Shown one piece after another: positions 1-64,000 of a DNA stretch of 64,000 nucleotides. The notes under the pieces are model-generated. The model did no database searches and had not been told where the DNA came from. It worked only from the letters and a program-made list of their open reading frames with translations. Each line of letters begins with the position of its first letter. The first letter of the stretch is position 1. This stretch comes from Stratiolaelaps scimitus (Eukaryota > Arthropoda > Arachnida > Mesostigmata > Laelapidae): the NCBI GenBank assembly GCA_019614645.1, contig JABWDB010000065.1, positions 372,001-436,000 on the forward strand, in the 5' to 3' direction. The translations under genes and the position numbers were made by a program.

Positions 1-1884
1 GTGACGAATCCAATACATAAATAATAAGAAAGTGTTATGCATGCAGATGCTATGCTATGCATACACACCTGATAGTTACACTTCAGTGATGATGGTGTTA
101 GTTGAATTGAATTAACCTGTTTTATATTCTAGTAAATATTTCTGGATGCTCCTCCGAGTGGAAGGTTCGGCTGTCTCATGATATTGTCACGCTCGAGAGT
201 TGGCGTGATTTCATGCTTCCCTATTGATCGCTGATAGTGTACTGGTACTATGTATAGTAAGCGAGTTCCGCGTCGGAGCACGCTTACGAATGTCATAGGC
301 CAATAGCTAATTAGTGGGTGCGGAGTGGCACACGAACATCTTTACCGATAACTCTACATGAGGTTGCATCTCAGATTGAGATCAACGTTGCGGTATCCAA
401 CGGCAGCTAAGAGCTAGAGGAGATCAAACGTTCAGCATGAAGCTGGCACCGGGGCCAAAGTCATAATAGGCGTATCGTGAAATTCATTAACGACACAGAA
501 CGGTTGAGTTGTTTGGCGTAGCTTCTATATGGCGTATGTGCTATGCACCACTTGACCTGTTGACTCATTCAAACGCGTTGAGGGAATTTCGTAACTAGGT
601 GTTCAGTTCGCCGGGTCCTCGCTAAGCAGTGCGGATGCTCTTGTGAATCTTATCCAAGTGCTGTTAAGCTTGTGGACGGATCAGTCCTTCGTGAAATAGG
701 CGCAATAGCTTTTTCTTTCTTACCTCTATTATGCAATGTAAGTCTTCGAAAAATTGCGTGAGATATTCTCCAGTGAAAGCGACCGTGGTGCAAAAAGGTA
801 TAATACATTTTTTAATATCTTTAAATGACGGCCCGCAACTGCGTGGTGAGCATTTGTTCATCGACCTGCCGTTACTGATGAACGTCGTTATGGATCTCTG
901 TAAAGGTCGACTTGTGATGTGATTGATGGCTGTTTACAATAGGAACACTTCAATATTTTCGGTCTCGAAACAGTTCGCCAACGGTGATGTGCACCCCCTA
1001 TGCACCTTCGGTGTTTCTGTCGGTAGGTGATCTATCCTGCCGACTAACCACACCCACACCCCTTTAATAAAATAATAAAATAGCCTTACCTTTCTATTCT
1101 ATTCAGCCAGTTCTTCTCTGTCGGCCGAATGTCACCAATATTTATTGGGAAGATACCCTTCTATTTTTTGCCATACTAATAGCTTCATCATTTGGCTTCA
1201 CTAAACTCGACACCATGGAAATGAACTCAAAGAGTCGTCAGTCAACTGATTTGAAAAGATCACCTAAAAACCAGACGAGCAGAAAATCGGACGGATCTGG
1301 TGCCCTCTTGGATCCGCCCTGCACCATACTATAGTATCTACAGACATCTGTTACCTCATCAGTTATTCAAGGCCTTAAACGGTACCCGATCCGACTAAGT
1401 GCACACCTATATCATTTCACTGTCCGATGTGAGGTGCATGAAAACTTACTGTACGTTATAGACCGCCGTTCGTGGACCCTTGAACAGTTTAGCCAATCTG
1501 CGTAAGACGGCCATTGCGCCCGTATGCACGCTCACTCACTGAGACGCAAAACGCATAGAACTCCTTCGATCTCGTTCGCACAACTACGAACTGGTGAACC
1601 AGCCGCCACCTTCTTCCTATCCACAGCACACGAGCAACCTGAGTGGCTCAACAGTCTGCCTTCAACTTACGGTGCGCAGATCTGATCCCGATATACAGCG
1701 CGCCTCCAGTTCCTTCTTGCCTTCGTCACAATGTATTGTATTATACTTATGGACAAGTTCCGCTTCGGCACCACGCGGATCACACCAGTTGCAATCTGGC
1801 ATTAGTCTGCTAGCACCTCGCACGCGCGAACCGTTCAAATGACAGCGGGGCCTTTTCTATATGTTCACCTATCCACATAACGAC
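1..1884. other. Low-copy sequence, no gene seen
   Basis: Short random-looking open frames only. No conserved protein motif, RNA gene or repeat shared with the rest of the window was recognised. A stretch near 1,040-1,080 (CA-rich, then two AATAAA-like motifs) could be an old retroelement tail, but this is not supported further. Confidence 0.5.
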
Positions 1885-3040
1885 CTATCTACCGATCGAT
1901 CGATACCAGCTGATTGGCAGATCGTCAACGGCGACAGATCGACCGTCGAACCATATTTCGCCACTCGTGCCACCGTCCCCACCGACGGCAACTGCATCAG
2001 ACGTCAGTAGCCGCCGTAGCAGCAGTACTATTATAGTAATGGCTGTGCCATAGGCTCGAGTCAGCCGGTAACTAGCGGAGGGAAGGCGCAAATGACGCTT
2101 GGGTCTTCGCCGTTTGTCAGCGAGCAGCAGCAGGCGAGCGAGCGCGCGCGTCGCATTTCGGACAGATCTTCTGTCCGAAGCTGTTACAGCTGCTGCTGCT
2201 GTCGCCGCAAACGAAAACAAGACGAAACCGAGATGAGAGTGAGAAGGCAGCTGAGTAGTACAAGACACCCGGGTCCCGTTTCGCTCGTTGGTCCATGGCC
2301 AATGTCCAGTAAGCGTGAATCGTATGCCGTGCATGCTGGTGAGAGGTAAAGCAGTTGGTGACGCACACTGACCAGCAACATCCGCGCGCACCACGATTCG
2401 AATGGACACTACACACATTCACATAAACACACTGTCGCAGCTACATTAACATCAGCAGCAGCAGCAGAAACAGCAACAACAACGACAAGAACAGCAGCAG
2501 CAACAACAACAACAACAACAACAACGACAACTGCTGATGCTACTACTAGTACACGAAGAGCTAGTGACAATCAAATTGCCAGCGAATGGCAAGTAAGCAT
2601 CGGGTGTGCGCGAACAGACGGTTATAGCGTGTAGCACCTGCCGGGTACTACCTTCAAGTAACGATCATCAAAAGCCCCAAAATGCCGAGAATTCCCTCCT
2701 GAGTCAAGCTGCTCGAGCAGAGCCGCCGCGCGCACACATACAGACACCAACCGATGACAGCATGTACGACCAGCGAATGGCTGATATCGTTCCATCTTCT
2801 CTTAACGACAAGAACGAACCGGTGAAGACACGTCCGCGAGGAAACGCCGAAACGCGGCAGAATATAATGACGCCGACGGCTGACCCAGGGAAAATGTGTT
2901 ACTCCTGTGTAACGCAACCAGCAGATTACAGACGGGCAGGAACGTCCAGTAGAATACGGCTCGGATACGACGATGATTTCAAAAGGCGGAGTTGAGTCAG
3001 TGCGCTGATGATCGTGGATGGCTGACCTCTGCATACAGGA
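1885..3040. other. CpG- and trinucleotide-rich island, possible promoter or 5' exon
   Basis: This stretch is richer in G+C and CpG than its surroundings. It carries CTG/CAG runs and several overlapping open frames: 177 codons on the minus strand (1,885-2,418) and 129 on the plus strand (2,606-2,995). None shows a recognisable domain, and the codons are mostly simple-repeat products (A, R, L, S runs). Such islands often mark the promoter and untranslated first exon of an arthropod gene, so it may belong to a gene whose body lies outside the window. Coding is not supported. Confidence 0.3.
2451..2530. repeat. CAG/CAA trinucleotide repeat
   Basis: An imperfect run of CAG and CAA triplets. Read on the plus strand it would encode glutamine, but the frame has no support on either side. 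Expected to be length-polymorphic. Confidence 0.85.
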
Positions 3041-4190
3041 TGATAGCGGCGAACTGCCGGAATTGATCAGTCGGTGATCTCATCGGGTTTGGCGTTGCGG
3101 CTCGCGGTGGTGGTCTCAACACCCGCGTTCCGTCATTCTGTGTTCTGCTGTTGGAAATTTTCGTGGTAAACGCCGGAGGGGACATCAATGGATGATTTGA
3201 ACAGAAGTGTGGATTGGGCCGCTTCTTCATGAAATCGTAGACAACTAAACGAATCGCTGCCATTCATTGTACAAAATTGATCTCGAGGTCGCTAGCTCTC
3301 TTTGGCGATGTAGTTTTATCCAATCTCGTGCAAGGCAGTTAGTTGTCCCTCGCTGTTCGTGATTGCATAGAAACCCACTCGGCACTTTTATGATCTTTAC
3401 ATAAGGCTCATTGCCGTATGTCCATGTGGCCAATTACGTTGGAACAACGAAGTAACAAGAACACAATTCTGTGCTCATGGTCCTTCGTTCTCCAGAAATC
3501 ATCGATCACGTCGAGGTGAACAGATTCCAATCAACGCCTTTATCATTGAATAAACACCGCAAGGTGTTTATTTTTCATCATCGAAAAAGAAGTTGTTTGC
3601 TTGATCAAATCTGCCTCTATGTGCCCCAGATACGCACGCGAGTATTTGTCTGCGCTTGTTCATGACATTTGAACTGTCACTCAGTGGTAACGGCTTCTAA
3701 ACATCGTTGTCAGCAGGTTTTGATGCTCACATGAAATGGCAGTGGCATTGTCTCCCAACAGGCTCATAGAAAATCCATATGTTTGTACTATCCTTTGTCT
3801 TTTGCCACACAAACATAAACAACTGTTTTATGTTTAGCCAACCACTGAGGGTGAAAATATATTTTTATATTTGAGACAACTGCTCCCCGCCCGAACAGTA
3901 TCAGCTGGGATCACACTAGGCACCTGAATCCCTCGACACTTAGTTCTTATCAGTTTTCCAAGCAAGGGGTTCATAGGCAACTGGGCTGTTGCCAGTTTGC
4001 CCTGTTGAGAGCTTATGTGCCAATGGACAGTCGTCAATGACATGTTTGGTGTTGAGCCTCAGATGATTCGAAGCGCGCTTAGCTCATTCTATCACATACA
4101 CGTCTTTGCCCAGCAACGGGAGAAACCCGGAAACCTATCTGCTCTTGTATATCAACCGGTCATGTGTATTCGACCTGACTCATTCTAATA
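3041..4190. other. No gene seen
   Basis: Only short chance open frames without motifs. No repeat shared with the rest of the window was noticed. Confidence 0.45.
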
Positions 4191-4194
4191 CAAA

Positions 4195-4230
4195 TTACAG
4201 CAGTAGAAGTAGTACTAGTAGTAGTAGCAG
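4195..4230. repeat. AGT trinucleotide microsatellite
   Basis: A run of imperfect AGT/AGC triplets directly upstream of a SINE-like segment. Confidence 0.75.
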
Positions 4231-4345
4231 TGCACGGGTTCGATCCCCACCGTTGCACATTTGCATTTTGGGGTCCGTCTTATGCAGCAATGTTAAAAGC
4301 AGTTGTACCGTGGACGTTAAATGTTGGCTGAGAGTCAGCGCGAAA
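4228..4345 (+). mobile_element. tRNA-derived SINE-like repeat, copy 1
   Basis: Contains a perfect RNA polymerase III B-box type motif, GGTTCGATCCC, at 4,237-4,247. The following block is matched over about 100 bases by a minus-strand copy near 44.4 kb, including GGGGTCCGTCTTATG and GTGGACGTTAAAT. An internal promoter box plus a dispersed, diverged second copy fits a tRNA-derived SINE. No clear A-box was found, because the 5' part is replaced by an AGT repeat, so this is probably 5'-truncated. The 3' part loosely recalls tick SINEs, from memory only. Confidence 0.55.
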
Positions 4346-4687
4346 GCCTAGTAGCAGCACTATTAACAAAACAATAATATGTGAAAGTTGACCGATATGT
4401 GATTAATACGGTAATTGACACTGCACTTTCAATCGAGTGTTACATCCTAATATAATATCCACCATGCATATTTAGTCTCTGTTTAGTGCTATCTTTGTCC
4501 AAAGCTAACTAGAGGTGGATATTATTGCCATAAACATGCGTTTCTCCTCGAGTCGTTTAAGATGTCTGATCCCAAGATTCCCACCATTCTTCTCCGGATG
4601 GATTTTGCAGTCAGACCCTTATCGATTGTATCTATCAGGTCTGCAATGACTTGCTATACTGATGTTTTCTAACATATATGTAGCTTG

Positions 4688-4688
<1 letters not shown>

Positions 4689-4719
<31 letters not shown>
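4689..4719. repeat. (TA)n microsatellite
   Basis: Pure TA dinucleotide run of about 31 bases. Confidence 0.95.
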
Positions 4720-4724
<5 letters not shown>

Positions 4725-4883
4725 CATTACATCGATGACTTCGCACGCTGTCTGGGGAATTGGCTAACCGCTGGAAAACGACCGGCTAATGCCGCTGCGA
4801 AGCGATGCGGCCACGGCCGCGTGCATATAGCCATGTATAGAAGACATCTGCTGTCATCTATGGGAAATGTTTCTTCCCGCTAG

Positions 4884-5069
4884 ATATTCATCTTTTCGAA
4901 TGCATTTTGCGCAACGATAATTTTGTATGAGTTCAAACACGTTTTTGCGTCAATGACATCGTCTTTGATACACTATGAAAAGGTGGCTGACAAAAACAAC
5001 AAAGCCTCTAACCTTAAATTAGGGTAAAAACTGTCTGCGTAAATAAGTTTACTACGAGAACTTTCTTGT
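4884..5069. other. No gene seen
   Basis: AT-rich sequence between two TA runs with no recognisable coding or repeat signal. Confidence 0.4.
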
Positions 5070-5088
5070 AATATATATATATATATAT
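5070..5088. repeat. (TA)n microsatellite
   Basis: Short pure AT dinucleotide run. Confidence 0.9.
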
Positions 5089-6170
5089 GCTGTCTTAAGT
5101 ACACGTTCATTCACGTCATGAATACGTGTTAGCATCATTAGTTTTAATAACAGATAACCTTTTTTTTTCTTAGTACAATCATGCAGGTTTCAGCTGAAAA
5201 CAACCAAATGGCAGCTTACATCTATGGCAGAGTCGTTGAACGACTTATTTTTACTGGGTTCAAGCTGCACGTTAGCCCGGCGAATACCGCAGATCGACAC
5301 AGGCATTTTCAGCCTTAATGGGTAAAAGATGTAAATGTTTCAGCTATGCACAAACATATGGATTGCCTTCGAATTTGTTGTTGGTAGCTCGTTTATTAGT
5401 ACCATCGTTTAATTCAGCATTCCATTAGGATTCGTTTGGATTAGGTTAGGATTCGTTATTTCAGTTCAATGCAAATGAGTACTCACAGAAGTGGCTGTTT
5501 GGCAAGGCTTGTCTGGCGGCCGAAATCGTCATAGCTGGCACCCACACTCGATGGAGGCCTGAAACCAAATCGGTGAACTTTTACGTGAAAATCTGAACCG
5601 AAGACTAGCTAGGTGCTAGCTAATCTATATACAATTTAAAATCGCAGCAAGTGTCATCGATGTATCTGCAGATGATAAGTGGTATGAAGCAAATACATTT
5701 TAACACAACATCGCTAATGAACAATTCAGTATTGTACAGCCTTGCTCTAATGATAATAGCCACATTGATCAATACGTTCCTGAAGCGCTGACATCTGTTC
5801 TCCTCAACAAAAACTGTCGACACCAAAACCCTTGATGGGGTTTTCCTTAAGATGTGTTTGTGTATAATTGTAGGGTTCATTATTTACAGCCTGGGATATT
5901 TTACAATATACTATATTATAGGATATGTCGATTTTTTGCCATAATTACGCAATCAGTATATATGACAGAACTGTATATATATATTTCTCGTTGGAACTGC
6001 GAAAGGTAACATTACTGGACTGGGTTTCCTTGTGTTCGGCGCATGTTCTCATGTATATTGTGGCTCAACTACGAATTATTGGTATATTCATATATTCGAA
6101 TATGTACATTTTATTATATATTCGAATTTCTGTGTGGTTCTTTTGTACCGTGATGTAATGATCGTCTTGA
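5089..6170. other. AT-rich sequence, no gene seen
   Basis: Only small AT-rich open frames (86 codons minus at 5,620-5,880; 77 codons plus at 5,925-6,158) with low-complexity composition and no motif. Judged non-coding. Confidence 0.45.
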
Positions 6171-6257
6171 ATATTTTTTAACGAGAATTCAAGTTCATTG
6201 CAAAAAAAAATGCAGTTTTGTCAATAAACCAGAATTTTAATTGAAATTGAATTGAAA
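6171..6257 (+). mobile_element. 3' tail of a CR1-like LINE (solo relic)
   Basis: The sequence matches the 3' end of the LINE at 11.8-14.15 kb: an ACGAGAA-TTCAAG-like segment, then TGCAGTTTTGTCAATAAA, then TTGAA-type tail repeats. The same order (gaacttaag, polyadenylation-like AATAAA, TTGAA repeats) closes the 14 kb element. No coding part remains, as expected for a severely 5'-truncated insertion. Confidence 0.6.
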
Positions 6258-6268
6258 CGCCAGGTTTT

Positions 6269-6307
6269 AACTAATGATATACTCCTAATCGAAGTATATC
6301 ATTAGTT
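6269..6307. repeat. Perfect 15-bp inverted repeat with 9-base loop
   Basis: The left arm AACTAATGATATACT (6,269-6,283) is exactly complementary to the right arm AGTATATCATTAGTT (6,293-6,307). It lies 11 bases after the LINE 3' tail. It may be a small foldback or template-switch product; no function is implied. Confidence 0.85.
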
Positions 6308-7640
6308 CGCTGGACGAGTTGACTCGAACAGTTAAACCCAATAGGGAGCTCATTGGATGAAGTTTCACTTCCGTGATTCGCATGAGAGCGAGAAATGTAT
6401 TCGTGAATAAAAAGGCACATGCTTCTAAGCAAAATTCTAGATCGATTCTTTGAGGTGGAACGCGTTTTGGTTCATCACCAGGTAATATTTAATTTGCACT
6501 CTGTCAACTCGAACACTCGAACGATAGAAACCAGAATCACGTCAAGGTCACCCCTATCACGCCAAGGGGGAATGACTTAAAAAAGTTGCGTACATTTCAG
6601 CCTCTCCGATAATTGTGAGATTAACGGCAGTACGTGTAAAGCACTTCCTAAACCGTTTTGTACGGGCCGCCACTAAAGCCTTCAAATCCATCCCAAATTG
6701 TCTACTATATCCCTAGACGACGATTTTCAAATACGTTACTCATTACGACTCGATGCAAAGACGATGGGAGATGTGACCGCGACTCTGAGTCGAACCTCGA
6801 CTCTCGCTAGCCATTATTGAAATATTCATGCGTTGCAAAGGCACTACCACCCCACCGGATATTCTGTATCTGACCTGACACCGATTCACTTCTGAAGCGT
6901 TTATTTGTCAACAGAAATTGACAGCGAAGGCGAGCGAGGATCAACATACCAAGAGGGTCACAGCGGTCAAATCGGATGAAGACGTTTGGCCCTTTAGCGA
7001 ATATGTACGAGAAAATTGCTGGGGGTAGTTTCTATCCTAATTCGATTAGTTGAGCATACTGCTTCGTACGAATCAGAGCGATGACTCTCGTGATCCGCTT
7101 TTGCTAGTTTCGTCAAATATAATTGTCTCTCGTTAATTGCTGCTCAGACACTCACGTCGATGTGCTCATTACTGCAACGGTTAGTGAAACTGCTCCACTT
7201 CGTGCTGTATATGAGTCCGTTATATCTCTGTCCGCTGAACGATGCGTGCGAGGTGCAACGCACGAGGCACTCTGTGAAGTCTTGTTAAAACTAACTCAAT
7301 TCCTTTGCTGCCCACGGTCTGAGTCGTCGTCAAGGTTGTCGTTCGGTGTTCTACGAAGGTTCCACGAGAACCACAACCACCGTGCGTCTTGGCCACTATC
7401 GTTGTCGTCGGCCGGGATAACGGTTCGTAGTCGTCGTTGACTGCAGGTCGTCCTGCACTGCTCTGCCGTCCGACCTGCGGGGTGCGTCACTGGCTAAATC
7501 TCGAAGTATGCTGATGGAAAGGGATAGATCTCGAGGATAGACCAGACGTGGCGTTTGGGGTCTTCCGTTGTAAACAGGTTGGATGATTCGCCCGCTGTAG
7601 CAGGTTAGGCCTGTTTCGCAGGCAGGGGCTGGTAGCCAGG
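6308..7640. other. No gene seen
   Basis: Open frames here (for example 105 codons plus at 7,123-7,440) lack motifs. GC rises towards 7.3-7.9 kb, ahead of the candidate exon at 7.88 kb. Confidence 0.4.
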
Positions 7641-7880
7641 GCAGACGGAGACGTGGCTTGCCATACGCCCGTCGCCATCTCTCCTCTCTATCAGTCCCCC
7701 CGTTATCACGTTATCTATGTACTAATTATCAGCCAGGATGACCACTGCAATTATATAGTGATTCGTTCGTTGTATTGTTATTATGACGATAGGCAGCATT
7801 GTATCCGGTGGAAAGGGGCGAAAAGCCACTTACGCGCAATCCAGGGGTCCTTCGTACTCGAGACGCTACGCTATACGTGG

Positions 7881-7943
7881 ATGCGTTTGTGGGCCGGCCT
7901 CGTGTCTATCGTGTTCTGCGCCGTCATCGCTGCTGTAGCCTGA
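7881..7943 (+). CDS. Candidate first exon encoding a signal peptide (or a chance ORF)
   Basis: From the ATG at 7,881 a 20-residue frame reads MRLWAGLVSIVFCAVIAAVA and then stops. It has a short basic start, a hydrophobic core and small residues at the end, as in a secretion signal or a single membrane helix. Local GC is higher than in the flanks. A weak GT dinucleotide near the end could be a splice donor, which would make this a first coding exon, but the context is poor and no downstream exon was identified. It may be fortuitous. Confidence 0.25.
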   Translation: MRLWAGLVSIVFCAVIAAVA

Positions 7944-9720
7944 GCTATTCAAAGTAGCTGCACTGTCCTCATCGACACAGCGGCAAGTCACGGCAGAATT
8001 GTATTGCGTGGCTCCCAGCGATGTTGATTTTGGCGAAGTGCGTCAATCGAGATTTTTAGCCTCGCCTCGAGCTCATGAATTAGTGTGATAAGGATTCATT
8101 GGTTTGAGGAATTGGACTACAGTTCGATTAATTAGTTCATAAACGGAAATAACTAGTACAAGATGAAATTCATAATAATCATGGAATTCATTATATTACT
8201 ATATGAATAAAATAATAGCTTTTTTATTTAAATGATGGTTTGATGTCGTTGGGGGCTCTGGATTATAGATACGTATTAGGCAAATAAGCAGGCTGTGTAA
8301 GATTGCAAAATCATTGTCGTGTTCCGTGATTAAGGTGAACTCTTTGAAACGTAAGGATCATAAAGATGCTGATTCACGTTCGTACGCTGGATAATCGTTA
8401 GACATCGTCAGAAGAATCTTTGTTTGATCGGTTTCCCACAAATATGATATTTTCCAGAATGGCATGGGTACCTGAAGTTAGCTTCTGCATTTTGATAGGT
8501 TTTTGCATACTTGACTTTCAGCTAATGGTGTGTAAGACCACATACTAAAGTCCGATTTTAGTGTGCATGTGCGTTTGTCAGTATTCACTATGGTATCATA
8601 TCAGGTATTATATGTAGTAGTATTTGAAAGATATCTAGAACACTGCACAGGCTCGACATGCGCCATTGTCGTAAACATCGGGAATCTTCGCTTGGACGAC
8701 ACTGACGGCTAGTCTTGTTCATTAACTTTCATTAGCGTGGTTTATAAACTGGATCATTTCATTTCTTCAAAGGCAGTGCGCAGTTTGACTGCAGGACCTG
8801 CATGGTCCAGAACGTAGTACATGACGCAGTACAGAGAATGAACATTGGCGTCTGATCTGTGCCTTTCAGGACTTCGACCTATTCCGTCTCCTTTGTTGAT
8901 GTCTACGAACGAACACCTATGTAGGTTGCATCCAAAGGTCTAACATGATATTGTCGAGCAAATTCGACGGAGGTGTGTTTTTACGATTGATTGTTGTGGT
9001 GCCAATTGTCGGTTTGACCAACAAGAGTCAAATATTTGTTTGTTATAGGCCCGTATATTAAATATATGTATCAGTTACAAAACAAAACTTAGGGCATTAT
9101 ACCTAACGAACACCACGGAAATGTATTAATTTTATAACCTGCTAGCAACGCGAAGAAGATCGGTGTTCGCAGTGGCTGTCGATTTTAAGGTAGCCTTCAA
9201 ATGCTGGATCTTGCAGACTCGTTTTTGGAAAATTAGCTAGACTTGTGGTACAATCCAACTTGCTGCGCTTGCTCTGGTCAGCGCTGCATTTAAAGCTCCC
9301 GATATTTGCTATTCAATTTCGAAATGGAGTTGGCGAGTTCCGTAATGTTTTTTATTCGGAAATGCAATTCACCACAAACGACAGATCTTCCGTGATGTCT
9401 AATACAAGAATAGCGTTATCAAACCGCTCCTCGCGCATTGGCACCCCTATAGGGCTTCTGCTGCCCCGAGAACGCCGATAGTAACTTTGACTTATTGATT
9501 ACTTACTATTATAATCCTCATATTATAGGCCAAAGCACGCCGGCAAGCTTATTTAATGAATAATTGCAGTACACCACTACGTTCAGCGCTACGAGCGCAC
9601 ATCCGCGACTATATTATTAGGGTTATTAAGTTATAACTGATTTGCATTCATCATGTTACCCAGCTGGCACCCAACAATGAGGAACACAGTTCAGCGGATG
9701 AATCTATACGGCTCCGTGCG
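7944..9720. other. No gene seen
   Basis: AT-rich, no recognisable coding, RNA or repeat signal. The 78-codon plus-strand frame at 9,245-9,481 has no motif. Confidence 0.45.
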
Positions 9721-9734
9721 ACGTTCCCCTTCAT

Positions 9735-9798
9735 ATAAGAGAACTTAAGCATTGTAAAAACTACAGTTCCTTTAATAAACCAATAAAGCTTTACCTTC
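9735..9798 (+). mobile_element. 3' tail of a CR1-like LINE (solo relic)
   Basis: The sequence GAGAACTTAAGCATTGTAAA followed by two AATAAA-type motifs parallels the 3' untranslated end of the 14 kb LINE (gagaacttaagccttgtaata, then AATAAA). No coding sequence is attached. It is read as a third, diverged 3' fragment of the same family. Confidence 0.5.
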
Positions 9799-9819
9799 AC
9801 ATGTATTTGTCTTGACCGA

Positions 9820-9865
9820 ATTATCCACATGTGATTTTGTATATTATCCACATGTGATTTTGTAT
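9820..9865. repeat. Exact 23-bp tandem duplication
   Basis: ATTATCCACATGTGATTTTG plus three bases occurs twice head to tail (9,820-9,842 and 9,843-9,865), directly at the 3' edge of the LINE-R fragment that follows. Confidence 0.9.
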
Positions 9866-11103
9866 AGCAGAAGGAAAGATCCTGCGCGCTTGTCTCCGGT
9901 GGCGCGAATCAGTCCATGGTAGACCCCTTCGAGGAAGTTACGCGCTACCGCGTAACCGGGGGTGGTTGCACAGTGGTTGACATAAGAAGGTGCTAGAGTA
10001 TCAACCACCATGCCGTCCCAAACGAGGTGCTGGCATCGGTGGAAGGGGATGAGAGTGAGGCTGTCAGGGCGGCGCCCGTCGGTAGTGTCGAGGCCCTGTG
10101 GCTCCCTCGTGCAAGTAATACCGGCGGAGCGGCGGGCCCTCGCGAGCGTGTCATTAAACATCGTGTTTCGCGGATGGCGACCGGCGCTGCGCTCGCACGA
10201 GAGTCCGTGGTGCTCATTCGTTGCGACAGGGTCCCCGCAACGCTTGCAGCTGTTGGTCTTAATTACAGGGGCCCCGAAGCGGAGACCCACACAGAAGCGG
10301 AGACCCACACAGAAGCGGAGGGAGAGATCGTCAGCAGTGCCAAGGGACGTGGAGGGCAGCGCGTGGAGCCATGCCTCCGCACCAGGCCTGTCGACGGCCC
10401 GGAGGCGAGCCTGGTCAGCACCGTGTGGCGCTGAGGCCAGGAGGAAACCCCGCAGCTCCCTGTGGAGGACATCAGGCCATACCCGCTGCTTGCTCCGCTT
10501 GTCCTCAGGGTCCAATAAAACGGTCCAAGAGTGGCCGGATGGCCTCGTTCGTAAGAGGGAAGTCGACGAGCTCAAGGGGCGACCTAGGAGTGAGACGGCA
10601 CCCTGGGAGCACCCGCTGGAGGTCGGGGTGCGGGCCAAAGAGAAGACCTCGCACTTAGCGACCGGGTGAGCGTGGATGAAGGCGCGAGCCTCGTGAGCAG
10701 CGATCTCATCGTCCCACACGCCTGGCTGTATCCCGAGCAGGCTCACAACCGTGTCCCTCTCGCTGGCCCACGCTATCTTAGCAGCCAGGCGGCGGATCGA
10801 GCTAGTGCAGGCAATAGGCCGTATCAAACCATCCTTGTTCCTTGCGCCGATGGTATCGTGCCGGGCCGCATGCAGTCGACCACCTTACGAGAGCTTTGGT
10901 AAGGGCACTGGCGACGGTTCCGAGCGCCGGGGAGAGCAGGTCCCTGAGGTGGCGCGGCCGAAGGCCATCGGGGCCGGCTGACGAGCTTAGGGGGAAATAG
11001 GCAACGGCCGCAAAAACCTCAGCAGTTGACGTTGGGGCAATGTTGACCTGCGGGGGACGTTCGGGGAAGCCGTAGTCAGGAGGGGCGAAGGGGTGCTTCG
11101 CCT
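9866..11103 (-). mobile_element. LINE-R copy 1, internally deleted, 3'-truncated
   Basis: On the minus strand the element starts near 11,103 with the N-terminal RT region (motif SSSAGPDGLRPRHLRDL). It goes on to the SIRPI-type segment with a frameshift, then has two large internal losses relative to the 46.7-48.7 kb copy. The first runs from the HAHPDA segment to KCEIFSL, removing the catalytic palm (motifs A to C). The second runs from the DEAIRPLL segment to DKQSKQR. What remains is an open frame of 327 codons (9,844-10,827) ending in the zinc-finger and endonuclease region (CKRCGDPVATNEHHGLSC; RRPDSLTL; WDGMVVDT). A hexapeptide, LRFCVG, is repeated by an 18-bp tandem duplication (about 10,280-10,318). 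It cannot encode a working reverse transcriptase. Confidence 0.8.
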
Positions 11104-11329
11104 TTCAACATTCATTAATTGTTGCATAACTTGACAAACTGTTAATTATCGTTTACATGAAATGAGACGCCGAGGTAGTTAAAGCTTTACTCGTTTTTGT
11201 ATTTACAGCTTTTTTAGAGTATTGTAGTGTTATCCATGTTGCGGATTGTTGTAGTGTGGCTCGATATTATCTCTTCACTCTATCGGAAGTACTACAAAGA
11301 CTTTAAATATAGATATATATATATATATA
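11104..11329. other. AT-rich spacer ending in a (TA)n run
   Basis: No coding signal. The TA microsatellite at 11,312-11,329 is the target into which the adjacent LTR was inserted. Confidence 0.6.
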
Positions 11330-11633
11330 TGTAGTAGATCGGCCAGAGGGCAAGAGTATGCACTAACGATAATAATCACGGGTCAGTTTAACGGGCGTAG
11401 AAATAGATTTATTGTACACAATTGTTGCAGTCTCAGCACTCTTCACATTGCTTATCACTCTCGTCACACTCACAGTCGTCGGTGTTCTCTCCACCTCGGC
11501 ATACAGCTTTCACTCTTGACGCTTGCGCATACCGGTATATATGTTCTGTCGGGCTGCGCTCGTGTGTAACACAACAAGCCTCTCTGCTTCATGTTGGATG
11601 TGCAGTGACTAGTGCATCCGCTGACCGCTTACA
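11330..11633 (-). mobile_element. Solo LTR (304 bp)
   Basis: The segment begins TGTAGTAG and ends CTTACA, i.e. 5'-TG...CA-3' with short inverted termini (TGTA/TTACA). Read on the minus strand it has the order expected of an LTR: a TATA-like ACATATATACC about 90 bases in, an AATAAA near base 225, and then a downstream region to the end. Both ends abut TA repeat, and TATA flanks each side. That fits a 4-bp duplication as in TATA-targeting Ty3/gypsy elements, although the microsatellite makes the duplication uninformative. No internal region or second LTR is present. Confidence 0.65.
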
Positions 11634-11845
11634 TATATATATATATTTAACACGTTCACAACACTAAATTGAGTAGTACATTGTTTTAAACATAGCTACT
11701 GCTCAGAGGAGCGGTAATTTTCGTAATCTGCGCGCCGTTGCTCTGCAAAGGCGCCCTCTTGTGACAACTGACGATCAATCTATAGCGGACTCCCCGGCAC
11801 TGCGCTGGAGGAGTAGTAACCTGCGATCTGCGGAACCTACCAGTC
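11634..11845. other. TA run and 5' flank of a CR1-like LINE
   Basis: A short TA run (11,634-11,648), then sequence of unclear origin in front of the LINE coding frame. The true 5' boundary of that LINE could not be fixed. Confidence 0.4.
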
Positions 11846-14150
11846 GTGATGTTCGTACCTAAGTTACTAAGTTGGGTAGCAGGCAGTGTTAGGCAGGTGG
11901 CGGAAATCCGCACAGATCTAGCTACTCGATCAAGTAAAGCCTCTCCGGGCCATCAACCAGTGGTGGAGTTAATCTCCGCATTACCTTCGAAGAAGTGTGA
12001 GTTCTCCGCCAGGCTTAGGCGACTCAAGCACACGGTTCAAAAGTTATACAGATGGCACTTGAAGGTTAGCTCTCCTGAATCGAAAACTATTTATCGTTCG
12101 GCCCTCCGCAAATATCGGCATAACGTTGTGATTGCCAGGTCCACGTTCTACAAAAACCGCTTTGCACTACTCCGTGAGAACCCAAATGATCTGTGGGGCT
12201 TTCTAAATGCTGCTTACGGTAGGGAAAGCGGAACTTCCTAAGAAGCTGATAACTGCTTCGGGTGAGCTGTCATCGCAAATTGAAATTGCCAATGAACTAA
12301 ATGTTCACCTTGCAACAGTTGGGGAAAGGACAGTGCCCTCATTAAAGTCTTATGATAATGCTCGTGAAGTGCTGGAGTCTATCTGGACGTCACGAGAACA
12401 CTTTTCGTTTGCACGTGTTGGTGTCAAGGAGGTCCAATCGGCAATGGAGTCGACGAAGGCTACCTGGAGTTGTGGAGCTCTAGGTTTACCGAATAGATTA
12501 ATGAAGTTGTCATCAGAGCATCTTGCACGGACATTAGCTCACATCGTCAACCCGTCTTTTTACGGTGGAGTGTTTCCCCGCCAACTTAAAGATGCCTCTA
12601 TAATACCCCTCTTCAAAAACAAGGGTGACCGTAAATTAGGAGGCAATTAGCGGCCAGTCTCTCTTGTGGACTACTTATCCAAGGTGATTGAGAAATTGGC
12701 GAAGCGATGACTTGAACCTCATTTGGATTCGACTAATTTCTATTTGACGTCTCAATTTCTGTTTCGTAGAAGAGGTTCGACCGAGCTGGCTTTAGCTCAT
12801 CTATGGCAAGGAATCAATGATTCTATTGAACGGAACAATGTTTGCCTCGGTGTATTCCTTGACGTATCAGCCGCGTTCAGTTGTCTCTCGCGTACCCTCT
12901 TCCTTGAAGCCCTAGCCTGTGCTGGCTGCCCCGTAATGGTGGTAAACTGGTTCCGCTCGTACCTCACCGATAGAAGACAAGCAGTGAAAGTTGGTCTGGC
13001 TGAATCTACTTGGGAATAGGTTAACATAGGAACACCGCAGGGCTCCATTCTTAGACCGTACATGTTTATAATACTTATAAATTTTATTCTACGGAAAACT
13101 GATAATGATGGTTTTTGTAAAACAATCGCCTATGCGGATGACACCACTCTGTTGTTTCGCGTGCGGCCGGAAAGGACACAACAGGACATTTTTGAGGCGC
13201 TTCGTAAGGTAGACGTCATCGTGAAAAAGTTTGAGAGTTTCTGTCTTGCCATTAATGCAAGCAAAACTAATATAACTCTGTTTCGCTCACCACAACGGAA
13301 CATTGCGATCGGCCAAATGCGTTTCTGTGACATTGAGATGCAGTGGTCATCTACGGTCAGGTGCCTGGGCCTGATTTTGAACGAGAAGCTCAGATGGAAG
13401 GATCATTTAAGTTCCGTATTGCCAAAATGCTACGCGGTGGTGGCCTCTTTGCGTCGGCTTCGAGAGCTTGGAGTCCCTACAGAAGGTTTTCGTATCTTTA
13501 CAAAGCCCTTCTTGTCCCTCTACTCAGCTATGGTATCTCAGTCTGGGGTGGAGGCTACAAAAATGTACTTCAGAGAGGGGAGATTATACAGAATAACGCG
13601 CTCCGAGCTATTGCTGGTAGAACTCGAAGAGACTCGGTTTCGGACGTCCTAGTGAAATTTGACCTTCCTTCGCTGACGACATTGTACTCACTTCACGTCG
13701 CTCTTCTTGCTTTCAAGACACATAAGGGCATTGTGCCTACAGACGCTGCTCTTCCGACCAAAGCCTGCACCAAACGAACTGCCCGTAGGGCAACAGTGTC
13801 CGTGACACCACTGGCTATCAAAAAATCAAGCCGCCATACTCTCGCTTATCGCCTGCCGTCAGTCTGGGGTTCTCTCCCTAGAGAGATTCGGTCTCTCACC
13901 TGCGTTAAGAAATTTGGTTTCGAACTTAAAAAAAAGGCTAAAATCATATTTGAACCAAATCCAGTAAACCACTTGTAATTTTATTGTTCAATATGACTTT
14001 GTGATAAGTTTTGACAGTATGTCACCTCAAAGAACCTTGTAAAATACTTTGGCGATCGTTTTTTTTATAATATTTTTTTGAATACGAGAACTTAAGCCTT
14101 GTAATATTTTGCAGTCCCGTCAATAAAGAAATAGTTGAATTGAAAAAAAA
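11846..14150 (+). mobile_element. CR1-like LINE, 5'-truncated, inactivated
   Basis: Consecutive plus-strand frames carry the post-endonuclease and reverse transcriptase regions of one ORF2. They run from the linker ending in DLWGFLNAAYG, through the palm segment VFLDVSAAFS and the B-motif GTPQGSILRP (13,030-13,060), to the catalytic motif IAYADDTTLL (13,125-13,155). The thumb (YKALLVPLLSYGISVWGG) and the C-terminal RLPSVWGSLPREIRSL segment typical of CR1/L2-type elements follow. It is broken by stops near 12,649, 12,709 and 13,017, and by frameshifts near 12,230 and 13,480. The 3' untranslated part has AATAAA and a TTGAA tail. Endonuclease and ORF1 are absent. Confidence 0.85.
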
Positions 14151-14174
14151 TTGAATATATATATATATATATTA
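14151..14174. repeat. (TA)n microsatellite at LINE 3' end
   Basis: TA run directly after the TTGAA tail of the CR1-like LINE, probably seeded by its insertion. Confidence 0.85.
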
Positions 14175-14860
14175 TATCGATCCCTAGGGTATTTCAGTAT
14201 GGGAGAAGTCTTGACCGATTGACACGTCGATCAACATATTCACAACCGGTATCTCCTCGTTAAAATCTTACTGTATAGTATGACAATAAAGTATATATCA
14301 TAATAAAAGCAACCAGCAGCAAGATGATGAATTAAAGGCATTAACTAGAGAGAGACTGCCAGATGAGGTTGCATCAATGCAGGACGACACATGGTATTTC
14401 AGGCAGACCTCTCCTCACCTTGATGGAACGTCCCATCTGATAGCCCTTTGGTCTGCAGAGGATGTGATCGAATCCATGAACCTCAAGACGTCTTACTCAC
14501 TATATGACGATTCATTCTATTTAACTCTTTCCACGGATCGCTTGTCACCAACCCCGCATCTCTCCCAGTTGCTGATGAATGAGGTTAGACCGACGCTTCG
14601 GGTGTTCCACAAGCTAAACGTATCTATTCAACGACGAGTGATGCATACCTATGTAGCACTTCAGGACATCTGACTTGGCTCAGTCTAGATTTTTTCGCTG
14701 TGAAGGAGGGCAGTCTCACATAATTTGGAATTCGTGGAAAGCCACAGGCGCAATCTTGGTCTCGAACAGACTCAATTCGCTCGCATGGAAAGCCTCGTTG
14801 ATATTTATGTTTTAAGATGATCCCTAAGCTGAAGCTGGTGATATACTTCATATATAAATT
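14175..14860. other. Unassigned sequence with a 98-codon frame
   Basis: A plus-strand frame at 14,377-14,673 begins with ATG and encodes 98 residues with no signal peptide, membrane segment or motif that I recognise. It has no paralogue elsewhere in the window. It may be an exon, an old transposon piece or chance. Confidence 0.3.
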
Positions 14861-14867
14861 TCAATAT

Positions 14868-14930
14868 CGGCTAAACTGAGTGAGTTAAAACAAAGATTTT
14901 TTTAGCATGAGTTAGAGGTATGTACAACCT
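14868..14930. repeat. Segment resembling the flank of the mariner relic at 42.5 kb
   Basis: The order TGAGTTA, ACAAAGAT, TTT, GCATGAGTTAGAGGT parallels ATGAGTTAGAGCAAAGATAT...GGTATGAGTTAGAGGT near 42,470-42,515, beside the mariner transposase relic. It could be a terminal or subterminal part of a related DNA transposon. The match is by eye only. Confidence 0.35.
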
Positions 14931-14958
14931 AATATATATATATATATATATAATATAT
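14931..14958. repeat. (TA)n microsatellite
   Basis: TA dinucleotide run interrupted once. Confidence 0.9.
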
Positions 14959-15288
14959 ATACGTATGTGCTTATGACCGTCGCACCGCGAGTGCTCTAAG
15001 CAGCCAATTCTTTCATGCTGGAAATAAGGAAATATATTAAAAGCGTGAGCTGGATCTATTGGAAATTATCAGAAACACAGTGCTCATGTTTAGCCATAAC
15101 GGTGTAACTAACACGTCAGTACAGAATGCCATGTAAAGCAAATAAATTTATTAACTAATCACTGTCCATTAAATATTCAAGTAGTGTAGTGGTTCTCAAC
15201 TTCATTTCGTTCGTCATGTTGACTTGTCTACAAAAGAAGATACTTGCAATCTGTGGCTCATTTGATTTCAGGTTATTGATACCAACGA

Positions 15289-15895
15289 TTAAGGGACAAT
15301 CAAAGCAGGAGGTGACGAACGTATTTTATAGTGTGAACGATGTAATCTCCGTCCAGAGGTGGGACGCCATGTATTCAAAGCTGAACCTTTCAATAGACGG
15401 CCAGTCAAATACGTAGGACTTGGGGCTGCCAAGGGACGGCGTACACTTTTCCACTCTTCATCGTACCGCGCATTTAGTCTATGGATCACACCCAGCATAG
15501 GCTTCGGACTTCTGTTCCTTACTGATATGATATGGTCCTCGTGTCTTTCCCGAACTATAGAGATAGAGAATATGCACACCCAAGCAGCACACTTTGCTTA
15601 TAGCGTAGATAGCAATTGCAGATATGTTGAATGCTTGCCCGTTCTGGAGAAGGATGTCTCTAGGACAATGAACGAAAGGCCTGGTCGCAAGTCCTTGTGC
15701 TCTCATAGCTTTGACAGGATTGAGAGGACGGCCCTCTCCTCAGAGATCAAACGGTGATTCGAGAAATTGCTGTGTTTCCTTCGACACATCCAGCTTTTTT
15801 TTTTTACATTCGAGCTGTTCCAACAGTAGTATCTGTACGATGAACAACAATCTGCTAAGCACTGGATTGAGTTTCATGATGGGTAACTGGACCGA
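15289..15895 (-). pseudogene. Decayed copy of the five-cysteine secreted-protein family (edge copy)
   Basis: Nucleotide and broken-frame similarity to the family is clear: conserved flank around the start, AAACGGTGATTCGAGAAATT in the TQQFLESPF region, and GLATRPFVHC, ILLQNGQAFN and HISK segments matching LATKIFALC, LILRYAQA and HRLSK of intact copies. Several frameshifts and stops split it. The upstream initiator-like sequence TCAGTTTCAATTA is kept, but the TATA region is lost because sequence diverges beyond about 15,933. It is the most diverged member and sits at the left edge of the array, in line with being the oldest or longest unconstrained copy. Confidence 0.8.
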
Positions 15896-15949
15896 TATGT
15901 CTGCTTTGATCACAATCTAATTGAAACTGAATGGGATGCCTTTTGTGGC

Positions 15950-17586
15950 ATTCACTCCCGCAATGACGCTGTAAGCCCTCACACGGCTGCAGCGACTATC
16001 TCGCAGCAGATGGGTCAACAAAGAATTTGATCCTTCGGCTTTTACCCCCAGGTCGGGGCGGACCCGGAGCGCAGCATTCCCCAGAGTGTAGCTGAAGCAC
16101 TGCTGATCGTGCTTTTGTAAAAGCCGCCCTAGATTCGGCTCGCTCATGAGTATCAATCCTATCCTCTCTCTCCGGCTCGTTTCGTCCAGCACCCCATGTG
16201 CGAAGGGCGACCGATTGAGATGGATCTGTAGGCACTTTATTACAGCTGGCGTCATCCTAATTGGCAGATTGGGTTGTCTCCGGACGGGGTTTCATGGTCT
16301 TGGAGTAGGTCCTGACGTCCTCTGAAGTCGTCGCTCTGCTTCCTTAAGCTTGATCGGTGCGTCCTTCGGTGCTCCTGTTTTCTGTGTTGCCTGTGCGGGT
16401 CTGCTTGTTGCGAGCCCTCAGGTCACTCATGCTTTGCTTGAAGAAGGGGCTCTCCACAGAGTTTGCTGCGTGGATGCGTTCACCCTGTTTCGGGAAACCA
16501 CAGTTGTAGCTCAGCCTCACACCGCACTTGTGGCACTTGACTTCTGTCACCTCCTGCACTTTGCAGTCTCGCGCGATGTGCCCTAATTTCTGGCATTTGA
16601 GACAACACGGGCAAAGAACCATTCGTTTATGGGGTATGAGGTCCACCCGATCCTGATGCAGCTCTGGGCAAGAGGTTTTTCCGCCCTTCGCCTATCAAGG
16701 ACTATGGTGCCCCCCATCTGTCCTCAGCGAAGTTCTTTGGCTCCTCCGCGTCCACCTTCTTTGATGAGTCGAGTCGCAGGTCCCTCCTAACCGCCTCCAT
16801 GATGACCTCCCTCGTTATGCCTTGGTTACGTCGTAGGATACGAAGTCTCGTACCTTGTGCGGATTCCTTGGCTTCTAGTGAGGTCTAGGCCTTGAACTCG
16901 TTCATGAATGCTGCCGTCGCGTCTCTTTGGTTCTCCTTGAAGAACAGCCTGAGGTCTCCGATCTAGAGAGGCAGGACGTTCCTGACCGAGAGCCCTGCTT
17001 TAGAGGTATCCACCTTATTTTGCAGCAGGCTTGCCCATTGGATTAGTGTCTTGTCCGCGGTGGTCCTGATGATGATAGAACCATCTTTCGTCCGGTTGGG
17101 TTCTTTGCGCCGTATTTCAGCTTCGGAGGTGGCTTTCTTCTTCGACGAGAGGTCGAGTTCTCCGCCGGCCTTCAATTGGCAATAATCGACTGCCTTCCTT
17201 GCCAGCACGGAGTCGACACCCTCTGTGACGTGCATAACTACCTTGTTTCTGCCGTCGTCAGCCTTCCAGCCCCGTCGAGCTTGCCTGCATTTTGGCTCTC
17301 ATTTTTTGGATGACATCGACGATGGACTTCACGCCCGCTTCTGCGCTGATTTTCCCCACGATGAGCGATCATCTGCTCGGAGCTGGCGAGTCTTGTTTTG
17401 GGTCTCCCCGGTTTGCGTGTCCCGTAGCTCGGAGGTCCTGGAGCAGGTCTTGAAGCTGGTTGTATCTGGCGCGTTCGTTCGCCAGCTGGTGTTTGTGTTC
17501 TTGAGCATCACAGGTTTTTTGGGCCCTGAGGTCTTCGAGCTCTGGACATTTAGGCGAAAGAATAGCTCACCATAGAGGTGAGCCAT
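15950..17586 (-). mobile_element. LINE-B copy 1 (R1-like): ORF1 and start of ORF2
   Basis: On the minus strand the ORF1 (gag-like) region runs from about 17,586. It has a coiled-coil-prone frame (ELEDLRAQK, QLANERARYNQLQ segments), a central segment containing SIIIRTTADKTLIQW and, at 16,344-16,646, CCHC zinc knuckles (CLKCQKLGHIARDC; CHKCGVRLSYNC). ORF2 starts near 16,255 (MTPAVIKCLQIHLNRS) with the N-terminal apurinic-endonuclease-like region (ILMSEPNLGRLL). It is cut off near 15,950 after about 100 codons, so no RT remains. Several frameshifts and stops interrupt ORF1. A longer copy lies at 25.6-28.4 kb. Confidence 0.8.
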
Positions 17587-17623
17587 CAGACAAAGACGAA
17601 ATCACTCCAAAGCCACGGAAACG

Positions 17624-19250
17624 ATGAATAAACTTAGAATTATACAACTCAGCTGCAACAGGAGAAGGGAGATTCATGACCTTCTCAGCTAGACGGCCGA
17701 AAAGATTGGGGCGCATATTGCCCTACTGAGTGAACCACAATGCGTAATAATTACAAACAAAGGAATTGGGCGTAATTTCTCCTGGGTGTAGGTGAACGGG
17801 GTCGGCAGAGTTTTCTATTTTTATTTTTCACCGACTGGTACTCTGGAGGACTTCACCGCCGATTTGGATGGCATCGGTGCAGAAATAGAGCACATCCAGG
17901 ACATCGCAATCACTGGCGATTTCAATGCAGCTTCCACAACTTGGCGAAGCGCTCGTGGGGTCTGCCGTATAAAGTAGTCAGAGAAAAGATCAAGCTCAGA
18001 CTAGCGAAGGCGGTGATTAAGTGCCTCTTCACGAAGTAGCAAGAGAAGTCACAAAAATGCTCCGTGAAGGAACCTTCCCGCGGGCGTCGAAAACGGCTAA
18101 AGTAGTGCCAGTACCAAAATCAGACGGCTCGTTCCGTCCAATATGCCTTCTGAACTGTTTTGCCAATGTGCTAGAAAGGACCATAGAAAGCAGACTACGG
18201 TGCTTTGCAGAAGCACCGTAGCGGATCCAGAGCTGCAAATAGAAGCCGATGAAGCTATGGAGAAAATACATGAATGGATGGTGGGCAATGGATTAGGGGT
18301 TGCCCCGCAGAAGGGAGAAGTAATTTAACTAATTGGAAGAAAGAAAGGGGGAAATATCTGGCTCAGGTACAACGGATCCGCAATAGAAATTAAAGCTAAG
18401 GCAAGAAACTTAGAATACATTCTTGACAAAGGAATCCGCGGCCAGGCTCATCTTGATCATGTCCTGGCCAAGGCAAAAAGGGCGGCACACAGCCTGGTTA
18501 GAACAATGCCAAACCTGAGTGGCCCATCCAAGGATAACGCGAAGGCTTTACTCTGCGGTAGGGGACTCGATAGTAACATTTGTGAGTCCGGTTTGGTTCA
18601 CTAAATCGATAACCACCAAAAAAGGAATCCAAAGGTTCGACTCAGCCCAAAGGACTATAACGATCAGGGCAGCTAGACCCTACTGGAGGGAGATACTATC
18701 CCTTGGAGATACTATCCCCTGGAGAATTAAAGTAGCTGAACGAAGAAAAGCGTGGAGGGATTCCACGAGGTCTCCCAGAGAGGCGTGGGAATGGTCATGA
18801 TGAATGAGTGGCAAAGGCACTGAGCAGGGGGCTCAGGAGCTGGGGATCGTGTCAGCGAATTAATACCGGATATTCGACTCTGGACTGATAGACCGGGCGG
18901 GGAGGGTACCTACAGAACACGGGTGTATTTTTTTGTGTGTTTCGACTCCTACCTCCTCAGATGTAGAAGTCAAAAAACAGATGTGTGTGCGCAGTGCGCA
19001 AGAAGGGAGGTATACTGGAACATACTGTCTTTGTATGCCCGGCCTAGGCAAACCAGAGAGGAGCTGCACTGGCAACTGCTCAGGGCTTTCAAGAGCCGAT
19101 CAAAAACATGATTATTTTCAAGGATATATGGACCGACGCCTCAGAAAGCATCCGACAAATACTAATAAAAAAGAGGGAGACAGAGAGGAGATCGCAGCAA
19201 GCCAGAAGATAGGAAGGAGGAAGAGAATCTGAAGACAAGGAAAACTCCAC
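17624..19250 (+). mobile_element. LINE-A copy 1 (R1-like), internally deleted
   Basis: The ORF2-like frame opens at the ATG at 17,624 with an endonuclease N-terminus (IIQLSCNRRREIHDLLS) and the motif ITGDFNAASTTW near 17,920. It then jumps to RT fingers (VVPVPKSDGSFRPICLLN, 18,097-18,150). A second deletion removes the palm and joins FAEAP to ELQIEADE at a CGGATCC sequence. The thumb and C-terminal zinc region follow (VCAQCAR, 18,980-19,010). Stops and frameshifts occur throughout. Its 5' end meets LINE-B ORF1 head to head across about 37 bases. Confidence 0.8.
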
Positions 19251-19535
19251 ATTATATATGTAGCGTCTTAGATTGTAAGAGATGAGAGATGCTATTCACC
19301 GGATAGGATTTGCTACGGTTCACTTCCCATTAGTACATTAAAAACAATTAGGATACTGTGAATTAATATAATTCACAATAATTTTATATTGGAGTACCTG
19401 ACAAATTGTTTCAGGACAGACCCAAGGACACGTGGGTGCGAAGTAATGGCCGAAAGGCTTTCCCAACCCCTGTGTGCCTCTTTTAGGGGGGAGTTGGGGG
19501 TGTAGTGAGGGTGGGGGGTGGCAGACCATCATCAC
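19251..19535. repeat. LINE-A 3' end and conserved spacer
   Basis: Non-coding block repeated nearly unchanged after each LINE-A relic (also at 30.1, 35.5 and 59.8 kb). It includes a TAATATAATTCACAATAATT segment and a G-rich run near 19,490-19,520. It joins LINE-A to LINE-C relics. Confidence 0.65.
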
Positions 19536-19539
19536 TTGA

Positions 19540-20290
19540 GTCCAGGAAAGGCATCTCACCTCGTCGTATGATTTCGTCATATCTGTTTGAAAGAGGGGCT
19601 GTTGGCAGGGGAGTTGGAATACAGAATGTCGACCAAAGTTTCGCAGGCACGGCCCAATACTAAGACCGTTGCTCGGGAACTTTGCCTATGGCGAAGTACT
19701 CCAGATAGAAGGCATGCCGGAAGGCATGAATTCGCTGCCATATGCCGACGATCTCGCAAGCATCGCGACGGCCAGAAAGAAAGTTCTTTACAGGATGCAG
19801 CCAACGAATGATCACAACTAAACATTTTAGCGGGCAAGTCAGAGGCATTGTATCTAACAGGTATTACGAGAGCGAGAGGAATCCACCTTGTAATGGAAGG
19901 CGATACAAATGAATAATACAAATGAATAAGACACGGTCCTGCGGACGCGAAGAACAGGAATACGCTGACGTCGGTTCAGTGGACGTCGAGCGCAGCGCAC
20001 GGTATCGACGGAAGCACTTCTTGTTCTAGTCAGGATGCTGACGTGGGACCTTCTAGCTAGAGAGCAGGGAAGCCACGGTCAACTCTTGAATTGATGAGTG
20101 GGAGCACCAGATTGTACCTAGAGGAACGACCAAGGGAAGCTAAACAAGAGATCTGATACCGTACTTCCGATTGTATTACGACTGTCAACTTACCGAGCTA
20201 TCCTGTTGTACGACTCAAGTCCTGACTAGAAACGGCCAGTTCCAGAGCTACATGGTTAGGATCAAAGCCAACTCCGATTCCTGTTATGGT
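19540..20290 (+). mobile_element. LINE-C copy 1 (R1-like), RT fragment
   Basis: Carries the RT palm region between the B motif and beyond: a degraded GVPQ-type segment, then EGMPEG, LPYADDLASIATARKKV near 19,735-19,800, in broken frames. A segment shared with LINE-C elsewhere (ERLREA-like frame, GATCTGATACC) follows. It lacks the endonuclease and the C-terminal zinc region. The same fragment recurs at 35.76-36.45 kb. Confidence 0.7.
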
Positions 20291-21120
20291 CGTGGACAGA
20301 TGTTAATGCCTTATCTAATCATGCACATACTTGGCCGGATAAGATAGAGTAGATAATTGGAATCAGAGGTCCGCTTCCATGGTATCAAAGTAATGCCTAC
20401 CAATTTCCGAGCCTTTGGGGCTAGGGGTGCCACGAAATAAGATGGAAAGATAGACCCTATCAAGAACAAGTGACTATAGAGTATGGAAGGAGAGGACACT
20501 GAATAGCTGAAGACAGTGAAAACCTTTTTTTTACTGATTATGAGTTGTATTTAATTCTTCATTAATTTATTCAATAATATCCTAATGATTATCATTCTTA
20601 ATTGATTCTGCTACCGGAAATAACCAGGGAGATTGAGACACCTGGCTCACCTTAAGGAGAGAACGGATCAATGTATATCACTCAAGGCCCAGCTGCAACA
20701 CCATGAGGATCACTTGCCATTTTACAGCCCCGATGGCCACCCAAGGAGACTAATAATCCTATGCATGAGAGGAGCATTAAAACTATTCTATTTAAGGGAA
20801 ACCGTCTAGGAAAAGTGCAGAGGGCAATCCAAGCAACAACCGAGCAAGGAACGTCTCACATTGCACGTTGAGACCAATAACTCACACACTGCACGTTAGA
20901 AACGTTGGAAGGCAAACGTCAAACAGCTGATCCAAACGATGAGCGTGAAACCAAAATGTAACAATATGTGTGCTAGTACACTGAGGCCATAATCCCGATA
21001 TTAGTGGATGCCTACGTATCCTACGTAAGCAAGATGTATTGCAAATGCAATACACCTTGCTTACGTAGGAAATAGTAACTCTAGTCACAATAGTCGCTTA
21101 CGTGCAAATAGTCAGAGCCA
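20291..21120. repeat. Array block D, copy 1
   Basis: A block of about 0.8 kb lying 3' of the gene in every unit (also near 23.3, 30.5, 36.45, 39.2, 50.9, 56.9 and 61.2 kb). It starts with TTATCTAATCATGCACATAC and includes a plus-strand short frame, HLKERTDQCISLKAQLQ (about 20,640-20,800), conserved in part among copies. In the 23 and 39 kb copies its left end is continuous, on the minus strand, with LINE-E endonuclease (STLSDH), so at least that edge is LINE-derived. Confidence 0.65.
21020..21069. repeat. Near-perfect 24-bp foldback with 2-base loop
   Basis: Left arm 21,020-21,043 (CCTACGTAAGCAAGATGTAT plus TGCA) pairs with right arm 21,046-21,069 with one mismatch; the loop is AA. Other array units have a single uninverted TACGTAAGCGGGGTGTATTG here followed by about 350 bases that are missing in this unit. 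The foldback therefore sits on a deletion junction. Confidence 0.85.
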
Positions 21121-21121
21121 T

Positions 21122-21127
21122 TTTAAT
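21122..21127 (-). terminator. ATTAAA polyadenylation-signal candidate
   Basis: ATTAAA on the minus strand about 126 bases after the stop codon of the 21.3 kb gene. The same position holds ATTAAA in the other copies (37,288-37,293; 31,597-31,602; 62,287-62,292). Confidence 0.4.
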
Positions 21128-21252
21128 GTCCGATTTGTCCTAATAGTTCCTGACTTTGCTTTGTTTGTCGTGTTGAATTTACCGCAGTGTAGCAGAAGGA
21201 TACAGTTGCTGCCCGTGCCCATTTGATTCCAGGATGGAGAGTCCAGGGGCAA

Positions 21253-21867
21253 TCAAAGCAGGAGGTAACGGACGTGTTTTATACTGTGTATGAGGTAATC
21301 TCCGTCCAGAGGTGGGCCGGCATTGGTCGAGCGCAAGACGCAATGAACCGTTCCCACGGCGAGTCTTTCAGTTAACGACCAGTCAAATTCGCAGTACTTA
21401 CCGCTGGTAAGGAGCACGACAAACAACTTGCCACCATTTTTCATAGAGCGCAATATCATTTGGAGAAGATAGAGTAGGGGTTCGGGTTTTTGGCTTTTAC
21501 TGAGTCTGTGTGGAGATGCGGTGTTTTCTGAAAAGTAGCCGTAGACGAAATGCACAACGATGCACATGAGTTTGGTGAAAGGGTAGATCGCTTCTGCTGG
21601 TAGGTTCATTGCTTGCGCGTACCGGAGAACGAGGTCTTTACCGCAAAGAGCAAAAATCTTCGTTGCAAGAGCGTGTGCTTTCACAGCTTCAACGGGGTTG
21701 AGAAGGCGACTTTCTCCGCAGAGATCAAACGGCGATTCGAGAAATTGCTGTGTACGCTTCGACACAATTGGCTTTTTGTTCTTACATTCGACATGTTCTA
21801 ACAATAGTAGTTGTGTAATGAACAACAAAGTGGTTAGCACTTGCACGAGTCTCACTATAAGCATCAT
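21253..21867 (-). CDS. Unrecognised secreted protein, five-cysteine array family (subfamily I)
   Basis: A single uninterrupted frame of 204 residues. The start is one of two adjacent ATGs at 21,867/21,864, chosen because a strong signal peptide follows: hydrophobic core around residues 4-23, cleavage plausible near residues 24-28. The frame is open further upstream (to 21,927) but that would bury the signal. The mature part is basic near its N-terminus (CKNKKP), then TQQFLESPF, CGESRLLNPVEAVKAHA, LATKIFALCGKD, MCIVVHFVYGYFSEN, SMKNGGKLF and GPPLDGDYLIHSI. Family cysteines lie at 28, 50, 75, 102 and 176; this copy has an extra one at 159. No intron is needed. By eye it differs from the 37.4 kb copy at 12 of 204 positions. 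Function unknown; secretion is inferred. Confidence 0.8.
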   Translation of the reverse strand: MMLIVRLVQVLTTLLFITQLLLLEHVECKNKKPIVSKRTQQFLESPFDLCGESRLLNPVEAVKAHALATKIFALCGKDLVLRYAQAMNLPAEAIYPFTKLMCIVVHFVYGYFSENTASPHRLSKSQKPEPLLYLLQMILRSMKNGGKLFVVLLTSGKYCEFDWSLTERLAVGTVHCVLRSTNAGPPLDGDYLIHSIKHVRYLLL

Positions 21868-21937
21868 GACCGATACGTGCCTGCTTTTATCGGAATATAA
21901 TTTTAACTCTGTGAGATGCGGTTTCAACAGACTCGGC

Positions 21938-21945
21938 TGTATAAT
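21938..21945 (-). promoter_or_regulatory. Weak TATA-like element of the 21.3 kb gene
   Basis: Minus-strand TTATACAG about 75 bases upstream of the start codon, at the position where the other subfamilies carry TTATAAAA or ATTATAAAG. One base change weakens the match here and in the 37.4 kb copy. Confidence 0.4.
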
Positions 21946-22128
21946 GGCCCCATAAGTTATTCCACGGATGATTCACCAATTCTTATGCAACAGATGGGTC
22001 AATACATGTGTCCCAAAGAGACAACTGAGCAAACATCTTCACTAATGACTTGATAATGAAATTTTACTTGACAGCCTTCTACCTGTCGACCATAAAAATA
22101 TTATCTCATTAAAGAATGATCTGTATTT

Positions 22129-22563
22129 GACGGCCTCACCCTTATCCCCTTCCATCGAGGCCAGCACCTGGTTTGGGACGGCACTGTGGTTGACACTCTA
22201 GCACCTTCTTATGTCAACCACTGTGCAACCATCCCCGGTTACGCAGTGGCGCGTGCGGAGCGGGCAAAGCTGAGGAAGTACGCCGCACTCCAAGCAACGC
22301 ACCTGTTTTCCCCCCTTGCCTTTGAGACCTTGGGCGGGCACGGCCCTCTCACTGCGAACTTCCTCGAGGGGGTCTACCATAGGTTGATCCGCGCCACCGG
22401 GGACAAGCGCGCTGGCTCTTTCCTCCTGCAGCGCCTGTCCCTCGCTGTGCAGAGAGACAATGTCATCGCCTTCCTCGGGACATTGTCGTCCTCACCCCCC
22501 CCCCCCCACCCCCATAATCCCTAGAAATTCCGAACTACTGTATGTTTGAACAAAGATATATAT
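22129..22563 (+). mobile_element. LINE-R 3' fragment with target-site duplication
   Basis: A 435-bp insertion bounded by TCTGTATTT on both sides (22,120-22,128 and 22,564-22,572). The paralogous unit at 38.28-38.30 kb has the uninterrupted empty site. The insert begins inside the endonuclease region (equivalent to 48,310) and runs through the C-terminus, the poly-C tract encoding PPPPHPHNP and the short 3' UTR. This copy keeps the C-terminal frame open (22,186-22,524), unlike the 48 kb copy. Extreme 5' truncation and a short duplication are hallmarks of LINE target-primed insertion. Confidence 0.9.
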
Positions 22564-22572
22564 TCTGTATTT

Positions 22573-22735
22573 CATATTCTTATGTGTCTTAAAATAGGCA
22601 ATAGTTAGTGGCGTAGTGGGAGACAGAGTGTCAGGCCGAGTCCGTCGTAATTATCCCCGAGGGAGGGTCGGTGGTTGATAGGCAAGATTAGTCACTTACA
22701 GTTGTACTTTTTTTCGTTCTTCAAACGCGCGAACA
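22573..22735 (-). repeat. LINE-R-like 3' remnant block upstream of the gene (E block)
   Basis: The block containing CAATAGTTAGTGGCGTAGTG is shared by the upstream region of nearly every unit. In better preserved units (57.78-57.92, 63.30-63.45 and 42.08-42.21 kb) it is continuous, on the minus strand, with a LINE-R-like C-terminus (SFLLQRLSL). It is therefore the 3' untranslated end of a LINE-R relative oriented towards the gene. Confidence 0.6.
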
Positions 22736-23400
22736 CCACCAGAGACATTTCAATCTCCATCAAAGTGGGCCGATCCAGTGCAGGGTTGACGTGGATCACA
22801 AAACGCCTCTACCTGCTAAAATCATCTTCTGCTGAGAATATATCTCTTTCCTAGATTCCACACGCTTGTCATTATTTCGATCTCTAAGGAAGGTATATAA
22901 CTGCTGCGGGTAGTGTTCTATCTCCGGGATTTCCTCACTGGTGGTTTCCCCCTCCTTTGTCGTCTGCGTCGGAAAGTCTTAAAGCACAGCCTCCCTTAAC
23001 TCGGCCGGTGCCAAGACAAACGGTGGCCTACGCACATTGGCCATGACAGTGTAGTATGGCCTTCCCGATTTGTCTCTCTCAACGAACTCGAGTAGCTCCT
23101 CCATCTCTCCCTTTTACTCTTCATGATGTGTCCGGTTAAGTCCTTCTTTACTCGCAGGTACTCCTCTTAATCCTCCTGCAACCTGCCGGCGAGCTCTCTG
23201 CCGCGTTTCCCGATGTTAACTAGCCTGATCCAAGCCCTCGATTGCGCCCTTCTCGCCCGTATACAAACTCTCCTCGCTCCGGCTGCGTGGTCAGATAAGG
23301 TAGAGTAGATAATAGGTCCGCTTGCACGGTATCGAAGTAATGCATACCCCATGCAGCTGGGGGTGTCACGACATAAGATAGACGGAAAGGTACATTCTAT
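22736..23400 (-). mobile_element. LINE-E copy 1 (R1-like): endonuclease end and linker
   Basis: On the minus strand: an SDH-type endonuclease end (STLSDHAAGARRVCIRARRA, near 23,300), then a linker with EEYLRVKKDLTGHIMKS, a PYYTVMANVRRPPF segment resembling the WGxPYK region of R1 elements, and SEEIPEIEHYPQQLYTF. No RT palm is attached. A longer copy without the stop in the EEYL region lies at 38.87-39.29 kb. Confidence 0.6.
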
Positions 23401-23760
23401 CAAAAACAATTGACTAAAGAGTATTTAAGGCGAGGACCATCAATACCTGAAGAAAGTGAAAACACGTTTTACTAATTACGAGCTGTATTCTTCGTTAATG
23501 TATTCAATAATATCCTAATGATTATTATTCTTAATTAATTCTATTACCGAAAATGAAGAATATAACCAAAGAGATTGCGACACGTCGCGTACCTTTAAGA
23601 GAGAACGGATTAATGTATATCGCTCAAGGCACCATGAGGACCACTTGCTGTGTTACAGCCCCAATGGCCACACGAGGAAACTAATAATCCTAGGTACGTG
23701 AAGATGAAATCAAAATGGAATAATACGTGTGCCAGCACACTGAGGCCACAATCCCGATAT
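23290..23760. repeat. Array block D, copy 2 (shortened)
   Basis: Same block as at 20.3 kb with deletions: the HLKERT short frame is disrupted and the part containing GCCCAGCTGC is lost. It connects LINE-E endonuclease on its left to the 3' flank of the 24.3 kb gene copy. Confidence 0.55.
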
Positions 23761-24318
23761 TAGAGGCATACATTTATGCATTTATACTTCATATTGCTAG
23801 TTACTATCCTTATTGCCTGTTCCATTAACAAAAACTCATCTTTGACCTTTGTTCGTGTTTATGGTATCAATAGCATCGCATAGGATGTTACATGAAAATC
23901 GTTAAGAACTAACATAACTACTGCAACCATAGCCGATACCGGACGATAAACTTGTTCTTTTTTGCTCGCGCCTTTCGGGCTCGATAATGAAGAAATTGAC
24001 TGAAAAATTATGTCAATACAAGCTTAATTTTGAATATTGGTGCAAATTCCTACTTAAGCGGGCCATATTGCAAATGATCAAAGCGCTGTGTTCGTCTCAA
24101 TTTAGCCTAAACAGTATTTTATCAGTAAGTAAATGTAGTATTAAACACTGATGGCATTAAATACAGATAGTCCATTAGATAAGCCATTTTAGTGTACGAT
24201 TAGTCTGAATGGTTCTGACTTTGTTTCGTTTGTCGTGTTGAAATTACCGCAGTTCAACAGAAGAATATACTTGCTACCCGTGGCCCATTTGATTTCAGGA
24301 TGAAGAGTCCAGGGACAA
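23761..24318. repeat. Array 3' flank of the 24.3 kb copy
   Basis: AT-rich block found 3' of most copies, with CTCGATAATGAAGAAAT and CCATTTTAGTGTACGATTAG. It contains the uninverted segment that became a foldback in the 21 and 37 kb units. No coding sequence. Confidence 0.55.
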
Positions 24319-24888
24319 TTAAAGCAGGAGGTAACGGACGTGTTTTACAGTGTGTATGAAATAATCTCCGTCCAGAGGTAGGCTCCCATTGGCCGAGTGC
24401 AGGACGCATTGAGGCGCTTCCCGGTCGAGTCCTTCAATAAACGAACAGTCAGGTTCGTAAGATTTGCCGCTGGCAATTGGCACAACAAACAACTTACCAC
24501 CATTTTTCATAGAGCGCAGTAGCATTTGGAGAAGGTACATTATGGGTCCGCGTTTTTGGCCTTTACTGATTCTGTGCGGATTTGCTGTGTTTTCTGAGAA
24601 GTAGCCGTAGAGAAAATGCACAACCATGCACATGGCTTTGCTTAGAGAGTAAATCGCTTCTGCAGGTACGTTGAATGCTTGCGCGTACCGGAGAATGCGG
24701 TCTTTACTGCAAAGAGCAAAAGCCTTCGTTGCATGGGCGAGTGCTTTCACAACTTCAACGGGGTTGAGGAGACGGCTCTCTCCGCAGGGATTAAACGGCG
24801 ATTCGAGAAATTGCTGTGTACGCTTCGGTACAATTGGCTTTTTGTTCTTGCATCCGACGTATTCCAACAGTAGTAGTTGTATAATGAA
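24319..24888 (-). pseudogene. Five-cysteine family copy lacking start codon and half of the signal peptide (subfamily III)
   Basis: The frame is open from LLFIIQLLLL to the normal stop, matching residues 14-204 of intact copies. The segment that should hold the ATG, the first 13 residues and the 5' leader is deleted: AACAACAAAGCAT is joined directly to AGGAATATAATTG, a leader sequence. The deletion keeps frame with upstream codons, but no in-frame ATG precedes the signal core, and the nearest ATG is out of frame. Five cysteines are kept. It shares AFNVPAEAIY, the CMVVHF core and LPLDGDYFIH with the 41 kb copy, defining a third subfamily. A non-ATG start cannot be excluded. Confidence 0.75.
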
Positions 24889-24894
24889 CAACAA

Positions 24895-25235
24895 AGCATA
24901 GGAATATAATTGTAACTGAGTGGGATGCAGTTCTGAAGAAGTTGGCTATAATAATGGTCCAATAAATTATTCCACAAACGATTTCAATAATTTTTACGCA
25001 ACAGATGGGTCAATACAGCTGTCTCAAAGAGAAAACTGGGCAAGTATCTTCACTAATGATTTGCTAACGAAATCTTACTTGATCACCTGTTCGACCATAA
25101 AAGTATCTCAACAAAAGCTAAATATTGTTTTCATATTATTATGTGGCTTAAGAAGAACAATAATTAGTGACGTGGTGGGGGACAGGCTGTCAGGCCGAGG
25201 CCGGCATGGTCATCCCTGAGGGAAGGCATGGCATT
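24895..25235 (-). repeat. Upstream flank and LINE-R-like 3' remnant of the 24.3 kb unit
   Basis: Carries the initiator-like TCAGT (24,915-24,919, minus), the flank ending in the AACAGATGGGTCAATACA block, and the LINE-R-like 3' remnant (25,120-25,235) seen upstream of other copies. Confidence 0.55.
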
Positions 25236-25600
25236 TTCCCCTTTGCCATTTGTCATTGGAAGAAAGGACTCTATCGCGGACATTCGTCATAAGTATAACC
25301 TTCTTCCCATTGTAAGTTTAATCTGGTCCACAACGCGCTTTTAGCTTTCAAGATGGTTAAAGAAAGTATCCATCCGGACATACACTCACTAACTTACTGC
25401 TTAGATGTGAGGGTCTGGTGCTGTCGCCTCTTTATGCTATCATTGGCTGCTGTGTATTTTTCTTCTGCGTATAAGTTAGATGTAACTGCTTGTGCGAGTT
25501 TAGGGTGGTTCACATAACTAACGATTGATCTAGCACTTCGGCACAGATTATTTCCAACAGGAGGACAGTTTGGCTTCCACAAATCTAGATATAGCGGGTT
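25236..25600 (+). mobile_element. CR1-like LINE C-terminal fragment
   Basis: In plus-strand frames with one shift, DSIADIRHKYNLLP and HNALLAFKMVKESIHPDI parallel the DSVSDVLVKFDLPSL and HVALLAFKTHKGIVP segments of the 12-14 kb LINE. It is a short, diverged C-terminal piece with no catalytic motif. Confidence 0.45.
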
Positions 25601-27040
25601 GGTCTTGGGGTACTTAGGGCAAGAAGGAGTGAATTAGCTCGGGGGCAAGATCTTATGTTTAGGGGTCTATTTGGACATCGAGTCCCTTCGCGAGCTGTCA
25701 CGAGGATAGCTAGATCATCCGCGTAAGCCAGCGTTTGGACTCCCTCTGCTCTGACGAACTCCAAGACGTCGGTGTACGCGATGTTCCTGAGTGTGGGCCC
25801 AAGGATAGAACCCTGGGGCACTCCGGCTGTCATGGAAAACTCGGATTCGCCGTAGGTAACGGACCGTCCGTTGAGGTAGAAAGCGATGAGCTTCTGCACG
25901 TACGGGGAGACTCTCTTCTATCGCATGACGTCGGTGATGACCTGCCAGCTCAGTGGGTTGAAGGCATTGTGTACGTCGAGGAGTATGACGAGAACAAACT
26001 GTCTTGACCATTGATTCCTGTCGCGTCGCCGGAAGGCTTCGTCGAGTACATTCTCAATGGCCATTTCCGTCGACCGTCGCTTCCGGAAGCCGTACTGGGC
26101 GTCTGAGATCGCTCCGTTGGCTTCAAGCTCCGCCGTTAGCCTCACGTTAACGATCGTCTCGGGGGCTTTCCCGATCGTGTCTAGGAGACAGATGGGGCGG
26201 TATCCTCCAGGATCGGTAGCCGATTTCCCGGGCTTCCTGATGAGGGCTAAGATGGCCTTCTTCAATTGTTGCGGGTATAGCCCCTCTCTCCATACTTGAT
26301 CCGCCATCCTCTGGAAGAATTCCGGCTTCTCCTGAAGCAGAACTTTCACTGCTTCCGCCGGTATTTCATCGGCGCCTGGCGCTTACAATGACACAATGCT
26401 TAAGCTGGGTAGTGTGTTTCCGCTGACCGCCTATGGTTGATTCGTACTCGTACGCGATGTAGGCGTGGTCGCTAGAAGAGTCCTCGTCCAGAACCCGCCA
26501 GTTGCTCAGTCTTCCGGTCACGTCCTCGGTTCCGAACGTGAGGTCCATGAATGTAGCTTGGTTGCACCGCCGGAACATAGGCTCGAGACCATCACTGAAG
26601 AGGGCCATGTTCTGTTGTGCCAGCCATTCCATCAGGATTCTTCCTCTTGAGGACGTCGTAGAGCTTTTTCCGTTTCTCACATCGTGTTATTTCTTCTCCT
26701 AGATCGTCGAGAAGATTGGACAAAGCTGTGGCGCCTGAGTTGGGCGAGATATAGCAACTGAACACAGTGGGACCGTTGTCAATCTCCATCCAAAAACAGC
26801 CGTCCCCTGATTTTTGGGCTTTTACCCCCAGGTCGGGGCGGACCCGGAGCGCAGCATTCACCAGAGTGTCGCTAAAGCACTGCTGATCTTGCTTCTGTAA
26901 AAGCCGCCCTAGATTCGGCTCGCTCATGAGTATCAATCCTATCCTCTCTCTCTCCGGCTCGTTTCGTCCAGCACCCCATGTACGAAGGGCGACCGATTGA
27001 GATGGATCTGTAGGCACTTGATTACAACTGGCGTCATCCT
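25585..27040 (-). mobile_element. LINE-B copy 2, ORF2: endonuclease and reverse transcriptase
   Basis: On the minus strand ORF2 starts near 27,035 with KCLQIHLNRS and ILMSEPNLGRLL. A CT-dinucleotide insertion near 26,950 shifts frame. The endonuclease middle and end (CYISPNSG; ATFMDLTFGT; SSDHAYIAYE, 26,366-26,900) follow. RT fingers and palm run from 26,349: LIRKPGKSATDPGGYRPICLLD, then ILLDVHNAFNPLSW (motif A), AGVPQGSILGP (B) and LAYADDLAILVTA (C, about 25,700). It stops after motif C, so thumb and C-terminal zinc finger are missing. At least two frameshifts break it. Motif order and the endonuclease type place it with R1/LOA-like elements. Confidence 0.85.
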
Positions 27041-28367
27041 AATTGGCTGATTGGGTTGTCTCCGGACGGGGTTTCATGGTCTTCGAGTAGGTCCTGATGG
27101 TCCTCTGAAGTCGTCGCTCTGCTTCCTTAAGCTTGATCGGTGCGTCCTTTGGTGCTCCTGTTTTCTGTGTTGCCTGTGCGGGTCTGCTTGTTGCGGGCCT
27201 TGAGGTCACTCATGCTTTGCTTGAAGAGGGGCTCTCCACAGAGTTTGCTGCGTGGATGCGTTCACCCTGTTTCGGGGGACCACAGTTGTAGCTCAGCCTC
27301 ACACCGTACTTGTGGGACTTGATTTCTGTCACCTCCTGCACTTTGCAGTCTCGCGCGATGTGCCCTAATTTCTGGCATTTGAGAGAACACGGGGAAAGAA
27401 CCATTCGCTTATGGGGTATGAGGTCCACCCGATCCTGATGCAGCTCTGGGCAACAGGTTTTTCCGCCCTTCGCCTATCAAGGACTATGGTGCCCCCCATC
27501 TGTCCTCGCCGAAATTCTTTGGCTGCTCCTCGTCCACCTTCTCCGATGGGTCGAGTCGTAGGTCCCTCCTAACCGCCTCTACGATGACCTCCCTCGTTAT
27601 GCCTAGGTTGCGCCCTCGGATACGAAGTCTCGTACCTTGTGCGGATTCCTTGACTTCTAGTGAGGTCTAGGCTTTGAACTCGTTCATGAATGCTGCCGTC
27701 GCGTCTCTTTGGTTCTCCTTGAAGAACAGCCTGAGGTCTCCGATCTAGAGAGGCAGGACGTTCCTGACCGAGAGCCCTGCGTTAGGGGTATCCACCTTAT
27801 TTTGCAGCAGGCTTGCCCATTGGATTAGTGTCTTGTCCGCGGTGGTCCTGACGATGATAGAATCATCTTTCGTCCGGTTGGGTTCTTTGCGCCGTATTTC
27901 AGCTTCGGGGGGTGGCTTTCTTCTTCGACGAGAGGTCGAGTTCTCCGCCGGCCTTCAATTGGCAATACTCGACTGCCTCCCTTGCCAGCACGGAGTCGAC
28001 ACCCTCTGTGACGTGCAGAACTACCTTGTTTCTGCCGTCGTCAGCCTTCCAGCGCCGTCGAGCTTGCCTGCATCTTGGCTCTCATTTTTTGGATGACATC
28101 GACGATGGACTTTACGCCCGCTTCTGCGCAGATTTTCCCCACGATGAGCGATCTTCTGCTCGGAGCTGGCGAGTCTAGTTTTGGGTCCCCGGTTTGCGTG
28201 TCCCGTAGCTCGGAGCTCCTGGAGCAGGTCTTGAAGCTGGTTGTATCTGGCGCGTTCGTTCGCCAGCTGGTGTTTGTGTTCTTGAGCATCACAGGTTTTT
28301 TGGGCCCTGAGGTCTTCGAGCTCTGGACATTTAGGCGAAAGAATAGCTCACCATAGAGGTGAGCCAT
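27041..28367 (-). mobile_element. LINE-B copy 2, ORF1 (gag-like)
   Basis: Minus strand, from 28,367 downwards: coiled-coil-prone frame (ELEDLRAQK, QLANERARYNQLQ, LLQELRATG) near 28,320-28,180, a frame change into KSIVDVIQKMRAKMQ, a central region, and zinc knuckles at 27,210-27,428 (CSLKCQKLGHIARDC; the second knuckle has lost cysteines relative to copy 1). It is broken by stops and frameshifts. ORF1 normally binds element RNA. Its first residues lie 37 bases from the start of LINE-A ORF2 on the other strand. Confidence 0.75.
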
Positions 28368-28404
28368 CAGACAAAGACGAAATCACTCCAAAGCCACGGA
28401 AACG

Positions 28405-30110
28405 ATGAATAAACTTAGAATTATACAACTCAGCTGCAACAGGAGAAGGGAGATTCATGACCTTCTCAGCAAGACGGCCGAAAAGATTGAGGCGCATATT
28501 GCCCTACTGAGAGAACCACAAGGCGTAATAATTACAAACAAAGGAACTGGGCGTAATTTCTCCTGGGTGTAGATGGAAGGGGTCGGCAGAGTCTCCTCTT
28601 TTTATTTTTCACCGAATGGTACTCTGGAGGACTTCACCGCCGATTTGGATGACATCGGTGCAGACATAGAACGCATCCAGGACATCACAATAACTGGCGA
28701 TTTCAATGCAGCTTCCACAACTTGGAGAAGCGCTCGTGGGGTCTGCCGTATAAAGTAGTCAGAGAAAAGATCAAGCTCAGACTAGCGAAGGCGGTGATTA
28801 AGTGCCTCTTCAAGAAGTAGCAAGAGAAGTCACAAAAATGCTCCGTGAAGGAACCTTCCCGCGGGCGTCGAAAACGGCTAAAGTAGTGCCAGTACCAAAA
28901 TCAGACGGCTCGTTCCGTCCAATATGCCTTCTGAACTGTTTCGCCAATGTGCTAGAAAGGACCATAGAAAGCAGACTACGGTGCTTTGCAGAAGCACCGT
29001 AGCGGATCCAGGGCTGCAAATAGAAGCCGATGAAACTATGGAGAAAATACACGAATGGATGGTGGGCAATGGATTAGGGGTTGCCCCGCAGAAGCGAGAC
29101 GTAATTTAACTAATTGGAAGAAAGAAAGGGGGAAATATCTGGCTCAGGTACAACGGATACGCAATAGAAATTAAAGCCAAGGCAAGAAACTTAGAATACA
29201 TTCTTGACAAAGGAATCCGCGGTCAGGCTCATCTTCATCATGTCCTGGCCAAGGCAAAAAGGGCGGTAAACAGCCGGGTTAGAACAATGCCAAACCTGAG
29301 TGGCCCATCCAGGACAGCGCGAAAGCTTAATATAATAGCAACATCTGTGAGCACTCAATAGCAACAGTTGTGAGTACTCAATAGCAACATTTGTGAGTCC
29401 GGTTTGGTTCACTAAATCGATAACCACCAAAAAAGGAATCCAACGATCGAATAACGAATAACGATCAGGGCAGCTATCAATCGAATAACGATCAGGGCAG
29501 CTAGACCCTATCGCACGGTCTCGACTGAAGCGGGCATGTTCTTTGGAGATACTATCCCCAGGAGAATTAAAAAGCCTGAACGAAGAAAAACGTGAAGGGA
29601 TTCCACGAGGTCTCCCAGAGAGGCGTGGGAATGGTCATGATGAATGAGTGGCAAAGGCACTGAGCAGGGGGCTCAGGAGCTGGGGATCATGTCCGTGAAC
29701 TAATAGTGGATGTTCGACTCTGGACTGATAGACCGGGCTGGGAGGCTACTTACAGAACATGGGGGTGTATTTTTTTGTGTGTTTCGACTCCTATAATACC
29801 TTCTCAGATTTAGAAGTCGAAACACAGATGTGTGTGCGCAGTGCGCAAGAAGGGAGGTGGACAGACTGGAACATACTGTCTTTGTATGCCCGGCCTGGGC
29901 AAATCAAAGAAGAGCTGCACTGGCAACTGCTCAGGGCTTTCAAGAGCTGATCAAAAACATGATTATTTACAAGAATCTATGGACCGACGCCTCAAAAGCA
30001 TCCGACAAATACTAATAAAAAAGAGGGAGACAGAGAGGAGATCGCAGCAAGCCAGAAGATAGGAAGGAGGAAGAGAATCTGAAGACAAGAAAAACTCCAC
30101 ATTATATATG
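28405..30110 (+). mobile_element. LINE-A copy 2 (R1-like), internally deleted
   Basis: Same structure as the 17.6-19.25 kb copy: ATG at 28,405, endonuclease start, ITGDFNAASTTW near 28,700, a jump to RT fingers (VVPVPKSDGSFRPICLLN, about 28,880), palm deleted at the CGGATCC joint, then the thumb. It carries a 21-bp triplication (29,334-29,397) and the C-terminal zinc region (MCAQCARREVDRLEHTVFVC, 29,830-29,890), then a tail rich in lysine and arginine. Many stops. Confidence 0.8.
29334..29397. repeat. Three tandem 21-22-bp units in LINE-A
   Basis: Three imperfect copies of AATAGCAACA-TTGTGAGTAC-type units. The same triplication occurs at 59,004-59,067, but the LINE-A copies at 18.5 and 34.7 kb have one unit. 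It is a marker linking the 28-32 and 58-63 kb duplications. Confidence 0.8.
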
Positions 30111-30478
30111 TAGCGTCTTAGATTGTAAGAGATGAGAAATGCTATACACCGGATAGGATCTGCTACGGTTCACTTTCCATTAGTCATTAAAAACAATTAG
30201 GATACTGTGAATTAGTATAATTCACATTAATTTTAAATTGGAGTACCTGACAAATTGTCTCAGGACAGACCCAAGGACACGTGGGTGCGAAGTAATGGCC
30301 GAAAGGCTTTCCCAACCCCTGTGTGCCTCTTTTAGGGGGGAGTTGGAGGTTTAGTGAGGGTGGGGACGGCAGACCATCATCACTCGAGTCCAGGAAAGGC
30401 ATCTCACCTCGTCGTATGATTTCGCCATATCTGTTTGAAAGAGGGGCTGTTGGCAGGGGAGTTGGAATACAGAATTTC
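30111..30478. repeat. LINE-A 3' end, conserved spacer and LINE-C stub
   Basis: Matches 19,251-19,620 closely, then ends abruptly at ACAGAATTTC, where about 680 bases of LINE-C found at 19.62-20.29 kb are missing. Array block D follows directly. Confidence 0.6.
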
Positions 30479-31175
30479 CACAGATGTTAATGCCTTATCT
30501 TATCATGCACATACGTGGTCGGATAAGATAGAGTAGATAATTGGAATCAGAGGTCCGCTTCCATGGTATCAAAGTAATGCCTACCAATTTACAAGCCTTT
30601 AGGGCTGGGGGGTGCCACGAAATAAGATGGAAAGGTAGATCCTATCAAGAACAAGTGACTATAGAGTATGGAAGAAGAGGACACTGAATAGCTGAAGACA
30701 GTGAAAACCCGTTTTACTGATTATGAGTTGTATTCTTCATTCATTTATTCAATAATATCCTAATCATTACCGGAAATAACCAGGAAGATTGAGACACATG
30801 GCTCACCTTAAGGAGAGAACGGATCGGTGTATATCACTCAAGGCCCAGCTGCAACACCATGAGGACCACTTACCGTTTTACAGCCCCGATGGCCACCAGA
30901 GGAAACTAATAATCCTATACATGAGAAGAGCATTAAAACCACTCCACAACTCTATTTAAGGGAAACCGTCTAGGAAAAGTGTAAAGGGAAACCTGAGCAA
31001 CAACCGAGCAAGGAACGTAGCACATTACACGTTGAGACCAATAACACACACACACTGCAAGTTGAAAACCTTGAAAGGCGAAACGCCAAACAGCTGATCT
31101 AAACGATGAACGTGATACCAAAATGTAACAGGATGTGTGCTAGTACACTGAGGCCATAATCCCGATGTTAGTGGA
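30479..31175. repeat. Array block D, copy 3
   Basis: Block as at 20.3 kb. The short plus-strand frame HLKERTDRCISLKAQLQ is intact to KPLHNSI (about 30,797-30,955), then stops. Nearly the same as 61.18-61.87 kb. Confidence 0.65.
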
Positions 31176-31728
31176 TCTTGCCCTGAAAGGTATATATCTA
31201 TACAACTATCAAACTTCATATCATTGCTAGTCACTACGTCCCTTTTGCTGTGTTCATGGTATCAATACCATCGTATAGGGTTTTACATGAAAATACTGCA
31301 TTGTTTGTTCAGAACAAAAATAACTACTTCAGTCATAGCCGCTACCGAAGGATAAATGTCTTCATTTTTGCTCGCTCCTTTCGGGCTCGATAATGAAGAA
31401 ATGGGCTAAAAAGTAATTTCCACAAATGCTTAATTTAGAACACCAATGCAAATTCCTACATAAGCGGGGTGTATTGCATAGAATAAAAGCATAGCATTAA
31501 TCTCCATTTAGCCTAAGCGGTATTTTATCAATAAATGAATGTAGTATTAAACACTATAGCATTAGAAGCACATAGTTCACTGACAATCACAGCCATTTTA
31601 ATGTCCGATTAATCTTCATGGTTCTTGACTTGGCTTCGTTTGTCGTGTTGAATTTACCGCAGCGTAGGAAAAGGATACACTTGCTGCCCGTGGCCCATTT
31701 GATTCCAGGATGAAGAGTCCAGCGACAA
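31176..31728. repeat. 3' flank of the 31.7 kb gene
   Basis: AT-rich conserved block, including TACATAAGCGGGGTGTATTG (the unfolded form of the 21 kb palindrome), CTCGATAATGAAGAAAT and the ATTAAA at 31,597-31,602 (minus). Confidence 0.55.
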
Positions 31729-32343
31729 TCAAAGCAGGAGGTAACGGACGTGATTTATCAAGTGTATGAGGTAATCTCCGTCCAGAGGTGGGCCGCCGTT
31801 GGTCGAGCGCATGATACAATGACTCGTTTCCAGGGCGAGCCCTTCAACAAACGGCCAGTCAAACTCGTAGGACTTGTCGCTGGAAAGGGGCACGGCAAAC
31901 AGCTTACCACCAATTTTCATAGAGCGCACTGTCATTTGGAGAATATGAACTAGGGGTCCGGGTTTTTGGCTTTTACTGAGTCTGTGTGGAGATGCGGTGT
32001 TTTCTGAGGAGTAGCCGTAGACAAAATGCACAACGATGCACATGAGTTTGGTGAAAGGGTAGAGCGCTTCTGCTGGTAGGTTCATTGCTTGCGCATACCG
32101 GAGAATGAGGTCTTTACCACAAAGAGCAAAGACCTTCGTTGCAAACGCATGTGCTTTCACAGCTTCAACGGGGTTGAGAAGCCGGCTCTCCCCGCAGGCA
32201 TTAAATGGCGATTCGAGAAATTGCTGTGTACGCTTCGACACAATTGGCTTTTTTCTCTTACATTCGACACATTCCAACAGCAGTAGTTGTGTAATGGACA
32301 ACAGAGTGGTTAGCACTTGAACGAGTCTCATTACGAGCATCAT
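31729..32343 (-). CDS. Unrecognised secreted protein, five-cysteine array family (subfamily II)
   Basis: Intact 204-residue frame starting at one of two adjacent ATGs (32,343). An in-frame ATG at 32,436 would add 31 residues, but it lies upstream of the TATA and initiator motifs, so the shorter start is preferred. The signal peptide core is VLTTLLSITQLLLL. Family cysteines are at 28, 50, 75, 102 and 176, plus one at 25 (LECVEC) typical of this subfamily. Subfamily marks are RSMKIGGKLFAVPL and DYLIHLINH. It differs from the 62.4 kb copy at about 15 positions. No intron and no known domain. Expression is plausible given the promoter but not shown. Confidence 0.8.
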   Translation of the reverse strand: MMLVMRLVQVLTTLLSITQLLLLECVECKRKKPIVSKRTQQFLESPFNACGESRLLNPVEAVKAHAFATKVFALCGKDLILRYAQAMNLPAEALYPFTKLMCIVVHFVYGYSSENTASPHRLSKSQKPGPLVHILQMTVRSMKIGGKLFAVPLSSDKSYEFDWPFVEGLALETSHCIMRSTNGGPPLDGDYLIHLINHVRYLLL

Positions 32344-32381
32344 GACCGGTATGTGCCTGCTTTTATCAGAATATAATTGTA

Positions 32382-32420
32382 ACTGAGTGGGATGCGGTTT
32401 AGAAGAAGTCGGTTTTATAA
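32382..32420 (-). promoter_or_regulatory. TATA box and TCAGT initiator of the 31.7 kb gene
   Basis: Minus-strand TTATAAAA (TATAAA at 32,419-32,414) lies 35 bases upstream of the A of TCAGT (32,386-32,382), a match to the arthropod initiator. That start would give a 5' leader of about 41 bases before the ATG. The pair is kept at the same spacing in the 52 kb copy with a changed initiator (TTAGT). Confidence 0.55.
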
Positions 32421-32436
32421 TATCCCCATAGGTCAT

Positions 32437-32964
32437 TGCACAGACGGCTGCAACAATTCTTGCGTAACAGATGGGTCAACACACCTGTCTCACAGAGAGA
32501 ATTGAGCAAATATTTTCACTAACGATATTTTACTTCATAACCTGTTCGACCATAAAAATATTATCTACCTGCTAAAACCATTCTTTGCTGAAAGTCAATC
32601 CCTTTCCTAGATTCAGCACGCTTGGCATTACTTCGATCTCTAGGGAAGGTGTATAACAGCTCCGGCTAGTGTTCTACCTTCGGGATTCCCTCACCGGTGG
32701 TGTCCGTTTAAGCCTCCCCTTCTGTGAATGAGTCGGCCACACTACGTCTCTGGTGTGCGTGATAACCAACTCTCCTCTATGGAAGTCATGAGACCGCCGC
32801 TTGTTAGCTCAGCGTGGACTGACTGATTTCTTTATACTTGCCATTATGTCGTCTGCATGTGTTACACGAGATACGACACTGTGGTACCTACCATCATCAA
32901 CATCTGCCTTTCTTTACAAGGTTTCAATACAATGCTCTATTTAATTATGATTATTATTATTATT
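32437..32964 (-). mobile_element. LINE-E remnants upstream of the 31.7 kb gene
   Basis: The common upstream flank ends near 32,566 and joins LINE-E linker sequence (ACCTGCTAAAACCATTCTTT). Further up, a minus-strand frame gives THADDIMASIKKSVS (about 32,855-32,820), an RT motif C relic. The LINE-R-like 3' remnant present in other units is missing here. Confidence 0.5.
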
Positions 32965-34315
32965 ATTTAAATGTTTATACAAATACATCTTTATTAACCA
33001 AAAGGGTGGTACAAAGATTTTTAAAGAAATTACATGAATAGGTAGAAGCGAAGGGAATTAATTACAATTGTGGTAGTGGCTATTTAGTTTGAGTCGCTGA
33101 AATAAGCTAAGGTAAACAGTATTTAAGATGGTTATTAGGGGGGAAGGCACTCACTTCACTCGGAACATCACAACGCAGACCAACTCTTTGGAGATACTTC
33201 GATTGCACCCTCTCAAACGCTAGGATATGTTTTTTAAGGTAGGGCCTTCAAACAGGAGAGCAGTAAAGACATTTTGGATTGACGAGGCTCTTATAGAGCG
33301 CAAGTTACAACTCGACTTTTTGATAATAAAACATACAAAAATGGTGTTATATATAATGAGGCAATCAACTACTTTTATCACATGCAGATAAAACACTATT
33401 AAGGAAGTCACTATGACACCTAGATCCCGCGTGGAGCTTTCACATTTGATTATATATAATACATCACCATTGACTTTGTATCCATTTTTATAAGTAGAAG
33501 TACACAGGACTGCACATTTCGGATGGAGATCAACATGTCGTTTTTACAACACCTTTCTTCAACAGTAGCAATGGCTGAAAGAAGGAGGAGCCTGTCATCA
33601 GCACATACCACTGGTGCATACCATTTCAAATCATCAGCATATAACTTGTGCTTTACGCCGCTTAGAAAACTATTTTTGACGTCTAGCACACGATACAGAA
33701 CAAAAGTGGGCCCAGGCACGAACCCTGAAGTACCACAGATGGGCACCGGTCCTACGTGCTAAGGGTATTGTTTATTTTTGCGCAGAACTTTCTATCCGTG
33801 AGATAGCTTCGTATCCACTCAACACTATGTGGATCTAGTTTGAGAGATACAAATTTGGAAATTAAAAGGCTATGATTGACGCGGTCGAATGCTTTGGAAA
33901 AATCAAAGTAAATGCAATCATAGTCGACACTCTCATTTTAAGAAAGAGCCCAGTAGTGTTCCATTTCAATCAGCTGGGTTTCGGTCAATTTCTCTTTGGT
34001 AAAGCCATATTCAAATCCTGTCAGACGCGGAGAATCTTTGGAGTTCCTTATCATCTTTCTCTATATGAAGGTTCTTGTCAGGTACGAGTAAGGAAGAGAA
34101 TAAGCAAAGGTGGCCCCGACAGGTCCTCATAGTAATACCTAAAGGGTTAAAAGCTGAGGCCTGTCAGATAGGGGAACAACTGAGGGTCAGCTCGAAAAAA
34201 CAATTGGTAAAGCCATGTTGTTCGCTGTCAAGGAGATCATTTATGGAGAGGTGTGAGTAAATGTGATCTACCACTATCTTTTCAAAAATAAGGCACGCTA
34301 TGGAGCCCAATCACC
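32945..34315 (-). mobile_element. CR1-like LINE, second family, copy 1 (RT fragment)
   Basis: On the minus strand: a palm segment with AFDRVNHSLLI-type sequence (34.0-33.85 kb), WIRSYL, a PQ-type B motif with a frameshift near 33,720, then KLYADDLKWYAPV (motif C, about 33,640). A thumb region with FERVQSKYLQRV-like sequence lies near 33,200, and the 3' UTR has AATAAA and an (ATT)n tail near 32,945-32,968. The left end joins LINE-A at 34,315. Frames are broken. Confidence 0.75.
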
Positions 34316-34324
34316 TATGCTGGG

Positions 34325-35480
34325 ATACTCAGTCAATGCGCACAATCTCGTCACACCACGTTACTTGCGTATGCATATGATTTAGCTGTTCTTATTAAGG
34401 CCAAATCGGATCCTGAGCTGCAAATAGAAGCCGATAAAACTATGGAGAAAATACACGAATTGATGGTGGGTAATGGATTAGAGGTTGCCCCACAGAAGAG
34501 AGAACCAATTTTACTAATTGGAAGAAAGAAAGGGGGAAATATCTGGCTCAGGTACAACGGATCCGCAATAGAAATTAAAGCCAAGGCAAGAAACTTAGAA
34601 TACATTCTTGACAAAGGAAGCCGCGGTCAGGCTCATCTTCATCATGTCCTGGCCAAAGTAAAAAGGGCGGCAAACAGCCTGGTTAGAACAACGCCAAACC
34701 TGAGTGGCCCATCCAGGATAACGCGAAGGCTTTACTCTCCGGTAGGGGACTCGATAGCAACATTTGTGAGTCCGGTTTGGTTCACTAAATCGATAACCAC
34801 CCAAAAAGGAATCCAAAGGTTCGACTCAGCCCAGAGGACTATAACGATCAAGGCAGCTAAACCCTACTGGAGGGAGATACTATCCCTGGGAGGTATTATC
34901 CCCTGGAGAATTGAAGTAGCTGAACGAAGAAAAGCGTGGAGGGATTCCACGAGGTCTCCGAGAGAGGCGTGGGAATCCATGATGAATGAGTGGCAAAGGC
35001 ACTGGGCAGGGGGGCCCGGAGCTGGAGAGCGTGTCCGTGGATTAATACCGGATGTTCGACTCTGGACTGATAGACCAGGCTGGGAGGGTACTTACAGAAC
35101 ACGGGTGTATTTTTTTTGTGTGTTTCGGCTCCTATCTCCTCAGATTTAGAAGTCAAAACACAGATGTGTGTGCGCAGTGCGCAAGAAGGGAGGTAGACTG
35201 GAACATACTGTCCTTGTATGCCCGGCCTAGGCAAACGAGAGAGGAGCTGCACTGGCAACTGCTCAGGGCTTTCAAGAGCCGATCAAAAACATGATTATTT
35301 ACAAGGATCTATGGACCGACGCCTCAGAAAGCATCCGACAAATACTAACAAAAAAGAGGGAGACACAGAGGAGATCGCAGCAAGCCAGAAGATATGAAGG
35401 AGGAACAGAATCTGAAGACAAGGAAAACTCCACATCGTATATGTATCGTCTTAGATTGTAAGAGATGAGAAATGCTCTAC
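34325..35480 (+). mobile_element. LINE-A copy 3, longest RT C-terminal frame
   Basis: Begins just before motif C (TPCYLRMHMI in this frame, where the 58.6 kb copy reads LAYADDLAVLIK). A 235-codon open frame (34,442-35,149) carries the thumb and connection (NIWLRYNGSAIEIKAKARNL, RRLYSPVGDSIATFVSPVWF) and the WRDSTRSPREAWE region. A frameshift near 35,120 follows, then the zinc motif VCAQCARREVDW. Endonuclease and fingers are absent. It is the least damaged C-terminal copy of LINE-A. Confidence 0.8.
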
Positions 35481-35755
35481 ACATAGGATCTGCTACGGTT
35501 CCCTTTCCATTAGTACATTAAAAACAATTAGGATACTGTGAATTAATATAATTCACAATAATTTTATATTGGAGTACCTGACAAATTGTCTCAGGACAGA
35601 CCCAAGGACACGTGGGTGCGAAGTAATGGCCGAAAGGCTTTCCCAACCCCTGTGTGCCTCTTTTAGATGGGAGTTGGAGGTTTAGTGAGGGTGGGGGTGG
35701 CAGACCATCATCACTCGAGTCCAGGAAAGGCATCTCACCTCGTCGTATGATTTCG
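35481..35755. repeat. Conserved spacer between LINE-A and LINE-C
   Basis: Matches 19,290-19,570: the AATTCACAATAATTTTATAT segment, GGACAGACCCAAGGACACG and a G-rich run. Confidence 0.6.
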
Positions 35756-36450
35756 TTATTTCTGTTTGAATGAGGGGCTGTTAGCAGGGGAGTTGGAATA
35801 CAGAATTTCGACCAAAGTTTCGCAGGCACGGCCCAATACTAAGACCGTTGCTCCGGAACTTTGCCTATGGCGAAGTACTCCAGATAGAAGGCATGCCGGG
35901 AGGCGTGAATTCGCTAGCATATGCCGACGATCTCGCAAGCATCGCGACGGCCAGAAAGAAAGTTTTCCACAGGATGCTGCCAACGAATGATCACAACTAA
36001 ACATTTTAGCGGGCAAGTCAGATGCATTGTATCTAACAGGTATGACGAGAGCGAGAGGAATCCACCTTGTAATGGAAGGCGATACAAATGAATAAGACAC
36101 GGTCCTGCGGACGCGAAGAACAGGAATGCGCTGACGTCGGTTCAGTGGACCTCGAGCGCAGCGCACTGTATCGAAGCACTTCTTGTTCTAGTCAAGATGC
36201 TGACGTGGGACCTTCTAGCTAGAGAGCAGGGAAGCCACGGTCAACTCTTGAGTTGATGAGCAGGTGCAGCAGATTGTACCTAGAGGAACGACTAAGGGAA
36301 GCTGGACAAGAGACTGATATCGGACTTCCGATTGTGATACGACTGTCAACTTACCGAGCTATCCTGTTGTACGACTCAAGTACTGACTAGAAACGGCCAG
36401 TTCCAGAGCTACATGGTTAGGATCAAAGCCAACCCCGATTCCTGTTATGG
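35756..36450 (+). mobile_element. LINE-C copy 2 (R1-like), RT fragment
   Basis: Near-duplicate of the 19.54-20.29 kb fragment, with SLAYADDLASIATARKKV near 35,915-35,965 and the same ending at CGTAGACAGATGTCAATGCC. It supports a shared duplication with the 17.6-22 kb region. Confidence 0.7.
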
Positions 36451-37170
36451 TCGTAGACAGATGTCAATGCCTTATCTAATCATGCACATACGTGGTCGGA
36501 TAAGATAGAGTAGATAATTGGAATCAGGCCCGCTTCCATGGTATCAAAGTAATGCCTACCAATTTCCGAGCCTTTGGGGCTGGGGGTGCCACGAAATAAG
36601 ATGGAAAGATAGACCTTATCAAGAACAAGTGACTATAGAGTATGGAAGGAGAGGACACTGAATAGCTGAAGACAGTGAAAACCCGTTTTACTGACTATGA
36701 GTTGTCTTCAATTCTTCATTCATTTATTCAATAATATCCTAATGATTATCATTCTTAATTGATTCTGCTACCGGAAATAACCAGGGAGATGGAGACACCT
36801 GGCTCACCTTAAGGAGAGAACGAATCAATGTACATCACTCAAGGCCCAGCTGCAACACCATGAGGATTACTTGCCATTTTACAGCCCCGATGGCCACCCG
36901 AGGAGAGACTAATAATCCTATGCATGAGAGGAGCACTAAAACCACTCCACAACTCTATTTAAGGGAAACCGTCTAGGAAAAGTGTAATGGGAAACCTGAG
37001 CAACAACCGAGCAAGGAACGTCACACATTGCACGTTGAGACCAATAACTCACACACTGCACGTTAGAAACGTTGAAAGGCAAACGTCAAACAGCTGATCC
37101 AAACGATGAGCGTGAAATCAAAATGTAACAATATGTGTGCTAGTATACTGAGGCCATAATCCCGATATTA
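36451..37170. repeat. Array block D, copy 4
   Basis: As at 20.3 kb. The short HLKERT frame is present, with a frame change near 36,900. Confidence 0.65.
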
Positions 37171-37186
37171 GTGGATGCCTACGTAT

Positions 37187-37236
37187 CCTACGTAATCAAG
37201 ATGTATTGCAAATGCAATACACCTTGCTTACGGAGG
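37187..37236. repeat. 24-bp foldback, second copy
   Basis: Same foldback as at 21,020-21,069 with extra mismatches in the arms (CGTAATCAAG against CTTGCTTACG; CGGAGG end). It confirms that the structure arose before the duplication of this unit and is now decaying. Confidence 0.8.
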
Positions 37237-37418
37237 AAATGTCACTCAAGTCACACTAGTCGCTTACGTGCAAATAGTCACAGCCATTTTAATGTCCGAT
37301 TTGTCCTAATAGTTGTTGACTTTGCTTCGTTTGTCGTGTTGAATTTACCGCAGCGTAGCAGAAGGATACACTTGCTGCCCGTGCGCATTTGATTCCAGGA
37401 TGAAGAGTCCGGGGGCAA

Positions 37419-38033
37419 TCAAAGCAGGAGGTAACGGACGTGTTTTATACTGTGTATGAGGTAATCTCCGTCCAGAGGTGGGCCTCCATTGGTCGAGCGC
37501 AAGACGCAATGAACCGTTCCCACGGCGAGTCTTTCAGTAAAGGACCAGTCAAATTCGTAGGACTTACCGCTGGTAAGGAGCACGACAAACAACTTGCCAC
37601 CATTTTTCATAGAGCGCAATATCATTTGGAGAAGATAGAGTAGGGGTTCGGGTTTTTGGCTTTTACTGAGTCTGTGCGGAGCTGCGGTGTTTTCTGAAAA
37701 GTAGCCGTAGACAAAATGCACAACGATGCACATGAGTTTGGTGAAAGGGTAGATCGCTTCTGCTGGCACGTTGGCTGCTTGCGCGTATCGGAGAATGAGG
37801 TCTTTACCGCAAAGAGCAAAAATCTTCGTTGCAAGAGCGTGTGCTTTCACAGCTTCAACGGGGTTGAGAAGGCGACTTTCTCCGCAGGGATTAAACGGCG
37901 ATTCGAGAAATTGCTGTGTACGCTTCGACACAATTGGCTTCTTGTTCTTACATTCGACATGTTCCAACAATAGTAGTTGTGTAATGAACACCAAAGTGGT
38001 TAGCACTTGCACGAGTCTCACTACAAGCATCAT
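37419..38033 (-). CDS. Unrecognised secreted protein, five-cysteine array family (subfamily I/III mosaic)
   Basis: Intact 204-residue frame from the paired ATGs at 38,033. The signal peptide core is VLTTLVFITQLLLL; cysteines lie only at the five family positions (28, 50, 75, 102, 176). Most of the gene matches the 21.3 kb copy, but PFNPC (GGATTAAACGG at codons 46-51) and NVPAEAIY (codons 88-95) match the 24 and 41 kb copies, suggesting a converted patch at about 37,745-37,895. The downstream ATTAAA is at 37,288-37,293. Product and role unknown. It is the cleanest representative of the family in this window. Confidence 0.8.
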   Translation of the reverse strand: MMLVVRLVQVLTTLVFITQLLLLEHVECKNKKPIVSKRTQQFLESPFNPCGESRLLNPVEAVKAHALATKIFALCGKDLILRYAQAANVPAEAIYPFTKLMCIVVHFVYGYFSENTAAPHRLSKSQKPEPLLYLLQMILRSMKNGGKLFVVLLTSGKSYEFDWSFTERLAVGTVHCVLRSTNGGPPLDGDYLIHSIKHVRYLLL

Positions 38034-38770
38034 GACCGATACGTGCCTGCTTTTATCGGAATATAATTTTAGACTCTGTGAGATGCGGTTTCGACAGACT
38101 CGGCTGTATAATGGCCCCGTAAGTTATTCCACGGATGATTCACCAATTCTTATGCAACAGATGGGTCAATACATGTGTCTCAAAGAGACAACTGAGCAAA
38201 CATCTTCACTAATGACTTGATAATGAAATTTTACTTGACCGACTTCTACCTGTCGACCATAAAAATATTATCTCATTAAAAGATGATCTGTATTTCATAT
38301 TCTTATGTGTCTTAAAATAGGGAATATTTAGTGGCGTAGTGAGAGATAGAGTGTCAGGCCGAGTCCGTAGTAATTATCCCGGGGGAGGGGATGGCATTCC
38401 CAATTTACCCAGCGAGGGAAAGGCGCTACAGAAGGAAGAACCTCAACTCCATTGTTGGTTGTTGTCCATGTCCAACACTTGAAATTGGTTATCGCTCTCG
38501 ACCCGTGATGTAATCTGTGAAAGATCGGTGGTTGATAGGCAAGATTAGTCACTTACAGTTGTACTATTTTTCGTTCTTCAAACGCGCGAACACCACCAGA
38601 GACCTTTCAATCACCATAAAAGTGGGCCGATCCAGTGCAGGGTTGACGTGGATCACAAAACGCCTCTACCTGCTAAAATCATCTTCTGCTGAGAATATAT
38701 CTCTTTCTTAGATTCCACACGCTTGGCATTATTTCGATCTCTAAGGAAGGTGTATAACTGCTGCGGGTAG
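38034..38770 (-). repeat. Upstream flank, LINE-R-like 3' remnant and LINE-E linker
   Basis: Contains the empty target site ATGATCTGTATTTCATATTC (38,283-38,302), the LINE-R-like 3' remnant (38,300-38,450) and LINE-E linker sequence (38,560-38,770). The TATA position reads TTATACAG, as in the 21 kb unit. Confidence 0.6.
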
Positions 38771-39290
38771 TGTTCTATCTCCGGGATTTCCTCACTGGTG
38801 GTTTCCGTTTAGGTCTCCCCCCTCCTTTGTCGTCTGCGTCGGAAAGTCCTAAAGCACAGCCTCCCTTAACTCGGCCGGTGGCAAGACAAACGGTGGCCTA
38901 CGCACATTTGCCATGACAGTGCAGTATGGCCTTCCCGATTTGTCTCTCTCAACGAAGTCGAGTAGCTCCTCCATCTCTCCCTTTTACTCTTCATGATGTG
39001 TCCGGTTAAGTCCTTCTTTACTCGCAGGTACTCCTCTTGATCCTCCTGCAACCTGCCGGCGAGCTCTCTGCCGCGTATCCCGATATTAGCTAGCCTGATC
39101 CGAGCCCTCGATTGCGCCCTTCTCGCCCGTATACAAACTCTCCTCGCTCCGGCTGCGTGGTCAGATAAGGTAGAGTAGATAATAGGCCCGCTTTCATGGT
39201 ATCGAAGTAATGCATACAAAATTCCGGGCCTATGTAGCTTGGGGTGTCACGACATAAGATATACGGAAAGGTAGATTCTATCAAAAACAA
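38771..39290 (-). mobile_element. LINE-E copy 2 (R1-like): endonuclease end and linker
   Basis: Best copy of LINE-E. The minus-strand frame 39,219-38,866 has YSTLSDHAAGARRVCIRARR (endonuclease end), LANIGIRGRELAGRLQEDQE, EEYLRVKKDLTGHIMKS and RERWRSYSTSL. After a frame change it continues with YYTVMANVRRPPFVLAPAEL, as in the R1 endonuclease-RT linker. A codon read as stop in related copies is open here. There is no RT palm. Confidence 0.65.
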
Positions 39291-39640
39291 TTGACTATAG
39301 AGTATTTAAGGCGAGGACCATCAATAGCTGACGAAAGTGAACACACATTTCACTAATTACTAGCTGTATTCTTCACTAATGTATTCAATAATATCCTAAT
39401 GATTATTATTCTTAATTAATTATGTTACCGGAAATGAAGAATATAACCAAGAGAGATTCACTAATGATTTGATAACGGAATTTTACTTGATCACCCGTTC
39501 GACCATAAGAATATCATCTCATTTAAAGCTGAATATTTTTTTTATATTATTGTGTGTTTCAAGATAGGCAATAATTAGTGACGTAGTGGGGAGAGGGTTT
39601 CAGGCCGAGGCCGTCATGGTCACCCGTAAGGCAGGGTATG
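39160..39640. repeat. Gene-less array unit: block D joined to upstream flank
   Basis: Block D (39,160-39,455) passes at about 39,455-39,460 directly into TCACTAATGATTTGATAACG, a sequence that in complete units lies several hundred bases upstream of the gene. The gene, its promoter and its 3' flank are missing. The LINE-R-like 3' remnant follows (39,540-39,640). Confidence 0.7.
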
Positions 39641-39675
39641 ACTGATGGGAAAGATCAGTGGTTGGTAGGCAAGAT

Positions 39676-39760
39676 TACCCATTTAGAGTTGTGCTTTTTT
39701 TTGAACGAGGAAATTTTCTAGAAAAATTTCTAGAGTTGTGCTCTTTTTGAACGAGAAAAC
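39676..39760. repeat. Short direct duplication with internal palindrome
   Basis: TAGAGTTGTGCT...TTTTGAACGAG occurs twice, about 52 bases apart. Between them lies a near-palindromic AAATTTTCTAGAAAAATTT. Confidence 0.7.
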
Positions 39761-40540
39761 ACCTATGCGGAAAGGTTAAAAAAGGTACAAGAGACAATGC
39801 CAGCAACAGACTTAGAAAGGTAATTCAAGGTTAAAATTGCGTTTTGCGCTACGCTGGGAGACGGCACACTCCCTCTAAATATAACGCAGCGACGAGAGGG
39901 CGGCGCACGAGGTCTTATGGCAGCCCTTGCAGAAAAAGGTCTAGAAAGTGTCAGGGAACTTGGAAAAACTCAACCGAGGTGGATTATAAAAAATCTGTCT
40001 GAGAATGCTAGCCGATGAAGTATTCAGAAAGCGCTGACCTGCGCATACGGTCAAGGAGTAATGCTTGCTCTTGATCCCCCGAAGAAAGCCCGAGATGGAA
40101 CATAGTTTAGAATGGCCAAGGGGTCTCTACCAAAACAGGCCGTGGAGGAGGAAGCGTATATGGCCTTCGACTGGAACAAATGCCCAATCTACATTTGGGT
40201 GGATGCCCTACGCTATCAAAGTGTAGGGCACTATGCTTACGTTTGTGAGAACCCATCCTCCAGCAAGAAGAGGTGCCATAAACGTCGTTCGGAAGAGCAT
40301 GAGGCCAAAAGATCCACGAGGCCTCCGTGCTGCTATAACTGCACAGAGAAGAACGACAACAAACACTCAGCGCTATCGCTTGAGTGCCCAGTATACAGGA
40401 CAGGTTCTCCGTTCTCTCAGAGAGGCAGAGAGAATAAAACGAGGCGGCCGAAAGCCGAACCTTACGTTTGCAGACATTCCGGCTTCAACCCAGGAAGATG
40501 AAACAGAAGAAAGAAAGAAGGCAGAGTGACAGACGGACAC
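39761..40540 (+). mobile_element. LINE ORF1 (gag-like) fragment with zinc knuckles
   Basis: The plus-strand frame 40,112-40,501 has a zinc-knuckle type arrangement: YQSVGHYAYVCENPSSSKKR, then CCYNCTEKNDNKHSAL and ECPVY. This fits the C-terminal part of ORF1 in jockey- or R1-like LINEs. The preceding 350 bases give broken frames (ALRYAGRRHTPS-like) without clear identity. No ORF2 follows; block D tail sequence does. Confidence 0.6.
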
Positions 40541-40699
40541 GGGAACCCTACCGAAAGCCAGGCTTACCAACAACAGAGAGGTACTACCCTATCAGACATT
40601 TGAGTGACGATGAAATGTGATGTTGTCAATTTCTATTTTGCTCGTTAGCGTGGATCCCTCTGAGCCGATTCAATAAGATCGTATCACTACACTCCTCAA

Positions 40700-41221
40700 A
40701 TTGGCGAGGCCTATTTGGAAAAAAAAAACTCAGCTTTGACCTCTGTTCGTGTTCATGGTGGCAATACCATCACATAGGATTTTACATGAAAACACCGCGT
40801 CATCCCTTCTGAACTAACATGATTACTGCAGCTACAGCCTCTAGCGAAGCATAAACGTCCCAATTTTTGCTCGCCCCTTTCGGACTCGATAATGAAGAAT
40901 GGGGCTAAAAAATAATTTCAATAAAAGCTCAATTTTGAATATTGGTGCAAATTCCTCCGTAAGCGGGGTGTATTGCAAACGGTCAAAGTACTGTGTTTAT
41001 CTCAATTTAGGTATTTTATCAGTAACAGAATGTAGTATTAAACACTGATGGCATGAGAAGCACATAGTTCATTAGATAGCCACAGCCATTTTAATATCCG
41101 ATTAGTCTAAATGTTTGTTGACGTTGTTTCGTTTGTCGTGTTGAATTTGCCGCAGCGTAGCGGGAGGATACACTTGCTGCCCGTGGCCCATTTGATTCCA
41201 GGATGAAGTGTGCGGGGACAA
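40700..41221. repeat. 3' flank of the 41.2 kb copy
   Basis: Conserved array sequence (CTCGATAATGAAGAATG, GTAAGCGGGGTGTATTGCAA, CCATTTTAATATCCGATTAG), 3' of the gene copy. Confidence 0.55.
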
Positions 41222-41841
41222 TCAAAGCAAGAAGTAACGGGCGTGTTTTACACTGTGTATGAAATAATCCCCGTCCAGAGGTAGGCCCCCATTGGTCGAG
41301 CGCAAGACGCACTGAGCCGTTCCCAGGCCGAGACTTTCAATAAACGACCAGTCAAGTTCGTAGGTCTTACCGCTGGTAAGTGGCATAAGAAATAATTTAC
41401 CACAATTTTTCATAGAGCGCAATATCGCTCGGAGAAAACTACTACGATAAACTAGGGGTCGGGGTTCTTGGCCTTTACTGAGTCTGTACAGACCTGCTGT
41501 ATTTTCTGAAAAGTAGCCGTAGCAAAAATGCACAGCCATGCACATGAGTTTGTTTAAAGGGTAGATCGCTTCTGCTGGCACGTTGAATGCTTGCGCGTAC
41601 CGGAGAACGAGGTCTTTACCGCAAAGAGCTAAAATCTTCGTTGCAAGCTCGTGTGCTTTCACAGCTTCAACGGGGTTGAGAAGGCGACCATCTACGCAGG
41701 GATTAAACGGCGATTCGAGAAATTGCTGTGTACGCTTCGGCCTCATTGGCTTTTTGTTCTTACGACATGTCCGAATAGTAGTAACTGTATAATGAGCAAC
41801 TAAGTGGTTAGCACTTGAACGGGTCTCACTACGAGCAGCAT
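41222..41841 (-). pseudogene. Five-cysteine family copy with destroyed signal peptide (subfamily III)
   Basis: The native start (ATG, 41,841) reads MLLVVRPVQVLTT and hits TAG at codon 14 (41,802-41,800). Small deletions further on put the leader out of frame with the mature part. From KNKKP to the normal stop the frame is open, so an alternative ATG at 41,860 gives a 212-codon frame whose first 32 residues are out-of-frame leader with no signal peptide. A small insertion (about 41,436-41,450) turns YLLQM into YRSSFLRA. Family cysteines persist, with extras at HFC and NCG. The product, if any, would not be secreted. Confidence 0.75.
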
Positions 41842-41861
41842 GGCCGGCATGTGCCCGCATT

Positions 41862-42230
41862 TAAGGGAATATAATTTTAACTGAGTGGGATTCGCTTTTG
41901 GCGGAGTCGGCTCTATAAGTTCCATAGTTCGCGCAGCAATTCTTCCGCAACAGATGCGTTAACACACATGTCTCAAGGACGGAATTGAACAAACATCTTC
42001 ACTAAGGCTTTCATGGCGAAATTTTATTTGATCACCTGTTCGACTATAAAGATAGTATCTTGGCAAAAGCTGAATCGTATTATTGTGTGGCTTGAGATAG
42101 ACAATAATCAATGACGTGGTGGGGACAAGGGGTCAGGCAGAGGCCGTCACGGTCATCCCTAAGGGAGGGCATTGTTCCTTTGCACAGCAAGGGAAAGACG
42201 CGATAGAAGGGAGGACTTGCCCACTTGTTT
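41862..42230 (-). repeat. Upstream flank and LINE-R-like 3' remnant of the 41.2 kb unit
   Basis: Array flank with a disturbed TATA region (CTCTATAAGTTCC). The LINE-R-like 3' remnant lies at 42,080-42,215 (AGACAATAATCAATGACGTG; then GCACAGCAAGGGAAAGACGC), oriented towards the gene. Confidence 0.55.
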
Positions 42231-42419
42231 CCGCTTAACCTTACTCCGTTTTGAGTGCGGACTGAGAATGCGTGCGAACAACATTTTTTGAAGTGAGGAA
42301 ATCTTCGTACAGGCGGAAATCTTCATACACCGTATAGTAAAATTCTCACTGTTTCAGCAGCGATGCACACGAATATCAAAATTTCCCACTTGCGAGTCTG
42401 TTATACATAACAACCTGGG

Positions 42420-43780
42420 TCTCAATTACGTTCAAACTTGCCCCTCTTTAAATTCCAATAACTTTTGAACTAAATGAGTTAGAGCAAAGATATTTTGGTA
42501 TGAGTTAGAGGTGCTCCCCAGCTTTATTTACAAACCGATTCTTCTGGGAGTTTTGAAATAGCCAAATACGTACCATTTGCATCTCCATTTGTTTAAGGGG
42601 GGTGTTGGCATGCTAATGCTTATCTATTGCTTCTTTGAGTAGGTCGATGTTTGCATATGGAACCCCACCTATTGCCCTGTTTAATGCATGGAAACAAATG
42701 GAGAATATTGGTGTTGATGCCATCGCTCAATATTGTTCCCCTCCATCCAGACCGTAATTTCAGCAGTGCGGTGAGGTCTTGCATTGTCGTCGAGTATCCA
42801 CACTCGGTGCTGTCGATCCCCACACCATTTGTTCATCAATTTCTTCAAGAAGCCGAGATATCGGAGAGCATTGAGTTTTTCGTTTGCTGCTAATATTTCG
42901 TAACAGCAAACACCCTTGATATCCAGGGAGAGTATCATCAACACCTTTCGTCCGAATCTATCTGCACTGCCACAGACGCTGCCGCTTCATCTTGTCGGAG
43001 CCACTGTTTTGCTTGGTCCTTCTCGGGAGGTCTATGCAGGCTAACCTATGTCTCGTCTATCGACACGGTGTGTTCTAAGCGACTGGTTTGTTGCGTATAA
43101 GTCTTCAAATTAAATGTCGAACACTCCACACCCATTTTCATCTGCTCAGCACTCATTTTATGGGGAATCCGTGTTGCGTTGATTTTCTTCATCTTCAGTA
43201 GATTGGTGATAATTCTATAACACGTAGTCCGAGGAATCCCGGTTTCAGCCTACAAAGATTTCATGGACCAAGTTCTAGTTTGCTCAAAAGCTGCCTTGAT
43301 TCTGTCAATCCGTTCGTCCCTTGTCGCACCTGATTTCCGGTCCCCGCCTCGATGGTCATCGGTGTCCAAATTCCCACTGTTAAATCGCTCGCACCAACCT
43401 TGCACCGCACCGTCGCACACATAAGGCGGACCTGCCGTACGCGTTCACTAATTGTCGATGGATTTCAGCTGGAGGGTATCCTTGGAGAAACAAAAACTTG
43501 ATGATTTCCTGTTGATTTTTGGGGAAATTTGAAGTGTCCATCTTTCTGATCGTATCGAAACCACTTAGTGTTCGAAAGGAAGCCACGTTCTTGTTGCGTG
43601 CCCACTCCAAAAATAAACGCGTTGTATCGCGTAGTTCGGATTGTGCGCCATTCGAAAGGCGCGAAAATTCGAACGGAAGTCCCTAATGTGTATACTCACA
43701 CCACAGACTCAAATCTTACACAACTCAGATTTGCCTGTACGAACGGGAAACCGTAGAAAACCCCTCTAGTCTTAGCTAAC
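42420..43780 (-). mobile_element. mariner-like DNA transposon relic
   Basis: On the minus strand from 43,541: FPKNQQEIIKFLFLQGYPP and AEIHRQLVNAYG form the N-terminal helix-turn-helix. In shifted frames WCERFNSGNLDTDD, a linker, SIDETYVSL (first catalytic D), LDIKGVCCYEIL, and WILDDNARPHRTAEI (second catalytic D, about 42,790) follow. The third motif begins HQYSP and is then lost. At least four stops or frameshifts prevent function. Terminal inverted repeats were not identified with confidence, so the outer limits are approximate. Confidence 0.8.
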
Positions 43781-43815
43781 AGTCGTCCAGCCCTAACGAC
43801 ATAGATTCCGACACT

Positions 43816-43816
<1 letters not shown>

Positions 43817-43842
<26 letters not shown>
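43817..43842. repeat. (TA)n microsatellite
   Basis: Pure TA dinucleotide run. Confidence 0.95.
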
Positions 43843-43846
<4 letters not shown>

Positions 43847-44360
43847 ACTGCGGTAGATCCTACGTTAATCGGCCAGATACCGTCTTAGGTTGGCTACTTG
43901 ATCGTATAGTTTGACAGTCGGGGTTTCCTAAGTCTGCCGCCCTATGGAGCTTTCGGCATAGGCTGTTGCACTACGAGAAAGGGAAAACACGGGTGGTCTC
44001 TTCTGCGGACTTACACCCTCTGATTTATTCATGGGTAGAGGACAGTGCAATGCGTTTTCTGACACGCATACGCATCTGTACGTCACATGCACGCATGCAC
44101 GTTCGCTGCGCCTGTATGTGTTATCGGGGGAGGGAATTTGCATGAGGAGGAGAGTGGGCTCTTCTCTCAAGAGTTTCACGACTGTGCAAGAACAGCCGTC
44201 CCGAGAGGCGAACTGTCAGCATGTTGGCTATGACATCTGAAGTCGTAAATGTGGGGGAGGGGAAGATGAGGCGCTCTGTTGTCTCTTACAGAATAAATAA
44301 ATGCATGTGTCTCTGTATTATTGTAGTAACTAGTTTCCACAATATATGTTCCGGACTTAC
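43843..44360. other. No gene seen
   Basis: Short chance frames (83 codons minus at 43,928-44,179; 69 codons plus at 44,031-44,240). No motif or repeat match noticed. Confidence 0.4.
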
Positions 44361-44367
44361 CCACAGC

Positions 44368-44500
44368 TGGCTGACTCACGGCTAATATTTAACGTCCACG
44401 GTACTGCTTTTGGCATTGCTTCATAAGACGGACCCCTTTTAATGCAAACGTGCAACGGTGGGGACCGAGCCCGTGCACCTACTTGTTACCTGCGATTGCA
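44368..44500 (-). mobile_element. tRNA-derived SINE-like repeat, copy 2
   Basis: On the minus strand: GTGCACGGGCTCGGTCCCCA (B-box region with changes), CCGTTGCACGTTTGCATT, GGGGTCCGTCTTATGAAGCA and ACCGTGGACGTTAAATATT. The order matches the 4.23 kb copy. Continuation past 44,500 is uncertain. Confidence 0.55.
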
Positions 44501-44695
44501 AGGCGTACACCGGGCTCGATACACCGGGCTTTTTGTTATGGGGGGTTTTGGGAACGCGTAATGCACATGCGTGACAGAGCAGCCTCTTGTCACCTAGTGT
44601 GAGACTCTTAGACTCACTAAAACCCGTGTTCCCCCCCACCCCTAGTTGGTTTAGAACGGCGTAAGCAATACTTCAAACCAACGGGTGTTTAAGCT
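44501..44695. other. Unassigned spacer
   Basis: Contains a short direct repeat ACACCGGGCT (near 44,507 and 44,521) and a poly-C tract at 44,631-44,641. No gene. Confidence 0.4.
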
Positions 44696-45067
44696 CTAAT
44701 CTCCCGTCATTCCACCCTCCAGGGATGCGCCATCAGCCTCGGTGCTATCAGTGGCTGTCTCTCCCCTTATCCCTCCCCTTTGCGATCCGGGTACCGAGTT
44801 GTGGCTCTCTCCCCCGTGGTCAGCGCCGAAGCGCGCCCGTCGAACCTTTTCGAGCTCCTCCTTGACCCTCATGATGTCCCCAAACCATCCGGTGACCTCC
44901 TCCCACGCGTCGCAGGAAGTCATCATGTGACTCACCATCTGCCCAATCGTCGTGCCTCTGATCGCAGTAGGGCGCCTGCTCCTCGGTTCAGCCAGCGCTG
45001 TGCATTCGAGAAGGGTCTGTTCGACCCCGTCGGTCCTGCCGCTGTCGCAGAGAACGCATGTATCCAT
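44696..45067 (-). mobile_element. LINE-D 3' end (R1-like), zinc-finger C-terminus
   Basis: A 123-codon minus-strand frame starting DTCVLCDSGRTDGVEQTLLE followed by a C: a CX2C...C pattern, with WEEVTGWFGDIMRVKEELE beyond. This is the C-terminal zinc region and tail of R1-like ORF2. The rest of the element is absent; BEL/Pao sequence abuts upstream at about 45,067. Confidence 0.7.
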
Positions 45068-46290
45068 GGATACACGCTTCCATCACCTAAACTCACTTTA
45101 TATGCCCCACTTCTATTATCTGTACTGGGCATAACTTCCACAATCTTTCCAAGCTTCCAGGAGGCTCTTGGAGTAGAATCCTGCTTCAGAATAACAATAT
45201 CGTCTGCTGGTAGCAACTGCTGTGATAATAATTATAAGATGTGTTTATTCAAACATACGATTATTAGGAATTATCGTACACTTGTAATATTGTATCTTTA
45301 GCACCACTTCGCCGAACCGCAGTTCGTAACAGGTACTCTTCACGCCACCTTTTCCAAAACCTGTTCAGTAGCCTCTCTCTTTGTGTCCATAATATTCTCA
45401 AGCCTTTTGACTTATCCTCCACGTTACCCATGAGCCCCGGAGGGATATTCAATGGAAGACGAGGTGAGATGAACATAGTCGGTGTCAACGCTCTTAGCTT
45501 CTTAATATCCTTCGGGATCCGAGTGATCGGTTGTTGCTTTATCACAGCCTATCCCTTGAGTGACTGTAATAAAATCGATTAGCGTGAATTTGAGGGAATC
45601 AATTGATTTCCTCATACGCCTGTTTCCAAGTTCCGGAGACTGCTGCTTCGCTGAACTGACCAAGGAGACCTTAAACATCGTCTTGGGATGGTCTTTTCTG
45701 TGATCTCAACTAGGCGGTTCTTCACGAATACACCCCACTTCACAAACATCCATTAATGTCCGCGTAGTTGGCGGTGCATTGTTCACAAATTCCAACGTGT
45801 CATCAGGTCTGAATTCGAACGTGTCCATGGTTTCGTTCCAGAAGACTCCCAACACCTTCGCTGTTTCTGGAGGTTGGAGGAATACCTCTGGTTGGGTTTC
45901 TGGGGAATTGAAGTATTTTCACAATAGCCGGCAGTTCGTTGTGCACTTTCTCATCTCCATTCCTGCTTTGTTTAGAATGTGCTTACTTTCTCTCCATAAC
46001 CAGGTTGCTCCGTTTGACGAATCTGCTCCGGTGAGCATGTCGTCCAAATAAAGGTCTTTCGTCAACCTTCCGGAAGTCATAGGTTGGCTATTTTCATAAA
46101 ACTTTGCGTGCTGTTGAATCACTGTAACTGTACTGAACTGGTCGTTTACACCAAAAGACACTATTATCATCATGATATTTACCCGGTGAGCTACTTATCA
46201 TTCTCAAACTAAAATTGTGGATGCCGAAAAGAAACGGATGCCATCGATACATACCTGACACTTGAAGGCTTGAAAAACACCCGCACACTC
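45055..46290 (-). mobile_element. BEL/Pao retrotransposon relic (RT and integrase end)
   Basis: On the minus strand: RT palm with VSFGVNDQFS and LYLDDMLTGADSSNGA (motif C with YVDD changed to YLDD, about 46,045). Then GMEMRKCTTN, KVLGVFWNETMDTFEF (about 45,850) and a large deletion. The region that normally follows integrase is next (LTPTMFISPRLPLN-like; NRFWKRWREEYLLRTA, about 45,340; DDIVILKQD, PRASWKLGKIVEV, about 45,170). This order is specific to BEL/Pao elements. Protease, RNase H and the integrase core are missing, no LTRs were found, and frames are broken. It is a dead fragment. Confidence 0.8.
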
Positions 46291-46667
46291 AATTACGAGA
46301 AAATGACCATGAACCGGATAGTTTACCATTACCCCGTACAATGGAAAATACCAGTTTAAGATGTGTATTTGGCAACACACGTTTCACTGGCTAAACCTGG
46401 GGCCGTCGATCCACCTTTCTCACTAGTGAAAAAGTCACTGAAACGTGGCTCACTGAAGGCGTCTCCTCTGCTGAGCTGTCGGGACGAGGAAAAGTTGAAG
46501 TGTTCCGTAAGGGTCGTACACTGGGGCTGGTGTGTTACTACTCGGTGTGTCGATACAAAATTACTTTGTATTGAAGTCAACTTTAGCGATATGTCGTCCG
46601 AAAAAACAGCCGTTGACGACACTCCGATACGTCTGGAGAAAGCGATGCATTATCTAAAGAACAATTG
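46291..46667. other. Unassigned sequence between BEL/Pao and LINE-R
   Basis: An open plus-strand frame crosses this region into LINE-R, but its N-terminal part has no similarity to LINE-R copy 1 and begins at a non-ATG codon. It is treated as flanking sequence that happens to be open. Confidence 0.4.
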
Positions 46668-48728
46668 TTGCTCCGCCGCCCTCGCTAAGGTGGTCGACTG
46701 CATGCGGGCCGGCACGGTTCCATCGGAGCTACGGCCAATACTCTTCGGCGCGCGCCTCATCGCCCTCAAGAAAAAGGATGGGTCGATAAGGCCCATCACC
46801 TGCTCCAGCACGATTCGTCGCCTGGCTGCTAAGATCGCCTGGGTCAACGAGAGGGACACGGTCGTGACCCTGCTTGGCCCAACCCAGCTGGGTTGCGGCC
46901 AGGCGTCTGGGACGGAGATCGCTGCTCACGCGGCTCGCGCCTTCATCCACGCTCATCCGGACGCGGCCCTGGTCAAGCTTGATTTTCGCAATGCCTTCAA
47001 CACGGTCCGTCGAGATCTCGTTCTGCGAGAGGTTGCTGAGCACGTCCCTGGCCTCTTCCCTCTGGTCGACCTGGCCTATCGTTGCCCCTCCCATCTGATT
47101 ATGGACAACGCCGTCATCAGCTCAGAGTGCGGGGTCCAGCAGGGGGACCCGCTGGGCCCAGCCCTCTTCTGCCTGGCCCTCCGGCCCCTCGCTGTGTCCC
47201 TCCAGTCGCGTCTGCGGCTGTGGTACATGGACGACGGAACGTTGGCAGGTGATCCGGCGACCGTCGCCTCCGACGTTCAGCGAGTACTCGACTACGAGGG
47301 GCGCAGCGGCCTTGCCCTCAACCCCACGAAGTGCGAGATCTTCTCTTTAGACGCGCAGCCCGACCTCCAGCAGTCGCTCCCAGGATGCCGTCTCACTCAG
47401 AGGTTGTCCCTCGAGCTCGTCGGCTCCCCTCTCACGGACGAGGCCATCCGGCCGCTATTGGACCGTTGCCTCGAGAGGACGGCCGTGATGCTCGACCGAC
47501 TGCCCCTGTTATCGGCTCACCAGGGGCTCTTCCTCCTTCGGTCCTGTTTCTCGGCTGCACGCATGCAGCACTTGCTTAGGACATGCCCGGCCGGCACTGA
47601 GGCTTCAGCCCTTCACGTGTATGACGATTTGGTGTTGGACGCCCTGACGACGATCCTGAACCTCCAGTTCCCTCCGGAAGCGGCGTCGCAGGCTACCCTT
47701 CCAGTCCGCTTCGGCGGCCTCGGCATCCTCAGTGTACGCCGCTTGGCTGACGTTTGCTACGCCGCGTCGCTTACGGCGGTTGCCGACATGGTCGCTACAG
47801 TCTTCCCCCCCGAAGCGCTCGCCCACTTCTCCGCTTCCCAGGAAGCTGCCCTTGACCAGACGGGCGTCCGCGCTCGGGTCCCTCCGGACAAACAGAGCAA
47901 GCAGCGGGCATGGTCCGATGCCCTGCACTAGGAGCTGCGGGACTCCCTCCTGGCCTCTGCGCCACACGTTTCTGACCAAGCTCGCCTCCGGGCTGTCGAC
48001 AGGCTTGGTGCGGGGGCGTGCCTCCACGCGCTGCCCTCCTCGTCCCTTGGTACTGCTCTAGACGATCGCTCCCTCCGCTTCTGTGTGGGCCTTCGCCTCA
48101 GGGCCCCTGTAGTTGCGGCCCACAGCTGCGAGCGTTGCGGGGAGCCCGTCGCAACGAATGGCCATCACGGTCTCTCGTGCGAACGCAGCGCCGGTCGCCA
48201 TCCGCGTCACACGATGCTTAATGACACGCTCGTGAGGGCCCTCCACCCGGCCGGTATTCCTTGCACAAGGGAGCCACAGGGCCTCGACACCTCTGACGGG
48301 CGCCGCCCTGACGGCCTCACCCTTATCCCCTTCCATCGAGGCCAGCACCTGGTTTGGGACGGCACTGTGGTTGACACTCTAGCACCTTCTTATGTCAACC
48401 ACTGTGCAACCATCCCCGGTTACGCAGTAGCGCGTGCGGAACGGGCAAAGCTAAGGAAGTACGCCGCACTCCAAGCAACCCACCTGTTTTCCCCCTTGCC
48501 TTTGAGACCTTGGGCGGGCACGGCCCTCTCACTGCGAACTTCCTCGAGGGGGTCTACCATAGGTTGATCCGCGCCACCGGGGACAAGCGCGCTGACTCTT
48601 TCCTCCTGCAGCGCCTGTCCCTCGCTGTGCAGAGAGGCAATGCCATCGCCTTCGTCGGGACATTGTCGTCCTCACCCCCCCCCCCCACCCCCATAATCCC
48701 TAGAAATTCCGACCTACTGTATGTTTGA
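46668..48728 (+). mobile_element. LINE-R copy 2: RT, zinc finger and restriction-like endonuclease
   Basis: Longest LINE-R. RT runs from ALAKVVDCMRAG and KKKDGSIRPITCSSTIRRLA (fingers) through VKLDFRNAFNTV (motif A, about 46,975), GVQQGDPLGPALFCLAL (B, about 47,131) and WYMDDGTLAGD (C, about 47,221) to a long thumb. A TAG near 47,930 replaces an AGG present in copy 1. Beyond it, CERCGEPVATNGHHGLSC forms a zinc finger, and RRPDGLTLIPF with WDGTVVDTLAPS matches the PD...D pattern of restriction-like endonucleases in R2-type LINEs. A 1-base loss in a C run near 48,491 shifts the last 60 residues. The 3' UTR is a poly-C tract and a short tail. The 5' end is truncated, losing the N-terminal RT segment seen in copy 1. 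Confidence 0.85.
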
Positions 48729-49540
48729 ATAAATCTTGCTCCGCCTTTGATGTGAAAATGATTTCCAGCAGATAGTCGCCAGCCCGATGGGAGGACAAAA
48801 GGCGCCCGATATCCTTCGGAACAAAGACGACGCGATTGAAGATGTGACCATGCCAACCGCCCCTATTGCTGACACCGTGTGGGAATGTTGAAGGGAAGCA
48901 AGGCTCCCATCCCAACTGAATACACAGATATGCTAAAAAAAAACGAATAAAAACCAAGGATAGCTCAGAGGATAATCTCAGGATAGATAACCTCAGCTCT
49001 ATCAAGAGCTGAGCAGACGACTCAGCTGCTACCGACGACTAAGAGAAACCGAGATCCTTCGGGATATATTTGCTGAAACCTGTCCATCCGAAGCTTAACT
49101 GCAACTTAACCAACTTCTGCATCTTCCTTAGCCCCCGACTTCATCGGATCTGTGCTTGGTAAATTATGTGGATACCGCACCGAAAAATCTCGAGCGTAAT
49201 CTCCGTAACGTAGCAAATAAGGAAAGTGCTACCCCTTGCACTACCCCTCCTTGTGGACGTTCAGTCATCAAAGGCAGTGGGCCAGAGAAAGGGTCCTCCT
49301 GGATTGAGGGAGATTGGTGGCTGTTTTTAACAGCGGTTATTTCTGCCACCTTTTCCAGGAGTTCAGACAGCCCTCTCACTTAAAGCTGAGATAGACACGG
49401 GCCGGAAACAGCTGATGATGGGAGAGGTAGATGAACAACAATTCACTACCGTACTCACCTTGGCCTGCGAATACGCAGGTCCTTCATGCCAGCACAGGCG
49501 CCGTGGGCCTGTATAAACGTAAACAGGACCTATACAGGGC
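48729..49540. other. Unassigned sequence before LINE-C
   Basis: Open frames on both strands (101 codons minus at 48,700-49,005; 75 plus at 49,156-49,383) have no motif I recognise. Part of 49,380-49,540 may belong to LINE-C ORF1 or ORF2 5' sequence. Confidence 0.35.
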
Positions 49541-50925
49541 CTGCTGGAAAGTGACTCCAAAGTCTCACCGGTAACAGTGCGACTGGTGCGTGGAAAGAAC
49601 GGGTAGACGCGGTGGAAAGCGATATAGGGGCCTGCCGTACCGTATTATTATAGCCAAGCTCCGGAAACCTCTCTTTCCGAAAAGGTAGGTCCGCACATGA
49701 AAGCCTAAGGAAGGTGCTGGAACGTGCGGGCGAAGAGACTAGGAAAACACTTGAAAGCACAACTCTCGTGCTTCTTATCCGTCTGTATCTCAAAAAAGCC
49801 TTCAATACGATGAACTGGAAGGTAGTCATGGACGCGCTAGCCAGAAAAGGCATTTCACTGTATCTTCGTCGTATGATTTCGTGCCATTTGTATGAAAGAT
49901 GGCTGTTGGCGGAAGAGTTGAAATACAGGGTTTCGGCCGGAGTTCCGCAAGACTCAACCCTAAGACCTTTGCTCTGTAATCTCGCCTTTGACAAAGTACT
50001 CCAGATCGAAGGCATGTCGGAGGGAGTGAGGACGCTTGCATACGCCGACGATTTCGCAGGCATCATGACTGCCAGAAAGAAAGTGCTCTACTGGATGCAG
50101 CCAATGAAGCCTAGTCGAGAGTGTCAGGGTGGATGAATGATCCCTACTTAAACCTTTCGCCGGCCAAATCGAAGGTCTTGTATCTTACAGGCAGAACGAG
50201 GACGAGCGGAATCCACATTGTAATGGAAGACCACAGGTACAATTTAATAAAACGGTAAAATATCTTGGAGTGGTTCTCGACACTTGTTTAGACGGACGGA
50301 TCACATCAAAAAGGCAATCATGAAGGCCCAAGAGGTTACTGTCATCAGTAATACCGTGGGTGGGCGGACCGTCAGAGGAAAAGAACATGCTTCTTGGTTC
50401 CGTTGCTGAATCCATGGCCTTTTGTACACAACACCGGACCGGGTAAACACGGCCCTGCGGGCGAAGAACAGAAATGCACTGAGGTCGGGCCAGCGGACGC
50501 TGGCGATAAGAGGTAGCCGGGCACACCGCACGATATCGACGGAAGAGCTTCTTGTTCAAGTACGAATGCTAAAGTGACCTTCAAGGTAGAGAGGGGGGAA
50601 GCCACTGTCAACTCTTGCGATAATGAATGGGCGCAGCAGACAGCACCTAGAAGGACGACTAAGGGACGCTGTACAAGAGATCTGATACCGGATTTCCGAT
50701 TGTGGTACAACTGTCAACACACCAGGAGATCTTATTCCATGACTCAACTCCTGATTGGACACGGCAAACTGATCAAGGCGGTGGTAGACTACATAATGAC
50801 TTAGGCGGAGGCATGGACGGAGTTACGACTTGGTTCGACGAGATCGTGACACTCAATACTGACAAGGAAACGACGAGAAGGGCAGATTGGGCTATAATGT
50901 ATGGAAGGAGAGGACCATGAATAGC
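49540..50925 (+). mobile_element. LINE-C copy 3 (R1-like), longest RT palm
   Basis: Starts in the linker (SPVTVRLVRGKNG), loses the fingers, then a 140-codon frame (49,714-50,136) has VLERAGEETRKTLE, LIRLYLKKAFNTMNWKVV (motif A with the catalytic aspartate changed), SAGVPQDSTLRPLL (B) and LAYADDFAGIMTARKKV (C, about 50,037). Thumb fragments (TVKYLGVVLDTCL-like) follow, then AVVDYIMT and the TTWFDEIVTLNTDKETTRRA tail. The C-terminal zinc motif is deleted. Replacement of the motif A aspartate and several frameshifts make it inactive. Confidence 0.8.
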
Positions 50926-52009
50926 TGAAGAAAGTGACACATTTCAATTACGAGTTGTATTCAGTTCTTCATTAATTTATTCAATCGTATCCTAATGGTT
51001 TCCAATCTTAATTAATTCTATTACCGGAAATGAGTAATTATAACCAAACAGATTGAGCCAGTTGGCTCATCTTAAGGAAAGAACGGATCAAGGTGTATCA
51101 CATAAGGCACAATTGCAACACCATGAGGACCACTTGCTGTTTTATAGCCTCAATGGCCACCCAAAGAAACTAATAATCCTAGGAATTATAAAAACATTAA
51201 AACCACGTCGTACCAAGAAGTGGAAAGGGAAACCCAAGTAACAACCGCCCAAGAAACCTGCCACATTGTACGTTCAAACCAATAACCTACTCAGTGCACA
51301 TTAGATACTTTGAAAGTAAAGTTAATAACAATATATAACAAACAGCAATAACAAACAGCTGATCTAAACGATGAACGTGAAATCAAAATGCAACATTATG
51401 TGTGCTAGCACACTGAGGCCATAATCCCGATATTAGAGGATTGTGCACTGAGAGGCATACATTTATACCACTATTATGCTTCAAATTGCCTGTTCCATTA
51501 CCAAAAACTCAGCTTTGACCTCTGTTTATGTTCATGGTATCAATACCATCGCGTAGGATCTTACATGAAAATACTGCATCGTTCCTTCAGAACTAACATA
51601 ACTACTTCAGCCATAGTCGCTACCGAAAGATAAACGTCTTCATTTTTGCTCTCTCCTTTCGGGCTCGATAATGACGAAATTGGCTAAAAAAATAATTTCA
51701 ATAAAAGCTCAATTTAGAATATTGGTGCAAATTCCTACGTAAGTGGGGTGTATTCCAAATGATCAAAGCACTGTGCTTGTCTTCATTTAGCCTAAACGGT
51801 ATTTTATCAATAAGTGAATGTAGTATTAAACACTGATAGCATTAGAAGCACATGGTTCATTATATAATCACAGCCATTTTAATGTCCGATTAGCCGAAAT
51901 GGTTGTTGACTTTGTTTCGTTTGTCGCGTTGAATTTACCGCAGCGTAGCGGAAGGATACATTTGCTGCCCGTGGCCCATTTGATTCCAGGATGAAGAGTC
52001 CAGGGACAC
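50926..52009. repeat. Array block D and 3' flank, copy 5
   Basis: Block D without its leftmost part. The plus-strand frame HLKERTDQGVSHKAQLQHHE (51,060-51,240) is diverged but open for about 60 codons. The conserved 3' flank reaches the 52 kb copy. Confidence 0.6.
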
Positions 52010-52624
52010 TCAAAGCAGGAGGCAACGGACGTGTTTTACAGTGTGTATGAGGTAATCTCCGTCCAGTGGTGGGCCGCCGTTGGTCGAGTGCAAGATACAA
52101 TGACTTGTTCCCAGGGCGAACCTTTCAATAAACTACCAGGCAAACTCGTAGGACTTACCGCTGGCAAGAGGCACGGCAAACAACTTACCGCCATTTTTCA
52201 TAGAGCGCAATATCATTTGGAGAAGATAGACTAGGGGTCCGGGTTTTTGGTTTTTACCCAGTCTGTGCGGAGCTGCGGTGTCTTCTGCAAAGTAGCCGTA
52301 GACAAAATGCACAACGATGCACGCGAGTTTGGTGAAAGGGTAAAGAGCTTCTGCTGGTAGGTTCATTTCTTGCGCGTATCGGAGAATGAGGTCTTTACCG
52401 CAAAGAGCAAAAGCCTTCGTTGCAAACGCATGTGCTTTCACAGCTTCAACGGGATTGAGAAGACGGCTCTCCCCGCAGGCATTAAATGGCGATTCGAGAA
52501 ATTGCTGTGTACGCTTCGACACAACTAGCTTTTTGTTCTTACATTCGACACATTCCAACAGCAGTAGTTGTGTAATGAACAACAGAGTGGTTAGCACTTG
52601 AACAAGTCTCACTACGAACAGCAT
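52010..52624 (-). pseudogene. Five-cysteine family copy with a single nonsense codon (subfamily II)
   Basis: Starts at ATG 52,624 with a normal signal peptide (LFVVRLVQVLTTLLFITQ). It is in frame for all 615 bases to the usual TGA (52,010-52,012), except that codon 164 (52,135-52,133), Ser in other copies, is TAG. The truncated product of 163 residues would keep cysteines 28, 50, 75 and 102 (plus 25) but lose cysteine 176 and the conserved GPPLDGDYLIH segment. With everything else intact, this lesion looks recent, or the short form could still be made. Tyr 201 is also Cys. Confidence 0.8.
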
Positions 52625-52694
52625 GACCGGTATGTGCCTGCTTTTATCGGACTATAATTGTAACTAAGTGGGATGCGGTTTAGAAGAAGTCGGT

Positions 52695-52700
52695 TTTATA
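52695..52700 (-). promoter_or_regulatory. TATA box of the 52 kb copy
   Basis: TATAAA on the minus strand, 71-76 bases upstream of the ATG, in the same context as the 31.7 kb gene. The initiator reads TTAGT. Confidence 0.5.
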
Positions 52701-53450
52701 ATATCCCCATAGGTCATTGCAGAGACGGCTCCAACAATTCTTGCGCAACAGATGGGTCAACACACCTGTCTCAAAGAGAGAGCTGAGCAAACATCTTCAC
52801 TAACGATATTTTACTTGATAACCTGTTCGACCGTAAAAATATTATCTACTTAAAAGCTGAATATTAATTTAATATTATTGTGTGTCTCAAGATAGGCAAT
52901 AATTAGTGATATAGTTGGGGACAGGGTGTCAGGCCAAGGCCGTTATGGTCACCTCAACCTCTTCGTTGGTTGTTGTTCATATTCGTGCTTTTTTTGTAGA
53001 GGAGGAAATTTTCTTCAGATGCGCGGACACCACCAGAGACATTCCAGTCTCCATAAAAGTGATCCTATTCAGTGCAGCGTTGACGTGGATAACAAAATGC
53101 CTCTACCTGCTAAAACCATTCTTTGCAGAGAGTCAATCCCTTTCCTAGATTCAGCACTTCGATCTCTAGAGAAGGTGTGTAACAGCTCCGGCTAGTGTTC
53201 TACCTTCGAGATTCCCTCACCGGTGGTGTACGTTGAAGTCTCCCCCTCTGTGAATGAGTCGGCCACGCTACGTCTCTGGTGTGCGTGATAACCAACTCCC
53301 CTCTATGGAAGTCATGAGACCGCCTAGACTGACTGATTTCTTTATACTTGCCATTATGTCGTCTGCATGTGTTACACGAGATACGACACTGTGGTGCCTA
53401 CTATCATCAACATCTGCCTTTCTTTACAAGGTTTCTATACAATGCTCTTT
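52701..53450 (-). repeat. Upstream flank, LINE-R-like remnant and LINE-E remnants
   Basis: LINE-R-like 3' remnant at 52,880-52,950, LINE-E linker at 53,020-53,200 and the LINE-E RT motif relic (HADDIMAS, about 53,365-53,345), all oriented towards the gene. Confidence 0.55.
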
Positions 53451-55335
53451 TTAATGTTTATACAATACAATAGAAATACATCTTAATTAACCAAAAAGGG
53501 TGGTACAAAGATTGTTAAAGAAATTACATGAATAGGTAGAAGCGAAGGGTTAGTGGCTATTTAGTCTTAGTCGCTCAAACAAGCTGAGGTCCACAGTATT
53601 TAAGATGGTCATTAGGGGGAAAGGCTTCACTAGTTCACTCGGAACATCACAACGCAGGCCGAGTCTTCGGATATACTTCGATTGCACCCTCCCAAACGCT
53701 AGGATATATTTTTTAAGGTAGGGCCTCCAAACTGAAGAGCAGTAACGACGTTTTGGAATGACAAGGCTCTTATAGAGCGCAAGTTACAACTCGACTTTTT
53801 GATAATAAAACATACAAAAATGGTGTTATATATTAATGAGGCAAACCCAACTACTTTTATCACATGCAGATCAAAAATTATTAAGGAAGTCAGTATGACA
53901 CCCAGATCCCGCGTGGCTTTCACATTTGATTATATGTATATAATATATCACCATTGATTTTGTATTCATTTTTATAAGTAGAGGTACACAGGACTGCACA
54001 TTTCGGAATGGAGATCAACATGTCGTTTTTGCAACACCTTTGTTCAACAATAGCAATGACTGGAAGAACGAGGAACCTTTCATCAGCACATCCTAACTAG
54101 TTTTGAGGTCTACCACACGATACAGAACAAAAGTGGGCCCAGGAACCCTGAGGTACCCCAGATGGGCACCGGTCATACGTGTTAAGGGTATCGTTTATTT
54201 TTGCGCAGAATTTTCTATCCGTGAGATAGCTTCGGATCCACTCAACACTATGTGGATCTAGTTTGAGAGATACAAATTTGGAAATTAAAAGGCTATGATT
54301 GAAGCGGTCGAATGCTTTGGAAAAATCAAAGTAAATGCAATCATAGTCGACACTCTCATTTTGAAAAAGAGCCCAGTCATGTTCCATTTCAATCAGCTGG
54401 GTTTCGGTCGATTTCTCTTGGTAAAGCCATATTCAAATGCTGTCAGACGCGGAGAATCTTTGGAGTTTCTTATCATCTTTTTCTATCTGATGGTTCTTGC
54501 CAGGTACGAGTAAGGAAGAGAATAAGCAAAGGTGGCCCCGACAGGTCTTCATAGTAATACCTAAAGGGTTAAAAGCTGAGGCCTGTCAGATAGGGGACAG
54601 CTGAGGGTCAGCTCGAAAAAACAATTGGTAAAGCCATGTTGTTCGCTGTCAAGGAGATCATTTATGGAGAGGTGTGAGTAAATGTGATCTACGAGTATCT
54701 TTTCAAAAATAAGGCACGCTATGGAGCCCTGGGCTACTGGTCTGTTGTTACCTACATAACTCTTGTCTTTCGCTTTATTTTTCGGACAGGCGTAACAATT
54801 GAAAGCTTAAAACACTCAAGGACTGTTCCGTAATCTTGGAGCGGCAGAAGATTAATTTTACGGTTCAACAATAGCCAGACCCAATTTCTCGTATAGGATC
54901 GGCGGCAAGCCATCAGGGGTTTGACTGCAGTTGACGGTCACTCCTTGGTATTTCGTATAATAAGACGATCCGTAATGCCCAGCCTTGGACAACGTGCTTT
55001 CACGTTTGCAGTAGCCGTGTAACTAGCAGCTGTGCTTTGGGATACGAACACTGACCCGAAAAAGGACTTAAAAGCTTCTGCTTTCAACAGATCGTCTGGG
55101 ATACCAGCCCCATCTACACCTTTTATCCGTTTGTTTGCGTATCTGAAGAACTCTTTGCTGTTTCTGAAATTTAGCGCTGACTCTTGCAGTATACGCAGCC
55201 GGGTCGAAGCTTTCTTGAGGCGAAAGGCAAGATGCGAACTTGGATCCGATTTCACGTTTGGAGTAGTTACACAATAGCACACAGTATCATGTTTGCAATG
55301 TCCCTTTAGTGATAGGGATGTGTTCGTAACAGTTA
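53451..55335 (-). mobile_element. CR1-like LINE, second family, copy 2 (longer 5' part)
   Basis: On the minus strand: pre-RT region 55,282-54,938 (FRNSKEFFRYANKRIKGVDG; AFKSFFGSVF), then a frame at 54,387-54,097 with YDCIYFDFSKAFDRFNHSLL (motif A), WIRSYLTDRKFCAKI and PSGVPQGS (motif B). Motif C is lost by a deletion near 54,095. Thumb and 3' UTR follow to about 53,451. Compared with the 33 kb copy it extends further 5' but lacks YADD. Confidence 0.75.
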
Positions 55336-55344
55336 CAGTGATGT

Positions 55345-55557
55345 CTACTCGTTTGTAGAGTATTTGGGAGGGCGCCTTAGCCTGGCCCGATCTCTAAGCT
55401 GCTGATGTATGTTTTCTACTATTGCTTCACCGTCGTCCTCACGACTATAGAACGTTTCCGTGTCATCATCATCATCACTCTCGTTCCTCTTCCCTTTGTC
55501 ATCTTCTATTTTTGCTCTGAGCCAGTCCAGCATGCCTGCCAATAGGGATCCCCTCAC
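55345..55557 (-). other. Unassigned 70-codon frame, acidic then basic
   Basis: Begins MRGSLLAGMLDWLRAKI, with an acidic run (SDDDDDTETF) followed by a basic, proline-containing end (RDRARLRRPPKY). This could be the C-terminal part of a retrotransposon polyprotein, but no domain is recognised. Confidence 0.3.
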
Positions 55558-55789
55558 AATTACACACCCGTCTACCTCTTGACCAACTGCCCTCTCTGTC
55601 TTCGTACCGATTACCTGGTGCTCTCTCCGAGGCTTCTCCGTTTTCCTCAGAAAGCGTCTGTTTTTAGATAGTACTATGGCCTATACATATTGTAAAGTTA
55701 TACTATGGCCTATACCTATACAAGAACGCGGAGCTGGTTGGAAGAAACCAAGGGAAACGGAGGACAGTGGGTCGATGATCAGACCACCC

Positions 55790-56875
55790 CCAATTTGCAG
55801 AGTGCAAGGCTGTTCGTAAGTGACCCCAAAGATTCATCGGTAACAGTACGACTCGTGCGTGGAAAGAACTGATAGACGCGGTGGAGAGGGATATATGGGG
55901 CCTGCCGTATTGTTACAGTCAAACTCCGGAAACCCCCCTCGAAGCTCCCTCCGGATGTTCTGCGAAGGACTGTGACAACCCTCTTCCTGGAGCAGCCGTG
56001 GAGAGACAACGCGTACTTTCAGGTCACACTGGATGAAATTCTAGTTGAAGAGGCTGTGGGAGAAGGCAAACCTGGTTCTGGCTCCCAAAGCGGAGGATAG
56101 ATCGGGAACATCGGCCCATATGTCTCATTAATACCATAGGGAACATCCTGGAGAACGTCCCAGTCAACAGGCTGAACGAGGAAGTCAAAAATAGAGGGGC
56201 TCGATTAAGCGCCCAGTGCGGTTTCCGGAAAGGCGGATCCACGCATGGAGCCCTAAGGAAGGTGCTGGAACGTGCGGGCGAAGAGACCAGGAAAACCTTC
56301 ATTAAGATAAATTACATACTTCTCATTTGACGTGGGGCCTTCTAGTCATAGAGCGGGGGAGTCACTGTCAATTCTTGGAAGGATTAATGGGCGCAGAAAA
56401 CAGCACCTAGAAAGACAACTAAGGGGAGCTGGACAAGAGATCTCATACCGGACTTCCGATTGTGGAACGACTATCAACATATCGAGCTATCCTATTGAAT
56501 GACTTAAGTCCTGAAGGGAGACGGCCAGTTACAGAGCTACATGGTTAGGATGAAAGGCAACTTCGATTCCTGCGCGTTATGAGATGCGGGGGGACGGACG
56601 ACGCGAACATACAGTTTTGCGCTGGTCGGCACCTAAGGAAGCAGGAGACTCGGGCGCCGTAATAAATATACTCATCTAGGCGGTCGTGGACCACCTTATG
56701 ACCTTGGCGGAAGTACGGAGGGAGGTCTCAACCTGGTTCGACGTCATCATGACACTCCAGACGGACAAGGAAACGACGAGAAGGGCGAGGTTTAATCGAC
56801 CTATTAGGGGAAACCGAGAGGGGAGGTAGGGCGGGTTTTCAGCAGCCAAGTCCCTAAGCGGTGACTCTCGATTCA
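55790..56875 (+). mobile_element. LINE-C copy 4 (R1-like): linker, RT fingers, then 3' zinc region
   Basis: Plus-strand frames: WKELIDAVERDIWGLPY (linker with the WGxPY motif), RPICLINTIGNILE and LSAQCGFRKGGSTHGALRK (RT fingers, about 56,115-56,250), then VLERAGEETRKT. The palm is missing; sequence resumes at about 56,330 in the 3' part with DDANIQFCAGRH and VSTWFDVIMTLQTDKETTRR. It complements copy 3, which has the palm. Frameshifted throughout. Confidence 0.75.
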
Positions 56876-56899
56876 TCCACGGGAGATCAAGTTGTGGAC

Positions 56900-57497
56900 A
56901 GGCGTTAGTGTCTTATCTAATCATGCAGATGCGTGGTTCGATAAGGTAGGGTAGATAAAAGGAATCGGAGGTCAGCTTCCATGGTATCGAAGTAACGCCT
57001 ACCAATTTCCGAGCCTTTGGGGCTGGGAGTGTCAGGAAATAAGATGGAAAGGTAGATTCTATCAAAAACAAGTGACTATAGAGTATGGACGGAGAGGACC
57101 ATGAATAATAGTGAAAACACGTTTTACTAGTTACAAGTTGTATTCAGTTCTTCGTTAATTTACTCAATAGTATACTAATGATTATCCATCTTAATTAAAC
57201 TATTACCGGAAATGAATTATTATAACCAAGCAGATTGAAAAACGTGGCTCACCTTAAGGAGATAACGATCAATGTATATCACTCAGGGCACCATGAGGAC
57301 CACTTGCTGTTTTATAGCCCCAATGGCCACCCGAGGAAACTAGAATAATAATTCGAGACATAAGAAGATCATTAAAACCACGCCGCAACTCTATTTAAGG
57401 GGAACCGTCTACCCAGAACGTACTAAGAAGTAGAAAGGGAAACCCAGGTAACAACCGCCCAAGGAACGTGCCACATTACACGTTCAAGCTGATAACC
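56900..57497. repeat. Array block D, copy 6 (of a gene-less unit)
   Basis: Block D with its short frame disrupted by a deletion (CTCAGGGCACCATGAGG), ending at GCTGATAACC, where the gene's 3' flank would normally continue. Confidence 0.6.
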
Positions 57498-57580
57498 GAC
57501 CGGTATGTGCCTGCTTTTATCGGAAAATAATTGTAACTCTGTGGGATGCGGTTTCGATAGACTCGGCTTTATAACGGTCC
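57498..57580 (-). promoter_or_regulatory. Orphan promoter of a deleted array gene
   Basis: GACCGGTATGTGCCTGC, which in intact copies is the leader immediately before the ATG, follows block D directly at 57,498. The TATA region (TATAAAG, about 57,568-57,574, minus) and leader are kept, but the start codon, coding region and 3' flank are gone. Confidence 0.65.
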
Positions 57581-58560
57581 CATCAGTTATTCCACGGATT
57601 CCACTGATGATTCAACAATTCTTATGCAACAGATGGGTCAATATAGGTGTCTCAAAGAGAGAACTGAGCAAACATCTTCACTAATGACTTGATAATGAAA
57701 GTTTACTTGATCACCAGTTCGGCCATAAAAATATTATCTCATGAGAAGCTAAATATATATTTCATATTAGTGTGTCATAAGATAGGCAATAATTAGAGTC
57801 TTGGTGGGAGACAGGGTGTCAGGCCGAGGCCGTCGTGGTCACCCCTGAGGGAGGGGATGGCATTGACCCTTTGCACAGAGAGGGAAAGGCGCTGCAGAAG
57901 AAAGGATCCTGCGCGAATGTTTCACCTCAACCTCTCTGTTGGTTGTTGCTTAGATTCCAACACTTGCAATTGGTTGTTGCTCTCGATCCGTGATGTAGCC
58001 CGTGAAATATCGGCGGTTGGTAGGCAAAATTACCCACTTAGAGTTGTGCTTGTTTTGTAGAGGAGGAATTTTTTTCAAACGCGTGGGCACCACCAAAAAC
58101 ATTCCAATCTCCAAAAGGTGGGCCGATTCAGTGCAGGGTTGACGTGGATAACAAAACGCCTTACCTAGTAAAACCATCATCTGCTGGGAGTCCATCTCTT
58201 TCCCAGATTGAGCACGCTTCGCATTACTTCGATCTCTAGGGAAGATGCGTAACTGCTCCGGCTAGTGTTCTACCTCTGGGATTTTCTCACCGGTGGTGCA
58301 CGTTTAAGTCTCCCCCTCTGTGAATGAGTCGGCCACACTACGTGCCTGATGTGCGTGATAACCAACTCTCCTATATGGAAGTCATGAGACCGCCGCTTGT
58401 TAGCTCAGCGTGGACTGACTGATTTCTTTATACTTGCCATTATGTCGTCTGCATGTGTTACACGAGATACGACACGGTGGCACCTAACATCATCAACATC
58501 TGCCTTTCTTTACAAGGTTTCAATACAATGCTTTTTTTAATGTTTATACAATACAATACA
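57581..58560 (-). repeat. Upstream flank, best LINE-R-like 3' remnant, LINE-E remnants and CR1-like tail
   Basis: On the minus strand: LINE-E RT relic (58,440-58,470), LINE-E linker (58,080-58,260) and a LINE-R-like C-terminus reading GSFLLQRLSLSVQRVNAI (57,910-57,855) with its 3' UTR (57,850-57,700). At 58,520-58,575 only the last ~50 bases of the CR1-like LINE of the 33 kb type remain, with an ATACAAT tail. Confidence 0.6.
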
Positions 58561-58569
58561 AGCACATCT

Positions 58570-59760
58570 TTATTATGTATGGGATAGATGCTGGGATACT
58601 CAGTCAATGCGCACAATCTCGTCACACCACGTTACTTGCGTATGCAGATGATTTAGCTGTTCTTATTAAGACCAAATCGGATCCAGAACTGCAAATAGAA
58701 GCCGATGAAACTATGGAGAAAATACACGAATGGATGACGGGCAATGGATTAGGGGTTGGCCCGCAGAAGGGAGAAGTAATTTTACTAATTGGAAGAAAGA
58801 AAGGGGGAAATATCTGGCTCAGGTACAACGGATCCGCAATAGAAGTTAAAGCCAAGGCAAGAAACTTAGAATGCATTCTTGACAAAGGAATACGCAGTCA
58901 GGCTCATCTTGATCATGTCCTGGCCAAGGCAAAAAGGGCGGCAAACAGCCTGGTTAGAACAATGCCAAACCTGAGTGGCCCATCCAGGATAGCGCGAAGG
59001 ATTAATAGCAACATCTGTGAGTACTCAATGGCAACAGTTGTGAGTACTCAATAGCTACATTTGTGAGTCCTGTTTGGTTCACTAAATCGATAACCACCAA
59101 AAAAGGAATCCAACGATCGAATAACGATCAGGGCAGCTAGACCCTATCGCACGATCTCGACTGAAGCGGGCATGCTCCTTGGAGATACTATCGCCTGGAG
59201 AATTAAAATAGCCGAACGAAGAGAAAGGTGGAGGGATTCCACGAGGTCTCCCAGAGAGGCGTGGGAATGGTCATAATGAATGAGTGGCAAAGGCACTGAG
59301 CAGGGGGCTCAGGAGCTGGGGATCATGTCCGTGAACTAATACTGGATGTTAGACTCTGGACTGATAGACCAGCTGGGAGGGTACTTACAGAACATGGGGG
59401 TGTATTTTTTGTGTGTTTCGACTCCTACCTCCTCGGATTTAGAAGTCGAAACACAGATGTGTGTGCGCAGTGCGCAAGAAGGGAGGTGGACAGACTGGAA
59501 CATACTATCTTTGTATGCCCGGCCTGGGCAAATCAAAGACGAGCTGCACTGGCAACTGCTCAGGGCTTTCAAGAGCTAATCAAAAACATGATTATTTACA
59601 AGAATCTATGGACCGACGCCTCAGAAAGCATCCGACAAATACTAATAAAAAAGAGGGAGACAGAGAGGAGATCGCAGAAAGCCAGAAGATAGGAAGGATT
59701 AAGAGAATCTGAAGACAAGGAAAACTCCACATTATATATGTAGCATCTTAGATTGTAAGA
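58570..59760 (+). mobile_element. LINE-A copy 4 (R1-like), RT motif C to C-terminus
   Basis: A 159-codon frame (58,575-59,054) starts with a segment before motif C (AGILSQCAQSRHTT), then LLAYADDLAVLIKTKSDPEL (motif C intact), thumb and connection, up to the 21-bp triplication (59,004-59,067), where the frame breaks. The C-terminal zinc region (VCAQCARREVDRLEHTIFVC) is at 59,460-59,520, with a basic tail to 59,692. Confidence 0.8.
59004..59067. repeat. Three tandem 21-22-bp units in LINE-A
   Basis: Same imperfect triplication as at 29,334-29,397. Confidence 0.8.
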
Positions 59761-59960
59761 TATGAGAAATGCTATACACTGGATAAGATCTGCTACGGTT
59801 CACTTTCCATTAGCACCTTAAAAACAATTAGGATACTGTGAATTAGTATAATTCACAATAATTTTATATTGGAGTACCTGGCAAATTGTCTCAGGACAGA
59901 CCCAAGGACAGGTGGGTGCGAAGTAATGGCCGGGCGGCTTTCCCAACCCCTGTGTGCCGA
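59761..59960. repeat. Conserved spacer after LINE-A
   Basis: Shortened version of the spacer at 19.25-19.54 kb; the G-rich run is deleted. Confidence 0.55.
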
Positions 59961-61135
59961 AAGTCTGTTTCCCAACCCCTGGCAGAGCAGTTGGAATACA
60001 GAATTTCGGCAAAGCTTCGCAGGCAGGGCCCAATACTAAGACACTTGCTCCGGAACTTTGTCTATGGCGAAGTACTCCAGACTAAAGGCATGCCGGAGGG
60101 CGTGAATTCGTTGGCATACGCCGACGATCTCGCAGGCATCGCGACGACCAGGACTAAAGTGCTCTTCAGGATGCAGCCAACGAATGATCACGACTAAACA
60201 CTTTAGCGGAAAAGTCGAAGACATTGTATCTTACGGGTATGACGAGAACGAGAGGAATTTACCTTGTAATGCAAGGCGAAACAAATTAATAATACAAAAT
60301 ATTTTGGAGTCGTCCTCGACACTGGTTTGAACGGTGTCAAATATGTGACCACGAAGGCCCAGAAGGTTGCTGGCACGGATAACACCGAGGGTCGGCGATC
60401 CGTCAGAGGAAAAAAAGGCTTCTTGTTTCCGTTACTGAATCCATGGCCTTGCACGAATCACCGGTCTGGGCTGACACGGTCCTGCGGACGCGAAGAACAG
60501 GAATGCGCTGAGGTCGGTTCAGTGGACGTCGAGCGCAGCGCACGGTATCGACGGAAGCGCTTCTTGTTATAGTCAGGATGCTGCCAAGGGACCTTCTAGC
60601 AAGAGAGCAGGGAAGCCACGGTCAACTCTTGAATTGATGAGTGGGAGCAGCAGATTGTACCTAGAGGAACGGCTAAGGGAAGCTGGACAAGAGACTGATA
60701 TCGGACTTCCGATTGTAATACGACTGTCAACATACCGAACTATCCTATTATACGACTTAAGTCCTGACTGGAAACGGCCAGTTCCATAACTACATGGTTT
60801 GGATCAAAGCCAACTCCGATTCCTGTGCGCTATGCGACGCGGGAAAGACGGACGATGCAAACATACAGTTCTGCGCTGTGGGGCACTCAAGGAAGCAAGA
60901 CACTCGGCTTGCTCGGGCGCCGTAAAGAACAAACCGATCAAGGCTGTCGTAGACTACATGATCATCTCGGCGGGGGCGTGGTGGGAGGTCACGACCTGGT
61001 TCGACGTGATCATAACATTCAAAGCGGATAAGGAAACGATGAGAAGGGCAACGTTTGGTCGACCTATTCGGGGAAGTCGAGAGGGAAAGCCATGGGGGGC
61101 GAGGTAGAGCGGTTTTTAGCTGCCAAGCCGCCAAG
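59961..61135 (+). mobile_element. LINE-C copy 5 (R1-like), palm to C-terminal zinc region
   Basis: SLAYADDLAGIATTRTKVLF (motif C, about 60,110-60,165) in a 103-codon frame, thumb relics, then the C-terminal zinc region. The latter reads SCALCDAGKTDDANIQFC (about 60,820-60,875) and AWWEVTTWFDVIITFKADKE in a 102-codon frame (60,799-61,107). It is the best copy for the LINE-C C-terminus. Fingers and endonuclease are absent. Confidence 0.8.
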
Positions 61136-61179
61136 CGGTGACTTTCGATTCACACGGGCGCTCCGGTTCTGGACGGGCG

Positions 61180-61870
61180 TTGATGTCTTATCTAATCATG
61201 CACATACGTGGTCGCGTAAAGTAGAGTAGATAATTGGGATGAGAGGTCCGCTTCCATGGTATCAAAGTAATGCCTACCAATTTCAAAGCCTTTGGGGCTG
61301 GGGGGTGCCACGAAATAAGATGGAAAGGTAGATCCTATCAAGAACAAGTGACTATAGAGTATGGAAGGAGAGGACACTGAATAGCTGAAGACAGTGAAAA
61401 CCCGTTTTACTGATTATGAGTTGTCTTCAATTCTTCATTAATTTATTCAATAATATCCTAATCATTACAGGAAATAACCAGGACGATTGAGACACATGGC
61501 TCACCTTAAGGAGAGAACGGATCGGTGTATATCACTCAAGGCCCAGCTGCAACACCATGAGGACCACTTACCGTTTTACAGCCCCGATGGCCACCAGAGG
61601 AAACTAATAATCCTATGCATGAGAAGAGCATTAAAACCACTCCACAACTCTATTGAAGGAAAACCATCTAGGAGTGTAAAGGGCAATCCAAGCAATAACC
61701 GAGCAAGGAACGTAGCACATTACACGTTGAGACCAATAACATACACACACCGCAAGTTAGAAACCTTGAAAGGCGAAACGCCAAACAGCTGGTCCAAACG
61801 ATGAACGTGATACCAAAATGTAACAAGACGTGTGCTAGTACACTGAGGCCATAATCCCGATGTTAGTGGA
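61180..61870. repeat. Array block D, copy 7
   Basis: Most complete block D. The plus-strand short frame is open from an ATG at 61,496 to 61,804 (102 codons; HLKERTDRCISLKAQLQHHE, HLPFYSPDGH, then a basic tail). The frame is shorter or broken in other copies, so its coding status is doubtful. Confidence 0.6.
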
Positions 61871-62412
61871 TCTCGCCCTGAAAGGAATATATCTATACAA
61901 CTATCAAACTTCATATTATTGCTAGTCACTACGTCCCTTCCCTGTGTTCATGGTATCAATACCATCGCATAGGATTTTACATGAAAATACTGCATTGTTC
62001 GTTCAGAACAAAAATAACTACTTCAGTCATAGCCGCTACCAAAGGATAAATGTCTTCTTGCTAGCGCCTTTCGGGCTCGATAATGACGAAATGGGCTAAA
62101 AAGTAATTTCCACAAATGCTTAATTTAGAACACTGATACAAATTCCTACGTAAGCGGGGTGTATTGCAAAGAATAAAAGCATACCATTAATCTCCATTTA
62201 GCCTAAACGGTATTTTATCAATAAATGAATGTAGTATTAAACACTATAGCATTAGAAGCACATAGTTCACTGATAATCACAGCCATTTTAATGTCCGATT
62301 AATCTTAATGGTTCTTGACTTGGCTTCGTTTGTCGTGTTGAATTTACCGCAGCGTAGGAAAACGATACACTTGCTGCCCGTGGCCCATTTGATTCCGGGA
62401 TGGAGAGTCCAG
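61871..62412. repeat. 3' flank of the 62.4 kb gene
   Basis: Conserved array flank, with ATTAAA at 62,287-62,292 (minus), about 125 bases from the stop. Confidence 0.55.
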
Positions 62413-63033
62413 CTACAATCGAAGCAGGAGGTAACGGACGTGATTTACCAAGTGTATGAGGTAATCTCCGTCCAGAGGTGGGCCGCCGTTCGTCGAGCGC
62501 ATGATACAATGACTCGCTCCCAGGGCGAGCCCTTCAATAAACGGCCAGTCAAACTCGTAGGACTTGCCGCTGGAAAGGGGCACGGCAAACAGCTTACCAC
62601 CAATTTTCATAGAGCGCACTGTCATTTGGAGAAGATGAACTAGGGGTCCGGGTTTTTGGCTTTTACTGAGTATGTGTGGAGATGCGGTGTTCTCTGAAAA
62701 GTAGCCGTAGACAAAATGCACAACGATGCACATGAGTTTGGTGAGAGGGTAGAGGGCTTCTGCTGGTAGGTTCATTGCTTGCGCATACCGGAGAGTGAGG
62801 TCTTTACCACAAAGAGCAAAGACCTTCGTTGCAAGCGCATGTGCTTTCACAGCTTCAACGGGGTTGAGAAGCCGGCTCTCCCCGCAGGCATTAAATGGCG
62901 ATTCGAGAAATTGCTGTGTACGCTTCGACACAATTGGCTTTTTGCTCTTACACTCGACACATTCCAACAGCAGTAGTTGTGTAATGAACAACAGAGTTGT
63001 TAGCACTTGAACGAGTCTCACTACGAGCAGCAT
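62413..63033 (-). CDS. Unrecognised secreted protein, five-cysteine array family (subfamily II, stop-loss)
   Basis: Open frame of 206 residues from a single ATG at 63,033. The usual TGA (62,421-62,419) is CGA, adding Arg-Leu before a TAG. The signal peptide is LLVVRLVQVLTTLLFITQ plus a leucine run; cysteines lie at 25, 28, 50, 75, 102 and 176. It is close to the 31.7 kb copy (about 15 differences by eye) and lacks that copy's Ser at position 112 in YGYF. The promoter has ATTATAAAG, but its initiator is altered (ACAGAG). It appears intact and expressible; function unknown. Confidence 0.8.
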   Translation of the reverse strand: MLLVVRLVQVLTTLLFITQLLLLECVECKSKKPIVSKRTQQFLESPFNACGESRLLNPVEAVKAHALATKVFALCGKDLTLRYAQAMNLPAEALYPLTKLMCIVVHFVYGYFSENTASPHILSKSQKPGPLVHLLQMTVRSMKIGGKLFAVPLSSGKSYEFDWPFIEGLALGASHCIMRSTNGGPPLDGDYLIHLVNHVRYLLLRL

Positions 63034-63103
63034 GACCGGTATGTGCCTGCTTTTATCGGAATATAATTGAAACTCTGTGGGATGCGGTTTCGAAAGACTC
63101 GGC

Positions 63104-63109
63104 TTTATA
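63104..63109 (-). promoter_or_regulatory. TATA box of the 62.4 kb gene
   Basis: TATAAA on the minus strand (ATTATAAAGCC context), about 71-76 bases upstream of the ATG. Confidence 0.5.
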
Positions 63110-63605
63110 ATTGTCCCATAAGATATTCCACGGATGGCTTCAACAATTCTTATGCAACAGATGGGTCAATATAGGTGTCTCAAAGAAATAACTGAGCAAA
63201 CATCTTCACTAATGATTTGATAATGACATTTTACTTGGATCCCTGTTCGACCATGAAAAACATTATCTCACTGAGAGCTGAATATTTATTTCACATTATT
63301 GTGTGTCTTAAGATAGGCAATAATTAGCGGCGCAGTGGGAGACAGGCTGTCAGGCCGAGGAAGTCGTAGTCATCCGTGAGACAGGGGATGACCTTGCCCC
63401 TTTGCACAGCTAGGGAGAGGCGTTGCAGAAGGAAGAACCCGCGCGCTTGTTTCACCCCAACCTCATTGTTGGTTGTTGTTCATTTCAAACAATTGGTTGT
63501 CGCTTTCGGTTCGTGATGTAGTCCGTGAAAGATCGCGCAGACACCAGAGACATTCCAACCTCCATAAAAGTGGACCGATCCATTGCAGGGTTGACGTGGA
63601 GAACA
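63110..63605 (-). repeat. Upstream flank with LINE-R-like and LINE-E remnants
   Basis: LINE-R-like 3' remnant at 63,300-63,450 (GCACAGCTAGGGAGAGGCGT region) and LINE-E linker at 63,530-63,610 (CAGGGTTGACGTGGAGAACA). Confidence 0.55.
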
Positions 63606-64000
63606 AAACGCCTACCGCGCTCGCGTCCATAAGCACTTCAGTGAGCCGTTCGGCGGTAATCCCTACCCTGAGCAAGCGCCTTCTAGATGCCGCCACGGCT
63701 AGCAAGCCCATCTTGTCTGGCCCCGGCTTGGTTGAGTTTCACCAAGGGCGGTCAGGACGTACCAATGATACTGCCGTCGTTTAGGGCGATCAGCTTTTCC
63801 TGCACTATCCACTGCAACAGGAACTGTGCCGTCTTTGATGTGTATCTACTACACCATGCCCCCTTTAGCGCATTCAAGTCGTCCATGACGTAGACGCTTC
63901 TCCCCCTATGTTCCCTGAGGGGCTTGCTCACCTCGCCTCGTAGATAGAGATGACGGCCCCACCACCTCTATGTCCACCCACGAGAACCCCGCCCCTAAAC
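63606..64000 (-). mobile_element. LINE endonuclease fragment at the window edge
   Basis: On the minus strand: FSWVDIEVVG (about 63,985-63,955), then VMDDLNALKGAWCSRYTSK, AQFLLQWIVQEKLIALNDGS (about 63,890-63,780) and, after a stop, SRRRLLRVGI. This follows the order of an apurinic-type LINE endonuclease (VDIE; GDxNA...W; fLLxxVxxxxLxxLN). It probably belongs to LINE-E or a relative and continues beyond the window. Confidence 0.55.

What the first reader, a model, noticed from the sequence alone, without database searches (positions are those of the whole stretch)
15289..63033. Tandem family of intronless secreted five-cysteine proteins that I cannot assign
Eight minus-strand copies of one 615-base gene span about 48 kb. 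Four are open (21,253-21,867; 31,729-32,343; 37,419-38,033; 62,413-63,033). Each predicts a signal peptide and a mature protein with conserved cysteines at 28, 50, 75, 102 and 176 and conserved blocks (TQQFLESPF, CGESRLLNPVEAVKAHA, GPPLDGDYLIH). I know no family with this pattern. Tandem, fast-diverging, secreted and single-exon suggests an effector, salivary, reproductive or immune role, which is inference only.
Basis: partly seen in the sequence, partly recalled or inferred. Interest (0 to 1): 0.88.

Follow-up and report, generated by a model that had tools for sequence, protein, structure and literature searches.

The report
Unassigned tandem secreted-protein gene family
A row of eight related genes with uninterrupted coding frames (four still readable) encodes small, probably secreted proteins that match no family in the libraries searched; it looks like a fast-turnover, lineage-restricted family whose job is not yet known.

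Summary
Eight same-strand relatives of one 615-base gene lie between 15.3 and 63.0 kb. Four are open (c21, c31, c37, c62) and four are broken. Two further array units appear to have lost the gene altogether. The copies are tandem segmental duplications with shared flanks and old retrotransposon pieces. The proteins have a signal-peptide-like start. Cys28 most likely sits at the last residue before cleavage, so the mature protein would have four conserved cysteines, not five. Selection is detectable but weak: the omega grid peaks near 0.6, and omega = 1 is rejected with 2ΔlnL 5.9. Array substitutions avoid columns shared by two outside homologues (Fisher p = 0.002), but broken copies show a similar bias. 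Those two proteins (51-52% identical, unnamed source) are the only relatives that three protein-database searches returned (capped). Pfam, NCBIfam, PHROGs and PDB sequence searches gave no credible match. Two AlphaFold models are poor (mean pLDDT 51.5, 47.5), both mostly helical. Best reading: a lineage-restricted secreted family under birth-and-death evolution. A salivary, venom, reproductive or immune role remains inference. The organism, its genome and arthropod databases could not be searched here.

The parts
15290..15880 (-). c15: most diverged copy, broken by stops and frame changes
   Evidence: tblastn 44.9% over 167 aa and 43% over 53 aa in another frame; translations with stops shown
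21253..21867 (-). c21: open 204-aa copy, protein 94% identical to c37
24319..24896 (-). c24: frame open from inside the signal peptide, but the start codon and about 57 bases are deleted (24896|24898)
31729..32343 (-). c31: open 204-aa copy; mosaic, its 5' flank c52-like and its coding part c62-like
37419..38033 (-). c37: open 204-aa copy, the reference
41222..41860 (-). c41: mature part open, signal-peptide region broken
52010..52624 (-). c52: full length with one in-frame TAG
62413..63033 (-). c62: open 206-aa copy, stop displaced two codons
57470..57520 (-). gene-less unit: 3' flank and 5' flank meet at 57484|57498; relative to c37 about 1 kb (37037-38033) including the gene is missing, one edge at the start codon
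39154..39642 (-). second gene-less unit: 3'-flank sequence meets upstream-flank sequence at 39457|39458; by position it looks like the counterpart of the c24 unit (inference)
38073..38111 (-). putative core promoter of c37: TATA-like motif starting 78 bases before the ATG and the initiator-like place 45 bases before it (here CAGAGT). In the five copies measured the TATA-like motif starts 77-78 bases before the ATG. CTCAGT (arthropod initiator type, recalled) stands at that place in c31, c41 and c24 (a TCAGT also in c15), CAGAGT in c21, c37 and c62, CTTAGT in c52
   Evidence: resemblance to a consensus only
37288..37293 (-). ATTAAA, poly(A)-signal-like hexamer, 126 bases after the c37 stop; at 121-127 bases in six of the seven copies scanned (absent in c24; c15 not scanned)

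Best explanation
This is a tandem, birth-and-death array of a lineage-restricted secreted protein gene in an animal, probably an arthropod. Each unit is a compact gene with no introns in its coding sequence. It makes a precursor whose N-terminal signal peptide is removed near residue 28. The product is a basic protein of about 20 kDa, mostly helical, that can form two disulfides from Cys50, 75, 102 and 176. A conserved N-terminal block (39-78) and C-terminal block (181-204) form the constrained part, and the middle (113-180) varies. Unequal crossing-over and gene conversion copy, fuse and delete units, so several slightly different functional copies coexist with dead ones. I think the protein acts outside the cell as a gland or body-fluid product that binds a partner. 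SHOWN: copies, open frames, shared flanks, a mosaic copy, units without the gene, weak average purifying selection, outside homologues. INFERRED: secretion, disulfides, fold class, expression, partner binding, the recombination mechanism and the arthropod source.
For: Eight same-strand copies; seven of them lie in homologous blocks of 1.5 to 3.9 kb shared with at least one other copy, c15 in blocks of at most 0.8 kb. Two outside homologues over 98% of the length at 51-52% identity, E 1e-57 and 6e-53, with the same five cysteines and hydrophobic starts. Identity of c37 to these two by block: 39-78 63 of 80 cells, 181-204 34 of 46, 113-180 47 of 132. ML omega grid peaks near 0.6; omega = 1 gives 2ΔlnL 5.9 for the four open copies and 8.9 with c52 added over the first 163 codons (p 0.015 and 0.003 by chi-square). 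Columns variable among the open copies: 15 of 108 where the two outside proteins agree, 29 of 89 where they differ, p = 0.002. In the four open copies the signal-peptide hydropathy peak is 1.7-2.0 (19-residue windows starting at 4-8), mature pI 9.4-9.6, no N-glycosylation sequon. Mosaic c31 and gene-less units.
Against: No transcript, peptide or expression evidence. Half of the copies are broken, and raw identity of the frames is about that of the near 3' flanks. Pairs with the broken c41 give dN/dS 0.67-1.14, and the open pair c31-c62 gives 0.82. The broken c24 and c41 show the same column bias as the open copies (private changes 24 of 192 against 43 of 154 cells), so that bias does not prove present-day constraint. 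A stretch around residues 91-112 is mildly hydrophobic (mean 1.2-1.3), which leaves membrane association open. Fold confidence is low.
Confidence: 0.7

Rival explanations
1. The array is largely a decaying relic: a once useful secreted gene whose local copies are now near-neutral, the four open frames being the ones that have not yet been hit.
For: Four of eight copies broken and two units without the gene. Coding divergence about equals that of the near 3' flank. dN/dS 0.82 for c31-c62. Broken c24 and c41 show the same column bias as the open copies.
Against: omega = 1 rejected for the open copies (2ΔlnL 5.9, and 8.9 with c52). In the two close pairs the coding part differs less than the longer 3' flank (22 of 615 in both, against 74 of 1339 and 58 of 1235).
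Confidence: 0.2
2. The gene is cargo or an accessory gene of a mobile or viral element, and the copies arose by transposition.
For: Intronless coding sequence, many copies, reverse-transcriptase fragments nearby. A 292-base direct repeat (79%) stands on both sides of c37 (36491-36778 and 39156-39435).
Against: All copies have the same orientation and seven share flanks with other copies on both sides. The direct repeat around c37 is explained as the 3' flanks of two successive units. Inverted repeats of 14 bases or more around c37 and c62 are short, chance-like and not at matching places (only these two copies examined). The RT frames found inside the shared flanks (49714-50136, 58575-59054) are fragments on the opposite strand. 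No relative in the viral contigs scanned, in PHROGs or by fold (none at E 0.001 or better, on a poor model).
Confidence: 0.05
3. A known arthropod secreted family that the libraries here fail to recognise because they hold few arthropod proteins.
For: No arthropod proteome, nr or AlphaFold DB could be searched. Pfam covers only curated families.
Against: Of eight members scanned against Pfam at E 10, one had a single weak hit (zf-RING_13, E 0.14). Ten exact peptide strings from the family occur in none of the 5.39 million papers held, though sequences are seldom printed in full text.
Confidence: 0.3

Closest known systems
P0001 and P0002, unnamed proteins from public assembled reads (source 'lgn')
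   Same: Homologous over 98% of the length, same five cysteines, same N- and C-terminal blocks
   Different: 51-52% identity. P0002 has a 40-residue C-terminal extension. Organism, context and function unknown
Tandem multigene secreted families of arthropods (for example tick salivary families; general knowledge, plus search listings with abstract starts)
   Same: Signal-peptide-like start, small cysteine-bearing protein, tandem duplication with pseudogenes
   Different: No profile match to any Pfam family. Coding sequence without introns and mostly helical low-confidence prediction, unlike Kunitz or lipocalin folds (recalled)
Spidroin N-terminal domain (7oom_B)

Membership tests
Tandem birth-and-death secreted gene family (general kind) | Same-strand copies in shared duplicated flanks | tested here: met
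   eight copies on one strand; blocks of 1.5-3.9 kb for seven of eight
Tandem birth-and-death secreted gene family (general kind) | Intact and dead copies side by side, with deletion and recombination between copies | tested here: met
   four open, four broken, two gene-less units, c31 mosaic
Tandem birth-and-death secreted gene family (general kind) | N-terminal signal peptide | tested here: inconclusive
   hydropathy and -3,-1 rule fit; no dedicated predictor or experiment
Tandem birth-and-death secreted gene family (general kind) | Gland- or tissue-specific expression | not testable with these tools
   no RNA-seq
Any Pfam-A family (Kunitz, lipocalin, cystatin and others) | Profile match to a curated family | tested here: not met
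   0 of 3 proteins at E 10; among 8 alignment members one weak hit, E 0.14
Processed retrogene copies | Each copy bounded at transcript ends, with a poly(A) tract at the 3' end | tested here: not met
   homology runs past the transcript in seven of eight copies. The only run of 11 or more A or T in the window is a T run at 15795-15805, which reads as A on the gene strand but lies inside the coding part of c15, not at its 3' end. c15 itself is too diverged to tell
Spidroin N-terminal domain | Five-helix fold (recalled) | tested here: inconclusive

The most novel reading that the evidence does not exclude
A previously undescribed family of secreted, mostly helical four-cysteine proteins with its own fold, restricted to one animal lineage and used as an extracellular effector, with a fixed pair of terminal blocks presenting a variable centre.
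Probability: 0.3. Interest if true: 0.55.

Novelty: new member of a known kind. Interest (0 to 1): 0.36.

Why it matters
Lineage-restricted secreted families often carry host, mate or microbe interactions, and are often left unannotated because they match nothing (general knowledge). This one gives a clear signature (FLESPF..CGESRLLNPVEAVKAHA, PLDGDY..H..KHVR) for finding relatives. Its array, with open, broken, mosaic and gene-less units in 48 kb, is a tidy record of gene birth and death. The kind of system is ordinary; only the protein is unassigned.

Full report
OBSERVATION. A tblastn of the 37.4 kb protein against the window gives nine matches at eight places, all on the minus strand, and a DNA repeat search gives the same eight. 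Four are open from a shared ATG: c21, c31, c37 and c62. The other four are broken: c15 by several stops and frame changes, c24 by loss of its start region, c41 in its signal-peptide region, c52 by one TAG. Protein identity to c37 is 94, 83 and 84% for the open copies, 76% for both c24 and c41, and 51-52% for two outside proteins.

ARRAY ANATOMY. Self-comparison shows that the copies lie in duplicated segments: c21 and c37 share 3.9 kb at 94.3% plus a further 0.9 kb at 93.4%; c31 and c62 share 2.1 kb at 93.1%; c52 and c62 2.1 kb at 80.6%; c24 and c52 1.6 kb at 77.9%; c41 and c62 1.5 kb at 77.4%. c15 aligns only over its gene and close surroundings (at most 0.8 kb, 67-70%). Two places retain flank sequence from both sides without the gene, with junctions at 57484|57498 and 39457|39458. 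The first ends at the base before the start codon, which I take as coincidence. c31 is a mosaic: its 5' flank differs from that of c52 at 13 of 223 sites but from that of c62 at 39 of 223, while its coding part differs from c62 at 22 of 615 and from c52 at 59 of 615 (by bins). Unequal crossing-over or gene conversion would explain this. The window ends just after c62, so the array may continue.

SURROUNDINGS. Besides the seven family frames, one search lists 28 frames of 120 aa or more; 17 of these were scanned with Pfam. RVT_1 matches 46363-47931, 25918-26349, 49714-50136, 58575-59054 and 13062-13652, the last three below the curated cut-off. Two weak hits below cut-off (DUF2063 E 0.024, Fe_dep_repress E 0.015) I read as chance. 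The RT pieces look like R1-like and other non-LTR elements (recalled, not tested). No tRNA or Rfam match. I saw no other host gene among these 17; 11 frames were not scanned. The arthropod source is inference from such elements and from the promoter style.

GENE STRUCTURE. In the five copies measured, a TATA-like motif starts 77-78 bases before the ATG and an initiator-like place lies 44-45 bases before it. It reads CTCAGT in c31 (and, from the alignment, in c41 and c24, with TCAGT in c15), CAGAGT in c21, c37 and c62, and CTTAGT in c52. c41 and c24 have deviating TATA-like words; c15 was not examined there. ATTAAA lies 121-127 bases after the stop in six of seven copies scanned. These are resemblances to a consensus only. 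The frame above the ATG closes 36, 45, 31, 45 and 10 codons upstream in c21, c31, c37, c62 and c52, so the shared ATG is the likely start. Introns in untranslated parts cannot be excluded.

PROTEIN. The N-terminus is hydrophobic, ending VEC|K in the open copies. V or I at -3 and C at -1 suits signal peptidase (rule recalled), so Cys28 is probably lost and the mature protein keeps Cys50, 75, 102 and 176. With that cleavage the four open copies give 19.7-19.9 kDa, pI 9.4-9.6, without N-glycosylation sequons. A stretch around 91-112 is mildly hydrophobic (mean 1.2-1.3). Both AlphaFold models are mostly helical with a small hairpin, but mean pLDDT is 51.5 and 47.5, so only the helical class is worth quoting.

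SELECTION. Pairwise dN/dS is 0.32-0.51 between the c21/c37 and c31/c62 pairs, 0.49 and 0.82 within them, 0.38-0.61 for c52 with the open copies, 0.49-0.68 for c24 with them, and 0.67-1.14 for c41 with them. A likelihood grid on the four open copies peaks near 0.6. The best lnL found at omega = 1 is 2.96 lower (2ΔlnL 5.9); with c52 added over the first 163 codons it is 4.47 lower. Where P0001 and P0002 agree, 15 of 108 columns vary among the open copies; where they differ, 29 of 89 (Fisher p = 0.002). Against this, frames are not clearly more conserved than their close 3' flanks by raw identity, and the broken c24 and c41 show the same column bias (24 of 192 against 43 of 154 private changes), so part of it predates the breakage. 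Long-term constraint on the family is therefore sound; present-day constraint on each local copy is weak or uncertain.

RELATIVES. Three searches of 5.8 billion predicted proteins returned only P0001 and P0002 (one search was capped at 7998 candidates, and all are limited to relatives sharing short exact words). Curated families and solved structures give nothing credible. Peptide strings of the family occur in no paper of the held library. I do not know how well these collections cover arthropods, so 'no known family' means none in what was searched. For the papers I saw only the search listings and abstract starts; none was read.

EXPLANATION AND RIVALS. The best account is a lineage-restricted secreted protein family in a birth-and-death array (0.70 for that statement as a whole). 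A decaying relic (0.2) cannot be excluded without expression data. A mobile-element cargo gene (0.05) is disfavoured by shared flanks and constant orientation; no matching inverted repeats were found around the two copies examined, and the 292-base direct repeat around c37 is explained by two successive units. A described arthropod family that the libraries miss (0.3) is compatible with the best account and would only remove novelty.

VERDICT. Observation confirmed; interpretation partly supported; five cysteines more likely four in the mature protein. The kind of locus is well known and the protein is unassigned. Interest 0.36.

Noticed in passing
22129-22563: An insert about 260 bases upstream of the c21 start codon matches 48309-48733 (97.2% over 427 bases), at the downstream end of the plus-strand reverse-transcriptase frames at 46.4-48.6 kb, and looks like a 5'-truncated copy of that element. 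It is flanked by a 9-base direct repeat (TCTGTATTT at 22120-22128 and 22564-22572); the c37 unit shows the site without the insert at 38287-38295.
   Followed up: yes
31729-34308: c31 mosaic: its far upstream region matches the c52 unit (86.4% over 1055 and 95.0% over 641 aligned bases), while coding part and 3' flank match c62.
   Followed up: partly
37140-37270 and 20970-21105 (approximate): In c21 and c37 the 3' flank beyond about 150 bases past the stop is unlike that of the other copies (c37 differs at 57 of 103 sites from c62 and 63 of 116 from c31): a replaced 3' end.
   Followed up: no
9940-10302 and 48073-48435: An inverted pair of related retroelement pieces (363 bases, 89%) 38 kb apart.
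   Followed up: no
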